Positions 1 through 64,000 of a stretch of DNA of 64,000 bases are shown here, one piece after another; position 1 is the stretch's first letter; the number at the start of each line of letters is the position of its first letter. Both the position numbers and the translations under genes were made by a program. The stretch covers positions 2,921,501-2,985,500 of the forward strand of contig NC_091673.1 of NCBI RefSeq assembly GCF_042453785.1, read 5' to 3'. The stretch is from Malus domestica. Its lineage: Eukaryota; Streptophyta; Magnoliopsida; Rosales; Rosaceae. The notes under the pieces were generated by a model. The model searched no databases. It was not told the origin of the DNA and worked only from the letters and a program-made list of their open reading frames with translations.

Positions 1-601
1 ACTTATTATCCCACCTCCATTTTAAGCCATCGCAAAACCTAACTTTTAAGGCTGTACATTTGCTCACTGCCCTAAAATGGTTTAAGGAAAAGAGTAAGTA
101 CAATTTTTTTTTTTATCGAACGAGTGATTATCCAATTGGTTTGGCAATAACAAAAGAATTACTAGCAATACCTGCTGCTCTCACTAAAGTACATATACAT
201 AATATCGATATATCACACTCACGGCTGATGATTTTAAATCAAGCATGACATAATCAAATCTCCACTATAAATTTCAAAATTCAAATTCATCTAACAACAA
301 TCGACGAGAGTTTTTCTTGGTTAGGGAGAAACAATTATTTACAATTGAAAAATCTCAATGTTAAATAATTATTTACAGGCATTTTGCGGTTCCATAAGCA
401 GTTGCATACTTTGCACTTTCGCTTGGTCAAACATGAGACTCTCGAAGGTGACTGGCCGCCTGCCCTCGGCTGGGGAAAATTCATTCGTCCTAAAAACACG
501 TGCTGAACGCTACACCACCGTGGAGACTTGGACGGTAAGCGAATGCTTGTCCACGACAAACATGGTCGGTAATTTTAGGGAAGAAAAGGAAAAGTACCAG
601 G
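1..601. other. Downstream flank of MAP1, no gene seen
   Basis: No coding sequence is recognisable here. The part next to position 600 most likely holds the 3' UTR of the methionine aminopeptidase, which is transcribed leftwards. The remaining bases are AT-rich with no repeat that I can delimit. Confidence 0.5.
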
Positions 602-3565
602 TTAACATGTTGTCAAAATCTCAGCACCGGTTCTAGTAATCAGAATGGTATGTTCAAACTGCGCAGCCGGGCTACCGTCCGCGGTCAGCGTCGTCCAATT
701 GTCCGGCCACGTTTTACACTCGATGCTTCCCATTGTAAGGATGGGTTCTGCAGCAAAAGAGAAATAACATTTTGTGTGATAAGGATCATTGGTCAGAATT
801 CTACCGTCGCATGCTCAAACTTAGGATCTTGAATATGCCGCGCCGCTTTCAGTAAAATTTATGCATGTTTTACCGTCGACTTTACAAACTTGAAGAAGAT
901 AAAGTTGCAGGTATATTGATTTCTGAGTATGGAAAGTACTGCACTCACCAATGGTAAATGTCTGACCTTCAACCATGGAACCAGACTGGTCATTCCCTGT
1001 CAAAAAATACATGACAATTATAAGCAGTTCATGTCTCGGCGGTAAAGATAGTAACGAAGGTTTAATATCGAGTAGTGGCTTACGGTGATGTAATATTAAT
1101 GGTTCAGAATGAAATACAGTCCCTACACCGTGCCCAACAAAGCGCTCTACTACGCCATAACCATATTTTTCAGCATGTTCGCTGAAAAAGAACCAAATAA
1201 AAACTTATGAACAAGGGAAGGAATTGTGCATTGTTGTTCAATGGTGTAAAATATGCAATTCTTTCCGGTCGAGGATTGACAATTAATCATCTAAAAGATG
1301 TCCAGAATAAGTTTTAGTCCAATATATCACAAGGAGGCGAATCAAACCTAATTCTCTTTCCAATTTTCTTGAAGCTAGCACCGTCCTTGCAAACTGCTAT
1401 GCCTTTTTCCAAGCATTCTTCGGTTACCTGCCACCAAGATAGATTGGTAATGCATAAATTGGACGTCTGTAACAAAATCAAAGCTTAATAAGGAATAGAT
1501 ATGTAGTATATTCCTAAACAGATACGAAACTCGGATGGATGTGAATGATAAAACCATGCTTCTGAATAACGACAAGATGCAACACTATCAAGCAGAAAAA
1601 GTTTACCTTCAGTAGTCGTTGGATTGATTCACTGACCTCCCCACAAAGAAAGGTCTTTGATGTGTCTCCATGATATCCCTGTCAAAGTAGACAGCACGAA
1701 TGTACTGAATCAGACCATTCATTATTGAATAATAGGAAATGGTACAAGAACTCAATGAACGAAAATACCCTACTGATTGCATCATACCATTTGTTATCAA
1801 ATAAAGGAAATCAAGCTTTGATACCAACCATTTTAATGAATTCACACATTAAACTACAGATAGCTGGCAGATAACTAGTATTTGTAAATGCAGAACTCAA
1901 TAGATAAATAATCAGGAAACTACGTTAAAATCAAAATTAAGCGAATGACATAAAACATTTTCTGGGAGCCGATTTGGTTAGAGAAAGGATACAAATGAGC
2001 TAAAATGACGAAAGTCATAAAATCAGGAGCGTACATTTAGGTAGACCGTCACATCTATGTTGATAATGTCTCCACTCTGCAAAAAAGATTACCATTAGTG
2101 AGGTATGACATGAACACATGTATGCAAGGAGCAATGTGCAATGTAGCCTTTGAGCAATGTGCAATGTAGTCTTCGAAACCTGTAACTGTCGAGAATCAGG
2201 AATTCCATGGCACATGCACTCGTTAACAGATGTGCATACACTCTTCGGAAATCCTCCATAGCCAAGTGGTGAGGGATAGGCACCAGCATCAACAATCATC
2301 TGGTGCACTGCTATGTCAATTTCATTAGTTGTTATTGACGGCTGGAAGGATGTAAAAAGATGTTAATAGAATATCAAAAAACTCCTATACATACAATTAA
2401 AACGCCAATGGCAACAAACATAAGTTGTATCAAAGGAATAAGATAAGACATAAAAGAATAAAAAGTACATTTACTATTTTTTATAAGAAACAAAAAGCTC
2501 AAGCTTCAAATATCCAAAAAAAAATAATGGAACTGCAAACCTAAATTCAGATAGCGGAAAATTGGTAACTAATACGAGTAAAAACTGTGGTTAAACCCAA
2601 AATTTAAAACATAGACCTGCAAGGTTCTAGAATTTGACATCGAGTTGCACTCACTAACTTAGGAAGTCAACTGAACTGAAAATCTGTGGAAGTCTCAATA
2701 TGTCAAACATATTTTTCAAGTGATAGTTTGGCACCACCGAACATACATGTACAAACCTTGTAGACAAACACAATTTGACAGCAACTAGTAAAAGCTGAGA
2801 AGCTTACCCTAACCAACTTTCCTGCAGATTCTAAGACGCGAGCAGCAAGCTCGCACGCAGCTCGCATATCAGCAATGCCTTCAGAACCAGGAAATTGATG
2901 TTCACTGGCAATTTCTGGCAATATAGATGAACCAACATAAGGAGGCCTAGGAATGTGATCTGGAACGGGAAGTTGTGGCGACACCCTTCCACGCCTCAAT
3001 GGCGGCCTTCTTCCAATCTTTGGCGCAAGCTGCCGAGTCTCACGATCTCTACACATTATCGAATCATCAAATTAACGGAATAAACCGTATCGAATTTTGC
3101 ATTGCTCTATTTTTTTGTCAACAAATATATGTCAAATGGTTGTCACATTTCTCATTAACTCAAATTATCAAAATTATCACTAATTGCAAGCTACAGTATT
3201 CCAATTTGTATGAAATCCGAGGTTTGGGGGAATTGTAAGACTTGGTTGGAAGAAACAGGAGCGGCGCGTACCTTTTAATTCTCATGGCCTCCTCCAACCC
3301 CGAAAGTCTCCGAGCAAACACAACGAGGTTCTTCCGACAAAAGGATTCTTTTCCTGAACACATAGAACATATAAAACAACGTAGCTAAACCAAACGATTA
3401 CGAGGAACATTCACAGAGGAAAACAAGAGAAACCAGACCATAGGTGGAGAGGGAGAAGCTGAGTGGGGACCCGGCGAAGAGAGTTGACTTCGTTGAACTT
3501 AGTAAGACTTGGCCTTGGCAGCCATGAGAAGGAGCTGAGAGTTGCAGACCTCCGGCGACTGCCAT
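602..3565 (-). CDS. MAP1B: Methionine aminopeptidase 1, plastid type (MAP1B/1C-like)
   Basis: This metalloprotease removes the initiator methionine from nascent proteins, here probably in plastids. I reconstruct ten exons: 3439-3565, 3272-3353, 2808-3048, 2180-2341, 2035-2076, 1607-1678, 1348-1427, 1084-1181, 949-996 and 602-747. Together they are 1098 nt, or 365 residues. The start is the only ATG in frame with the mature protein, and the first ~55 residues are Ser/Leu-rich with few acidic residues, like a transit peptide. The family metal ligands are all visible: Asp in INIDVTVYL, Asp in HGDTSKTF, His in [12 protein letters not shown], Glu in FTIEPILT and Glu in QFEHT. The segment [20 protein letters not shown] is the usual plant MAP1 linker. 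The cytosolic MAP1A zinc-finger region is absent. Which paralogue (1B, 1C or 1D) is not certain; synteny with RAV favours the gene next to Arabidopsis RAV1. Confidence 0.93.
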
Positions 3566-4236
3566 TTTCTCTCTCTGTAACTCTTGCTCTTGCTCCTCCT
3601 TGCACACAGAGAGGAAGAGGGAGGTGGGAGAGAGAGTGGATAACGTGACGGAATCAGTGGCCTTTTGGGTTGGTTTGAAAATTTGGATGAAAAAAGGGGC
3701 TTTTTGCAATATATTGGGCCTCGACCATTCGACGTCGTTGTGTTCGGCAAAGATGCTTGGACTTTGGGCTTTTTATTTTTGACCAAGGCCCAAAACACTG
3801 CTTGTGGGCCTTCCACGAAATTGAAGTCCAACTTAAATTCGATGCTTAAATGTAACGACTACAATGGCATTTTCATTTGCCTGTAATGAAAATTGGAATT
3901 ATTTCGATTTTTAGAATTTTTACTTTTACCATAATATGATTGTTGAGATATTACACACGAAATACAAAAGTGCAGGATTCTGACTAAAAATCCATAACGT
4001 AGATCCATGAAAATTATAAATCATATGAATTGGATGGTTAGTTTATCTCACTCTTAATCCTTATTTTACTTTCTTGATTTATGATTTCTCTCGTTCTAAG
4101 TAAATATGCAGACAAACAATTCAATTCGAGCCAACTTTTATAAAAGAAAACAAAAAGGAAAAATCGAGTCAATATGTTCGGTTTTCAAAGTCAACTCAAC
4201 ATACATTTTTTTGTTAAACCCAATTTCATTTTTTAA

Positions 4237-4566
4237 GGCTTTTTAGCCAAAATGGTCTATGATATTTGCATAACTCCTCATTTTAGTTCTTGAGATTTGA
4301 AATTAATATAAGTGGTCTTTGATTTTGTCCACCATCAATCATTTTGGTCATTCCGTGAAAAAACTTCTGAAATAAGAATCAAAATGACAAAAATATTCTC
4401 AATTTAATAAACAATTGGTCAAAATGATTTAACAAACAATTGAAGGTATTTTTGTTATTTTATCTTTATTTAATGGAGATTTTCCAAGGAATAACCAAAA
4501 TGATTAATCAAAGAACAAAGTGATGAGTTACGCAAATTTCAAAGACCACCTTGATTAAAAAAACCT
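4237..4566. repeat. Long inverted-repeat MITE, AAAATGG family, copy A
   Basis: The left end reads GGCTTTTTAGCCAAAATGG, and the right end contains its imperfect reverse complement (gaccaccttgatt followed by a T-rich terminus). The two arms can be aligned over more than 100 bases. Two related copies lie at 12246-13383 (split) and 31096-31462. No open frame of note occurs. The superfamily is not determined because I cannot fix a target-site duplication. Confidence 0.7.
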
Positions 4567-5595
4567 TTTTTTAATTTGTCAAGTTCGATCCGGGTCACCA
4601 ATTTACGTACTAGTCCGCCCACCCAGCCTTAACCCTAATAGAATCTAAATTTGAAGAAAACGCGTTCATATGGAAGGATGGGCCAGGCAATGGCGAGTGG
4701 AATATTAAGGTTGATTGACAGGAGGAGAAAGTTGAAAAAACACAGCCAAAAACCAACAACTTTACGACCGACTAGCCGGAAGAAAAATCCGGATTTTGGA
4801 TTTGGGGTGCCATTGACGCCAAACCCATGCATGGCCACAACGTTAATTATTTCCTACACGAAATGATCTGAAAGATTTTTAATATATCAATCACGGGGTT
4901 GTATATTCCTTCACATATACCACATCTTCATGGAAGTTACGACGAACCACAGAACAGAACATGCAAGATGGGAAGTAATGTTATTGCTTACAAATTAAGT
5001 ACAATTAATCTTCAATATTTCCTCTTAAGTACAATTAATTAATCTTCACTACTCCCTCTTATCAAGTTATCACTATATAAAATACAAATGTTTTTGCCAT
5101 TTGAACTCGTCAAATATTAATTATAACAAGTCAATATAATCTTATGTGATTCTAAAGACTGATACACATCATATTATAATAGCATATAAAGTATCATATA
5201 TTGTGTAGTTCTTTTAGTGTTTATAGAATACGGTTACGTGACGTTATTATTCTACTTAAATTATGTTATTTTATTAACACATCCTAAAACTGAGATGTCA
5301 CTAATCAGTATACATAATTGCAACAACTTAATCAATGGTCACTTGCTCGACCAAAACACTGAAACACATGTGGAACTGCCTACAGGATTTGATTAAGAAT
5401 TCGAAAGATTTAACCTACCTCTTAATTAGCAGCGCAATGTTATGTGTGTATGATTTGTAAACGAAATTATTAAGATTGTGGTTCCTTGTCAATATTTGGG
5501 TTTATCTTTCATGCTATTAATTTACGATTAATTAGTATCTCCACGTGCAGCGTTGAATGATCGAGTAAAGTACGAGAATTAGAATTTATAATAAA

Positions 5596-5993
5596 ACAAT
5601 ATTTGGCTACTCAAAGATGAGCAGGAACTTCTACTCAAAATTTCTCAAAATTGTTCGTTGTTAATTTATAGAACTTCGTGTTTATAATAAGAATAGTTCA
5701 TATTATAAATCACCTTATAAATATCACCTTTGCAAAAAATTAATTAAAATTAAAGTCGTTTAATTATCAAATTGCTTAAAACCAAATGAACGGTATTGGT
5801 AAAAACATTACGAACGGTCTATGTATTTGCTACAATAGATTGATTAAACGACCTTAGTTTTAATTTATTTTTTGTAGAGATGATCTTTACAATGTGATTC
5901 ATAGTATAAAAGGTAAGCACAAAGCTATGTAATTAAAATACTAAGAGTTTTGAATAAGAGTTCATACTCATTTTTTAATAGCTAAGTATTGTT
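5596..5993. repeat. Hairpin MITE of about 400 bp
   Basis: The left arm begins AACAATATTTGGCTACTC. The right arm, read on the other strand, begins AACAATACTTAGCTATTA, and both arms continue with alignable AT-rich sequence towards a centre near 5780. A diverged right arm of the same family recurs at 28341-28556. No coding capacity is visible, so this is a non-autonomous element. Confidence 0.6.
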
Positions 5994-7473
5994 CTTTATA
6001 ATATGTCCGAACTATAAGAAGTAACTAAGAATTAAAATGGATAATTATTTCGAAGGGAAATATCTTTGAAACATCGACATACGATCATTTCACGTATGTG
6101 TGTTCTCCTGTGATTTTTAAATTTCCAACCAAAAAAAAAAATCTAAAACTATCTTCTTCTTTGCCATCCATATTTAGAAATTTTCGTTTTTTTTCTTTAG
6201 AAGTGTTATTGGCACTCCAAAAGTCTCATTCTACACTCCTCACAAGTGTATTTATTTATTTGTTTCTAAATACAAAAAGTTTAAAGGTTAAAATGAGAAA
6301 ATTTGAGTGCTAATAACAATTCTTTTTGTAAACAGAAAATTTCGTTCTTAATTAGCTCAACATCATACTCAGTTTTGTACATACCCCACCACAATTATTT
6401 TATCATCTTATATTCTTAATTAATGGATATATTATTTGCTTCATATGCTAGAGAAATTTGAAAGTGTGCCAGAAAAACCGGTGGCGGAGTCAACATAGGA
6501 TCATTGGTCGCCCTTGATCCCAATAACTTAAAAACTCGATTGTATTTGTTTGTGTATTATCCCCCATAAACAGTGAGGACAAACTAAATCGCAACATCAT
6601 CCTCCTCTTACTACCCCTATTTTCTTCTATCATCTTTGTCTTCATTTTCTCTGTTCTTGTGTTTAACTCTATTGTGCGAACCATGTGCTCGATGGAAAAC
6701 CTTATTTGACAAGTCTTGACAGTCTTTAATTTTACTCCACAATATCCTGCAATCACTCTCGACAAACCTCTATTGAATAATAGTTGTTGATATATGTTGG
6801 CATAAACTTTCGGTATATGTCGATAGAAATTAGAAAGTACTTACTAGGTGCTCGACGAAATGGTCCAATAAAGTGTTTTTAGTCAATATCATGCCTCCAT
6901 TAGTTGAAAATTCTGGCTTCGTCATTGGGAAAAACAGTCTGGTACACCAAGTGTTATAAGATAATTAATTAGAAATTTCACACTTAATGTACCGGGCTAT
7001 ATTTTCGACATACTAAAAAATCTCTATGTAAGAGAGTGAACTTGAAAGTAAGAAAGCAAAATATCTCCTTCATTACAGCTGGCAACCTATAAGCCATACT
7101 AGTATAGCCAATGTATTTCTATTACTACTTGCTTTCATGGTCCTTCAGACATTTCTGTCATCCATTACACCGTTTTTGAACACATTTTTTTATCGAATAA
7201 AGTATATGTTTCTCAACCAATGTGACGTCTCAACTTTAAATCCATTGAATATACTCAATTTTTAACTAATTCTCATCCTCTCTGTGTTGCTAATTATCCC
7301 CATTTTATTTATTTCCACTTGTTCACTTTAAAAGCCATCATTATTAGGGACATATGCTACATGGTTTAAGAACGTTTTTACTGTAGATGTCAAAAAATAA
7401 ATGTCAAATATTAATTGAACGATTGACATTTCAATGTTAAATTTTCTCTTATTCCGACCTATATTCTTTTTGT

Positions 7474-7845
7474 TATAATAATATTTGTTTGACCCGTTTT
7501 TAAAATGAAATCAATTAGAATAAATTTTCATGATTTATAATTGATGCATGTCAAAATTAGCACGAAAAATAAAAGAATTCTAAGATGCCAAAAAATATAA
7601 TAATATTTGTTTGACTCGTTTTTAAAATGAAATCAATTAGAATAAATTTTCATGATTTATAATTGGTGCATATATCAGAATTAGCACGAAAAATATAAGA
7701 ATTCTAAGATGCCAACAAATTATAATAATATTTGTTTGATTTGTTTTTAAAATAAAATCAATTAGAATAAATTTTCATGATTTAAAATTGGTGCATATGT
7801 CAAAATTAGCACGAAAAATATAAGAATTCTAAGATGCCAAACAAT
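7474..7845. repeat. Minisatellite, three units of about 124 bp
   Basis: Three head-to-tail units start at 7474, 7596 and 7721, each opening with TATAATAATATTTGTTTGA and closing near AGAATTCTAAGATGCCAA. Spacing is 122 and 125 bases. The units differ by scattered substitutions and small indels. The array sits about 450 bases beyond the stop codon of the RAV gene. Confidence 0.9.
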
Positions 7846-8291
7846 TGTAAGATTTTCATGACTTAGGATTTTGACATTTTATTCGGAGATGCTCTGAAAT
7901 GCCAAAAAAAGTGTAGCAAGAAGCAATGAATCAATGGTTGATTCTTATTGGCCAATTGAAGCCAAATAGTCCCCTTATTAACTTTCCGAACCAACAAAAT
8001 GTTACTTCCACTTCCATACCTAACCCTCCCTTAACAAATTAGAGGGAGAGATATTTTTGGAAAGCAATCCACTTGACTAGCTAGCAACAGAAACAACAAC
8101 AAAATTGACTTATCCTTTGAAAATTCAACTTGAATTTTTCTTTTATCAAATTAATTTGTTGCACCTAATTTCAAAAGCTTTGCTTTCTTCAGCTCAGCCT
8201 TTTTTTTTTTTTTTTGGTCATCTAATTTACATTCCACGTTTCTTGCAGCTTCACAAAACGCTAGAGAAAAACAAATAAAAACTAGAAAATG

Positions 8292-9512
8292 CTACAAAGC
8301 TCCAATGATCCTTGGCTTCTTGCCAAACTCTAATTCCAGTAACTCCATCTCTCTCATTCTCTTTCCAATATTATTATTGCAACCTCCGCCGATAGCAGCA
8401 GCTGCAGCTGCATCCGCTGACCCGGGCCCGCTGCTCCCAGGTATTTTGAATATGTTGACCCCAAATAGCCGAACCATCGGAACCGGACCAACCTGAACCG
8501 GGCTTGACCCATTATTGTTGGTATTATTCACACTCATCCTGGCCTTCCAATCAATGTACAGCTGCTTGTCCGGTCCGGTCGACCTCTGAAAGCTCACAAT
8601 GTCCCCGGCCATCAGATTCTTCTCCTTCACGAACCGGCTCCACCCTTTGGTCAACACGTAGCTTTGACTGCTGTTCCAGTAAGAGTACCGAAACCTCCAC
8701 ACTTTGCCCCCGACATCCTCAAAATTCAAAAGCACTCCTTTGCAAGCGGTAGAAGCGCTTACCGTTAAGGTTGCAGCGCTTCCGCTTTGCAAAGGAAAGT
8801 GCTTTTCCGCGTGCTGCTTCGGGATCACGAGGCGGTTCAGTTTCCCGACATCGCTCGGGGTCACCGCTTTTTCGAAAAGCTGCTCACGCGCTTTCGGGAC
8901 TCCACTGTTGTCCGTACCGAACAGGCCCAGTGATCCGTTGGACCGGGACCGCTTCCCGTAAGCGGAGTTGTTGCGCTTGCTCTGTTCCAGCTCGTCATTG
9001 TAAGTGTGCTTTCGCAGCATGTCGACGATTTCGGACTTAGAGTGGGAGCTCAGAAACGCGGCCTCGGCGTCGTCGTTTTCTTCGTCGTCGGAGGAAATGG
9101 GTTCGGCGGATGAGGGCTTAAAGTTGGTGACGGCGTCGCGGCCACGGAAGCGCTGTGCAGCAACGTCGTAGGCCCTGGCGGCCTCGTCCTCTTCGTTGAA
9201 GGTACCCAGCCAGACGCGCTGGTGCTTCTCGTAAATCTGGGCACCCCAGCGTCCGTTGGGCTGCGGGACCACGCCTTTGTACCTGGAGGAAGGGAGCTTC
9301 CGGGACTCGGCCTCGACGCCGCCAGTGCCGCCGCTGCTGCTGAGCTCGGGGTCGAGAATCACACTGCTGGCGCCGCTGCCGACGCGGCAGAGGCTGGCCA
9401 CTTGGGGTGCTGACTTGGCAAATGGGTCCACACGTGCAACAATATGTTGGAGTGGGGAAATGGATATGGAGTCGCTGCTTGTGCTCTCTTCTGTGCTGCT
9501 TATTCCGTCCAT
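8292..9512 (-). CDS. TEM1/RAV: RAV/TEMPRANILLO AP2-B3 transcriptional repressor
   Basis: This is an intronless 406-residue DNA-binding protein of the RAV class. Arabidopsis relatives repress FT and gibberellin genes to delay flowering and respond to brassinosteroid and cold. The AP2 domain spans about residues 77-132 ([20 protein letters not shown], then WLGTF and AARAYDVAA). The B3 domain spans about 211-325, from [20 protein letters not shown] to GDIVSFQRS and LYIDWK. The C-terminal tail carries RLFGV at 348-352, the B3-type repression motif. The N-terminal 70 residues are Ser-rich. A stretch of Ala and Asn repeats follows the B3 domain. Coding GC is much higher than the flanks. RAV1, RAV2/TEM2 and TEM1 cannot be separated by eye; the neighbours match all three Arabidopsis loci. 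Confidence 0.96.
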
Positions 9513-9559
9513 TTTTCTTGTTTGTTGATTGTGTATGTTGTGTGTTCGAAGGGGGAGAA

Positions 9560-9564
9560 GGGGG

Positions 9565-9611
<47 letters not shown>

Positions 9612-9665
9612 GAGATAAGAAGGTACTTTTGAGAGAGAGAGAGAGAGGGGGAGAGAGAGGAGGGA
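9560..9665 (-). repeat. CT-rich microsatellites in the RAV 5' UTR
   Basis: Two GA tracts on the plus strand (about 9568-9609 and 9630-9660) read as CT tracts on the RAV coding strand. They lie between the likely TATA box and the start codon, so they fall in the leader. CT/GA tracts in plant leaders often affect transcription or translation and vary in length between cultivars. Confidence 0.8.
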
Positions 9666-9697
9666 GGGCGGACTTGATGAAATGGTATTGTTTGAAG

Positions 9698-9714
9698 GTT
9701 GGATATATATAGGA
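9698..9714 (-). promoter_or_regulatory. Likely TATA box of the RAV gene
   Basis: On the minus strand the sequence CTCCTATATATATCC lies about 190 bases upstream of the RAV start codon. It would place transcription start just before the CT tract, giving a leader of roughly 150 bases. This is a sequence match only. Confidence 0.55.
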
Positions 9715-10293
9715 GGTGGGAAGGGAGGGGGGTATTTGGGATTTTACTTGTTAGTATGTTGGTATTTGGGATTTACTTGTTAGTGTGTTGTACGTGGTTT
9801 TAATATTATTATTATTTATGTGGAAATATATGGAGATATCAGGATGTGGTTGTGGTGGGTCAACCCAGAGGATTGGGATGGTAAAGAGCTAGGAAGGTTC
9901 ATTCTGTGTGAGTGCGAGAGAGAAATATAGAGAACGGGGAAAACTATTGGCAAATAGGGAATAACAAGGAGAAAAATATTGAAAGTGCCAAACAATGGCA
10001 ATTGATTTTCGGGCACTTAATTTTTTTACAGGCACACTTATGTGTATTTATGTCTAAACCGGTAATATGGAAGTCCTATATAATCACGATAATAAAACGG
10101 TAAAATAAAATCATAAGACGAATTCCATCAAACAAAATCAGTAAAAAACGAACCATGATTTGCAGTGGGCATCAGCAGCTTCTTCCATCAAACAAAACCA
10201 TTAGAAGAGAATACGCCTAGATACTGTTTGTATGCAATTGCTAAGTGTGACTTTATTTTCTTCAATATAATATATATCTTCCTCTTTCTTTAT

Positions 10294-10481
10294 GAAAATA
10301 GATGCTCTCTGAATCCCTTTCTCCTAATTCGACAAGTTCGATGATCCGGATCGTAAAAATTTGATCTAACGGCTACAAACAGGAGCTCACTTTAAAAGTT
10401 ATAGTAACTTTAGCCATTAGATCAAATTTCAACGATCCGAATTTTCGAACTTAAAGGATTAGGAGGAAAGTATCCATTTCC
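10294..10481. repeat. Mutator-like MITE, 188 bp
   Basis: The ends read GAAAATAGATGCTCTC and, on the other strand, GGAAATGGATACTTTC. The arms then share GATCCGGATCG/GATCGTTG and TTTGATCTAACGGCT/TTTGATCTAATGGCT. The flanks TTTCTTTAT and TTTCTTTCT are a 9-base duplication with one mismatch. The element resembles those at 30238 and 47299 in length, ends and internal motifs. Confidence 0.75.
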
Positions 10482-11705
10482 TTTCTTTCTATATGCAGTA
10501 GCTTGGGGGTACTAGATAACTAGGTAGGGTGATAGTATGTGTGGGATGTGGGGTGTGTATGTGAGGTGGGTCCCAATTAAACAAGTTGGTGGGGTTCACA
10601 TGAGTGTGGACCTTGTCTCAGTTTATAGATTCATCCCCTCTGAAAATCATTCCTCCTGCATGCTTCTCCACCCTCTAGCATGGCCTCTCCTCCATTACCA
10701 TCACCTCAATTTATTATATAAATAAATGCAAAATTGTATCATTTCTTTTCATTCTATTATCCATATAAACTGTCGATATGAGTTTAGTTGCTTAAGATAG
10801 TGTGATCGTCGGTTACATTTGAGTAATTCAAATAGTTTTTAATCAATGTAGTTGTATGTGATCAGTTGATCAAGATAATATGTTTTATAAATAAAAATGC
10901 GAATCTTATCTGAATTGCGAATAATATGGGATGCTGGATCAATATGTGCAAATAAATGTGAAGTCTATGATTTGGTTTTTGGTGTGTTGCTTTTATTGCT
11001 CAAATTAGAATGCAGATAAACATTGAGAGAAGGCTTCCATTCCACTAGCAGTAGGAACTAGGATGGGTTGTGGGGCTAAAGTTAAACCAATGAGAGAGAG
11101 AGAGAGATTAGAATTGGATAGGCATTGGAGGATTGAAGTCTCAAAACAAAGGGGCAAAGGGCAAAGTCTCATCCCACAAGAAATTCCCATTTCTCTCTCT
11201 ACCCCACCTAGCTCTTACCTGGCTTGATTTGATTCGTCCTTCCCCTACCTTGATGTTTTGTCTTATTGCCTAGGTTCAACTTTGGGTATCTCCATCTCCA
11301 AAAATACAAAACAAAATTATAAATTAATTGTTTAAAATTGTACATTGTATGTATAAATGTATGCATCTCCTAACATTATTTCCAACCAACATTGACATTT
11401 CTCCCTCCAAGTGGAGATCCACTCCAAGTGGCTACCTAGCCTTGTTTACTAGATCCACTCCCTCTACATTGTTCATGCACAATCATCCCTATTATTCTTC
11501 TCATGTCATATTAACTTAATTAAAACCGCAAATGTCATAAATCAACATGAGAACAAACCAAAAAAGTTCGTATTTATTCCTTGTAACTAATCGTGCCCTC
11601 AGGATTTCGGTTTGATTTGGAATGTGGATCACAGACAACCTAATCAAACGGTGTTGAGCTTGCTCTCCAGTATTTAGTGGGTCCAACCAGTTGGGGGTGT
11701 TTAAT

Positions 11706-11824
11706 GAATGGGACTTGGCTGCTGAAAAATCAACAGATGACCAATCACAACTGAACACGTGTCTAAGTTGTATTAAACTTGGACATGGGTTGCTGCTAAT
11801 CCTTTCAGCAGCCAAGTTCTATCC
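11706..11824. repeat. Mutator-like MITE with CTTGGCTGCTGAA ends, copy 1
   Basis: The 119 bp element is bounded by perfect 9-base duplications GTGTTTAAT at 11697-11705 and 11825-11833. The inner inverted ends share ACTTGGCTGCTGAAA. The longer copy is at 15859-16035. There is no coding capacity. Confidence 0.9.
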
Positions 11825-12245
11825 GTGTTTAATTTTCACCAATGGAAGAGTAATACAATGGGTTAGGAGGTGATGTGAGTTGAGGATTTCATGTCAAGTG
11901 AATCGTGATATTATATTATGTATTTTAAGGGTTTAATGTACGGAGGAGTCCACGGTCTTCTGGGGGTCCCGCATGCAACTTGCCAAAACCGGAGCGCTGA
12001 AGACGGTGGGTCGGCTTTTTTTGGACTGCGCCTATGTGGACTTGTGGTTTTCTGATTGTTAACGTGCGTCCTGCTTTCTCCATATTGTGTCCTCATTTTT
12101 AATTCGGATAATAAGGAGGATTTACGTGTAATTAACTCTTTTTTTCTTTAATTCTATTTCCCAGAAAACAACCGGACGTACGGTATTCTTGTATGCTGTC
12201 TACGGATATCCTGTCTTTCCGTTATGTTATTGCCACTCCTTCAAT

Positions 12246-13383
12246 TTAGTTAAAATGATTTCTGAAATTGACATAACTTATTACTTGGGTCATTGAGATT
12301 TGAAATCAATAGTAGTGATTTCTGAATTTGCCCTTCGTCATGGTATAAAATATCGATGATATCGGAAATATCGGCAATCCAAAAACATGAAAATTTCGAT
12401 AGAAATATCAGGATATTATCGATATCGATAAAAATTGAATAAAAACCACGGAAATTGTAAAAAAAATTGGAAATTTTTATTGAAACTTTGGATAATGTTT
12501 ATTTAGTCAATTATCTATTAGTTTATAAAAAAAATTAGAAGGAAATGCATTACATGATAGATTTAACTGATTTAAGTTGATTATACAGCGAGCTGGCAAA
12601 TATTGTGAGTGTAGAAAATATGTAGTAATTAATGAAAAAAAGATTAAACACACCATTCATTTATATATAATGATTTACTACAATATTTTACACTTTATAC
12701 ATTGCATGGTTAGATACATAAGTGATTTAGTACCACATAAAGTTCTTATGAGGTTCAAAATTTTCATTATCTTCATCATCTCTATGTGTAGAGTAAGTTT
12801 ATTGTGAAGAGTATTCATCAAATGATAAATCCCCAAAATAGTTTTGCATGTAAATGTTAACATACCACTCATAAAAATATAAATATTTTAGCATATTATC
12901 ACTAAAACATAAGTGATATATGGTGGTTACAATGTTGGAGGAGTAAAATGGGAGGGGTTCAAATCCCCTTTGTGTTTTTTTCCCTCCCTTTTTCCCCATT
13001 TTTTCTTTTTTTTTTCCTTCCTTTACATCAATATTTTCGATATTTTAGCGATATTACACCCATATTTTGACAAAATATTGCTGAAGTGTGAGCGAAATTA
13101 TCGACATCGATATTTTCCGATATTATCGTCGATATTGTCGATATTTGTACGATATGTACATGGATATATTCCGAAATATTTAATAAACAATTGGCCAAAA
13201 TGATTTGACAAAATTCAAGCTATTTTTGTCATTTTATCCTTATTTAATGGAGATTTTTCCTAGAAAGACTAAGATGATTGATGGTGGACAAATACATGCA
13301 CTAGTTCTATTAATTTTTAGTCTCAATGACTAAATTGAGGAGTTATGTCAATCTCATGAACAATTTTGGTCAAAAAGCCTCAA
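12246..13383. repeat. AAAATGG-family inverted-repeat element, copy B, split by an insertion
   Basis: The left half (about 12246-12345) and the right half (about 13170-13383) align to the intact copies at 4237 and 31096. For example, ggccaaaatgatttgacaaa and cttatttaatggagattttt on the right match copy C at 31273 and 31319. The halves are separated by about 820 bases of unrelated sequence. So the element was in place before the insertion. Confidence 0.75.
12346..13169. mobile_element. Nested insert with ATCGATA-rich ends
   Basis: Both ends are dense in ATATCG and TCGATA motifs (12348-12430 and 13030-13150), in roughly inverted orientation. The centre is AT-rich with a pyrimidine run at 12970-13020. 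Near 12925-12975 there is a tRNA-like B-box stretch, GGGTTCAAATCCCC-like. I cannot name the family, and no clear target duplication is visible. A short fragment with the same motifs occurs near 30720-30760. Confidence 0.55.
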
Positions 13384-15858
13384 TTATTTGATGTGTTTGA
13401 GGGGCACCTCTCCAATAAACTTGTTTGAGTTTTGATTGTACAACAAATACATTTCTCTATACAATGTTATTTATTTTCGTACTTGTTTGGTGTTGATTGC
13501 AAACTGCGTATCTAAGGGGTCACTTGTTGATATTCACTTAGCACGAAAAATGCTGAATCCCACTAATTATTAATGGTTAACAGGTGACTAATTTGCTAAG
13601 CGATTAGGTCACCGCTCATTAGATTGCCACATTAGTGTGTTTGTACGTCATTTCCTATCAAATCCAGACATTAAACATATGCAGCATATATATCCAAAGC
13701 CGACACAAAAAAGTTAAAAGCGTGCGTCACATGTATTCACTTTTCTGTGCCATTTTAGATCTTTCGGGGCCTCAGGCTAATTAGATCATTGAGGCCATAG
13801 ATATTTATATTATCTTATCGGAATAATCACTTGCTTGCTCCCACCAAAGCTCTCTGCTTACTCGTCTTAATCTTTCTTGTTATCTTTAATCATCATCACA
13901 AAGTATTCCCTAATTGGTTTTGAAGTTTCTAGCTCTCTCAATGGTCCCTCCCTAATCACCATTTGCATATAAAATTACATGGTTTATCTCTTAGGCGGTA
14001 GCAGCCTTGATCACCATGCCTATCCTTTTCACATTTAGAACATTTAATTAATATATATGCTCCTTAATTAATCCATTTAAGACATTGTTCAGGTGCTTTG
14101 CTTTTCTCACCTTTTTATTAATAAAGTAATTATAGCTGAGGTAAAGAATATACACTTTTCCGTCGACCATGTGTCACACCCTTATCGTACATTAGCCAGA
14201 CTAATATTTGATTAATCCGAAATAACAAATATATAGTGGAGGTAGTGACGAGGAACCTCAGTTCACATGTCATGAAATCCCAATCTAGTTAGTGCTTAAG
14301 TGACATTGATATCCAAAGTTAAATGAAAGTATGTATTTATCTTTTTCTCATATAATTATAAATCGAATAAGTATGAGTAACTTTCTGAGAAGTTCTTGTG
14401 TTGCATCCCTCTTCTTTTGCCAACAAGGATTTTCGCTAGACCAAGGTTAATGTTTGAGTCCAGCTGCTGATGACAATCCTTCTTGATTAGCGATCTGTAA
14501 AAATCAACAAAGAAGCTAAAACTCTCTAAGTAAGTCATACAAAAAGACTTGCAATATTTATGTCATAACCTTGAGATGGGATAGCCTGCTCTTTCCAAAA
14601 CTTTTGGTAACCTAAATATAAAATGAACAAAAGTTTTTGTGATATGTATATTGATGTTTATATATTTGTCGGCAGTTTCTGACCCATTATTAGGGCATTT
14701 TTCAGTTGGTGGTGGTGACTGAAGATCACTACGCCACCTCATACTCTGTCAACACATTTGCAACAAGTTCCACGTCAAATTAACTTTACAAAGATAGAAA
14801 ATTAAATTTTACACGTTCCTGGTGACGAAAAAAATATATGGGAATCTTTGATATGGATGCTTGAAGATAAAAAGATTGAAGGGATATATATAAGTACAAA
14901 TTAGTTGATTAAATGGCCAATAATTGGAAACCAACATACAATATGCGACAAAGATAAGCTTAATTATATATATAACACCCACAAGCTTGACTTTAATTTT
15001 AATTTTTACGAACTTTATGTTTTCAATTGTGATCATGTCATATTGTGCGGCCTAAAAAATAGAAAAGGGAAAGAAAAAAGTCACTACGTCGAGGAATTTG
15101 GTGATGTTCGTTTTGATAGGTTGGGAGAGGATAAAAGGATTTGTGTCATCAAGTTTTCTTTAGGCCATGGAAAAAGATTCATGTCATCCATTAGCTTAGT
15201 AGACAAATAGCACATTTGGGGTAAAAAATATAGGGCCTTCCCCACACGTCGCCTTATTAAGTGACCTCTTAGAATTTCAGTGTACAAATGAAATTATTAA
15301 CGAGTCAGATTATATACTACGCAACAAGACATGTTACAATAATTATGTAGATTAAGTCTGTAGAATGTTGGATCTCTAACTTCATCGGCCAAGTGCAACC
15401 GTTAATCGGCTCCAAAAATCTCGTGGCCGACGTTCTTCATCGCGAAGGCAAGTATATTTTGGATTTTCCGTACTTAACCCAAAAAATAAACGCTTGTTGA
15501 TAAGAGGACAGGGACATCATGCACGTCGATGCTAATGAAAGCACTAGGGTTTAATGAAAGAGTGGCATGGCATCCAATTCAAGCAACTCTATCTTTAATT
15601 GTGATCATAATCCAAGACTCTCTGAAGATAATGCATAATTAATCAAGGTGAAAATTGAGATTAGGGTTTCAGGGTTGCTGACTGTGCACGGGATATATAA
15701 GATACATTATTAAACACGGTTTGCCAGTTGGCACTTGCCACTTGCCACATACTTGGTGAAGGTGGGACCACTGGTCCCAAAAAACAGGTGTACAAAACCT
15801 CTATTTTATGTTTGCAATTTGCACTAGTTGTGTGGGAAAATAACAGTGTTATCATGAA

Positions 15859-16035
15859 CAATAGGACTTGGCTGCTGAACATTTCAGCATGAGGTTCTGC
15901 TTACACCTAATTTTGGGTGGACACATGATTGGACATGTGATTTTGATTAAAAAATCAAAACTTGAACACGTATTCACCTGAAATTGAGTGTAAGTAGGAC
16001 CTCCTGTTGAAATGTTCAGCAGCGAAGTAACGTAC
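15859..16035. repeat. Mutator-like MITE with CTTGGCTGCTGAA ends, copy 2
   Basis: The 177 bp element is flanked by perfect 9-base duplications TATCATGAA at 15850-15858 and 16036-16044. The inverted ends share GCTGCTGAACATTTCA and continue for more than 30 bases. It belongs with the copy at 11706-11824. Confidence 0.9.
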
Positions 16036-16613
16036 TATCATGAAAGTGAATATTTTCTCAAAACAAACACATAATTTATGGGAACAACATGGGAAATTTG
16101 GTTTTAAATATTATTTTTGGCCACGTCAACAACACGCATTATTTGGTTTGCCAATTGTTTGTTTCTTATCCTCCAACTTGTTCTCTACTCCCTGTTCACA
16201 CGCAATCACCACTCCACCAACAAATACAAGATATAATTTAACGGAGTGAAATCATAAGATCCTTGACCGTTGCCTGATATTTCACCGACGTCGACGTGGA
16301 CAATGACCCACCTTTTCAGGTTAAAACCAGGTGATGCTTATTATTGCTTAAACTGTTGAATTAAGTTGGGTAATTTAAGGGTAATGTTTCATAAAATAAC
16401 ATGCGTGATAATTAGTCGGCTGTAATTCTGTAAACCCTAGCATTTGCATGGAAAAGTTCAACATTCGAAGTGGATTTGAAAATTCAACTTCTCCGGTTGA
16501 GGGTTAATAAGAGAGAGAGATTCAATAGCATAACTATCTATATTAGTGATAAATTAAACAAAGCAACACATCAGTCCAACCTGATAAAAATTGAACACGG
16601 TTAGTAACTCTTA

Positions 16614-16975
16614 GGGCTAGTTTGGGTATAATTACCTTGTTTTTTTGTTTTTAAAGATTTATGTTGTGTTGTGAGAATAAATAGTTGTGAGAAAAAAGAA
16701 AAAAAAAACAAGTACGTATTTGGTAAACTATAGTGCTAAAGTGATTTTAGCAAAAAAGATGAGGTGGGATTGTCAATATGAATGTTTTATTAATCTGCCT
16801 CCAATGAAAAGCTTTTTTGAGAAACATGTGTAAAACTGCTTCTGCTTTCTGATGTTTTGAATCCATGATTTTGAAAAGAAAAAAAACAATTATATTCACT
16901 TACCAAACACAATTAAAGCCTCAATTTGTTTAAGAAGCTGCTTTTAAAAAAAAGTATGCAACCCCAAATCAGCCA
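16614..16975. repeat. Tourist/Harbinger-like MITE
   Basis: The left end GGGCTAGTTTGGG and the right end, read on the other strand as TGGCTGATTTGGGG, form short inverted repeats. The flanking trinucleotide TTA occurs on both sides (16611-16613 and 16976-16978), as PIF/Harbinger elements duplicate. The interior has no open frame. Confidence 0.6.
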
Positions 16976-17489
16976 TTAGTGTCATAACCAAAAATCTTCG
17001 AGCTACTCTTATCTTTTGTGTAACCGCTCTTAATTTCTTAAGCCATAAATTTTTTAATCAATCTTCTGATAAATCTTTTTACATGTTCAAAATTTAACTT
17101 TTTAGGAACTAAGAGTTAATTGACAAAACAACTAATATCTTGAATCAAGTCTGAAGTCCACCGAAAACCCTAGTGAGAAAAATTGAACTTGGTCAAAGAA
17201 AACTTTTGAATTATTTTAATGTTCTAGAGCGTGGAAGATTCTATATTACTATTGAAGTAAACTAAACCCCAACGACAAGTAGGCAGCAGCAACATTGTTT
17301 CTATTGAGCTTTGCTCGAGCCACTAGGCTCTAAAGTAGTAGTAGGGTCTGTGACTATAAGCTGCTTTTGTTGACCAAAACAAAAGCAATACCGCTATTGG
17401 GTCATTGGGGCTGGTCCCACTCTGTCCTAGTCCCTGTGTGCCACATAACTCTTCCCATTGGTTGAGACTTTGATTCACACAAAGTCTTC

Positions 17490-17640
17490 CTTAATCTATA
17501 TAGTGGGTGAGAAGATAAAGAAACATTATTAGGGTTAGGGCTTCCCTCTCCTATGTATTCACATTTAACACTAGCTAGCAACAAAAGAAAAACTCAAGCT
17601 GCCCAAATTTTAGGGTTTATAAAGATTCGTATGTTGGATC
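17490..17640 (+). promoter_or_regulatory. Promoter-like stretch, gene unknown
   Basis: A TATATAGTGGG match at about 17497 is followed by a purine-rich and then CTAGCTAGCAACAAAAG-like leader, in a region otherwise lacking such order. No open frame of note follows. If it is used, the transcript is probably non-coding. This rests on appearance alone. Confidence 0.2.
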
Positions 17641-19369
17641 ACGTGATTATGCAGTCGTGCACATAGAAAGAAGTTTTACTTACTTATTAATGGTATTTGT
17701 AAAACAGTATGCAATATGATGAACATAAGTTTTTCTTCATTATATAAATGTAAGCATGTATGATTAATTTAGAATTTTACTAGCATAACATGCCTGGTGT
17801 ACGAATGGAAGTTTCCCTCCCTAGCGACGTTACAAGAATTACAAAGGGGTCAGTCAGTAGTGTCTAAAACACTGTAGAAAGCTCATCTAATTCAGAATAT
17901 TATGCCTTCTAGATGGATCGTCGACCTGAAGTGTTTGACTCGCAAATTGCATCAATGTGGTCTTCTCTGATTGATCAACTGAGTTTGGACGATGTATAAG
18001 CTTTTAGATTTTTTTCTCCATGCTTTACTGTCCACTCTCAAATTCTCAATCATTGTTTGTATTTTTCCTTTCAGATTCTCCTTTGAGTGGGAATAGTGCT
18101 ACTTGTTTGCTTCATCTTATATGGTTTACTTTGACGTGATTGATTCATGTTCCACATCCAAGCCTGAAAAAGTGAAAATCACTATTAATTTGGGCACAAT
18201 CGTCATATATTTCGCTCATCACATTCACACACAATGAGCAAAACAAGATAATGAGCTAGGATAAATCTCCGATTATATGTAAGAATAATGAAACTTTGGT
18301 ATTCTTACCGTTCTTAATCACCAACTAATTCCTTTTAAAAAATCACCAACTAATTATACTGAATCACGTGCATGAACTCCTTATAATGCTAATGCCAATG
18401 CTATGCTTCAAACACCAAACCCTAGTGGGTCCATGAATATTGCATCTTATACACACACATAAATAAATATATATATATATATGCATATATAATATATGAG
18501 GTTGTTTATGTTGCCGACATGGCACGCATAAAATTTGAACGCCACATAGTCAAATTAGACTTTTCCTGTTGTGGGTGTCCACCATCACCAAAATAATACG
18601 ACCCAATTAGCAACAGATTAATATCAGCAAATAGTTTAGCCTCAATCTTCAAATATTGAGATTGATTGCGACTGTGTTTTGTTTTCTAATGTTGCAGATA
18701 AGTATTTACCTTTCTCCCTCCATTCCACGTCATCCCCCATGCCACTACCTTCCAAGTTATTTATATTCACAATATTTTTCTTGTCTGATTAAATATTTTG
18801 TTTTATTAATTGTTTTTATATTACACACACTTGCCGGAATTATGTGGGTGAGATGACTGAGATCATGCAGTGATAAATTAATTAAGAAAAATAATCAGCT
18901 GAGGGCGTTGTGGGTGAGTTGGCAATACCACATTAGTACATTACACAACACGAGGTCAACCAGGTCAACAGGGTTCTAAATTAGTTTGGACTAATCCGCA
19001 CTTAGAGGAAGACTAATCACGGTTTGAATTGGAAGTTCCGCTATGTGCTGGTAATTGATAATTATATATACGAAAATATTCTTAATTTATATGTAATTAG
19101 GAGAAGTCAACAAGTTTAATGGTTTTGATTAATCTGAAAACCGGAGAAAGGGAGGGTTATGCCGTTATGGGTTGTCTCAAGGGTTAACCAGTTGGGTGGT
19201 GACTGGTTTAGGTTTCAACTTTCATCATAAAGAGTGGTGACTAGGTTTCAACTTTTTCATCATAAAGGCAAAATACCATACCTTATGATGGTTTACAGAG
19301 TTTTTGGGCATTATACACTCAAAAGTCAGTTTTATTTGGTCAATGTCTGCTTATAGGATCTTAACCATT

Positions 19370-19545
19370 AAGAGCTTATTTTGAACTGTTTTTAAAATGA
19401 TTAAAAACGTTTTGAGTTCCGACTTCCGAGAACATTTAAAGTGTTTTTTCAAGATTTACTTGTCATTTTATTAAGGATTGGTCCAAAAATATTTCCACCA
19501 AAAATGATTTTAGCTATTCTAAAAATACTTCTAAACAAGCGCTTA
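19370..19545. repeat. Inverted-repeat MITE remnant
   Basis: The left end AGAGCTTATTTTGAACTGTT matches the reverse complement of the right end near 19500-19545 (gctattctaaaaatacttct and following bases), with many mismatches. A similar but more disrupted arrangement is at 46930-47275. Confidence 0.45.
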
Positions 19546-20610
19546 ATTAGTATTAAAATCTAATTTCACCACGCAACTTAATTAGACTCCACGAAAACGA
19601 TCTTGCAGGCGAGTGAGATATATATGCATCAAATTAAGGGTTCGCCATGAAGGCATCAAAAGGTTAACATCCATTACAACATGCCTAAGTGGTATTAGTT
19701 ATACATGCATAGTTTCATAATTAAGGGTTTACTTTGATTTTTAAATCAACATAGATTTAAAATCTAATTAGTTAATAATCCATATAGTCAGAAGTCCAAT
19801 TTTTTTCCCAAGACTCTGTCTGATCAAGAGTAGCGGTTGGACGTGGAAATTTCACTCAAAAATACGAAAAAAAAGCACCAACAAACAAATATAATAGATA
19901 TTTGTGAAGCCTTTAGTTTAATCTATACGTATCAAAGTCTTTGCACATTTGTTGTTAAAAGAAATGTCAACTAGGGAAGAAGCGTTTTCTGAATGTGTCA
20001 TTTGCTGGTGTCTAAAGTCAAAATCTTCAAATGCTGCTCGATCGTTGTTGGGACTTTGTAAACCATACATTTTGTTAGGTTAAATACTGGCACACTCTTT
20101 CAACCAAACCTGGCCCAGTTGGATCATTTGCAAAGTCCTCATCTTGACAAAGTCCAAAAGCTGCAACTTGCATGCAAAACGTTAATTAAGATATGTGAAC
20201 TGCACAATACCCAGTTGCTTGGTAGAGAAATTAGGGTTTGTGGACCAAAAGAGATGAAGGCATTAGGGTTTTCCATGTTAATCCGTGTGCCTAAACCGGA
20301 AAAAAATACATTGGTTCTTTACATATAAAGAGTCTTTTTTTTTTTCCAGACAAATAACTGTTTAATTAAATGTATGCCGCATACAAGAACTTTTAAAATT
20401 AAGATTATAACGAGTTACATGTAAATAGTCAAATAATGATTTTAAGAGTCAGCTGGTACCGATTTTGCTTAACCATCACAACAATCCATCTAGATTAACC
20501 CTAACTAAAGTCATTAAATCTAATATAGTATGTTTATGATTCCAATTAGAGATTTGGCAATTGCAACAATGGATCTGGATTTTATCCCTCTCATTAATTT
20601 TCTCCTCCTA

Positions 20611-20920
20611 TTCTATTTAAACGCTCAAGATTAAATCATATCGTCATCTTATTTTACTTTCTTTGTAAAGAAAGAAATTAAGAAGAAGAAGAAACTGAGA
20701 GAGTAGTCAAGAGGAAAGCGAGAAAGAGAGGAAAGAGAATCCAACTTCTTTGAAGACGTACGTGACTATGCATCAGTCCAAGAAACAAAGACCCACGACT
20801 CCAGAGTCACTGCTGAAAGAGGGTACAAGTGGGCTGCATGCCCATGACGTGGATGTCTGTTGCCTAAACATAGTTAATTATCTGCATGCATTACGTTTAA
20901 ACAAATTGTTTAACACTTAA
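20611..20920 (+). other. Candidate small transcription unit with a 50-codon frame
   Basis: A TATA-like TTCTATTTAAACG lies at about 20612. A GA-rich stretch resembling a leader follows (20660-20750), then an ATG at 20768 opening 50 codons to a stop at 20918-20920. The peptide begins MHQSKKQRPTTPESLLKEG and ends LNKLFNT. I do not recognise it, it has no signal peptide, and such a frame can occur by chance. It could equally be a non-coding RNA. Confidence 0.2.
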
Positions 20921-20983
20921 TCCCATCTCATTCAAACTTCAAAGTCACAATAATCCATCAGGAGCTTATTAAAGTAACTTTAA

Positions 20984-21131
20984 GGGGTGTGCTATCCATA
21001 CACCTCATTTTACTTCTCACACATCCCTTAATAATTTATGTCCGTTTATCTTCTTCAATTCATCTAATCCAACGGCCGAAAATTAAAATCGTGTGTAAGA
21101 AGTAAAATATGGTGTGTGGATATCACACCCC
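20984..21131. repeat. hAT-like MITE with GGGGTGTG ends, copy 1
   Basis: The 148 bp element is bounded by perfect 8-base duplications AACTTTAA at 20976-20983 and 21132-21139. Its inverted ends are GGGGTGTGCTATCCATACAC on the left and GGGGTGTGATATCCACACAC on the other strand at the right. The second copy at 45693-45840 has the same length. Confidence 0.92.
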
Positions 21132-21885
21132 AACTTTAATTATTTGACAATTTGTCACAACAAGTCATGTTTGTGAAAGCATGAGAGATTCCCTTGCTCG
21201 AATGAGCTGTAGAGGTGAGGATCATCCGATCATGTGGTGTTTATAATATTAATACGGTCCTTGTTTCACAGCGGCCGGGTTTCACTGGTTCAAAACGTGA
21301 TTATGATTTGCTTAATTTTGTACTAATTAATTATGACTTTTGCATAATTGTCAAAGTGGCAGCTAATGTTACACTTTGGGAAGTGAACTCACGTTCAGAA
21401 TTCCATTTACTATGCACATTGCTTTGCATGTAAATTTATTAGGAATACCAACTTTTAAAATTAAATTTTGTAAACTATGCATCGCGATTGTTAATGATTT
21501 TATTACTTTAAATGTTAATTAACATGTTTATTTTTTTGTTGGTGGTACTGACACATTATGTAGTTTACATATTTAGTGTAAAAAATTAGTCTGTTTAACA
21601 TTACTCATATTAACGAAAACCTGTGACTTTTTATATTATAAAATTTTGTAAAGACAAAAGATGATTACCCTTCATTATATACGGGTTGACATCTACCTGC
21701 CATGCATTTTGTTGGCTTGTAGTTTCCTTTCTTCTTTTTTTTTTCAATTTCTAGTTATTATTTTTTGATATTTTCTACCAAACAGAGGTGAAAATTCTAT
21801 CACGTTAAGTAACAATTAATTATATGAACAAAGAAAAAGAGAATCATTTCTTTCTTTCCTTATCCTAATAAATAAAGAAAAAAAG

Positions 21886-22440
21886 CTAATCTCTTTCTTT
21901 TTTTGTTTGAAAAAGGAGATAAATGCTAATAGCCCAAACAATGGGATATCCCTGGCCGATACTTACGAACAAAATTAACTGAACAAGATTATCAAAGTAA
22001 AAATAGCCTAAATCTAAATCCAAACTATATGCCGCTAAATTATCCGTTACAAAATTATTTTCTCTGTAGACATACCAAAGTTCGCATTGCCAAGATCTTG
22101 AAATCAACTTTCAACAGGCCGAAATAAGGGACCCAAATAATGATTATTGCTAGCAGCTTGCAACAACCAATGAATTGTGAGTAAAGTCTAATTCCACCAG
22201 TAATTTATCAATTCGTAATCTCTATGCCAATTGTAAGCCTAGATAAAATCCTCATAGCTCATTAGTGAGAATCTTACTTACGCCCAAATTGATGCAAAAA
22301 CCGAGAAATCAATTTACCATCAAAATCTCTTGAAACATCACCTGTTCCACTCCAAATGAATTATTAGTTCTCTTATTGTAACCACATTACATCAAGCCTG
22401 AACTAACATGAAGGGGAGCTTTCCCAATGGAGCAGAATCA
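21886..22440 (-). pseudogene. LINE remnant, C-terminal RNase H domain
   Basis: On the minus strand 21886-22107 encodes ISRSWQCELWYVYRENNFVTDNLAAY, followed by SLDLDLGYFYFD. This is the hallmark C-terminus of the RNase H domain carried by plant LINEs (W..E..HVYRE.N..AD.LA). Further upstream the same strand has weaker RNase H-like sequence that is interrupted by stops and frame changes up to about 22440. The reverse transcriptase is not visible. This is a short, old 3' fragment and is not functional. Confidence 0.6.
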
Positions 22441-23299
22441 ATTATATGCGGTTTATCAATCTTTAATTTTTGAATTGATGGTGCTCGGGGCAAAATTCTT
22501 ATTCAACCCGTCAAGTTGATCACGAATAATAACTAGTAATTTCTCTGTCAAGCTAATCTCTTAATTTCTCATGATTAGGCACATAAGAGAACTTTTCCAG
22601 TCATTGATTGGAACAACAGTTTAACAATAGTAGATGCCGCTTCTTCAATTTTCTTTTGATTTATTCAATCCAAATATTAAAAAAAAAAAAAAACACAGGA
22701 GCATATTGCAAGAAAAAGAACATTGAATGCAAGAAATCACACATCCTTGCGTTACGCAGTTCCGCAAATTGTAGAAAATCGTACTCTTAAAAATAGGAAG
22801 AGCAAATAACTTTAGGGTTTCTCTCAATTCTGCTTCATAACGAACAAGCAACCCAGAAACTTAAATTAGCATCTTATCTATCAAAATCCTCTACAATAAA
22901 AGTACACATTTCTGCAGGGAAACACTAATCTGACTAAAAATCAGTTACATATAATTTGGGGAAAGAATTGGAAGAGACACCAGTTTCAACTATAAATATA
23001 AACACGTAAATTTCGGTATAATGGCTCCGGACTTACGCACTTCTTTTGGCAATCAAAATTTCCGATAGGTTGTACAGCAGACCAGCTTCGGGAGGACCTC
23101 GTGCCTGAAAAAATTGTTCCAACATATGCAATAACCAAACCATGAAGCCAACTTGTGAAGCGGTTGGGGCGCTGTCCAAATCAGAATTGAAATTTTTGTA
23201 ATTTTGTACAAACAGAATCACGTTCCCCATCGTATGTCCTCTTAGTGAGTGAAATGTTAACACTGCTACATTCCTCTTAGAGAAAACTCTGCGTCGCCG

Positions 23300-26200
23300 T
23301 TATTGGGGAGTAAATGGTGTTAATGACTTGGCATGTTGGCTCTCCATCTCAAGAAGCATCAGGGACTTCTGTCTTTGATACCTGTTTCTCTTAGCGGAAA
23401 GTGCTTGAGGAAGGGGAAAAAAATGAAAAAACCCGTCAGAAGAAACTGAAAAACTGAATACATAATATGCTAGCGGATTAGACAAGACAACGATGCCTAG
23501 AAATGGAAGTGCGAAATATGTTCTGGTGCTATTGCCTATTGTATCAGTTTTACAATTCATGTTTGTAGAAGATTGCAACAAACACAACACCAGTACGTGA
23601 ATTGCAATTAAGTTGCTACTGTTGTGAAATAGAAACAAAGATGAACATGAAATATCAACCACAAAAAAAGATATAATCAACAACAAAATATAAGATATAT
23701 TGACAAATCTGAACTTCTTTCATACTTACACGTTAAGTCTTGCGGTAGGCCAAAGTCGTAATCATTCCTACGCCTTCGGATGCAAAATATGTACAATGCC
23801 AACATGACCAGACAAAAAACAAGAACACAGGATACGGCTATCGCAATTTTACCCTTCTTAGATAAGCCTCCATTTTCCCAAAACAGAGGACAATCGGGCA
23901 AAGATGGTACACCGCACAAACCTTTGTTACCATAAAGACTGTCGAAGAAACATAGTTGCTTATTAGTTAAGTATACAACGAAAGGCTCTTATCACAACCA
24001 ACAACAATAATGTTAATAGGTCATTGAATACTGATGTTAACACCTATGTTTTATCCTTACAAACAATCATACAAGCCTACATTAGAAATGTGCAGCTTCA
24101 TCAAAATGTAAAATATAATTAATAAAAGTGAGAATATCGAACTATAATGTGACATACTCAATTGCTCCACCATGCACACCAATAGAATAGAGCTCCTCTG
24201 GAACTTGGCCTTCCAATAAGTTATTGTTCAGTAACCTGATAACAGAGAATGCGTCTTCAAAAGAAAGCAATAAACATCTGGAAAGCATATTGGCAATCAA
24301 GACTAGAAGATGGGAGACCTTTACAAGCTAGCATAATGTTTAAATATGGTTGCCAGTGTTAGGTTAAATAGAACTTAAACAGTTTGCATTTTGGCAAAAC
24401 TCCCAAGGAAAGATCGAGACCTTTACGAGCTAGTATAAAGTTTACTGAACAACATATGTTTAACAACTTAGTCTAAGTGTTGGTGACTTATCAGTAGAAG
24501 ATATCTATTGATTACAAGACTTGAGAAAATTTGAAGCAGCAGTTTCCCAGACTTGAGGGATGTTGAAAAGTCTACCGCACGTAAAATCTATCTTCAGTTT
24601 TTGGCACAATAACACATTTGCTTTAAGCCCTTCCTACTTCAAACCCGCAACCTTATTATTCAGTGATCACAGGAGAACATTTTCATAGCAAGGTTCCACA
24701 CACAAAATGAAAACTCACATAATTGGAATTCGTAATTAAATTGTCCACGACAGAGTTCCATAACCAAATAATGGAAACAAATGTATAAGCAGAACACTTA
24801 CACAAGGTGGAGATTTGAAGTCGCTAAACTCTGCGGTATAGGCCCAGTAAATTGATTGTTCGACAAATCCCTACAAATACAAATGTAATAACAATAAATA
24901 ATCACACAGAATCAAGTAACAAACCGAAAAAGTAAAAAACAAAATATCAGACTCTGTCCACATATGAAATCAACAACCATGCTATCACTTTGCATACTTA
25001 ACTATAACTGGTCTCGATGGGCAACTTGGATAATTTTCCAGAAAAGAAATCAAGAGGTGAGATCATAAGAAAAAAAAAAAAAAAAAAACTGGAGCTGATA
25101 TGACAACGAAAACGAACATCATAACTTTAACTGCTAAGTCTGTTATTTAGATAATGTCATTTAGATGAAGAAAAAGAAAAATGGCAAGAGAAAACTTCTC
25201 AAACTTCAGGGCAAGATTTCAAAGTCCAAACTATATGACAACCTGGTTTAACACATGAATTGTACAGTGAACAATTTTAAGCTGATTTGAAGTCAACTGC
25301 TGACATTAACAGTGAGATACACTTGTAGTTAACAAATATGAAGTCGATTTAAAGAAAAATCATGCATACTAACAATGAGACAGTTCCGAGTCACACAAGA
25401 GCATTAAAAAATCAATTGAGATAAGATTATACTCAACAGAATCAAGATGGATGGTCAACCAAGTGATGTTCCCGTACAGAACATTTTTCAGTTACACAAG
25501 AACATTCAAACAGAAACAATCAATAGCACAACAAAGATCAAAAGTATTCTACTGACATTGCAGGAAAATGAGTGGGACTTACAGCCTACGGAGAGTTTTT
25601 TGGCCTAGCCCAGATGGTAATACGCCCTCCAAAGAATTGGAGCTTAAGTTCCTGCAGTTTTTTTTCGATTGAGAAAATCGTATAAACTTCTACTCTAAAC
25701 AAGTTGAATCACCAAGAATTAGTCTTTGCAGGTGATACTTACAGGCTTACCAAGTTCGACAAGAGACTAATCTGGTCACTGATAAACCCTTTCAATCCTT
25801 GACTTCCAAGATCGCTGAAATACACGATACCATTAATTGAATGGATAATGCAGGTAGATTTACAACTTCACACATCTATTTTAATCGACTTCAATGCTTT
25901 TGATTAAGAAAATAAAATTCTTACATTCCAGATATGACTAGGGCAGTTCCATTCTTATTTTGCTGGCACGAAACTCCCTCCCAAGCAACCCAATTGGACG
26001 GAGCACATGGATCACCATTCCACCCCATCCTACCGGGAACTCGAAGCGATTCCTTCAATGCTCTCATAGCAACCACTACAAACAATAGAATCATGAGCTC
26101 CCAAGTTAGTTATATCAATCACAATTCAACTATCATCACCCTCAATCAAACAATTAACTTAATTGTCATTAACGAATACCTTGTTCTGGAACAGTGGCAA

Positions 26201-27417
26201 CATCAGCAGGAACCAGAGCGTAGTTTTCGAGCCCGCTGATCAACACCGCGCCGACAACATTCTGAAGCTTCACACTCAGAGCATTACTGCTTAAGTTCTT
26301 CACTGTGTAATTCCATGAATATGCCGCGAAGCTCCCCACCTCCTTGAATATGTCAATTCGCTTAACATTCTTGCCATCGATGAGAATGTCGAACACTCTC
26401 TGCCCCGCCCTCGTCACGCTCGAATCGATCTCCGCGAAATGGAACCACAACAAGTAATCGAGCTTCGCGTCCACCTGCAATTCGTACTCCAGGGCTTTGC
26501 CGCCGACGACCGCCGCCGATTGGTACAATTTCATCGGAAAATAGTTAGGGCCCTGGTCGGTGTTGGTAATGGTGTTTCTGGTGGTGATGGATCGGACGGT
26601 GGATTCGTCGCTGGTGGATCGGAAATCCTTGTCGCTTTGCCATGAGCGGCCGAAGAGGTCGGTGTCGTTGCTGAAGCCTGGGCCAAACTGATCAGAGCCG
26701 CAGGTGAACCGGCCGTAGTTGACGAGAATGTAGTCTTTGCCGAGGGTAACGGCGTCATAGGAGTCCGGGTCAACCCGGATGAGCTGGAGCGATCCGATGA
26801 CGGGAGGGTCGGTGGCAATGCTATAGAAGCAGACATCGGCGTCGGAGTCGGAGACGAAGGCGAAGAGATCCGAGTAGGCTCCGGTGCGGGCGAGGTCCTC
26901 GGGCCACGGGGAGCGCCAGGAAAACACCACAGTGCCTTCGACGGAGATGTCGAAGGAGGGGGAGTGTGACTTGCCGTCGTAGTTGTCGTAGACGGTGAAG
27001 GTGCGGATGTAGTAGCGGCCGGAGGGCAAATTGGGGATTATATAGCAGTTCTTTTTGCCGGAAGATAAAGGGAAGTAGCGGAGGGTCTGCTCCTGGGGGT
27101 GGCGGAATTGGAGTGGCTCGGAGACGATGGCGGATGCGCCGCCTGTGAAGAAGCGATCGGCGAGCCAGGTGGTGTTGAATGGATCGGTTTGGTCGGTGGT
27201 GCTGCCGGAGTCTATGTGGTAGGCGACTCCACCTGCGACATATGAAAAAAAAAAATTAAAAAAAAAAGTAGAGTCAGTGACAGTTAGAGAGTTAGTTAAT
27301 GCGGTTAATGTGTGGAGCGTGGAGATTATTACCGTAGGGATAAGGCGGTGGAGAAGCGGAGGAGGAGAAGGAGGAGAAGACAGAGAGTGAGAGGAGGAGG
27401 AAGACGACGGCGGTCAT
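23300..27417 (-). CDS. Malectin-like LRR receptor-like protein without kinase
   Basis: This is a predicted single-pass plasma-membrane protein of 629 residues, probably binding a cell-wall carbohydrate or peptide. I reconstruct nine exons: 27333-27417, 26180-27232, 25925-26075, 25743-25814, 25583-25651, 24802-24870, 24158-24235, 23730-23938 and 23300-23403. The first exon is a hydrophobic signal peptide (MTAVVFLLLSLSVFSS). Exon 2 is the malectin-like region. Exon 3 has WNGDPCAPSNWVAWEGVSC, the usual junction before LRRs. Exons 4-7 each encode about one LRR (GLKGFISDQISLLSNL, SLEGVLPSGLG, QFTGPIPQSLA, LLEGQVPEELYS). Then come NKGLCGVPSLPDCP, a membrane span (IAIAVSCVLVFCLVMLALYI) and a basic tail of about 50 residues ending KSLTPFTPQ. 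It resembles RLP4 and the Arabidopsis protein encoded next to TEM1. The function of this subgroup is not established. Confidence 0.9.
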
Positions 27418-28340
27418 GTTTTTGTTTTCGGAAGGAGCGGGGAAGGAGTGTTAGGGCACGATGCCGGATTGAGGGGAGAAATTTGGAGGGTAAAAAAGAG
27501 AAAAGGCGGAGAATAAGGGCGGCGAGATTTGCGGGGAGGGAAAGTAAGGTGGTGGTCAGATTTGGACTTGAGGGGTGGAGTTAGTAGTCGAGTGAGGGAG
27601 TGGGTGGGTTGGTAAATAACGGAATTAATACAAAAATTATATAAAATTAGAATGATTAGGGGAGTTAAGTCCGGAAGTAGGAACACAGTCACGTAGTGCA
27701 GATGAAAATTTGACAAATTCATTCAAATTAGCAGTTATATTAGGTCCTGACGTCACGTATGAATGAATGTGATTGATATTATAATTAACAAGATATGGAT
27801 GTTTTGGTGAAACAGAATTCAAAATATTAGTTAGGGACATAGTGGGTGTCCATAAATTGGGAAGCAGTTGGTCAATTTTAGTTATCTTCATTTCAATTTT
27901 AAAAGGGGTCGTCACATTTTCTCTTAACTTTGAATTTCAATTAAATATGCATTTTGTTATGTTCATCGACTAATTGACTTCATAACTCGTTTGAAATTAA
28001 AACGAATTTGGATGACAGAATGAAATGAAAAGGTAATTTATTGGACGTAAAAAAAATCGCAAACTATTAATGTTACATTTATTGCCTATTTAAAATTTTT
28101 AACTACTAAACGATACATTTATTTTCATTGCATCTACACTCATATTTATTTGTAAAATTTGAAATGAATAAATAAACAATAAATTAAATAACATAAGTGA
28201 GAAGAATAAATATATGTTAAAAAAAAAAAAAAAAAAAGAGAAAGAGATGGGTCCCAAACCAGAAACTGATTCTTGGCTTTGTTGCTTACGTCTGCATTGT
28301 CCATACGAGACGGTGCGTTTATTGGGCTGGCAATTATGAA

Positions 28341-28556
28341 CAAATGAACGAAATTGGTAAAAGTATTATGAATAGTTTATGTATTTACTACAATAGATTG
28401 ATTAAATGAACTTGATTTTAATTAATTTTTTTACAGAGATGATTTTTACATAATGATTCATAATATGAACGATTATGATTATAAGCATAAAATTTTGTGA
28501 TTTAAACACGAAACTTTTAAGTAGGAGTTCCTACTTATTTTTTAGTAACCAAGGCA
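28341..28556. repeat. Diverged arm of the 5596 hairpin MITE family
   Basis: The sequence matches 5790-5993, for example ctacaatagattgattaaa and gagatgattttta, then the same order of AT-rich blocks. Only one arm is clear; the left half is missing or too diverged to see. Confidence 0.5.
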
Positions 28557-28836
28557 TTGCTTGGCAACCAACACCACGCAACGCAATAAGCCACCATCCC
28601 TTTGCTAATAAATGAGAAAGGCTTTGTTTGGCTGATGGCAAAGTACTTCGTTCCTTTACTTGACGAAATTAATTCAAATGAAAACTGGGAAGGAATCATA
28701 TGTAAAATTGTAAACCGTAAGAATAGAGATACCATCACTCGTTGATGCATTGACAAATTTTCAAATTTTTACTGACTCTCGTCAATCTCATACTTTTTAA
28801 ATCAACTTAAACACGGCACAAGTACATTGTCACTAT

Positions 28837-29769
28837 TAGGGGTGGGTTCAAAAAATCGAAAACCGAAAACCAAACCGAACCGAAACAAAAAAAACCGAAC
28901 CGAATGAAAAAAACGAACCGAACAAAAAAACCGAACCGAACCGAATTCTTTTGGTTCGGTTCGGTTTTAGTGATCTAGAAACCGAACCAAACCGAACCGA
29001 ACCGAATTAATTAAATTAATTTTTTTATTTAATCATTTGTTTTGGGTATTATTTTCTAAACCCAATTTGTAAGTTAAAATGTGCTAACCCAATGTGTTGC
29101 CAAACTTTAAGCTCAAAATATTAAAAAAAAAGCCTATAAAAACTCTAAACCCTAACCTATTATTTCTCCCCCATATAAGGTTCCAGAACCAAACCTCTTC
29201 CCGAAGTACCTACATCCATCTCCATAGCACTGTCTACTTCTGCGCCAGCTTTCTTTTCCAAATCTACTCTCATATAACATGTAACATAATCCATAAACAT
29301 TTATTTCGGGTAGATTACTTGGGTAATTTGTGATGGAAAAGAATCCAACACACACTAAATAAATCCACCCACGCATTACCTTTACTAATCAAGTTGTCAA
29401 CATGCAGTTACAAGTAAACAACACTGATCTTTGAACAACATCATACAATTTAACTTTTCTAAGTAATTTGTACGATTTTTGTGTGATTTTTGTGTTGTGA
29501 GGTTGTTAGTTTGGACTTTGAAAGACTTGATTGATGATTTTAGTTCAACTTTAAATGTTTATTTTCATTATCTTTGATTCTAGTTAGAATATTTATGTTA
29601 TGATTGTGTTGGATATGTTAAAATTTCAATGTTTTTCATTTTTTGAAAAAAAATAAAAACAAAAAACCGAATCGAAAAAAAACCGAACCGAAAAAAATTT
29701 GAACAGAACCGAACCGAACCGAAATTTCGATTTGGTTTCGGTTTTGGCAAAAAACCGAACCCACCCCTA
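28837..29769. mobile_element. Non-autonomous hAT element, 933 bp
   Basis: The element is bounded by perfect 8-base duplications GTCACTAT at 28829-28836 and 29770-29777. It begins TAGGGGTGGGTTC and ends with the reverse complement, GAACCCACCCCTA. Just inside both ends are arrays of degenerate ACCGAACCGA motifs, running outward on opposite strands (28858-29012 and 29660-29755). The interior has no transposase-like frame. Terminal sequence and target size fit the hAT superfamily. Confidence 0.93.
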
Positions 29770-29966
29770 GTCACTATAGGGCCTCATGCTAACAGTACTA
29801 GTAATATGAATGCAAAGTTCCAACGTTGAAATTGAATCTTTTTTCCAATATAATTATTGCTTTTAAAAGGCATGAATAAATTTGGATAATAAATGTGATA
29901 TATATATTCAGCTACCTGAAGTAAAGGAATATATGCCATGCCATGACCCCATTAGTTGTATTATTA

Positions 29967-30186
29967 GGACCCGGCTTCTTTGCCCTTCCAGTTCTCATAC
30001 ACTTTCATCCCCTCCTATTTTGTACTGTCACGGTTAAACCACGTCAACATTTTATATTGATTTTTTTATAGAGATAATAAGACAAAAAGCAATAGTGATA
30101 TAAAATGTTGACGTGGCTTAACGGTGACCGCACAAATATGAGGGGATAAGAGTGTATGGGAACTGGAAGGGCAAAAAAACCAGGTA
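29967..30186. repeat. Mutator-like MITE, 220 bp
   Basis: Perfect 10-base duplications TGTATTATTA lie at 29957-29966 and 30187-30196. The arms share TTTGCCCTTCCAGTTCTCAT / TTTGCCCTTCCAGTTCCCAT, then GGTTAAACCACGTCAACATT / GCCACGTCAACATT. The arms are nearly 90 bases each with a short loop. Confidence 0.93.
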
Positions 30187-30237
30187 TGTATTATTAATTT
30201 ATTAAGTATACTGGTCAGTTTAATTATTTCATTAATA

Positions 30238-30452
30238 GAAAATGATCCTCGTCAGATCCTTTTTTTTAGGATCTTAAGAATTATGTGACCATAATCGTTC
30301 ATTGTACATCGTGTAATCAGTTTTGGTTAGATACAATATATATTTAATTTTAAATTTTAAAATAATTTCTAACTATACGATATACGATGAAGAGTCACGA
30401 TCACAAAATTCTTAAGATCCTTAGAAAAAGAATCCGACGAAAATCATTTTCC
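30238..30452. repeat. Mutator-like MITE, 215 bp
   Basis: The flanks TTCATTAATA occur at 30228-30237 and 30453-30462. The inverted arms read GAAAATGATCCTCGTCAGAT on the left and GGAAAATGATTTTCGTCGGA on the other strand at the right. They continue through AGGATCTTAAGAATT for more than 80 bases. It is related to the elements at 10294 and 47299. Confidence 0.92.
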
Positions 30453-31095
30453 TTCATTAATAAGGTAGCTCAAAATCAAAATAAAATAAAATAAGGCAAA
30501 CCTTGTTTGGTTCGGTTGTTGGGTTTGTAGGCTTGTGTTCAATTCTCTGCACCCGTGACTTGCTTACGTTTATCATTTGTTGTTTTATTTGTTTTAAACA
30601 CACACCTACTTCTTGTTACTAAATAATTCTGTTCTACACACTATATAGAAATGTCATCCACTTGCTAATTTACTCTTTAGATTCTTTTATCACATTTGTC
30701 TTTTTATGCAGTGTTTAAAATATTGATATATATGGAAATATCGATATGCAAATTTATGACGTGTTTACTAAATCGGATGAGAATTGAGAAAATGAAATTG
30801 GACTCATTTGAGCGATTTCAGTGTTATTAACATATTATTTTCATATAGAAATAGAGGTGAGGTCCACTCAAAGCAAGCACTCAAATTTCCAATTTTTTTT
30901 CTGGAATCAACTACGTGCAGAGAGAGGTAGTTTTAAAATCTTGAGAAAAATGCTCCAAGAGGAAGAAGATGGGGAAAAAAAAGAGGAAAAAGATTTCGCT
31001 GTTTTTCCGGTCGTTGGTTTTAACCTTTTAGGTGGGAGTGTGAATTTTAATGGTAATAACTAATAACAAATCCATAAAATTATAAAAAAAGCTGT

Positions 31096-31462
31096 TTAGC
31101 CAAAATGGTAATTAAAATTGATATAACTTCTCATTTTGATTTATGAGATTTGAAATTGACAGGATTGTCTCTAAGTTTATCCATCAATCATTTTGGTAAT
31201 TCTGTAAAAAAATTATGTTAAGTATGCACCAAAATGACAAAAAATACCCTCAATTAAATAAAAAAAACTTGCCAAAATGATTTGACAAAAATTGAGGGTA
31301 TTTTTTCCATTTTATCCTTATTTAATGGAGATTTTTTTTATAAAAATAACCAAAATGATTGATGATAGACAAACTTGAGGACCAATTTTATTGATTTCAA
31401 ATTTCAATGACTAAAATGAGATGTTACGCCAATCTCAATGACCATTTTGATTTAAAAGCCTT
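31096..31462. repeat. AAAATGG-family inverted-repeat element, copy C
   Basis: It runs from GCTGTTTAGCCAAAATGG to the reverse-complement end near GACCATTTTGATTTAAAAGCC. The two arms align over about 150 bases, around the motifs AAAATGACAAAAAATACCCTC and GAGGGTATTTTTTCCATTTT. It is the best preserved of the three copies and serves as the reference for the split copy B. Confidence 0.75.
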
Positions 31463-33308
31463 ATATAAAAGCTACTTTTACTATATTTTCCAAACTATAA
31501 TTGTACCATCTCTCTCGTAAAGATAAAGAACAAGATCTGCAAACTTGACGATTCCCTTTTTAACAACTCTGATTTGTTTCTTTCATATGATTATCCTTTG
31601 ATTGAATTTGTTCACATAACATAGGAGTTGAGGAGGTAGCAAAGCAAGAAAAGTGTGATATCTTATTGGCTCTCTTTTTTCCAGTTTGAGATTAAGATGG
31701 CCTAAAAAAACTAAGGGAAGTCTAATTTAGACAATGGGTGACTTGATTAAATCGTGAATGTTGGGTGTCAATATATCAATTTGTTTATATGTTGTCATAT
31801 TATGTTAGTCCTCGTGAACGAATGTGACAAATTTATTCAAATAAGAATTTTGTGTTTTTGTTTTGGCTGTGGGTTCGTATGATTATTTTTGCTTTTGCAA
31901 TTCGATTATTTTTTAAATTATTGGGGGTGATGGGTTTCATTGGTGTAATGCATTGCAACTGTTAGCATTAACAAGTTAAATCACGTCGCCATTGACATTG
32001 ATTTCTTAAAGTTGACATGCATGGTTCTTTTATCATCCCACTTGTTTGGAAAATTTTTAAAATGTCATATGAACTTATACGTATTTTTTTTAACGTACGA
32101 TATTATCTATACTAAAAGGAGGGAGTGCGCTAAGCTTTACAATGTACTGACAATAATGTGATTCAAATTAGTCTTTGGCGAGAATCGAACATAAGACATT
32201 TCACTCACAAATGAAGATATATATCACTAGATTGTAACAATACTTGTCATCTCTGTATATACTTCACATTGATTGAACTCATATGGACAATGGAAGTCTT
32301 GGATAGATGATGGATCACTCATGGATCTTAAAATGGGTAATTTGGCATACGTGTAATAATACAATTGAGTGAATCCATTGAGAAATTTTACACTTATTTT
32401 TCAAATAACACTTGGCTTTAAGTTTTTACCACGCATCTAATAAAATTGTGTATCAGTTTATAATACATAAAAGTGCTTATGAACAAAAATGTTTCACATA
32501 GGAAAAAAAAAAATTGAAATGAACCTCAAGTTCTTAACATCTCATTTTTTGGATTGAAGGGAAACATTCATAGGTCACTTTATCCATTGCAATTAGTTTT
32601 GTGTTAGATGCTCACATTTTAATATAATTCATTTGAACGACAACATCACTTAGACTGTACATTTTCATCGGCTCATAGGATGCCGCCGATGAAAGCACCA
32701 CCACCACCACCACAAGATGGCCACACCCCATTATTCCGACACACTTTCAATAAACAGTTCTTATTGTTGAAGTTTGATATAGAATAAGTTTCACAATAAA
32801 CCTTTATTAAAAATAAAAAAAAATAGAGATCCGTTTTCTCAAAGGTCCCGAGGTCGCGTCTAGTTCTCAAAAACAACAGGTCGCGTCTTTCCAGCGTGGC
32901 GTTGCCTTTGCCTCTCCATAAGGAAAATTTGTAGTTTTGACGGAAACATGGATGGTACACTACGTGTTTTTATGAAAGTAATGAAAAATTTTAATTTTTA
33001 AGTTATTAACATTTTAACATACATAACCCACCATTTATTTAAAGACAAGTAGTGTATCACTTTGTGTGACGGGATAACTGAAAAATCTCTCCTCCCTCAG
33101 TCCTTATTCCCCCTAGCTGTATATCTCACAATCCATTCCGTGGTCCCACAACACCAGTATGAAAATTACCCAAATTACCCCCAACTCAACATAACATTAA
33201 CATCCCTTCTCCCTCCTCGAATCCGAATGGTAAAGCACAGTCTACCCTTCCAATTTTGACTCTTTAATTCCGAAATTCCCACTCAAAACTCCCCGCACCA
33301 ACGAGACC

Positions 33309-34382
33309 ATGCCACAGGGCCATGGTCCTCTCCACCTCCTCCTCGCCGCCCTCTTCCTGGCTGCAACCGTACAATTTCCGGCGAATTCCGCCGCCGCCGA
33401 GCTCCCCGAGTTCCGAGAAGCACCTGCATTCCGCAACGGACGAGGATGCCCCCGAACCGCATGGTCCTCGTTGGACCAGAACTCCCACTACGACCCCTCC
33501 ATCATCCACATCGCCATGACATTGGACACCACCTACCTCCGCGGCTCCGTTGCCGGCGTCTTCTCCGTCCTCCGTCACGCTACCTGCCCCGAAAACATAG
33601 TCTTCCACTTCATCGCCGCCTCCCACCGCAGTCGCCGCTCCTCCGACCTCCACCACGTCATCACCTCCACCTTCCCTTACCTCACATTCCACCTCTACCA
33701 CTTCGACTCCAACCTCGTTCGGGGCAAGATCTCATACTCCGTCCGCCGCGCCCTTGATCAGCCCCTGAACTACGCGCGCATCTACCTCGCGGATCTCCTC
33801 CCATCGGGCGTCCGCCGCATCATCTACTTCGACTCCGACCTCATTGTCGTCGACGACGTGGCGAGGCTGTGGCGGATCGACCTCGGGCGGCGCGTGCTGG
33901 GGGCGCCGGAGTACTGCCACGCCAATTTCACCAACTATTTCACCCCGAAATTCTGGTCGAACGCGGCATTCGCGGCGGAGTTCAAGGGGCGGAGCGCGTG
34001 CTACTTCAACACCGGGGTGATGGTGATCGATCTGTGGAAGTGGAGGGAGGGCAAGTACACGCAGAAGCTGGAGCACTGGATGCGGGTGCAGAAACGGTGT
34101 CGTATCTACGAGCTGGGTTCGCTGCCGCCGTTTCTGCTGGTGTTCGCGGGTGACGTGGAGGGGGTGGAACACAGGTGGAACCAGCACGGCCTTGGCGGTG
34201 ACAACGTGGAGGGGCTGTGCAGGGACCTCCATTCTGGCCCAGTGAGCCTGCTGCACTGGAGCGGGAAAGGGAAGCCGTGGCTGAGGCTGGACTCGAAGCA
34301 GCCGTGTCCGTTGGATAGCTTGTGGGCCCCGTATGATCTGTATCGTGACCATCGTCACTCGTCACTGTTCTCTGATATCTGA
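33309..34382 (+). CDS. GATL: Galacturonosyltransferase-like GT8 protein (GATL)
   Basis: This intronless gene encodes 357 residues of the plant GATL subfamily in glycosyltransferase family 8. These Golgi enzymes act in pectin or xylan synthesis. A hydrophobic N-terminus (about residues 7-30) is a signal peptide or anchor. [15 protein letters not shown] (66-80) opens the GT8 fold. The metal-binding DxD is DSD at 175-177, in [13 protein letters not shown]. The stretch [19 protein letters not shown] (230-248), the motif [15 protein letters not shown], and NQHGLGGDN (291-299) are family hallmarks. So is [11 protein letters not shown] at 314-324, the donor-binding HxxGxxKPW. Third-position GC is very high for this locus. 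By microsynteny the closest Arabidopsis relative should be GATL3, next to RAV1, but the subtype is not certain. Confidence 0.95.
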
Positions 34383-35841
34383 GGGTGCATCGCAGTTCAC
34401 GGAGGCGCTCTGTACCGGATCCGTATCACTGCCGTCATCTGGTCGGGAAGGGATGGAGGATCAACTGCGAGAGTTTTCCTTTTGTCTGGGTCCCTTAAGG
34501 CATCATATTTTACGGCGGTTAAAACGGAGATTTACCCGAAATGGTGGGTCGAACACACGTGGTGAAGGCCAAGGAAAAATGACTTTGTGCATGGTAAAAT
34601 GTCAAATATCTAGCTGGTCTGTATTGATATATATAGATCTCGTTTGGATGTGCTGTTCAGTTATTTTGAACGTGTCAGTTATTTTAAAAGCATTTTTAGT
34701 AAGTGAAAATTAGGAAATTAGGAAATTGCATATTTTTTGGTTTGTAGTGAAAAGTGTGGTAAGATAGTGGAAGTGTATCAAAGATGATTGCTACTCTTCA
34801 CCTTTGGGACTAAAATCATTGAAAAGAAAAGTATCTTGCCATCCCACTATGTTTCTTTTCTGTAAATATGAAGCGTTGGTGGTTGATTTTTTAAGTATGC
34901 ATCGACGTATAACATATTAAGATTCTTCGTCGGTTTCTGTTATATCTTTGGCCGCACATTCAATCATTTCATTATTTCAGTGCCTACCGACGTTACCGTA
35001 CACTACAGTTAGTAGATATTTTGAGGTTTGTTGTTTATGAATGTGTTTTGTATTATTCGTTTTTTTCAGAAAATTACAAATTGGTTTTCATTTTTTTGAT
35101 ACCTTGTGAGGAGTATCTTATAAAGTTGACCGAACAAGGCTTGTGTAGGGAAGGCATATGTGCAAGAAATGTTTGAAGTTTTAATTCACGTGGGTTGTTA
35201 ACTGTTGAGACATTCTTCGGTGCAATTGAATGAAATCATGAACCAAGATGATTGCTATGTGTATATTCTTGCATTTTATCTTTGTCATGTGAGCAAATGT
35301 GAGCACCGACCTGGTGGATGATAAATTCACCCCACCTCCAACACTCTAGGTTCAGCAACCATTCATGTTGATACCCAATCATATTTAGGCACGTGTTTTA
35401 ATAATTAAAATTGTAAGCATAAATAGGATCCGTCTCTAAATGTGATTGGGTATCAGCATGAGCAGCTATTGAACTTTCAAAAGCCAAGTAGTGTTCACCT
35501 TCAAATATGGTTTGTGGGAAGATATTATTGTGTGGAAAATTTTTATCATGTGGTATCTCCGTGTTACAATATAAGTGTATATTACTAAAACGAATAACCA
35601 CATTGAGGATATGTTTACTTACCAAGAATAATATGCAATTTATGAGTATTATTCTCATTTTTTACATGAGAAGTGATTTTCACGCGTGTTTTTTAGCCTT
35701 TTACACGCTCCTGTATAGCTCTGGTCGTTGATTTCATTTTGATTTATCCAACTTGATGATCATAACTAAAAAAGAGTATCTAAGAAGATAAAATGGGTGT
35801 GTGAAAATCACTTTTGTCTTGAGATATCTTGCAGTTACTAA

Positions 35842-36231
35842 CAGTGGCGAATCCACGAAATAATATTAGTGAGGTCAGTAAGAATAGCGCAAGCAGCGCG
35901 CAAATTTGTTTATACCATAAATAGCATGCATATCGCCATTTCATCGAGTCTTGGTAGGCCTAAAGTCATTTGAAAATGCATACTACAGACATGTTAATGT
36001 ATGCAAGGAGCAGCACCCGAGGTATTCATGGACATTCATCAGGTATTGGTAAGCTTGAAGTCGGTTGGAGGGCATGTATGAAGCCAACTCTAATTTTCAA
36101 AAGGGCAACACTCAAGGTATCCATGGACATTCACCGAAGTTCGGAGGGTCAGCACCTAAGGTATCTATGGACGTTCATCGAAGTTCGGGGGGTCTGCTGA
36201 CCCCCCTTGCCCCTTAATGGATCCGCCAGTG
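35842..36231. mobile_element. hAT-like non-autonomous element, 390 bp
   Basis: Perfect 8-base duplications GTTACTAA flank it at 35834-35841 and 36232-36239. The ends are CAGTGGCGAATCCA and, on the other strand, CACTGGCGGATCCA, like the CAGTGGCGGA ends of many plant hAT elements. Inside, an imperfect unit around ggtatccatggacattcacc is repeated three times (36018-36190). Confidence 0.88.
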
Positions 36232-36277
36232 GTTACTAACCTACCCGAGAAATGAAAGTAAGTCTCATGTTGAGATT

Positions 36278-36423
36278 GCATGGGGTCTAATATCCTAGTG
36301 GATAGGGTGTTAGGTTTTCACTCATGCGTCATGAGTTCGAAACTCTTACTTCCCCTAAATTATTGTAATAATTTTTAACCCTGCTCTACTCCTTAATAAT
36401 AATAATAATAATAATAAAAAGTG
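36278..36423 (+). repeat. tRNA-derived SINE, about 146 bp
   Basis: An A-box-like block (CCTAGTGGATAGGGTG, about 36293) and a B box (GAGTTCGAAACTC, about 36341) are spaced as in pol III promoters. The 3' end is a TAA repeat (about 36393-36418). The direct repeats TCATGTTGAGATT at 36265-36277 and 36424-36436 are 13 bases and perfect. A truncated relative lies on the minus strand at the right edge of the window. Confidence 0.92.
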
Positions 36424-36844
36424 TCATGTTGAGATTAGGTATGCCACAGCTAAGCATTCAGATACGTGAAACATTTCTTAAGGAAAACTAAATCGGCCAT
36501 TTTAGTTGGCAATCATGGAATGTAGAGGCCCATCTTATTATCCAGCCCAACTAAATAGTTCCACTCTCCCAGCCCATACACCCACAAGCCCACTCCATCC
36601 CTGTGGAGCATGGGTTGACGTGTCAATCTCTCCTTTCTTCCTGAATTATAATCCATTAATCCCCTCGAGCCATTTCCCTCCACAAATATACCTGTAATAA
36701 CCGTCACCAAAAACAAAAATTAATAAAAATCAGACTCTGCGAGTAGTGGTCCAAATTTGAAGGACTTGCTCGAAGAAAGCCAGTGACTGTCGCTACCTGG
36801 ATTTTCCCCAACACAAATTCCCAAAGCCTCCTCACTTTCCGGCC

Positions 36845-39800
36845 ATGGCGGCCACTGTCGCAGCCGGCGGAGTTAGCATCGGGACGGCCAAGCTCCGTCC
36901 TCACCAGTCAAAACCCACCTCCCCGTTTCTCGGCAAAAAACTCAAAATCAGACCTACCTTGGAATCCCAGCAACGCAGTTCGAGAATCACAATCTTAAAC
37001 CCCAAAACGCTGCTGGTTTTCGCTTCCGGCGGCGGTGAGTTGATCCACGCCGTCAACGACCTGTTTCTGGGGGTGGGGGTGGGGCTGCCGTGCACGGTGA
37101 TGGAGTGCGGCGACATCATATACAGAAGCACCCTTCCCAAATCCGATGGCTTGACGCTCACGGCCCCCGGTGCTGTTCTGGCTCTGGGCGCCCTGTCGTA
37201 TCTCTGGGCCACCCCCGGCGTGGCTCCGGGGTTCTTTGACATGTTTGTGCTTGCTTTTATTGAGAGGCTCTTCAGACCCACTTACAAAAAGGTAAAAAAT
37301 TTTGTTTAAATTTTGGATTTTGATTGGAAATCTGAAGTGTGTTTTGTGTTGATTTTTGTGGGTTTACAGGATGATTTTGTTTTGGGGAAAAAGTTGGGAG
37401 AAGGTGCTTTTGGAGTTGTTTACAAAGTTTCATTGGCTAACAAGAAGTCTTCTTCCAAGGTAATAAAGTAATTATAATTTTGGTCGATTCGGAGATTGGA
37501 GAGAATGTCTTTGAGCAGTTGTATCGGAGATTGTAAATCTTATGGGAATGAATGTGATGTACTAATGTGTTGTTTTTGGTTATCGCTAGAAAGAAGGCGA
37601 CTTGGTGTTGAAGAAGGCTACTGAATATGGCGCGGTAGAGATTTGGATGAACGAGCGTGTGCGGAGGGCGTGTGCGAACAGCTGTGCTGATTTTTTGTAC
37701 GGCTTTCTTGAGGTGTTGATCTATAATGCCCACTAGTACCATGTGATTTCGGGGTATCATATTATTGGAATTTTACTTTGATACTTCATTCCATTGCACA
37801 TTCTAGTTTCCGTCGTAGGAATTATTAATTGTGACGAGTCTGGTTGCAGAGTTCTTCTGCAAAGAAAGGACCTGAATATTGGCTCATATGGCGGTTTGAA
37901 GGGGCGGCCACTCTTTATGATTTGATGCAAAGTAAAGAGTTTCCGTACAATGTTGGTACTTTCTCCCATAAGCCTTTACATGTTCATAAACTGTTGTTCC
38001 CTGAAACTGTTTGATGATTTTGTAGTTTCAACTATAATGTCCAAACATTGATCCGTCCATTGGCTTATCGAATTTACAATAAATTCTTTCCCGAAACATG
38101 CCACACAAATGTCAGGTAGAAACAATGATTCTTGGAAAGGTTCAGGACTTGCCGAAGGGTTTGGAAAGGGAAAACAGAATCATACAAACGATAATGAGAC
38201 AGCTCTTATTCGCACTGGATGGTCTTCATTCAACTGGGATTGTGCATAGAGACATAAAGCCACAGAATGTTATTTTCTCTGAAGGTACTAATACTTATCA
38301 GCATGCTGTACATAAATCGATAAAGAACCAGGAAATCTCAACTGTTCTCATATTCGAAGGTTTCCTATTCTCGTTTTAACAATGTGCAGGCTCTCGTATA
38401 TTCAAGATCATTGATCTTGGAGCTGCAGCAGACTTGCGAGTCGGCATCAACTACATCCCAAAGGAGTTTCTTTTGGATCCAAGGTATCTTTCCAGCTAAG
38501 TAGTCTAAGTAGCGCACTCGCTAATTGCTACAAAAAGGCATGATGAACTCATGAATCTAAAGTCCTGCATCAGAGGAACAAAGCCTTAAAAAAAATATCA
38601 GCTTCACCAAGCTAATGTACGTTTACTTGATATCCAAGGGACTAAAATCTCAACAAAAACCCTGCACTTTGTGAAGTGAATAATACATGAGATGTAAGTA
38701 CTGATCAAATATGCGATATCTGATTTCGGAATAAATGTCTTTTAAAATAAATATTGGTAATTTGCATGTTTGATTAATAGCAAGGTTCACTTCTTATAGC
38801 ATCTCACTCAATTTGTAGTAGGCATTCATGATGTCGATTGGGTCTTTTCCTTTTCAGATATGCTGCACCAGAGCAATACATCATGAGCACACAAACGCCA
38901 TCTGCACCTTCTGCTCCTGTGGCAACAGCACTTTCCCCAGTTCTCTGGCAGGTGAAAATATTAATTGTTATATCATCTCAAATTTTATTATTGCTAACTT
39001 ACTTTCTCAGGCAGATAAATTGATTTAATGGTTTTAATTATATGGTCTTGAGCAGATGAATTTACCGGATAGATTTGATATCTACAGTGCCGGTCTCATA
39101 TTCCTACAAATGGTGAGTGACATAACTTGCGGAATATAGCTATTGTTGGTATACTAAATGATTCACTCAATACTCTTTCAACTTCTTCATACAGGCCTTC
39201 CCATCATTACGCAGTGACAACAGCCTAATACAATTCAACCGTCAGCTAAAAAGGTGCGATTATGACTTGGTTGCATGGAGAAAAGCCGCCGAGCCCCGAG
39301 CTAGCGCTGATCTACGAAGAGGTTTTGAGTTGTTGGATTTGGATGGTGGCATTGGATGGGAGCTCCTGACATCAATGGTTCGGTACAAAGCGAGACAGAG
39401 AATCAGTGCGAAAACAGCCTTAGCGTATCCCTACTTTGACAAGGAAGGACTGTTGGCTCTGTCCTTGATGCAGAACCTGAGGTTGCAAGTGTTTCGATAT
39501 ACACAACAAGATTATGGGGAGGCTGCCAAATGGATTATTCGGCTAATGGCACGATCAGGAACCGCGCAGGATGGTGGCTTCACAGAAGCTGAGCTCCAGG
39601 ACCTTAGAGTTTGTACCTGAACTTAAATTTGGAAAAGGAAATGCTTTTCGCACACCCATTTTCTCCTCGGCACTCCTCCCTTTGTTCCTAGCCTTTGAGT
39701 TGAACAAATCAAAGGAGAATCAATGGACTTAAACAAGAGGAGTGCAGAATGAGAATATAGGAGTGTGAAAAATCACCATCCATTCGGAAATCATTAAAGT

Positions 39801-40011
39801 TGTAATCTTTTCGGGAGTTACACTTCTATATAATGTGCAGGAATTGAATCCTACTAGTAAGAAGAAGGCAGGTGCACTGGGAAGGAATGCTTTGGCTTCA
39901 GCTCTTCGGCTGCAGAGGAAGATTGTGAAGACGTTGAACGAGAGCATGGATGAGATCAACAGCCGTCGGAAGAGTCTCTGGTGGAGCAGGTGGATCCCAA
40001 GAGGGGATTGA
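36845..40011 (+). CDS. STN7: Thylakoid protein kinase STN7
   Basis: This thylakoid Ser/Thr kinase phosphorylates light-harvesting complex II when the plastoquinone pool is reduced, driving state transitions and long-term acclimation. Ten exons total 1761 nt, or 586 residues: 36845-37291, 37370-37459, 37590-37712, 37850-37951, 38116-38284, 38390-38483, 38858-38951, 39056-39112, 39195-39608 and 39841-40011. The exon 4/5 border could shift by 4 nt without changing the protein. The N-terminus looks like a transit peptide. Two lumenal cysteines, in [11 protein letters not shown] (C83 and C88), match the redox-regulatory pair. A membrane span follows near residues 101-121. The kinase has [11 protein letters not shown], the catalytic HRDIKPQN and [10 protein letters not shown]; the DLG instead of DFG is normal for STN7. 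It matches Arabidopsis STN7 nearly end to end. Confidence 0.97.
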
Positions 40012-40593
40012 TTCAAGTTTGTGAAAAAGAACATACTTTTTTTCCTTTTCTGTAAATTGTGTGTAGTAATCTGAATTGACCAACTTTGGTGATATAGAAT
40101 TATGTTTAAACATGAAAGGATTAGCTGGAATCTAATACAAACATATTTGTACCTTGAACCAAACTGCATTACCAAATATTTATACTTTGAACGGTGGTTT
40201 CTGTTATTTAGGACTTTTACTGTGCAGTTGCAGAGTCCTCCATGAACTTCAACTGCAAGCAAGCATTCTGTCCTTCCGAAACACGGGAAAAACATATACG
40301 TGAGTTTATGCTAGCTAACTAGGGTAGTGTGTCAATCTTCTAGCATTCGAGTTCAAATTTCACATTTCAAACACCAAAAACATGCAAGGTCGTGAGCCTG
40401 TGATAATATTTTATTTTGAAAATGTTTGAATTTGTAATGCAGTGAGTTTAGCGAAAGAACTCGATAAACCTTCAGATCCTCCTCTTTGGACCCCATTTCG
40501 TCCAATGTTGATAAATTAAGTACGTAATCTTATCATGTATTTGTCATAAACCAGCACTGCTCATGATCATACCATGCTGCCACGCTGGCTGGG

Positions 40594-40628
<35 letters not shown>

Positions 40629-41076
40629 ATGCTGCCATGGTGGGGCTTCGCGGTCAACGATCATGCAAAGTGCGAGAACATAATCATTGAGTAATTAGGA
40701 AAACCACGCATAATTCAAGAACGTGGCTAATTATTCATTCAAATTGCGAAAAGCTTCCTTCGAAGCAAAGCCTGCCAAAACCCAAAATCCGATATATGCA
40801 TGTAAGAATACAACTGTAGTCTGTAGTTTGCCGCTCAATTCCGTGCATTCCACCAAAAACACAGATGTTTGTCACATGCACGTTTGGACTCCATACATAA
40901 AAGGCATAATGCTAATGCTAGCTAATTAGCTCCATTAATATTTCCCTTTGAATTTGCAGGGAAAGTGGTAAGGAAGCACATCAGAACTTGCATGCTGGAA
41001 TTAAGGAATTCAAGTTGCTTATAATACAAGCATCAAGAACAGATTATACACACACACACACACACTGGCCGTTTAT

Positions 41077-41436
41077 GCAAAGAGATCCTCATTTTTTTAA
41101 CAAATGGGGATTAGATGTGGGGCCCACTTCACATCGAACTTCAACGATCCGAACAGTTTATTTTGTAAATCATCCTTACAAAAATTCAATTCAATCTAAA
41201 ACCATTTGCCTATTTAATTATCAAGGTAAAATTTCATTGTTTATTATATAACAAAGTATTCGTTAATTTCTTTGAACTCAATTAGATGTCTTAAACATTT
41301 TCGATTTGGCTAATTCTTTGCAAGGATGATTTATGATGTGCAACTTGAAAAATAAACGGTTTAGATCGGTTTGATGTGGTATGGACTCCACAACTAATCC
41401 CTATTTTTATTTAAAAAAAAATAGGGATCCATTTCC
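41077..41436. repeat. Inverted-repeat MITE, about 360 bp
   Basis: The left arm has AGATCCTCATTTTTTT, GGGGATTAGATGTGG and ATCATCCTTACAAA. The right arm on the other strand has GGATCCCTATTTTTTTT, GGGATTAGTTGTGG and ATCATCCTTGCAAA in the same order. The arms are about 120 bases. No clear target duplication could be fixed, so the exact ends are approximate. Confidence 0.65.
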
Positions 41437-42176
41437 TTAAAGGTTTCTTTTATATATATATATATATATTTGAGGCTACTACTTAGATCAGAGATAAGAT
41501 GAAATTAAAAATATATATGTGTTGAGTCAATTGCAGGCAATGGCATTGTAAATCACGAGAAGTTCACGTGCAACTCTGACCTTGACCTTGTTGTTTATTT
41601 GGAACAACAAACATAACATGAGAGACACAAGCTTCGAAACTATACATGGGACACTTTGGATATATCGCTCTTGAATTCAAATTAATTTAATCAGCACCAT
41701 TTTCTAGCTCTATTCTGGGGGTATTATTTGAGTTCCCAAAGTTTTGTACTCTACGGTACCTAGAGTCTCTGCCAAGTATTCTTGATTTAAAAAAAAACAA
41801 AAAAAAAAACACTCGATCTACCAAGTAAAATTGCGCTGATGTTGCGTGTATGAACATATGTTCTTGTGACATTGAAAATTAAGTAGAAAGTTCGGTAATA
41901 AACTATATGTACTATCTTTATTGATTATTTAGTGTGTTATTTTTGAACAAAAATGAACTTGCGGTTAAATTACATTGAATTGTTTGTTGAGATGATACAA
42001 AAAACGAAGCTCAACGTATTTCATATGACATAGTACATACCTAACATGCACATATGTACCTAAGTATGAACAGGATGGAAGAAACTAAGAAACCACTTGT
42101 GAGTGCCATTGCCTGATTCGATATACAGCTTAAAATTGCTCAAATACAGAATAGAATAATGGATAAAATTTGCTTA

Positions 42177-42273
42177 TTAGAATTGAGGGTTATTGGAAGC
42201 TGGTCTCCTCAGAGAAATGGGAGGAGCACGAGATGAAGCAAGTGGTTTGCTTTGCTTTGCTTCTGGTGCAGCA
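42177..42273 (-). other. Exon-like segment, possible end of an unidentified gene
   Basis: After an acceptor-like TTATTATGCTTCAG, the minus strand encodes AAPEAKQSKPLASSRAPP, then ISLRRPASNNPQF and a stop. The Pro/Ser/Arg-rich composition and clean terminus look like a real protein end. I find no convincing upstream exon; the sequence to about 42720 on this strand has only short frames. It may be a remnant or chance. Confidence 0.2.
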
Positions 42274-43950
42274 CTGAAGCATAATAATTAAATTCACAAA
42301 GCTAGGTAATCAGCAGCAGTGTCCGAAATGCCTTCCAAGCAGGCTCTCGTAATCATCATAATATTTGGTTGCCCTTTTCATATATTCCTACTGTCTCATT
42401 TCGCACCCAGAGACAAGCTATGTCTGTCACATTGTCCACCCAACAACTAATTTCCGCCTGTTTAAAGTGAAAGGCTCTGCAGATCGAGAAGTTCTTCAGT
42501 ATGGCTGTCATGGCTGTCGACCATGCCACCCGTCTAGCAAAAATGCACACAATAGAACTCCTTGCATTCGAGTTCCACACGAGCTCATGTTGGTAGCACC
42601 AAATGCAAGCTCACTTTATGTGCGACTTAGACAGGCGGGTGGACATGGCGCGGTAGCTCTACCCACGAATTTCTCATGCCAATCTTACTCTCTCATCGCC
42701 ATCTGCAACTGCATGCCATGTTGCCCTACTCTGCATATATACAAATATCATGACTCAGCAAATTAATTCAACTCCTTCCCTTTAACTAATAATTCTAAAA
42801 GAAAAAGGCAAGCAGGAAAAAATGAACCGTGTTTTGAGAAAATTAAACCCCACTTCACCAAACGTAACCCTAATCTTACATCATTCGTATTTCTGGTACG
42901 GGGGCAGTGACTCAGCGGTGACCTAAAGTATGCAATAATAACCGGAGCATGGTACAGGAAAGTCTAACATTGCTATCAAAGCCGTTGTCTTGTCCCTAAA
43001 TGCATGGTTTTGCTATAAATAATAAGCCTATCTGATGATAAAAAGATGATGAAGCCACTAATCATGCATCCTAACTAAAGGTTAGTTGATTAATAAACGT
43101 GGATTCTTGTGTAGGATTCAACTTATCCCCTCCTAATCTTATTGCATGTTTAGGTGGATTCAACACAAAGTTAAAAAGAAGACAACAAAGGAAAGCACTA
43201 AAAATATAGGAGAAAATTAGGTTGGGACACCTGTTCCATATAGGCTTGCTTATATACAAAAGTGACTTATTGAAAGCACACGATTAAGAAAAAAAATTGT
43301 GTACACACGTGTCAGTTCGTCTAAAATGAAAACTGAATTCATGAGCGTAAAGATTCAGATAATTTTCTTAAACTGGTGTGTGTATCTCGTACCTCATTAT
43401 TTACAAAATTAGAGGGCAACTCAGAACCAACCAAAAAACTTGCAACCCTATGGTGAGTAGTGGCCGACCCATTATGCTGGTGGGTAAAGCCTACTTCACA
43501 CACGTATATGATGTATAGTCCATTTTAGACCAATGTAGCGTAGCAATATTACATGTGATGTGAGAGAGAGATAGAGTGCTTGCTTGGATTTTTTTTATCA
43601 TTTGGTTTAATGTGTTTTGCTGATGTAAGGTAAGGAATTTTAAAGTAGTTTGGATAAATTTTTTATTTTGTCGAAAACAAGGTCTAGTATACCAAGTTTT
43701 ATAATAAAATTAATTGAAATTCTTGTTTTTTTAAGCTTTTAACCAATTGTAGTATTATAATTAATGCATCGAACCGTGTTCCTGCAAATTAAAAAATCAC
43801 TCTCAAAATAGTGACGGAGGGCAGTGGTGCCCATTTGTGGGCGTTTGTCTAGTGGGTTTGGTGCGCACTGCCCCATCCTTAGGCTCATTTTTAAGACCAA
43901 TGTGGATCAAGGACCACACCCACATTTCTCCTCATGTGGTCCTCCCTCCC

Positions 43951-43962
43951 GCTATAAGAACC
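43951..43962 (+). promoter_or_regulatory. Likely TATA box of the DVL gene
   Basis: GCTATAAGAACC lies about 145 bases upstream of the DVL start codon, at the border of an AC-rich leader (43980-44090). Its position and the leader composition fit a plant core promoter. Confidence 0.6.
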
Positions 43963-44098
43963 CCTCCTCTGGCCTCTGCACTTTCAAACCCAACTCACAC
44001 AATCTCTCAAAGCTCATCACCTGCAGAAGAAACACACACACTCACTCGCTCACTGCAGTCAAAAGACAGAAAGAAAGAAAACCCTAATTATCTGAAAT

Positions 44099-44251
44099 AT
44101 GAAGATGGGCAGCTCTGGCAGCATGGCAGGCAGCAAGAGAAGGCTGTCTTCGTCGTCAGGCAAAGGACTCGGAGGGGTCCTGCGAGAGCAAAGAGCCAGG
44201 CTTTACATCATCAGGAGGTGTGTGGTCATGCTCCTCTGTTGGCATGATTGA
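44099..44251 (+). CDS. DVL/RTFL: DVL/ROTUNDIFOLIA-like small polypeptide, 50 residues
   Basis: This intronless 50-residue peptide belongs to the DVL/RTFL family, which limits polar cell proliferation in leaves and fruit when overexpressed and acts at the plasma membrane. The start (ATGAAGATGGGC) is the first ATG after the leader; a second in-frame ATG follows at codon 3. Residues 1-27 are Ser, Gly and Lys rich and poorly conserved in the family. Residues about 34-50, [17 protein letters not shown], are the diagnostic DVL domain with its two cysteines and the terminal CWHD. From memory, Arabidopsis DVL genes also lie beside both GATL3/RAV1 and STN7/RAV2, which supports the call. The reading frame is short enough that automated annotation often misses it. 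Confidence 0.95.
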
Positions 44252-45692
44252 AAACACGATGACATGGGGCAAGGAAGATTTTGGTTTTTCTTTTTAATTT
44301 CTTCTTAATTTTCCTATTTTTTTTTCTTCTATCATTGATCTTTGATCTTCTTGGTGGAGTTGTAAATAGCCAGAGAACGTTCTTAGGAGAGTTGAAGACA
44401 AAATTTTGTATGGGAATTTGGCCTTATGGGGCTTACATATGTACATCGGAATAGCCTAAATATATAAACTTTGATATGATATAACAAGCTAGAGTTCTAA
44501 ATGTTTCATTGTTCCTCTCATTTAGCAATATCATTTCAGTTTGTTACAATTTGGAAGGGATTTCCAAGCATAAAGATTGAAAATGGAAAAAGGGTTTAAA
44601 GTTTCAATTGCCAAAGAATTCCATATAAGGTTATACTTTGAGCGAATTTGTTGTATCACCAGATGTATACGATCGGTGAAGATCTCATTAGAGCAACTAC
44701 AACATTGATGATGTTCTTATTTTCTTTGTCCTATTTCAGTTCCAAAGAAGTGATGTGGAGTTCTCAAAGTTTTCTTCCCTTTTCAAATGGCTTTGTTTTA
44801 AAAAGAACAATTATGACCCAATGAAATTGGAGGTGAACAGAAACATTGGGGACAATAATATAGGATCTACAAAATCTTAAATTTGAAGCTCATCTAGTCA
44901 AATGTTGAGTGAAGATTAGATTCAAACTGTTCTTTTTCAGTATACCAAATTATTTTTGCTTTTTTAGATTTTCATGTCCAAAAAGTGCTTTAGACATAAG
45001 GTAGAAGCATCAAAATTCATGATTAGTACTTTGACCAATCGGTTAAGTACACTTGATGACAAAAATTGAACCTTAAAATAATCGCTTAAGCCTTAATCCC
45101 TTGGTCATAATTCCTTTTCTATATGGTTGTTTTGGAAGGCCAATGATTAATTAAAGAAACAATTGCAGTTGGCCCATAACTAATCACTATAATATTATAA
45201 GCTCTTGTTATGATCTTCTTGTCTTCAACCAAACAAGCACCAGCAGCTCCTCAAAAATCAGCTCCACCTAAGCTTTCACTTCAAATAAGCCATTATTTGA
45301 ATAAGCTTCCAAACATGGCCTTGTGGGAAAACAGCTGTTTTGATGTTTGGGTCAAAACCCAAACTCAAAAGCTCCCTTCCTTCTCTTTGTGGGCCAGTTC
45401 AATTATTGGATCCAACTCAAGTTCACGTGTGCCACGTGTACGGCCATTATGGGCCTACCCCCAATAGTATTCCATTTTGTCTCTTCTTTACTTTTGAAGG
45501 GAGAAGCAGGGGAAGGGGTTAAAAGCTGATTTGATATTGTTGTGCTTTGAAAAAAAAATTGCTTCTGTTACGATTTGAGAATAAACTCATTTTTACTGCT
45601 TCACATTTTCATCTTTTTTTTCACTAAAAATTGGAAAAATAAGTTATTTTTAAAATGTTTACCAAACATTTTTTTAAGCATAGTTTTTTTTA

Positions 45693-45840
45693 GGGGTGTG
45701 ATATCCATACACCTCTTTTTACTTCTCCCACATCTTTTTGGTTTTCGACCATCAGATAGGATGAATTGAAGAAGATCAACGGATAGAAATTAACAAGGGG
45801 TGTGTGAGAAGTAAAAAGAGGTGTGTGGATAACACACCCC
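45693..45840. repeat. hAT-like MITE with GGGGTGTG ends, copy 2
   Basis: The 148 bp element matches the copy at 20984 in length and ends: GGGGTGTGATATCCATACAC on the left and GGGGTGTGTTATCCACACAC on the other strand at the right. The flanks TTTTTTTA (45685-45692 and 45841-45848) form an 8-base duplication, though the T run makes this flank less decisive. Confidence 0.9.
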
Positions 45841-46929
45841 TTTTTTTATACCCACTTTTTATAAGTAAATCCAGGAAGCTTCTACTTTTGGTAAAAAAAA
45901 TCAGCACACGTAATCTCTAGTCTACAATAATACAATGCACCCCCACGTAATATGTGGACACCTGTCTCCAACATACAGGCAATGAATAATGAGCAGACAC
46001 GTGGCATTTTGATTGATTTAACATAATTTTGTGTTTTTCTGTATCAGAAGAGAGAAGGGTGGGTCAGAATGTCAGTTGTGCAGGAGCTGAATGTGCAACC
46101 TAATCTTCTGTTGTCGGCCACGTAGGAAAGTGCCACCTCTCTGTCTTACTCTAGGAAATTTACCTCCATGTTATCGTTTCAGTATCTCGACGCAATCATA
46201 CAATATCATGTGTTTTAATGTGTTTCCTTACATAATAACAGTAGATGTTTTTTATTAGGTTTCAGCATTTGGTCTTTTGATCAAACTGGCCATGTTACAC
46301 ACTCTCACTAATACGAGCATCATTCTTACACACCTTAAAATTAAACCCGACAAAATGAAGGAGTGCGTCTAAAGCCGTTTTAGGAACACGATGAAGGTAA
46401 AATCTCTCGATGCATACAGTCTTTCTCCAAAGACAGAGCTTTTAAGCTTTTTTTTTTCTTTTGAGCTCACTCCGTCACTCAAATGGAACGAGTGAGTCAG
46501 TGAAGGGGAGAAGGATTCTTTCTCTCGTCATTATCTGCCTATAAAAATCAATAAAAAAATACTAATATTGTTTAATCGTAATCGTTTAAATATAAGAAGA
46601 AAAACAAAAAAAGAGATTAAAAAAAAAAGAATTCTACACCGGATAAAGACGCGCCTGACACAGGGCGATTGGGTCAAAACGGCAGCCTCACAATGCCCAC
46701 GTGCGCCTCCCTAATCTTCAACCCCACCAACATAACGTCAGATTCTATTCTAATCAAACAGGGGGCCCACACGTTGTCCCCACATGCCACATCCCCTGTC
46801 TTGTCTTCCTCAGTTTCCTCCAATAATGTTACATGGACAGCACACTTCAAGTACTTCATGGATAAGATGTAGTTCCATCAAGATCCATGTAATTAAGATG
46901 ATGATGCGACATTCTCCAAACCTTTTTGC

Positions 46930-47275
46930 CAAACGATTATTGGCTTGTTTTGAACTGCTAGCTGTATTTAGAACGGCTGTTGAAATGATCAAAAACGTTT
47001 TTCAGTCACTAAAAAATTAAAGAATTTTAACGAAATTTTTTTGGTATTGCTCATTTTAACGAAAAATTACATTATTATACTAAAAAAGCAATTCTGCTAC
47101 TATTCATTTTATCTTTTATTTTGCCCTTATCGTTAAAATTCAAAGTTTTCAAATATTTTTCCATAGTTTTTCAAAAAAAATAATTATTGCTTCAATGATA
47201 AACTTAAAAGTGCTTACTAGTCATATACACGCTTTTGAAAAAGACCAGCTACGAGCACAAGTACTTGCTATAGAA
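46930..47275. repeat. MITE remnant with a second MITE probably inserted
   Basis: The outer ends (TTGGCTTGTTTTGAACTGC and a right arm near 47210-47275) resemble the remnant at 19370. In the middle a smaller inverted repeat around AGAATTTTAACGAAA and its reverse complement near 47138-47150 looks like a second element (about 47014-47160). Neither set of boundaries is firm. Confidence 0.4.
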
Positions 47276-47298
47276 ATAGCCCAAAACCAATATACAAG

Positions 47299-47497
47299 GG
47301 AATTAGATCCTCTTCTGAGCTCAGGATGAGAATCCTCATGAGCAGCCCATTCGGGGCATTCAAACTTGATTCTACGGCTGTAATTATTATAACTTTTAGA
47401 AAAACCCCCTATATAGAGCTATTGGATTAAATTTCAACAGTCCTGATGAGTTGCTCAGGAGGATCCCCATCCTGAACTTAGGAGAGGATCCAGTTCC
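47299..47497. repeat. Mutator-like MITE, 199 bp
   Basis: Perfect 9-base duplications ATATACAAG at 47290-47298 and 47498-47506. The inverted arms read GGAATTAGATCCTCTTCTGA and GGAACTGGATCCTCTCCTAA, with an inner TTGAAATTTAATCCAATAGC-like motif that is also found in the 10294 element. Confidence 0.93.
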
Positions 47498-48875
47498 ATA
47501 TACAAGTACTTCCTATAGGATGTGAATTAAGACTTGAGTTAGTCATGTTTTTCTAGGGTTGTCTTTTACTATTTGGGATTCTTGGAAAAAGGATGGCAGT
47601 AGGATTATCCAATTCTGTTATCATCCTATTCTCTGCTGTCCTCTCACATTTTATTTTTGTCTTTTTTGTATCTATTAAAAATTAACATAAGATGTTGATA
47701 TGGATTAATCGTAACTATTCAAGTAGGAGGGAAGCGAAGGAGAGAGATTAGGAAGGAAGAAAATCATTCTCCAGACAATGGGTCACGGGCCATGGTGTCT
47801 CCTCGTATTAAGGTGGTTACTTATATTTTTAATAATTAATACACGATTTTGGATAAGTATTTTTTTATTTTTTGGAAAAAAAATTATTGGGTTATGCTGG
47901 CTGTTAACAAAACAAGGTTCCAAAATCTTGCATCTAAAAACCCTACATAAATAGGGTTAACGTTAAAGAAAATCATGTTTTAATGATGTTACAAAGACAA
48001 GAAGTCATGCACAGCATGTAGACGGATAGATAAAATTCAGGGGCTCCTTGTCCAGTTCTTTTCTTTCATTGGAACCCAAAAAAGCCAGGGTGCTGTGGCC
48101 CTCTTCGTCTACTTTTTAGCACCATCAAGGCATCAAAGAGAAAAAGAAGACCAAGTGCATTTGCCAAGGGAGGGAAGCATTAGGCAAGGTCTTGCTAATA
48201 AAACAAAGGGGTGCCGTGCCCTATTCCAACTAGGTCACTTACCCTACAACAGGCTAAAAGGGCACCAGTAAAAGCTGCTTTTCCAGGTTAGGTCTCATCT
48301 GGCTTCCCCACGAGCAAGTATGCTGCTCATCAACAAGCACTTTTACCTCCAAGTGCTTAATTCAACAGCGGGGCTAGGCCCAGTGGTCTATCAAGCTATT
48401 TTCAAAGCCAACTTGCATGACCTGCGCAGCCCTGAGAGTTCATGAATGTTTTCTTGTCCAACCTGTTCTCATTCGATTACAGAGGAGAAACTCGTCAGTG
48501 TTTTCCTTGGCGTTGATAAAGCATCGAGTTTTCAATCATTTGATGGTCCACAAGTCTCTCGCCTTTCCTTTTTCGCTTGTTTTATGTCGTTGAATCCGTT
48601 ATAATTCGAATGCCAAGCTTTCGAATCCAAAGACACAAAAGCAAACCAGATAACATAACTGCATTTTAGCTTGATGCTTAAAAGAGAGCAAAAAGAGTAC
48701 GTTCGATCGATGTTTGAACACAAACGATCAGAGAATTACAGTTACAAAAAACAGTTCTTTACCATAAGGTTAGATATCACGCCAAGCTGATTTGATAGGC
48801 ATAGTTTAACCAAAACGTAGCAAGAAAATATTTACCACCATTGACCATAACCAACACAGAAATCCCAAACCATGT

Positions 48876-51800
48876 TCAGTCAGCCACCTTGCCACCCCAA
48901 GAAAGGAAACTCTCCTGTGACCCAAATTCCTACAATGCCCCGATCCCGAAATGCGTTAGCACAAGGGAAAATGCAAGAAAAAGGAAAATTGTCAACACCA
49001 ACAAGCAAGAGAAAATCGCAGAGAAGACGGCTTACCAGCTGGCTGAGTCGGAAATCAGGAGGTGTATCAAGGTCCATAATATTAGCAGGATCAAGGACAA
49101 TATTTTGGCATGCCTCTAGATCCTTCTTTAAATCCTCAGGTCCTAGTTTAGCATAATCAGCAAGACGGGGTTTGACATGTGCTTGTTCACCATTTTCATG
49201 CCCACCCCTATTTGGAGATTGGCTCTGAAGGAGCTCATCACACAGAGACAACCCTTCCACAAGTTGTTGCGAATCCAGAAGGTTCTGTGACTCATTGTCC
49301 CACCATTTTGGATCTTCCTGAGCATGATCAATGTTTTCAGTGTTATTAATTACTTCATCGGCTTGGTTTTCTACCTTGTGTTGATCATAATCGTCAGGAA
49401 TTTCAGATTCAGGGCGAACATCTTCAGCACGGTTCACCTCGGGATGAACTTCATCCAAAGCAGAGTCTACATCAGGACGCACTTCATCTTCAGCACCGTC
49501 TTCCTCACGATACTTCAATTGGATACAGAAGCCATAAAAATAAGCCCATATCAGTATCTGTTTGGATCATTCACATTTATGCCACATTCTTACACTACAT
49601 ATTAATGAAAGATTACGCAGAGGGAATGTACAAGAAAGTACCCATGAAGGCAGGAACAAATGCGAGCAGTATAAGTTTTAAATCTTCAATTTGAATACGT
49701 TCGTCACACAATAGATAAAAATGCCTTCTTGTGCTGCTAGTAGAAATGTGGGAGTAAACTAAAAACAAAATTAAGAAAACAAATTATACCTGAAGAAGGG
49801 GATCTCTGGACGGAGCAGGAGTATCCAGTCCCAAATGAAAATCACCAAGCTTTCGTTCGGCGCGTGGAGGTTCAGGAGTAGCCGACTTGGGAGTGACTGG
49901 ATCTACCTTTGTGATCACCGCATCAATACTTTCAGGAACATCTTGATCAGTTTTATCAGCTTGCTTGGCTTCCTGCTGCTGGTAATATATTTTTGATATA
50001 ACATACTCTCCATCCTTCTCATCCTCCTCAATGCCTAGGTGATATTGATGCATAACCCAATTGGTTTTCACAGGTTTTCCTCCTCCGACCGTGCTCATGT
50101 ATAGAACCATAATCTTCTTGCACCCTCTTTGTACTCCATCCAAGATCACTGGTTTAGTCCTTCCAGTCTTGTGCCAGCGGACATCACCATCACCATCACC
50201 ATCATGTATCTTTCGCCGCTTTCGTGTTCCAGTATTGTAAGCCTTAATTGCTCTATGAAAGAAGTGGGATGGACTTCCATCTAGCTTAACATCTAACATT
50301 TAATTTTTTGAATCAATTAATAAAAGATTAAGGGTCAAAGATTTAAAACAAAACAAATGTTTCTCACTTACTAGGTAGTTTCCTAGGATGGGAACAACAG
50401 ATTCCTTCGTCGTCATCGACAGTTAGAATAAACTCATCAATAAAAGGATGGGGTTTTTGATCACCTACACCAGATTTTGCTAGTAAGTGCCACATAATCT
50501 CTTGATCGGTTGGATCAAATTTTACACCCTTGGGTAAACCCGGCCACTCTTGAGCAACCTGGAAAGAGATGGCAAACACCCTAATTTTCAAAGTTCTACA
50601 ATTTTCGTTAAAAATAAATGAAACAACAAACAGAAACAAACTTCATCTAAAAATACTCCAACAGAGCTTCTGTACCTAATGGTTTTTCATTGATGAACGT
50701 TAAACCTTAAACATATGGATCAAAAAAACAAAAACAAAAACCTTACATCACTATTGTCCATCGTATATTGGCATTTTGGACAAGATTTAGTTGGGTTGCT
50801 TTGCCATTTAATTCCAACAGAATCATAGCTTCCAGATGCACTCCTGATTTTTGTTGCGATTCTATTTTTGTCAAACAACCATGATGGCCTGCATGTATTA
50901 CACAAATGATTACACTTGAAGCAATCAGCTGCTCCCATATATGATCAGCAAAGTATTTAAACTCTTGACCGAGCTTAATTAGAATACATATTTTAAGTTG
51001 GAAGGACACTGAAAAGAGACATCAAGATATAACCAGCAGTACAGAGATTATTGAGAACAAACAACATAGTTAAAAAGATTAACCCATGAGAATACATAAC
51101 CAAGTAAAAAAACTGCCTAAAACTACCAAATAATGACTGGTAACAGATTTAAACTATGAACTGTTTCTATCATGGTATACATGTAAACAAATGGAATGAC
51201 GCATAATTTGACTAGATAAATGAAAAATAATGTTAGAAAATATATGATAACTTGCAAAGAAAAAACCTTTTAGCGCCAAAACACACTCGTAATCACTCTT
51301 CACGGATCATGACATTCATGCTCCCGAATTCGAGGTAGAGGGATGCAAACATATAAAGCGTTTTAAAACACACTCACACAGAGGAGAGTCATTGTAAATG
51401 GTAATACAAGTGAGCCGACAATTAAAGCCATAGACATCGAAGGCAACTACCACATTAGAGTAGTTCATAATGATAATAACAAAAACCAGACTAATTAATA
51501 ACTCGATGAGAACAAAGGGCAATGGATTACATTATTATATGAATCCATCTCAATCTTTCCACCTAAATATAACAAAGGGTACAAGCAGAAGTGGGCGTAG
51601 CCACATTAGCTACACCGGATGTGCTCCCCTATGCACCCGAGTTCCAAATCCCCCTCCCGCACATTAGATTAGTTTAAGGCATAATATCGCTTGTACAACG
51701 AAAATGCGTGCAATTTAAAAGGAAACGTAGAAAGTAAAGGAACAAGCATATGAATCTACTTTTCTCAAAGTTCAAAATTTTCATGGTATATTCGATCAAA

Positions 51801-51972
51801 TGAACAGATGGGTTAGTTCAAAATCGTGAATTTCCATATAAATTTAAACAATTTCGATAAAACCCCAGAAAATTCCATGACTTATTTATAGAAGCATCAA
51901 TATAAACTCCCAAAAAATTGGAAAAAAAAAAAAAAAAGCTAAAATAAAAGTCATCGGAAAATACCCAGCCAT
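48876..51972 (-). CDS. SOG1: SOG1, NAC-domain DNA-damage transcription factor
   Basis: SOG1 is the plant counterpart of p53: it is phosphorylated by ATM and drives cell-cycle arrest, repair and stem-cell death after DNA damage. Six coding exons total 1371 nt, or 456 residues: 51965-51972, 50747-50888, 50372-50558, 49790-50292, 49036-49512 and 48876-48929. The first coding exon is only 8 nt (ATGGCTGG), followed by a ~1.1 kb intron; joining gives [17 protein letters not shown], as in SOG1. The NAC domain includes [26 protein letters not shown] and [10 protein letters not shown], then [20 protein letters not shown] and [10 protein letters not shown]. The C-terminal region holds Ser-Gln sites in [24 protein letters not shown] and EFGSQES, fitting the known ATM target sites. 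The gene is head-to-head with ILP1. Confidence 0.95.
51585..51685 (+). repeat. Possible SINE in SOG1 intron 1
   Basis: The stretch GTGGGCGTAGCCACATTAGC, then TGCTCCCCTATGCACCCGAG and TTCCAAATCC looks like a pol III A/B-box layout with a slightly decayed B box, followed by an AT-rich tail. Boundaries are unclear. It may be a degenerate SINE on the strand opposite to SOG1. Confidence 0.3.
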
Positions 51973-53005
51973 GGATGAGCGGCGACGATAAAGAAGCCCA
52001 ACTCAGAGGCAAAGCTTCCGTCTTCGGAGACCGTAGCAGACTTGCTCTCTCTCTCTCTCTCTCCGCTTCGACTCTGCTTCCACGCTGACACCGATTGACG
52101 CTAAAAGGACTTCTGGTTTTTTTATATTTAACTCCACTTTAATTTCCATTTACTATTTTAATTTTAATTTATACAAACTAAGAAAAAGCAAGGACTAATT
52201 ACAATTTATTTTATGAAACCATAACTATTTTAATTTTAATTTTAATTTATACAAACTAAAAAAAAACTCATCAATGTTGATCAAGACTTGAAAGCGAGTC
52301 AGATCATTGTTAATGGCCAGTGGGATAGACATCAATTATCCTCTGTGGTAGATGTTGATGTTGTTAACAAAATTTGTAGCATCCTCTTACCTTTGGTCTC
52401 TCAAAGTGACTCATGTTATTGAGATCCAAATATTAACAGTAAATTCTTATCCAAAAAAAAAAATTTTACATGTTTGGGATAGATAATTTCCTTGTGGATG
52501 CTGTCACGAGTATTGATTTCTCGGTAAATAATTTACATGTTTGGGATAGATCTATTCCGATGATTGCTGGTCCATCATTTCTATTTGACTGCACTTAAAC
52601 ATGTTGCCTTAGGGGCTTTTCTTTTTAATATATTTGTTCCTTTCCTATCCAAAAAAAAAAAAATTACAATTTATTTATTTATTTTTTTTTAAATCTATTG
52701 CTTTTTGAAATTTGAAACCGCGGGTATTGTTTCTTAAACAAATTTTATTGTAAGAGATTTGTTCTGCGAAATGGTGATGAACAAAAAAGAAAAAAAGGAG
52801 AGCAAGAGATGCATCCGGTTTTGCCAAAAAAAAAAGGAAAAAGAAGTGGAAGAGATTTCTAACCGCACGATCCGGTGTGAACGGTGAGGATTGATTGATT
52901 CCGACAGATCCCGAGAGAAGGATCCGGAGAGGAACTCAGTCCCGGCAGAATGACTAGACCAGGGCAGTTGTGAATGCTGCAATCCCTAAACCCGCCACCG
53001 CCACC
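51973..53005. promoter_or_regulatory. Shared upstream region of SOG1 and ILP1
   Basis: The two start codons point away from each other 1034 bases apart, so this region must contain both promoters and leaders. A CT microsatellite (52041-52064) lies just upstream of SOG1. Poly-A/T tracts occupy 52450-52690. No other gene is visible, so a bidirectional arrangement is likely. Confidence 0.6.
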
Positions 53006-56000
53006 ATGAGCAGCAGATCCAGAAACTTCCGCCGCCGCGCTGACGACGGCGACGATCAAAACGACGACGCAAATGACACCACAACCGCAGTTAAATCCTC
53101 ATCAAAACCCTCTTCCGCCTCCTCGTCAAAGCCCAAGAAGCCACAGAACCAAGCCCCGAAGCTTCTCAGCTTCGTTGACGACGAAGAAAACGCAGCCGCC
53201 CCCTCCCGCTCCGCCTCTTCTTCCAAACGCGATAAGCCCTCATCCCGTCTCGGCAAGCCCTCTTCAGCTCATAAGTTGACGGCTCTCAAAGACCGTCTCG
53301 CTCATTCGTCTTCCGCGTCGACTTCCGTGCCGTCCAACGTTCAGCCACAAGCAGGTACCTACACGAAAGAAGCGCTCCGTGAGCTGCAGAAGAACACGCG
53401 AACCCTAGCCAGCTCCCGACCTTCCTCCGAGCCCACCATTGTTCTGAAGGGCCTTGTCAAACCCACCGACTCAATCTCCGATACGCTGAGAGAAGCCCGG
53501 GAGTTGGACTCCGATTCCGACGAGAAGCATGAGAAAGAAAGGGGTAGTTTGTTTAATAGGGAAAAAGACGATGCGGAGGCCCGATTGGCCTCGATGGGAA
53601 TTGACAAGGGCAAGAGCTCACCTGGTTTGTTTCCTGATCAAGCCACCATAGATGCAATTCGGGCAAAGAGGGAACGGCTGAGGAAATCGAGGGCAGCAGC
53701 CCCGGATTTTATCTCATTGGATTCAGGGAGTAATCATGGCGCTGCGGAAGGATTGAGTGATGAGGAACCAGAGTTTCGAGGCAGAATTGCAGTGTTTGGG
53801 GATAAGATGGACGGTTCTAAAAAGGGGGTCTTTGAGGATGTTGATGATAGGGCAGTGGATGTTGGATTGAGGCAGGAAAGTGTCGAAGATGGTGATGAAG
53901 AGGATGAGGAAGAGAAGATTTGGGAAGAAGAGCAGTTTAGGAAAGGGTTGGGGAAGAGGGTGGATGACGGGGCGGTCGGTACTAGTGCTCCTGCGGTTCC
54001 TAGTGTGCCCCAGCCAAAGGCTACCTACTCTGCAGTGACGGGTTATAGTTTGGCACAGAGTGTGCCTGTTGGGCCAAGTATAGGAGGGGCAATTGGAGCA
54101 TCACAAGGTTCGAATGTGATGTCCATAAAGGCGCAGGCGGACATTGCTAGGAAAGCTTTGGAAGAAAATTTCATGAAGCTTAAGGTATGAATTGCTGCTC
54201 TTCTGGTCAAGTTGAATTTTATATCGAAATCTATCAATGTTGGAGGTAAAGCATTTCTAGGTATCATAGGATAATAATTGAGTGACATATTGGCTTTTAG
54301 TAATGTGGTCGTGTATGTTGGTCTTAACTTTAGTTCACTAGCTATGGTTTTAATGCATAGATGGAATAACATTTTGATTGTGTTACTTTCCAACAGATTT
54401 TGTGGCATTAATGCATTTGACAATAAGAACAAATGTAAACCAGAGAATACATAGCTGAATATATGAGCCATACGTTTGGAAATAAAAACTCTACCAATGT
54501 CAGGGAGCTCATTACTGACATGATATATCTGCGTTGTATTTTATCTGCCTTTATAGCATATTCATATGATAACCATGTAGCATATTCATATGATAACCAT
54601 GTACTCAAAATATGTTTTGATCTCTCAGGCAAGTCATGGCACAACCATGTTGTCACTAACTAAGACTGACGAAAATTTGTCTGCCTCGCTGTTGAATATT
54701 ACTGCTCTCGAGAAGTCTCTGTCTGCTGCTGATGAGAAGTACCAGTTCATGCAAAAGCTTCGTGATTTTGTCTCTTCCATATGTGACTTTTTGCAGGTAT
54801 GCTATCGTAAAATACAATATGGTTTGCATTTGCTCCCCAAAGTTTTCCTTGGCCTGCTTACCAATATGGAATGTCAACTGGAGGGCATTTCATTTAGGAT
54901 TCTGGTAGAACCAACGACATTAAGTTCTGGAAGAATGTAATGTGCCTGAGTTTCAAGCTACCTGGCAGCATAGATGAATCATTGGCTCTTCATTACATTT
55001 GCATATGATACACATTATAATTCACTCTCTTTCTGAGGACTTGTTGCTGAAAAGTAGGCTACTGTAGGAGGAATTCGAAATGGCCATAACCCCCCATTGT
55101 TAATATCAAAGGGATTAATCTCTAGTTTCTTGTTCTTGTATAAAAATTTAGACTTGTCTGTTTTTTCCCTACGACCTTTTTCTCTAAGAAAAATGGCCGA
55201 CAAAGTTAACACTTCTTCTTGAAAGTGAAACTGGCAGTGGTCCTTCCCAGATTAGCAGATTGCAATTTGTTTATCCCTGGAAATTCAATCAAAGTTTGGC
55301 AACCACATAAATGATTGATGAATATTCCACTGTAGCAACCACATTTTAACTCTTAACAGAGTTCTCGTTGTGGATTGCTAACCATAGCAGGTAAAAGGCC
55401 TTCTACGCATAGATTACCAATGAAGGACTTGAAGACTGTATAGAACAAAGGCCTCTAACTCAACATTGGTTACCATTGATGTTCTGTTTGCTTGTGCTTA
55501 CTGTGTTTGACGGTTTACTTCATTTTCTAAATAAACGTATTTTTGAGATGTGCCATATGACTTCTATTATCTACTTGATGTTTCTTCTTCTATTTCCATT
55601 TTTTCAATCCCGTTAAGGACAACATAGCATGTTGATCTGAACTTATCTGTTCCTGTAATTCTTCATTTTCAGGTTAAAGCTCCCTATATAGAAGAGCTTG
55701 AAGCAGAAATGCAGAAAGTTCATGAACAACGTGCGTCATCTACTTTGGAGAGGAGAAGTGCTGATGATGATGAAATGATGGAAGTAGAAGCAGCTGTAAA
55801 AGCAGCAATGTCTATCTTCAGTAAAGAAGGTAGCAGTGCTGAAGTAATTGCAGCTGCTAAAAGTGCAGCACAAGCTGCATCTGCTGCTTTGAGAGAACAA
55901 ACAAATCTACCAGTGAAGTTAGACGAATTTGGTAGAGATATGAACCTTAAGAAACGTATGGATATGAAAGGGAGGTCTGAGGCTCGACAACGCAGGAAAG

Positions 56001-58074
56001 TACGGTACGACTCTAAGAGACTGTCATCCATGGATGTGGACAGTTCCCATCGAACAATAGAAGGAGAATCAAGCACTGATGAGAGTGACAACGAGAGTCA
56101 AGTATACCATAAACACCGCCAGTTGGTGCTCGACACTGCAGGTAAAGTATTCAATGATGCAGCAGAAGAATATTCTCAACTTTCAGTGGTCAAAGAAAGG
56201 TTTGAAGACTGGAAGAGAGAGTATGCATCAAGCTACCGTGATGCTTATATGTCTTTAAGTGTTCCTACTATTTTCTCTCCATATGTGAGGCTGGAGCTTT
56301 TGAAGTGGGACCCCCTCCGTGATAAAACAGATTTTCTAAACATGAACTGGTACTTTTTATTTCACACCCTCTAGAAACACTGAACCACACACAGAAGTAC
56401 TGCTGCTCGCTTACTTCCATCCTTATATTAAATATTCTTTTCTTCTGTTCAGGCATTCATTGTTAATGGACTATGGTTTACTGGAGGATGGAGATGATTT
56501 GGCATCAGATGATGCTGATGCTAACCTTGTCCCTGATCTGGTGGAAAAGGTTGCTTTACCCATTTTGCATCACCAAGTTGTTCACTGTTGGAACATTCTC
56601 AGTATGCGAGAGACAGAGAATGTAGTTGCTGCCACAAGTTTGGTAACAGATTACGTTCCACCTTCTAGTGAGGCTCTTGCAGATTTATTAGGTGCCATTC
56701 GCACCCGTCTGGCTGATGCTGTTACTAATATTACGGTACAACTTTTGAATTATCAAACTAAAGCTTTAAGACATTTAATCAGGCATATGCATGTGTGTTT
56801 TAAACATTGATGCATTAAGCATGTACATTTTATAAAAGTGATGTGTTTATGCTATCTAATTTATATTTTCCTTACCTACCTGTCAACTCTAGATTCTAAG
56901 TCGGAGAAACTATGAACCATGAAATTAATTTTGATCATTTCCAATGTATAGGTCCCAACATGGAGCCCGCTTGTATTGACAGCAGTGCCAGATGTGGCAC
57001 GGCTGGCAGCATATCGATTCGGTATGTCTGTTCGTTTGATGAAAAATATCTGCTTGTGGAAGGAAATCCTTGCTTCTCCCATTCTAGAGAAGCTTGCCAT
57101 TGAGGAGCTGTTGTGTGGTAAAGTTCTACCTCATGTTCGAAGCATTGCTGCAAATGTGCATGATGCTGTTACAAGAACTGAAAGGATTGTTGCTTCTCTA
57201 TCTGGGGTGTGGGCAGGTTCAAATGTCACAGGGGACCGCAGGTAGTGCTTCAACTAACACAGATTACTTCCATGCGTGAGTGTGCTTATTTGATGCGTGC
57301 ATGTTTGTGTCCTATGCCTGTGATGGATTTTTGAGTTCAATTAATGATGTAGACAATGTGATGCTTTGACCCAACTAATATGGTGCCTCAAATTGGCAAG
57401 AGTTTTAGCCTTCTCCTTTCTTTCCATTCTTCACCTCCCTTATCTTGTCCAAGGTCTTCCATACCTTTACAGGGTAACGAACTTTGTACAATTTGACGCT
57501 ATTACATTATAAACCTTTCATTGCAGATACATGGCTTGAACATCATGTTGAGTTGGACATTATTTTTATCATAAACCGGCTTTACATTCCCTTTAAAACA
57601 TTCAAACTTCTTTGCTTAAAAGAGTAGGATCTGCCCAGTCTAATTGTAATTTGTGAGTATGATGTCAGCTTGAAATGTTGAGGCCTTGTGCTCTTTTTGT
57701 TGCATAATTTTTCCTTCCCTTCAGTTTCCTTTTTCGTCGTTTAATTTTTACCTTCAGTTTTAAATATATTAACCAATACATGAGTTATAAAATGAAAATT
57801 ATACATTCTTGTACTTATACTACCTTTAACTGCATGTTCAATGCTCTTATTCATTTGCCTAAAGAAATAACTATTGTGCAGCCGTAAGTTGCAATCGCTG
57901 GTGGATTATGTGCTCTCGTTGGGTAGGACTCTGGAGAAGAAGCATTCGCTTGGTGTGACACAAAGTGAAACTGGTGGACTTGCTCGTAGATTAAAGAAAA
58001 TGCTGGTTGATCTGAACCAGTATGACAAGGCTAGGGACATAGCAAGGACATTCAATCTTAAGGAGGCATTGTGA
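53006..58074 (+). CDS. ILP1: ILP1-like GCFC-domain protein (PAXBP1 family)
   Basis: ILP1 (INCREASED LEVEL OF POLYPLOIDY 1) is a nuclear protein first described as a repressor of cyclin A2 and later linked to spliceosome disassembly; animal relatives include PAXBP1/GCFC. Six exons total 2790 nt, or 929 residues: 53006-54184, 54629-54796, 55673-56349, 56453-56735, 56952-57241 and 57882-58074. I chose the ATG at 53006 because GCCACCATGAG is a strong context and MSSRSRNFRRRADDGDD matches the family; an in-frame ATG lies upstream at 52970. The first 300 residues are acidic and low complexity. The exon 2-3 region is coiled-coil-like. The GCFC domain follows, with YRDAYMSLSVPTIFSPYVRL and LLKWDPL, then HDAVTRTERIVASLSGVW and the conserved end ARTFNLKEAL. 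No truncation is seen. Confidence 0.94.
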
Positions 58075-61000
58075 ATCGTTAGAAGCCTGAAGATCTTCGA
58101 GAGAAGCATAAAAAAATCTCAAAGCTTGCAGCTACATTTTTGAGCCATCCGTCTAGCGACACACTTTAAACAAACGCAAGGTGCAAATCTTTGACCCAAA
58201 TATCTCTCTCCCGCTTGCGTTGTTGCTGGACATGATATATGAAACAAAAGAATCACAAAGTCTAAGAAGATAATTCTGTCTGTCCCTTTTGCTTTAGTTT
58301 ACGCAATGTGGGAGATGTGCTTTGTGGCATGAGCTCTAGGAGTTAGGTTTCTTATGAGATATTTGGATGTGAAAGAAAAGAAGAAAAACACTAGGTTCTT
58401 AGTTATTTTCTTCCTCCTACTTATGAGAAATTTGGATGTGAATTTTTTCGGAGAAGCGATATGTGATCGTTATAGGATAGGTTTTACGTAGTTTTCGATT
58501 CCAATGCCTGTTCTTCTTACGTAACTTGTGGGAATCTTCTGCCTTTACCCTGATGAGATAGCAAGATGCTACCAAAGTTTCAGGCAAATTTATGTTCCTA
58601 TCATTTCTGCCACTGTTTGTGCAACAAGTCACATAGTCGATAATACATCCATATGCTCGCTGACATTGGATGGTGAGACAGCGGTCGCAATGGCTATGTG
58701 GTCCGACGGGCTGATCCAGGATTACCGTCTTTTGTTTTTTGAACATCCCAGGGCTAAGAAGCCAAACAGAAGCAAGAAAGCCTACACCGAGGCAAACACA
58801 ACAAAACTAAACACAAAGCAAAGCAGTGAGCAGGGATACAAACCACAGACACTTGCACTTAGTAAAAGTGTCATCCCAAACCCACCACAAACGGCTAATG
58901 AGGACAAGGAAGTTGGAAGTGGTTCAAAAGAGGGGGACAGTGGGAAGTAGGTGGTGGCTGCTAATTAATATTGTCATGAAGCATTCTTAATCGCACCTAC
59001 TCTTCCATAAACCATATTAACATTTTATTCTTAATCATACCTACTCACCCATAAAATTAAGACCGACATGTCATGATAAGAGAGCTTTACTTATAGAGTT
59101 AAATACACAAAATACGTTTCACAGAATTTCATTAGTTTTAAATTATTAGAAGGAGGAGGAACAAACAAAAGCTCAAACCTCAACAAATCTATCTCAAAAA
59201 ACACAAGTAAACCAAACTAAATGTACCTCAAAAGTTCATATTGTGTCCAGTGAAAGTCGAGTTTTACATAAGTTTCTCTCTCTCTCTCTCTCTCTCTCTC
59301 TGGAACAAACAAAAGCTCAAACCTCAACAAATCTATCTCAAAAAACACAAGTAAACCAAACTAAAGGTACCTCAAAAGTTCATATTGTGTCCAGTGAAAG
59401 TCGAGTTTTACATAAGTTTCTCTCTCTCTCTCGATCGAGAGAGAGAGAGAGAGAGCGTTTTTGCAAGTGAGAACTAATTAAATTACACCACAATAATTAA
59501 TATTAGTTGGTAAGCTCATTCTTAATTACTTGATAAAAATCCGAAGCAGACGGGCAGTAGTCCGAGTGTCTAATTAACTCTTAACAATTTTCTTGTCTCG
59601 ATGGTCAAACGATCATTTCATACCTAACAATGTTGAACTAATTAGATTACACCGCGTGTATGCATGCATGCATGCTTGCTTGCTGTTGTAGGTGCCTTGA
59701 CTTGGTTGGTGAAAACTTTAAACTTCAAATTAAGTTCAAACAATGAACCGATGCCAAATTAAATATTTCGTACGAGCTGGAATCATACGCACAAAATGAT
59801 ATAGTTTTTTAAAACTAAAAATAACGAAGAAGTAACAAGGCGACTCTGTGTACAATGTTGCGTATTTTTTGAAGACATGACACGTGGAGCAAAACTTGTT
59901 TCTAATTACATTCTTTAAATTTGATCCCCTTTTTTTTTGGTATTGTTGATTGTTTTACGGTGTATTCATTATCTAGAGCTTAAACGTAAGGTTTCTAGTT
60001 TCATATACCAAGTCAGTTGCTACTTATTTGTTAATTGAGTTGCTGTCTCCGTTTGAGATGTGTTTTTCGTACTTAGAGTAGCAAATTTAACTTGGCTACT
60101 CAATTGCTACCTTCTTGGAGATGCTTTAAAACGAAGATCTAGAAGACTCTTTTGATGCCACGAATGATCAACCCTACCAATAAATAACACCAAAAAAACA
60201 AATCAGATTTGCTGGCAAATGTATCATACATGTTGTTCCTAGAAGAATTTATAATTTTATATGTGTATAAAGCCCCACACAAGCACATCTCATCTGTCCT
60301 CCTTTAGATTTATTGGGTAAATTAGTAGGACCGACCGCAGCGTACGTGCACACAACAGCACACTTTTATCACTATTTCCAGAAGATAAACAATTTTGAAT
60401 ATGGTGGCAGTTAAGTAAATTTGACCAAAACTGGAAGTGCAAAGAGGAAACACAAGCATACTTCTAGATATTACGATAATAATAAATTTGTTCTGTATAA
60501 GTCTTTTTCTCCAGCTACAAGCATACTTCTGGACATTAGCTCAGCTGCCAACCTTCTTTGAGGCTCTGGGTCACGGAACTAAAAGGAAAATCTGTTATTT
60601 TATGATCATTTTGGACAAAACTTTTTTTATAGTCTTTCATTATTATCTTTTTCTTTTTAATCGTAATTTGCTGATTTCACCATGTTTAGTTTTTCAGTTT
60701 ATTGATAGTTTTTTAAATTAAGGATAGAAACTCATAAATTTGGTTACAGTACCTACGTGTATTTATACAATTATCATCTCGATAGTTAAAGATTATTACG
60801 TTGTTCATCCTGATAAAGGAACTGTTTATTTTTTTGATGAACCAATTTTACAATAATTTTCACCAATTGCCGCCTATGTTGTTAACATTATATCCATTTT
60901 ATGACCAGCTCAGTTCTGCGACGATCGTACTTCTTACACTACAAGAAGTCAACTCCAAGTTTTTTCTGTTAAGGTAAACAAGTTTTGGATATTGGGATTA

Positions 61001-61358
61001 GACCAGATGAGACTTCAAAACAAGTTTTGGAAATTATTTCATATGTTTTGAAGTCCAAGTTGAATTCCATGAACGTAGATATATGTAATGTCTCCATGCA
61101 TTACTCAGATTTTTGAGGTACGTGGCTTAAATTTATTTGATTTGTTTGGTTTCAATTCTGCAGTAGCAGGACTCGATAGTTGTTGTCGATATAGTGCTAG
61201 GGGACCATGCATATTGATGCAGATCGCATAAAATTAAAAAAAAATAAAAATAAAGTCGCAAGAAAATTTGAAGAGCTGGATCCCGGAGAGAAGGGAGCGA
61301 CAAAAAACGCCATTCCAATTCATTGTAGTAATAGTTCTTGAATTTCACCTTTAGTTTA
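58075..61358. other. Intergenic region right of ILP1
   Basis: It begins with the ILP1 3' UTR. Other than the 144-base tandem duplication (59158-59445) I see no gene or delimitable transposon in these 3.3 kb. At 60937 a CACTACAAGAAG-like string occurs, but the CACTA terminus that I accept starts at 61359. Confidence 0.5.
59158..59445. repeat. Tandem duplication, two units of 144 bp, with CT/GA palindrome
   Basis: Unit 1 (59158-59301) and unit 2 (59302-about 59445) both open GGAACAAACAAAAGCTC and differ by one obvious substitution (aaatg/aaagg) before the CT tract. Unit 1 ends in a plain CT run. Unit 2 ends in a CT run meeting a GA run through CGATCG (about 59421-59450), giving a perfect self-complementary stretch. 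Confidence 0.95.
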
Positions 61359-61917
61359 CACTACAAGAAAATAGGGCTTCAGTGGCGATGGCAAAGCGTC
61401 ACTGAATACTACAAATTCGTCATATAATAGTACATGTGACGAATTCGGTCGTCACAAAGGTTGTCACCTATGTGGCGTCACTAATAGTATCTGTGACGAA
61501 TTTGTGATTCGTCACCTGTTCTTAGTATACGTGGCACCCGATTCCTCACATATTTTCAAGCCCAAAAGCCAATCTTGACTCAATTTGTGATGTTATAAGC
61601 ATCACAAATCCTAAAATTATGTGATGAATAGGTATATCGTCACCTGCTCCTTTAAATTGTTTATATTATATTTTAATCCATTTATTCTTTTACATATTAT
61701 CATTTTAGTAATTAAACTAGTATTTCAGCTTAATGTAATTCTGTAAATGGCAAGTACATACTATGAAACTCAATGAAAAAAAAATTCTTATAATTCAAAT
61801 ATGGGTAGTTTTTACATTAACATGTCCACAGTAACCTACAATACATCCCAATTGTAGCTTGAAAAAGATAATATCAAAACTAAAAATATTGAATTGGAGT
61901 TGTTTGCTACAAAATCT

Positions 61918-62045
61918 GTAGCATCAATAATAGGCAACGTAGAAGAAACTAGCCCTTTGAATAGGTTCAATCTTTAAAGCTCCAGCTGCATCACCACTTT
62001 TCATTTTGTAATCCATTCCAGTAGACATATCAAGAACTATTTCAC
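61918..62045 (-). pseudogene. Gene-fragment-like exon inside the CACTA element
   Basis: The minus strand encodes EIVLDMSTGMDYKMKSGDAA, then GALKIEPIQRASFFYVAYY and a stop, in one open run of about 39 codons. A second run near 62230-62290 (SIMVFIISPPIFPG, after a TTTTGCAG acceptor) could be another exon. The sequence reads like a real host protein end, but I cannot name it and no full gene is present. This fits transposon capture of host exons. Confidence 0.35.
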
Positions 62046-62885
62046 TCAAACAAAACGGTTAGGTAACCCAAATGTTGTTCAAACGCATACCTTACAGAAA
62101 ACATTATAGCAAGAAAAAAAGTGTTGATACACAAGATATATCCCTTCTACAGCACACTTGACCAAAAGGTATACATATTAACACCTATTTAAGTTATTAA
62201 ACCACTTTACCCGTATATATTTGTAACAACACCTGGAAATATAGGTGGTGATATAATGAATACCATGATTGACCTGCAAAAGACAGAAATGGATTCACAC
62301 AAGTTATTTGCTGGCCAAGCAAGTTGGACCTTTTTCTCTATATTAGTGGACCTAACCGAACACAAAGAGACCATTCCTGAAAAACAATGAGACCCAAATA
62401 TTCAATCCCAAATGACAATTAATTTATATATAAAGCAAAGCAAGTAGACTTAGTGAGTAACATGAATCCCAACTAAAATCTAAAACAAAAATCCATCACA
62501 ACAAAAGAGAATACAACACGCACACAATTACTCATATGAGCTAACAAAAGGGTTAGAAGTCAAGCAACCAAGCACCAACCTGTAATTAAAAATTAATATA
62601 AAAAAATGAGTTAACCAAACATCTGAAATGATCCAAATGTAGATTCCCACAAAACACAAGAAAGAAAAATATTGAAGTATATTACAAAACTCTACTAATC
62701 TACACTAGTGAAGGGAAAAGGGTTTGAACTTGAGATGCAGTTCGTTGACTAAGAATGTCAGGGCAATCCATCACTCATACTCTTTGTTTCTTTTTTCTTT
62801 CTCTTACATGAAGAAAGTTGAAGTTGCACTCCAAAACTAATTGAAAATAGACCAAACTTTTCTCATAACATTTTTCCCTTTCTAA

Positions 62886-63820
62886 GAGCAATTCCACCCC
62901 AGTGGACATTGCCCAGCACCTAGTCCAAAAAACTGCCCAGCCCCTTGTCAATTTGCTCCAGCCCGCAAAAGAGCCTGGCACACAGCCCAAGCCCAGCAAC
63001 AGGCCGGCCTGTTTAGCAGGCGCGTGCAGCACAAGCACGCTTGTGCGCGAGTAGCAGACCGGGTTGCAGGCGGGGGGGCCTGCTTGTCAGCCCACTTGTG
63101 TTCACCCGGAATAGGGCTACGTGGCCCTCCTCAGTGCCGTTGGATTTCCAACGGCTATTTTTTGTAGACCGTTGGATTTCCAACGGTAAAAAAAATTTAA
63201 ATTTGACTTTTAAAATGGACCGTCCGATCATAGATCAACGGTCCACGTTTTTTTCACAAAAAGTAAATAAATAAATAAAAAAAAAACAGCCCAACGGTCA
63301 TAAATATGACCGTTGGCCACGTGCCAAGTCCCTAGCTCTTGGATTTGAATATTTTTCAAATCCAACGGTCCAGATTAATTAACTATATTAAAATTCATTA
63401 AAAATTATTAAAAAATACAGAAAAATTATTAAAAAATACAGAAAATTTAAAAAAATATATAGAAATTTTTGAAAAATGTTAATTGAAAATCTTAGCGGAA
63501 ATCTATTCACAAAATAGTACGTTCAGATAATGACATGTGGCGTGACGAGATTGGTTAAAAATCCTATCCGAAATTAAAACTATTTTATTTTTTTAGTTTT
63601 TTAGACAAAATTTAAAAATATTTTAAATGGCCTGGTTGCCAGCGCATTTTGTAGGGATGGAGATCGTTTGTGCCAGCGCATTTTTTCACTAGGTGCCAGC
63701 GCATTTTTTTAGGGGTGGAGATGCCTTGGCCTATTACTGTTCATTGGAGTCTGTTACTGTTCATTTGAGTGGATAAATGCGCTGGGTGCTGGCGCAAAGT
63801 CCTTAGGGGTGAAATTGCTC
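62886..63820. mobile_element. Harbinger-type element, 935 bp, with palindromic motifs
   Basis: The flanking trinucleotide is TAA on both sides (62883-62885 and 63821-63823). The inverted ends are GAGCAATTCCACCCC and GAGCAATTTCACCCC. Inside, the palindrome CCGTTGGATTTCCAACGG occurs twice (63138 and 63168). A GCCAGCGCATTTT-like unit recurs three times near 63638-63705. The left third is GC-rich. No transposase is seen. Confidence 0.85.
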
Positions 63821-63885
63821 TAAATCACGACCTCAAAAAAACTTACCTCACATGCATTCTATCATGTCCTTTTTAAGAAAGAAAA

Positions 63886-64000
63886 AATTACCATTATTAA
63901 GGAGTGAGGGGAGGGTTCCAAACTATTACATTAATTGAGGGAAAGGGAGAATTTCGAACCGAGACACATAAGTAGAAACTCAACACCCAATCCAATAGGA
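63886..64000 (-). repeat. SINE, truncated by the window edge
   Basis: On the minus strand the sequence from the edge reads CCTATTGGATTGGGTGTTGA, then CGGTTCGAAATTC (A-box and B-box like). It ends with CCTCACTCCTTAATAATGG. This is the same order of motifs as the SINE at 36278-36423. Confidence 0.75.

Follow-up and report, generated by a model that had tools for sequence, protein, structure and literature searches.

The 64,000-nucleotide stretch of Malus domestica chromosome 13 (chr13) analysed here, the window, is very probably part of a block descended from one ancestral eudicot neighbourhood that has been fractionated in Arabidopsis. The ancestral order, which we infer, would have been NIGT1 - WIP6 - AOC - MAP1 - RAV - RLP4-L1 - GATL - STN7 - DVL - SOG1, perhaps followed by ILP1. 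In the Arabidopsis lineage the block would have been doubled twice (beta, then alpha), with different genes lost from the different copies. The pair At1g13245-13300 and At3g25730-25790 would have kept MAP1 and AOC, the pair At1g25550-25580 and At1g68825-68840 either RLP4-L1 and SOG1 or STN7, and RAV and NIGT1 would have been retained in all four copies; the dates of these losses and the beta pairing are likewise presumptive. The apple lineage did not share the beta and alpha doublings of Arabidopsis. Its own later doubling would have produced chr13 and chr16, with STN7 alone, among the compared genes, lost from the latter.

The locus is a clean example of the ordinary, textbook fractionation that follows a genome doubling and does not amount to a new type of system. 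In the alpha and beta duplicated segments of Arabidopsis, too, each block has retained its own part of a single ancestral set of genes, and they are the same in kind; beside these known segments, the apple locus is one more, with four Arabidopsis copies to compare. For the four Arabidopsis clusters, which hold the well-studied TEM1/TEM2, STN7, SOG1, RLP4-L1, AOC and NIGT1, it offers a reference order that allows each loss or retention to be attributed to either the beta or the alpha doubling.

Gene content of the apple locus

An earlier note on this DNA had named MAP1, RAV, LRR-RLP, GATL, STN7, DVL, SOG1 and ILP1, and all eight were found where it had placed them, with a MAP1 to SOG1 span of about 51 kb, matching its figure. 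The genes of the window are as follows.

602..3565, minus strand: MAP1-type methionine aminopeptidase gene; Peptidase_M24 in two exons; ATG 3565, TAA 602
8292..9512, minus strand: RAV/TEM repressor gene MdTEM1; one ORF of 406 aa with AP2 and B3
23300..27413 (approximate), minus strand: probable RLP4-LIKE1-type receptor-like protein (malectin-like, LRR and membrane span); Malectin_like
33309..34382, plus strand: GATL glycosyltransferase gene; GT8 family, Glyco_transf_8; 357 aa from ATG
36845..40011 (end approximate), plus strand: STN7 state-transition kinase gene; ATG 36845; kinase match in one exon
44099..44251, plus strand: DVL/RTFL small peptide gene; Pfam DVL; ATG 44099; 50 aa
48042..51758 (outer limits from the chr16-aligned block), minus strand: SOG1 gene; NAM domain
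53006..58074, plus strand: ILP1 (GCFC/PAXBP1) gene; GCFC and NTR2 domains; start and stop codons; PAXBP1 in PDB

The N-terminus of MAP1, one of whose two Peptidase_M24 exon matches fell slightly below the Pfam cut-off, suggests the organelle type MAP1B/1C, and a genome search with a MAP1 exon returned four matches: one to the gene itself, one on chr16 and two that were weaker, on C2 and C15. The RAV gene combines AP2 and B3 in a single intronless ORF, as class I RAV (TEM) genes do, and its best PDB match was the B3 domain of TEM1. By its location on chr13, its 1221 bp and its 406 aa it is the published MdTEM1, which is reported on chr13 with a CDS of 1221 bp and 406 aa in the available part of PMC9898550; the chr16 copy has 401 aa, as does MdTEM2, so that both lengths agree exactly with those published.

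In the LRR-RLP gene the Pfam scan covered the first large exon (26172-27413, minus strand), which gave the Malectin_like match. A presumed membrane-spanning exon lies at about 23.7-24.0 kb; visual inspection of the ORFs suggests the span and the absence of a kinase. The motif LSKKGK that precedes the span is nearer to LSKGGK, from a printed RLP4-L1 primer, than to LSSGAK of RLP4. The start codon of this gene was not located on chr13 or chr16. The NAC-domain exon of SOG1 (49787-50299, minus strand) matched NAC chains in PDB.

The account of the block in the earlier note has to be extended: the block reaches about 18 kb past the left end of the window, with AOC, a WIP-type gene and a NIGT1-type gene. 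That NIGT1, WIP6 and AOC would lie left of MAP1 had been predicted beforehand; the prediction held firmly for AOC and in part for the other two. The immediate neighbour of MAP1 on that side is AOC, with a Pfam match at E 4e-99 and a PDB match to Arabidopsis AOC2 at E 1e-79. The WIP6 candidate gave C2H2-type Pfam matches, two of them above cut-off, from the STOP2 and IDD families, and its exon 1 has an open reading frame on chr16; by its motifs this C2H2 gene left of AOC may be of the WIP type. The GARP-type gene is presumably NIGT1/HRS1/HHO, likewise by its motifs. Its Myb match (18.5 bits) is below the Pfam cut-off of 24.4, its N-terminal exon gave no match, and it matches exactly the printed primers of a G2-like gene.

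Four Arabidopsis clusters and their gene order

Three Arabidopsis clusters had been proposed in the earlier note; there are four, the overlooked one being At3g25730-25790, which holds EDF3 and MAP1B. As had been proposed, RAV1 (At1g13260) is beside GATL3 (At1g13250), MAP1C (At1g13270) and the DVL gene RTFL17 (At1g13245) by published locus numbers. The same source of evidence places TEM1 (At1g25560) beside RLP4-L1 (At1g25570) and SOG1 (At1g25580), again as proposed. STN7 (At1g68830) and RAV2/TEM2 (At1g68840) adjoin by published numbers, which bears out that part of the third proposed grouping, but the number of its DVL gene, At1g68825, comes from a search listing alone. In the fourth cluster EDF3 (At3g25730) adjoins MAP1B (At3g25740) by published numbers. 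A further DVL number, At3g25717, is also from a search listing. We take At1g13290 to be DOT5/WIP6. MAP1C and MAP1B are listed as an alpha-WGD pair in the part of PMC4202327 that is available.

All ten gene types of the clusters were found on apple chr13, WIP6 and NIGT1 being named partly from their motifs. By locus number, every one of the four Arabidopsis clusters has a RAV gene and a NIGT1 gene, while each of the other neighbours is kept in one, two or three of them. The published locus numbers, by which the four clusters are different subsets of the apple locus, support the proposal that what was retained differs from one Arabidopsis duplicate to the next.

The apple order was then set against the Arabidopsis locus numbers printed in papers, the Arabidopsis side being known by these numbers alone. 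In cluster At1g13245-13300 all six genes whose numbers are paper-supported follow one another as in apple, for which P = 1/360 when the content is taken as given. Clusters At3g257 and At1g255 agree as well, with four of four genes each. The product of the three order probabilities is 1.9e-5, which overstates the case because related duplicates are not independent. Three of the four clusters thus keep the apple order, but the At1g68825-68840 cluster is not fully collinear, since NIGT1.2 (At1g68670) is on the wrong side of STN7/RAV2, the only two other paper-supported genes there.

RAV, DVL, GATL and MAP1 belong to many-member families, and GATL has many relatives in the genome (15 of 72 matches with E < 1e-120, counting the query itself and the chr16 copy), so that they might be neighbours by chance. 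The agreement of six genes out of six in one cluster and of two further clusters, the participation of the low-copy SOG1, RLP4-L1 and AOC, and a leftward extension predicted before it was found, with certainty for AOC, make this reading scarcely credible. Secondary gathering of the genes in the rosid or apple lineage, with apple derived and the Arabidopsis clusters the older state, is very improbable: genes that in Arabidopsis sit at four sites, each with a separate RAV gene, would have had to merge and still agree in order, and Fragaria LG4 is reported as syntenic at TEM in the available part of PMC9898550. In its favour, the arrangement was directly examined in apple alone (chr13 and chr16). 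Descent from one neighbourhood followed by fractionation is the reading preferred here.

That RAV and NIGT1 genes occur, by locus number, in every Arabidopsis cluster as well as on chr13 and chr16 of apple could be taken to mean that co-regulation or joint function, beyond descent alone, has held the cluster together. Arabidopsis has nevertheless separated the neighbours, and the roles of the others are unrelated (photosynthesis, DNA damage, cell wall, splicing), which leaves this explanation with very little probability. A narrower version, in which NIGT1 and RAV, two transcription repressors, were retained in every duplicate as a linked, dosage-balanced pair, is somewhat less remote but still unlikely; in one Arabidopsis cluster the two are 17 locus numbers apart and out of order. 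If true beyond chance, such a unit would join nutrient signalling to flowering repression.

The chr16 homoeologue and possible older copies

Aligned blocks of chr13 and chr16 are collinear across the whole window, and 11 exons or parts of exons, three of which include a stop at a presumed non-coding edge, give a codon-weighted mean Ks of 0.23 between them (range 0.07-0.36). This collinearity and low Ks point to chr13 and chr16 as homoeologues from the doubling in the apple lineage. The chr16 duplicate kept every compared gene except STN7. Synteny of chr13, chr16 and Fragaria LG4 at TEM is already published, and the MdTEM1/MdTEM2 synteny of PMC9898550 concerns the same locus and the same homoeologous pair; the four Arabidopsis clusters and the gene-by-gene neighbours, which are compared here, are not treated in the available part of that paper.

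RLP4-L1 on chr16 had been suspected from its stops to be a pseudogene, but the exon is open there from query residue 59, which speaks against this without fully settling it; the part that precedes this residue is not in frame and contains a stop. A second, broken RLP4-L1 copy adjoins the first on chr16.

The first exon of ILP1 matched only at chr13 and chr16 (2 of 22 candidates scored), and this presence on both rules out that ILP1 was added after apple's own doubling. ILP1 of Arabidopsis is At5g08550 according to a search listing, outside all four RAV clusters; its absence from these may reflect an addition predating the apple doubling or a loss in Arabidopsis.

Further RAV relatives, with 56-61% identity and saturated RAV Ks, are on C9 and C17. 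C9 also has an AOC gene (Ks 1.35), which is separated from one RAV relative by about 30 kb and has the order and orientation of the chr13 locus. NIGT1, MAP1, STN7 and ILP1 were not among the best candidates listed for the C9 and C17 RAV regions. As a lead, the RAV copies of C9 and C17 and the AOC copy of C9 may be older (gamma) duplicates.

On both C13 and C16 the LAR genes follow some 20 kb to the right of ILP1, and the printed primers for MdLAR1, MdLAR2, an AP2 gene and the G2-like gene have exact matches in this genome. The available part of PMC3599437 deals with the MdLAR1 hotspot of QTLs for phenolics on LG16 of apple, whose counterpart on LG13 is MdLAR2. The AP2 gene listed in the LG16 hotspot proves to be the chr16 RAV. 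The topic of that study, as far as this part of it goes, is metabolite content, not gene order.

STN7 and transposons carrying its fragments

Intron 1 of STN7 is at 37292-37369 with GT/AG borders, and exon 9, alone compared with PDB, had MsStt7d as its best match (E 8.7e-5). Searches with exon 1 and exon 9 found no other intact close copy in the apple genome, and STN7 on chr16 is a broken remnant. Since the lineage's own doubling, STN7 has thus gone back to one intact copy in this apple genome.

A separate observation is that transposons with long inverted repeats, candidate Pack-MULEs, carry a fragment of STN7 exon 1. An exact 9 bp target-site duplication was seen at two of the five fetched copies (one is a plain TA run) and an imperfect one at a third, none being found at the other two. 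STN7 DNA of exon 1, intron 1 and exon 2 is present in all five, and terminal inverted repeats of about 200-260 bp flank four, the fifth (L038) appearing interrupted.

Gene content and order compared with four Arabidopsis RAV clusters

All eight genes that the earlier note had named from the sequence alone (MAP1, RAV, an LRR-RLP, GATL, STN7, DVL, SOG1 and ILP1) were found in the window (C13:2921501-2985500), the calls being made from separate exons or open reading frames (ORFs), and the apple genome searched comprised 651 Mb in 19 contigs. From its predicted protein the LRR-RLP is best called RLP4-L1, because LSKKGK precedes the presumed membrane span, to be compared with LSKGGK from an RLP4-L1 primer and LSSGAK from RLP4 in our own translation of the published primers. 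The RAV coding sequence of 1221 bp encodes 406 aa and its copy on C16 (chromosome 16) 401 aa, which equal the lengths published for MdTEM1 (chromosome 13) and MdTEM2 (chromosome 16) in PMC9898550.

In the left flank, an allene oxide cyclase (AOC) gene immediately adjoins MAP1 (Pfam E 4e-99; E 1e-79 to Arabidopsis AOC2 in PDB). The flank also has C2H2 fingers, which we take for the WIP type, and, as a separate gene, one of GARP type whose N-terminus is EAR-like. Arabidopsis HRS1/HHO (NIGT1), WIP6 and AOC genes adjoin the RAV clusters, and DOT5 is taken to be At1g13290; the prediction of these three genes was recorded before the flank was read, when the chromosome 13/chromosome 16 flank alignment was already made and unannotated. 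The WIP6-type and NIGT1-type names are presumed here, leaning partly on characteristic motifs, Pfam alone being insufficient.

The order comparison rests on Arabidopsis locus numbers taken from papers: RTFL17 (At1g13245), GATL3 (At1g13250), MAP1C (At1g13270), MAP1B (At3g25740), RLP4-L1 (At1g25570), SOG1 (At1g25580), STN7 (At1g68830), RAV2 (At1g68840), AOC1-4, NIGT1.1-1.4 and the group-A RAVs, which are four, all with published numbers; the DVL numbers At1g68825 and At3g25717 and that of ILP1 (At5g08550) come solely from search-listing entries. On these numbers the clusters given in the earlier note stand, and there are four rather than three.

When NIGT1, WIP6, AOC, MAP1, RAV, RLP4-L1, GATL, STN7, DVL, SOG1 and ILP1 are numbered 1 to 11 in apple, cluster At1g132-133 reads 9,7,5,4,3,1 (P = 1/360 given content), At3g257 reads 5,4,3,1 and At1g255 reads 1,5,6,10 (each P = 1/12 given content), all in order; the product of the three, 1.9e-5, makes the agreement look too strong, since related duplicates are treated as independent. 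Cluster At1g688 reads 8,5, with NIGT1.2 (At1g68670) out of place.

By locus numbers, RAV and NIGT1 lie near all four clusters, MAP1 and AOC are retained in both At1g132-133 and At3g257, which are an alpha pair as judged by MAP1, and RLP4-L1, STN7 and SOG1 sit in the remaining two. The beta doubling would have split the block and further genes would have been lost after alpha, giving this retention; the beta pairing of the clusters is what we infer. The observation in the earlier note is sound and its interpretation, with each Arabidopsis block keeping a different subset, mostly right, and the locus is an ordinary result of genome doubling and gene loss. The chromosome 13/chromosome 16 part is already published; a comparison of all four clusters with the apple locus was not found in print among the open-licence papers listed.

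Duplicates of the locus within apple

Aligned blocks of chromosomes 13 and 16 are collinear across the window (matches of at least 120 bp, short out-of-order repeat matches also being listed), with a codon-weighted mean Ks of 0.23 (range 0.07-0.36) over 11 exons or exon parts, three of which contain a stop at a presumed intron edge. Every gene compared has a chromosome 16 counterpart, WIP6 exon 1 being open there in the right frame, and the first ILP1 exon matches, of 22 candidates scored, only the chromosome 13 and chromosome 16 sites. STN7 is the sole compared gene cut down to a remnant (C16:3277474-3278102), its first exons missing: window 36600-39382 (exons 1-8 and the start of 9 in our own numbering) has no chromosome 16 match among those listed, no match to the ORF of exon 1 or of exon 5 occurs within the 140 kb of chromosome 16 searched, and the exon 9 pieces that are left hold a stop and are spread over two frames. 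This apple genome therefore has one intact STN7. The other stops on chromosome 16 seem, judged by position and not by transcripts, to fall where the chromosome 13 ORF runs into intron or untranslated sequence.

At C9:5652237-5684054, RAV and AOC genes lie about 30 kb apart in the order and orientation of the chromosome 13 locus (AOC Ks 1.35; RAV Ks saturated), and the pair may have survived from a copy of the block made by the gamma triplication.

A second, broken RLP4-L1-like copy adjoins the chromosome 16 gene at C16:3254519-3255444, and short RLP4-L1 fragments occur on C7, C4, C14 and C5 at 85-88% identity.

STN7 fragments in probable mobile elements

A search with STN7 exon 1 gave 13 other pieces, seven of them with stops, spread over about eight sites. 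Five copies were fetched:

C16:6.14 Mb, STN7-fragment copy L038
C17:14.1 Mb, STN7-fragment copy L039
C14:6.9 Mb, STN7-fragment copy L040
C16:8.8 Mb, STN7-fragment copy L041
C8:25.3 Mb, STN7-fragment copy L042

They align at 80-81% identity with window 36877-37396, which runs from exon 1 through intron 1 into the first part of exon 2 (one reaches only 37380), and are about 84-91% identical to one another. Four lie inside elements roughly 1.1 kb long that carry inverted repeats of about 200-260 bp, and the remaining one (L038) appears interrupted. An exact 9-bp flanking duplication is present at two of the five, one being a plain TA run; a third has an imperfect duplication that becomes exact only if the ends are shifted, and the other two have none. 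In a whole-element search (40 of 660 candidates scored) most of the 128 matched pieces cover element ends only, and many sites therefore have the repeats but no STN7 piece. The element is probably a Pack-MULE with captured STN7 DNA; Pack-MULE and STN7 occur together in no paper among the open-licence matches listed.

The right flank

The block adjoins an apple phenolics QTL hotspot (PMC3599437). On C16 the primers from that paper for MdLAR1, the hotspot AP2 gene and a bHLH gene have exact matches, and on C13 so do those for MdLAR2 and a G2-like gene; the pairs for MdGAPDH and MdTTG1, genes mapped elsewhere, had zero matches in the regions searched, as expected. MdLAR2 (C13, about 2998.8-3002.9 kb, right-flank locus L023) and MdLAR1 (C16, about 3314-3319 kb) are each some 20 kb to the right of ILP1. 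The C13 right flank also holds a reverse-transcriptase-like ORF at window-relative 87284-88390 (locus L024), by eye of the non-LTR retrotransposon type, and related ORFs, their type likewise recognised by eye, at 82.9-83.5 kb (L023).
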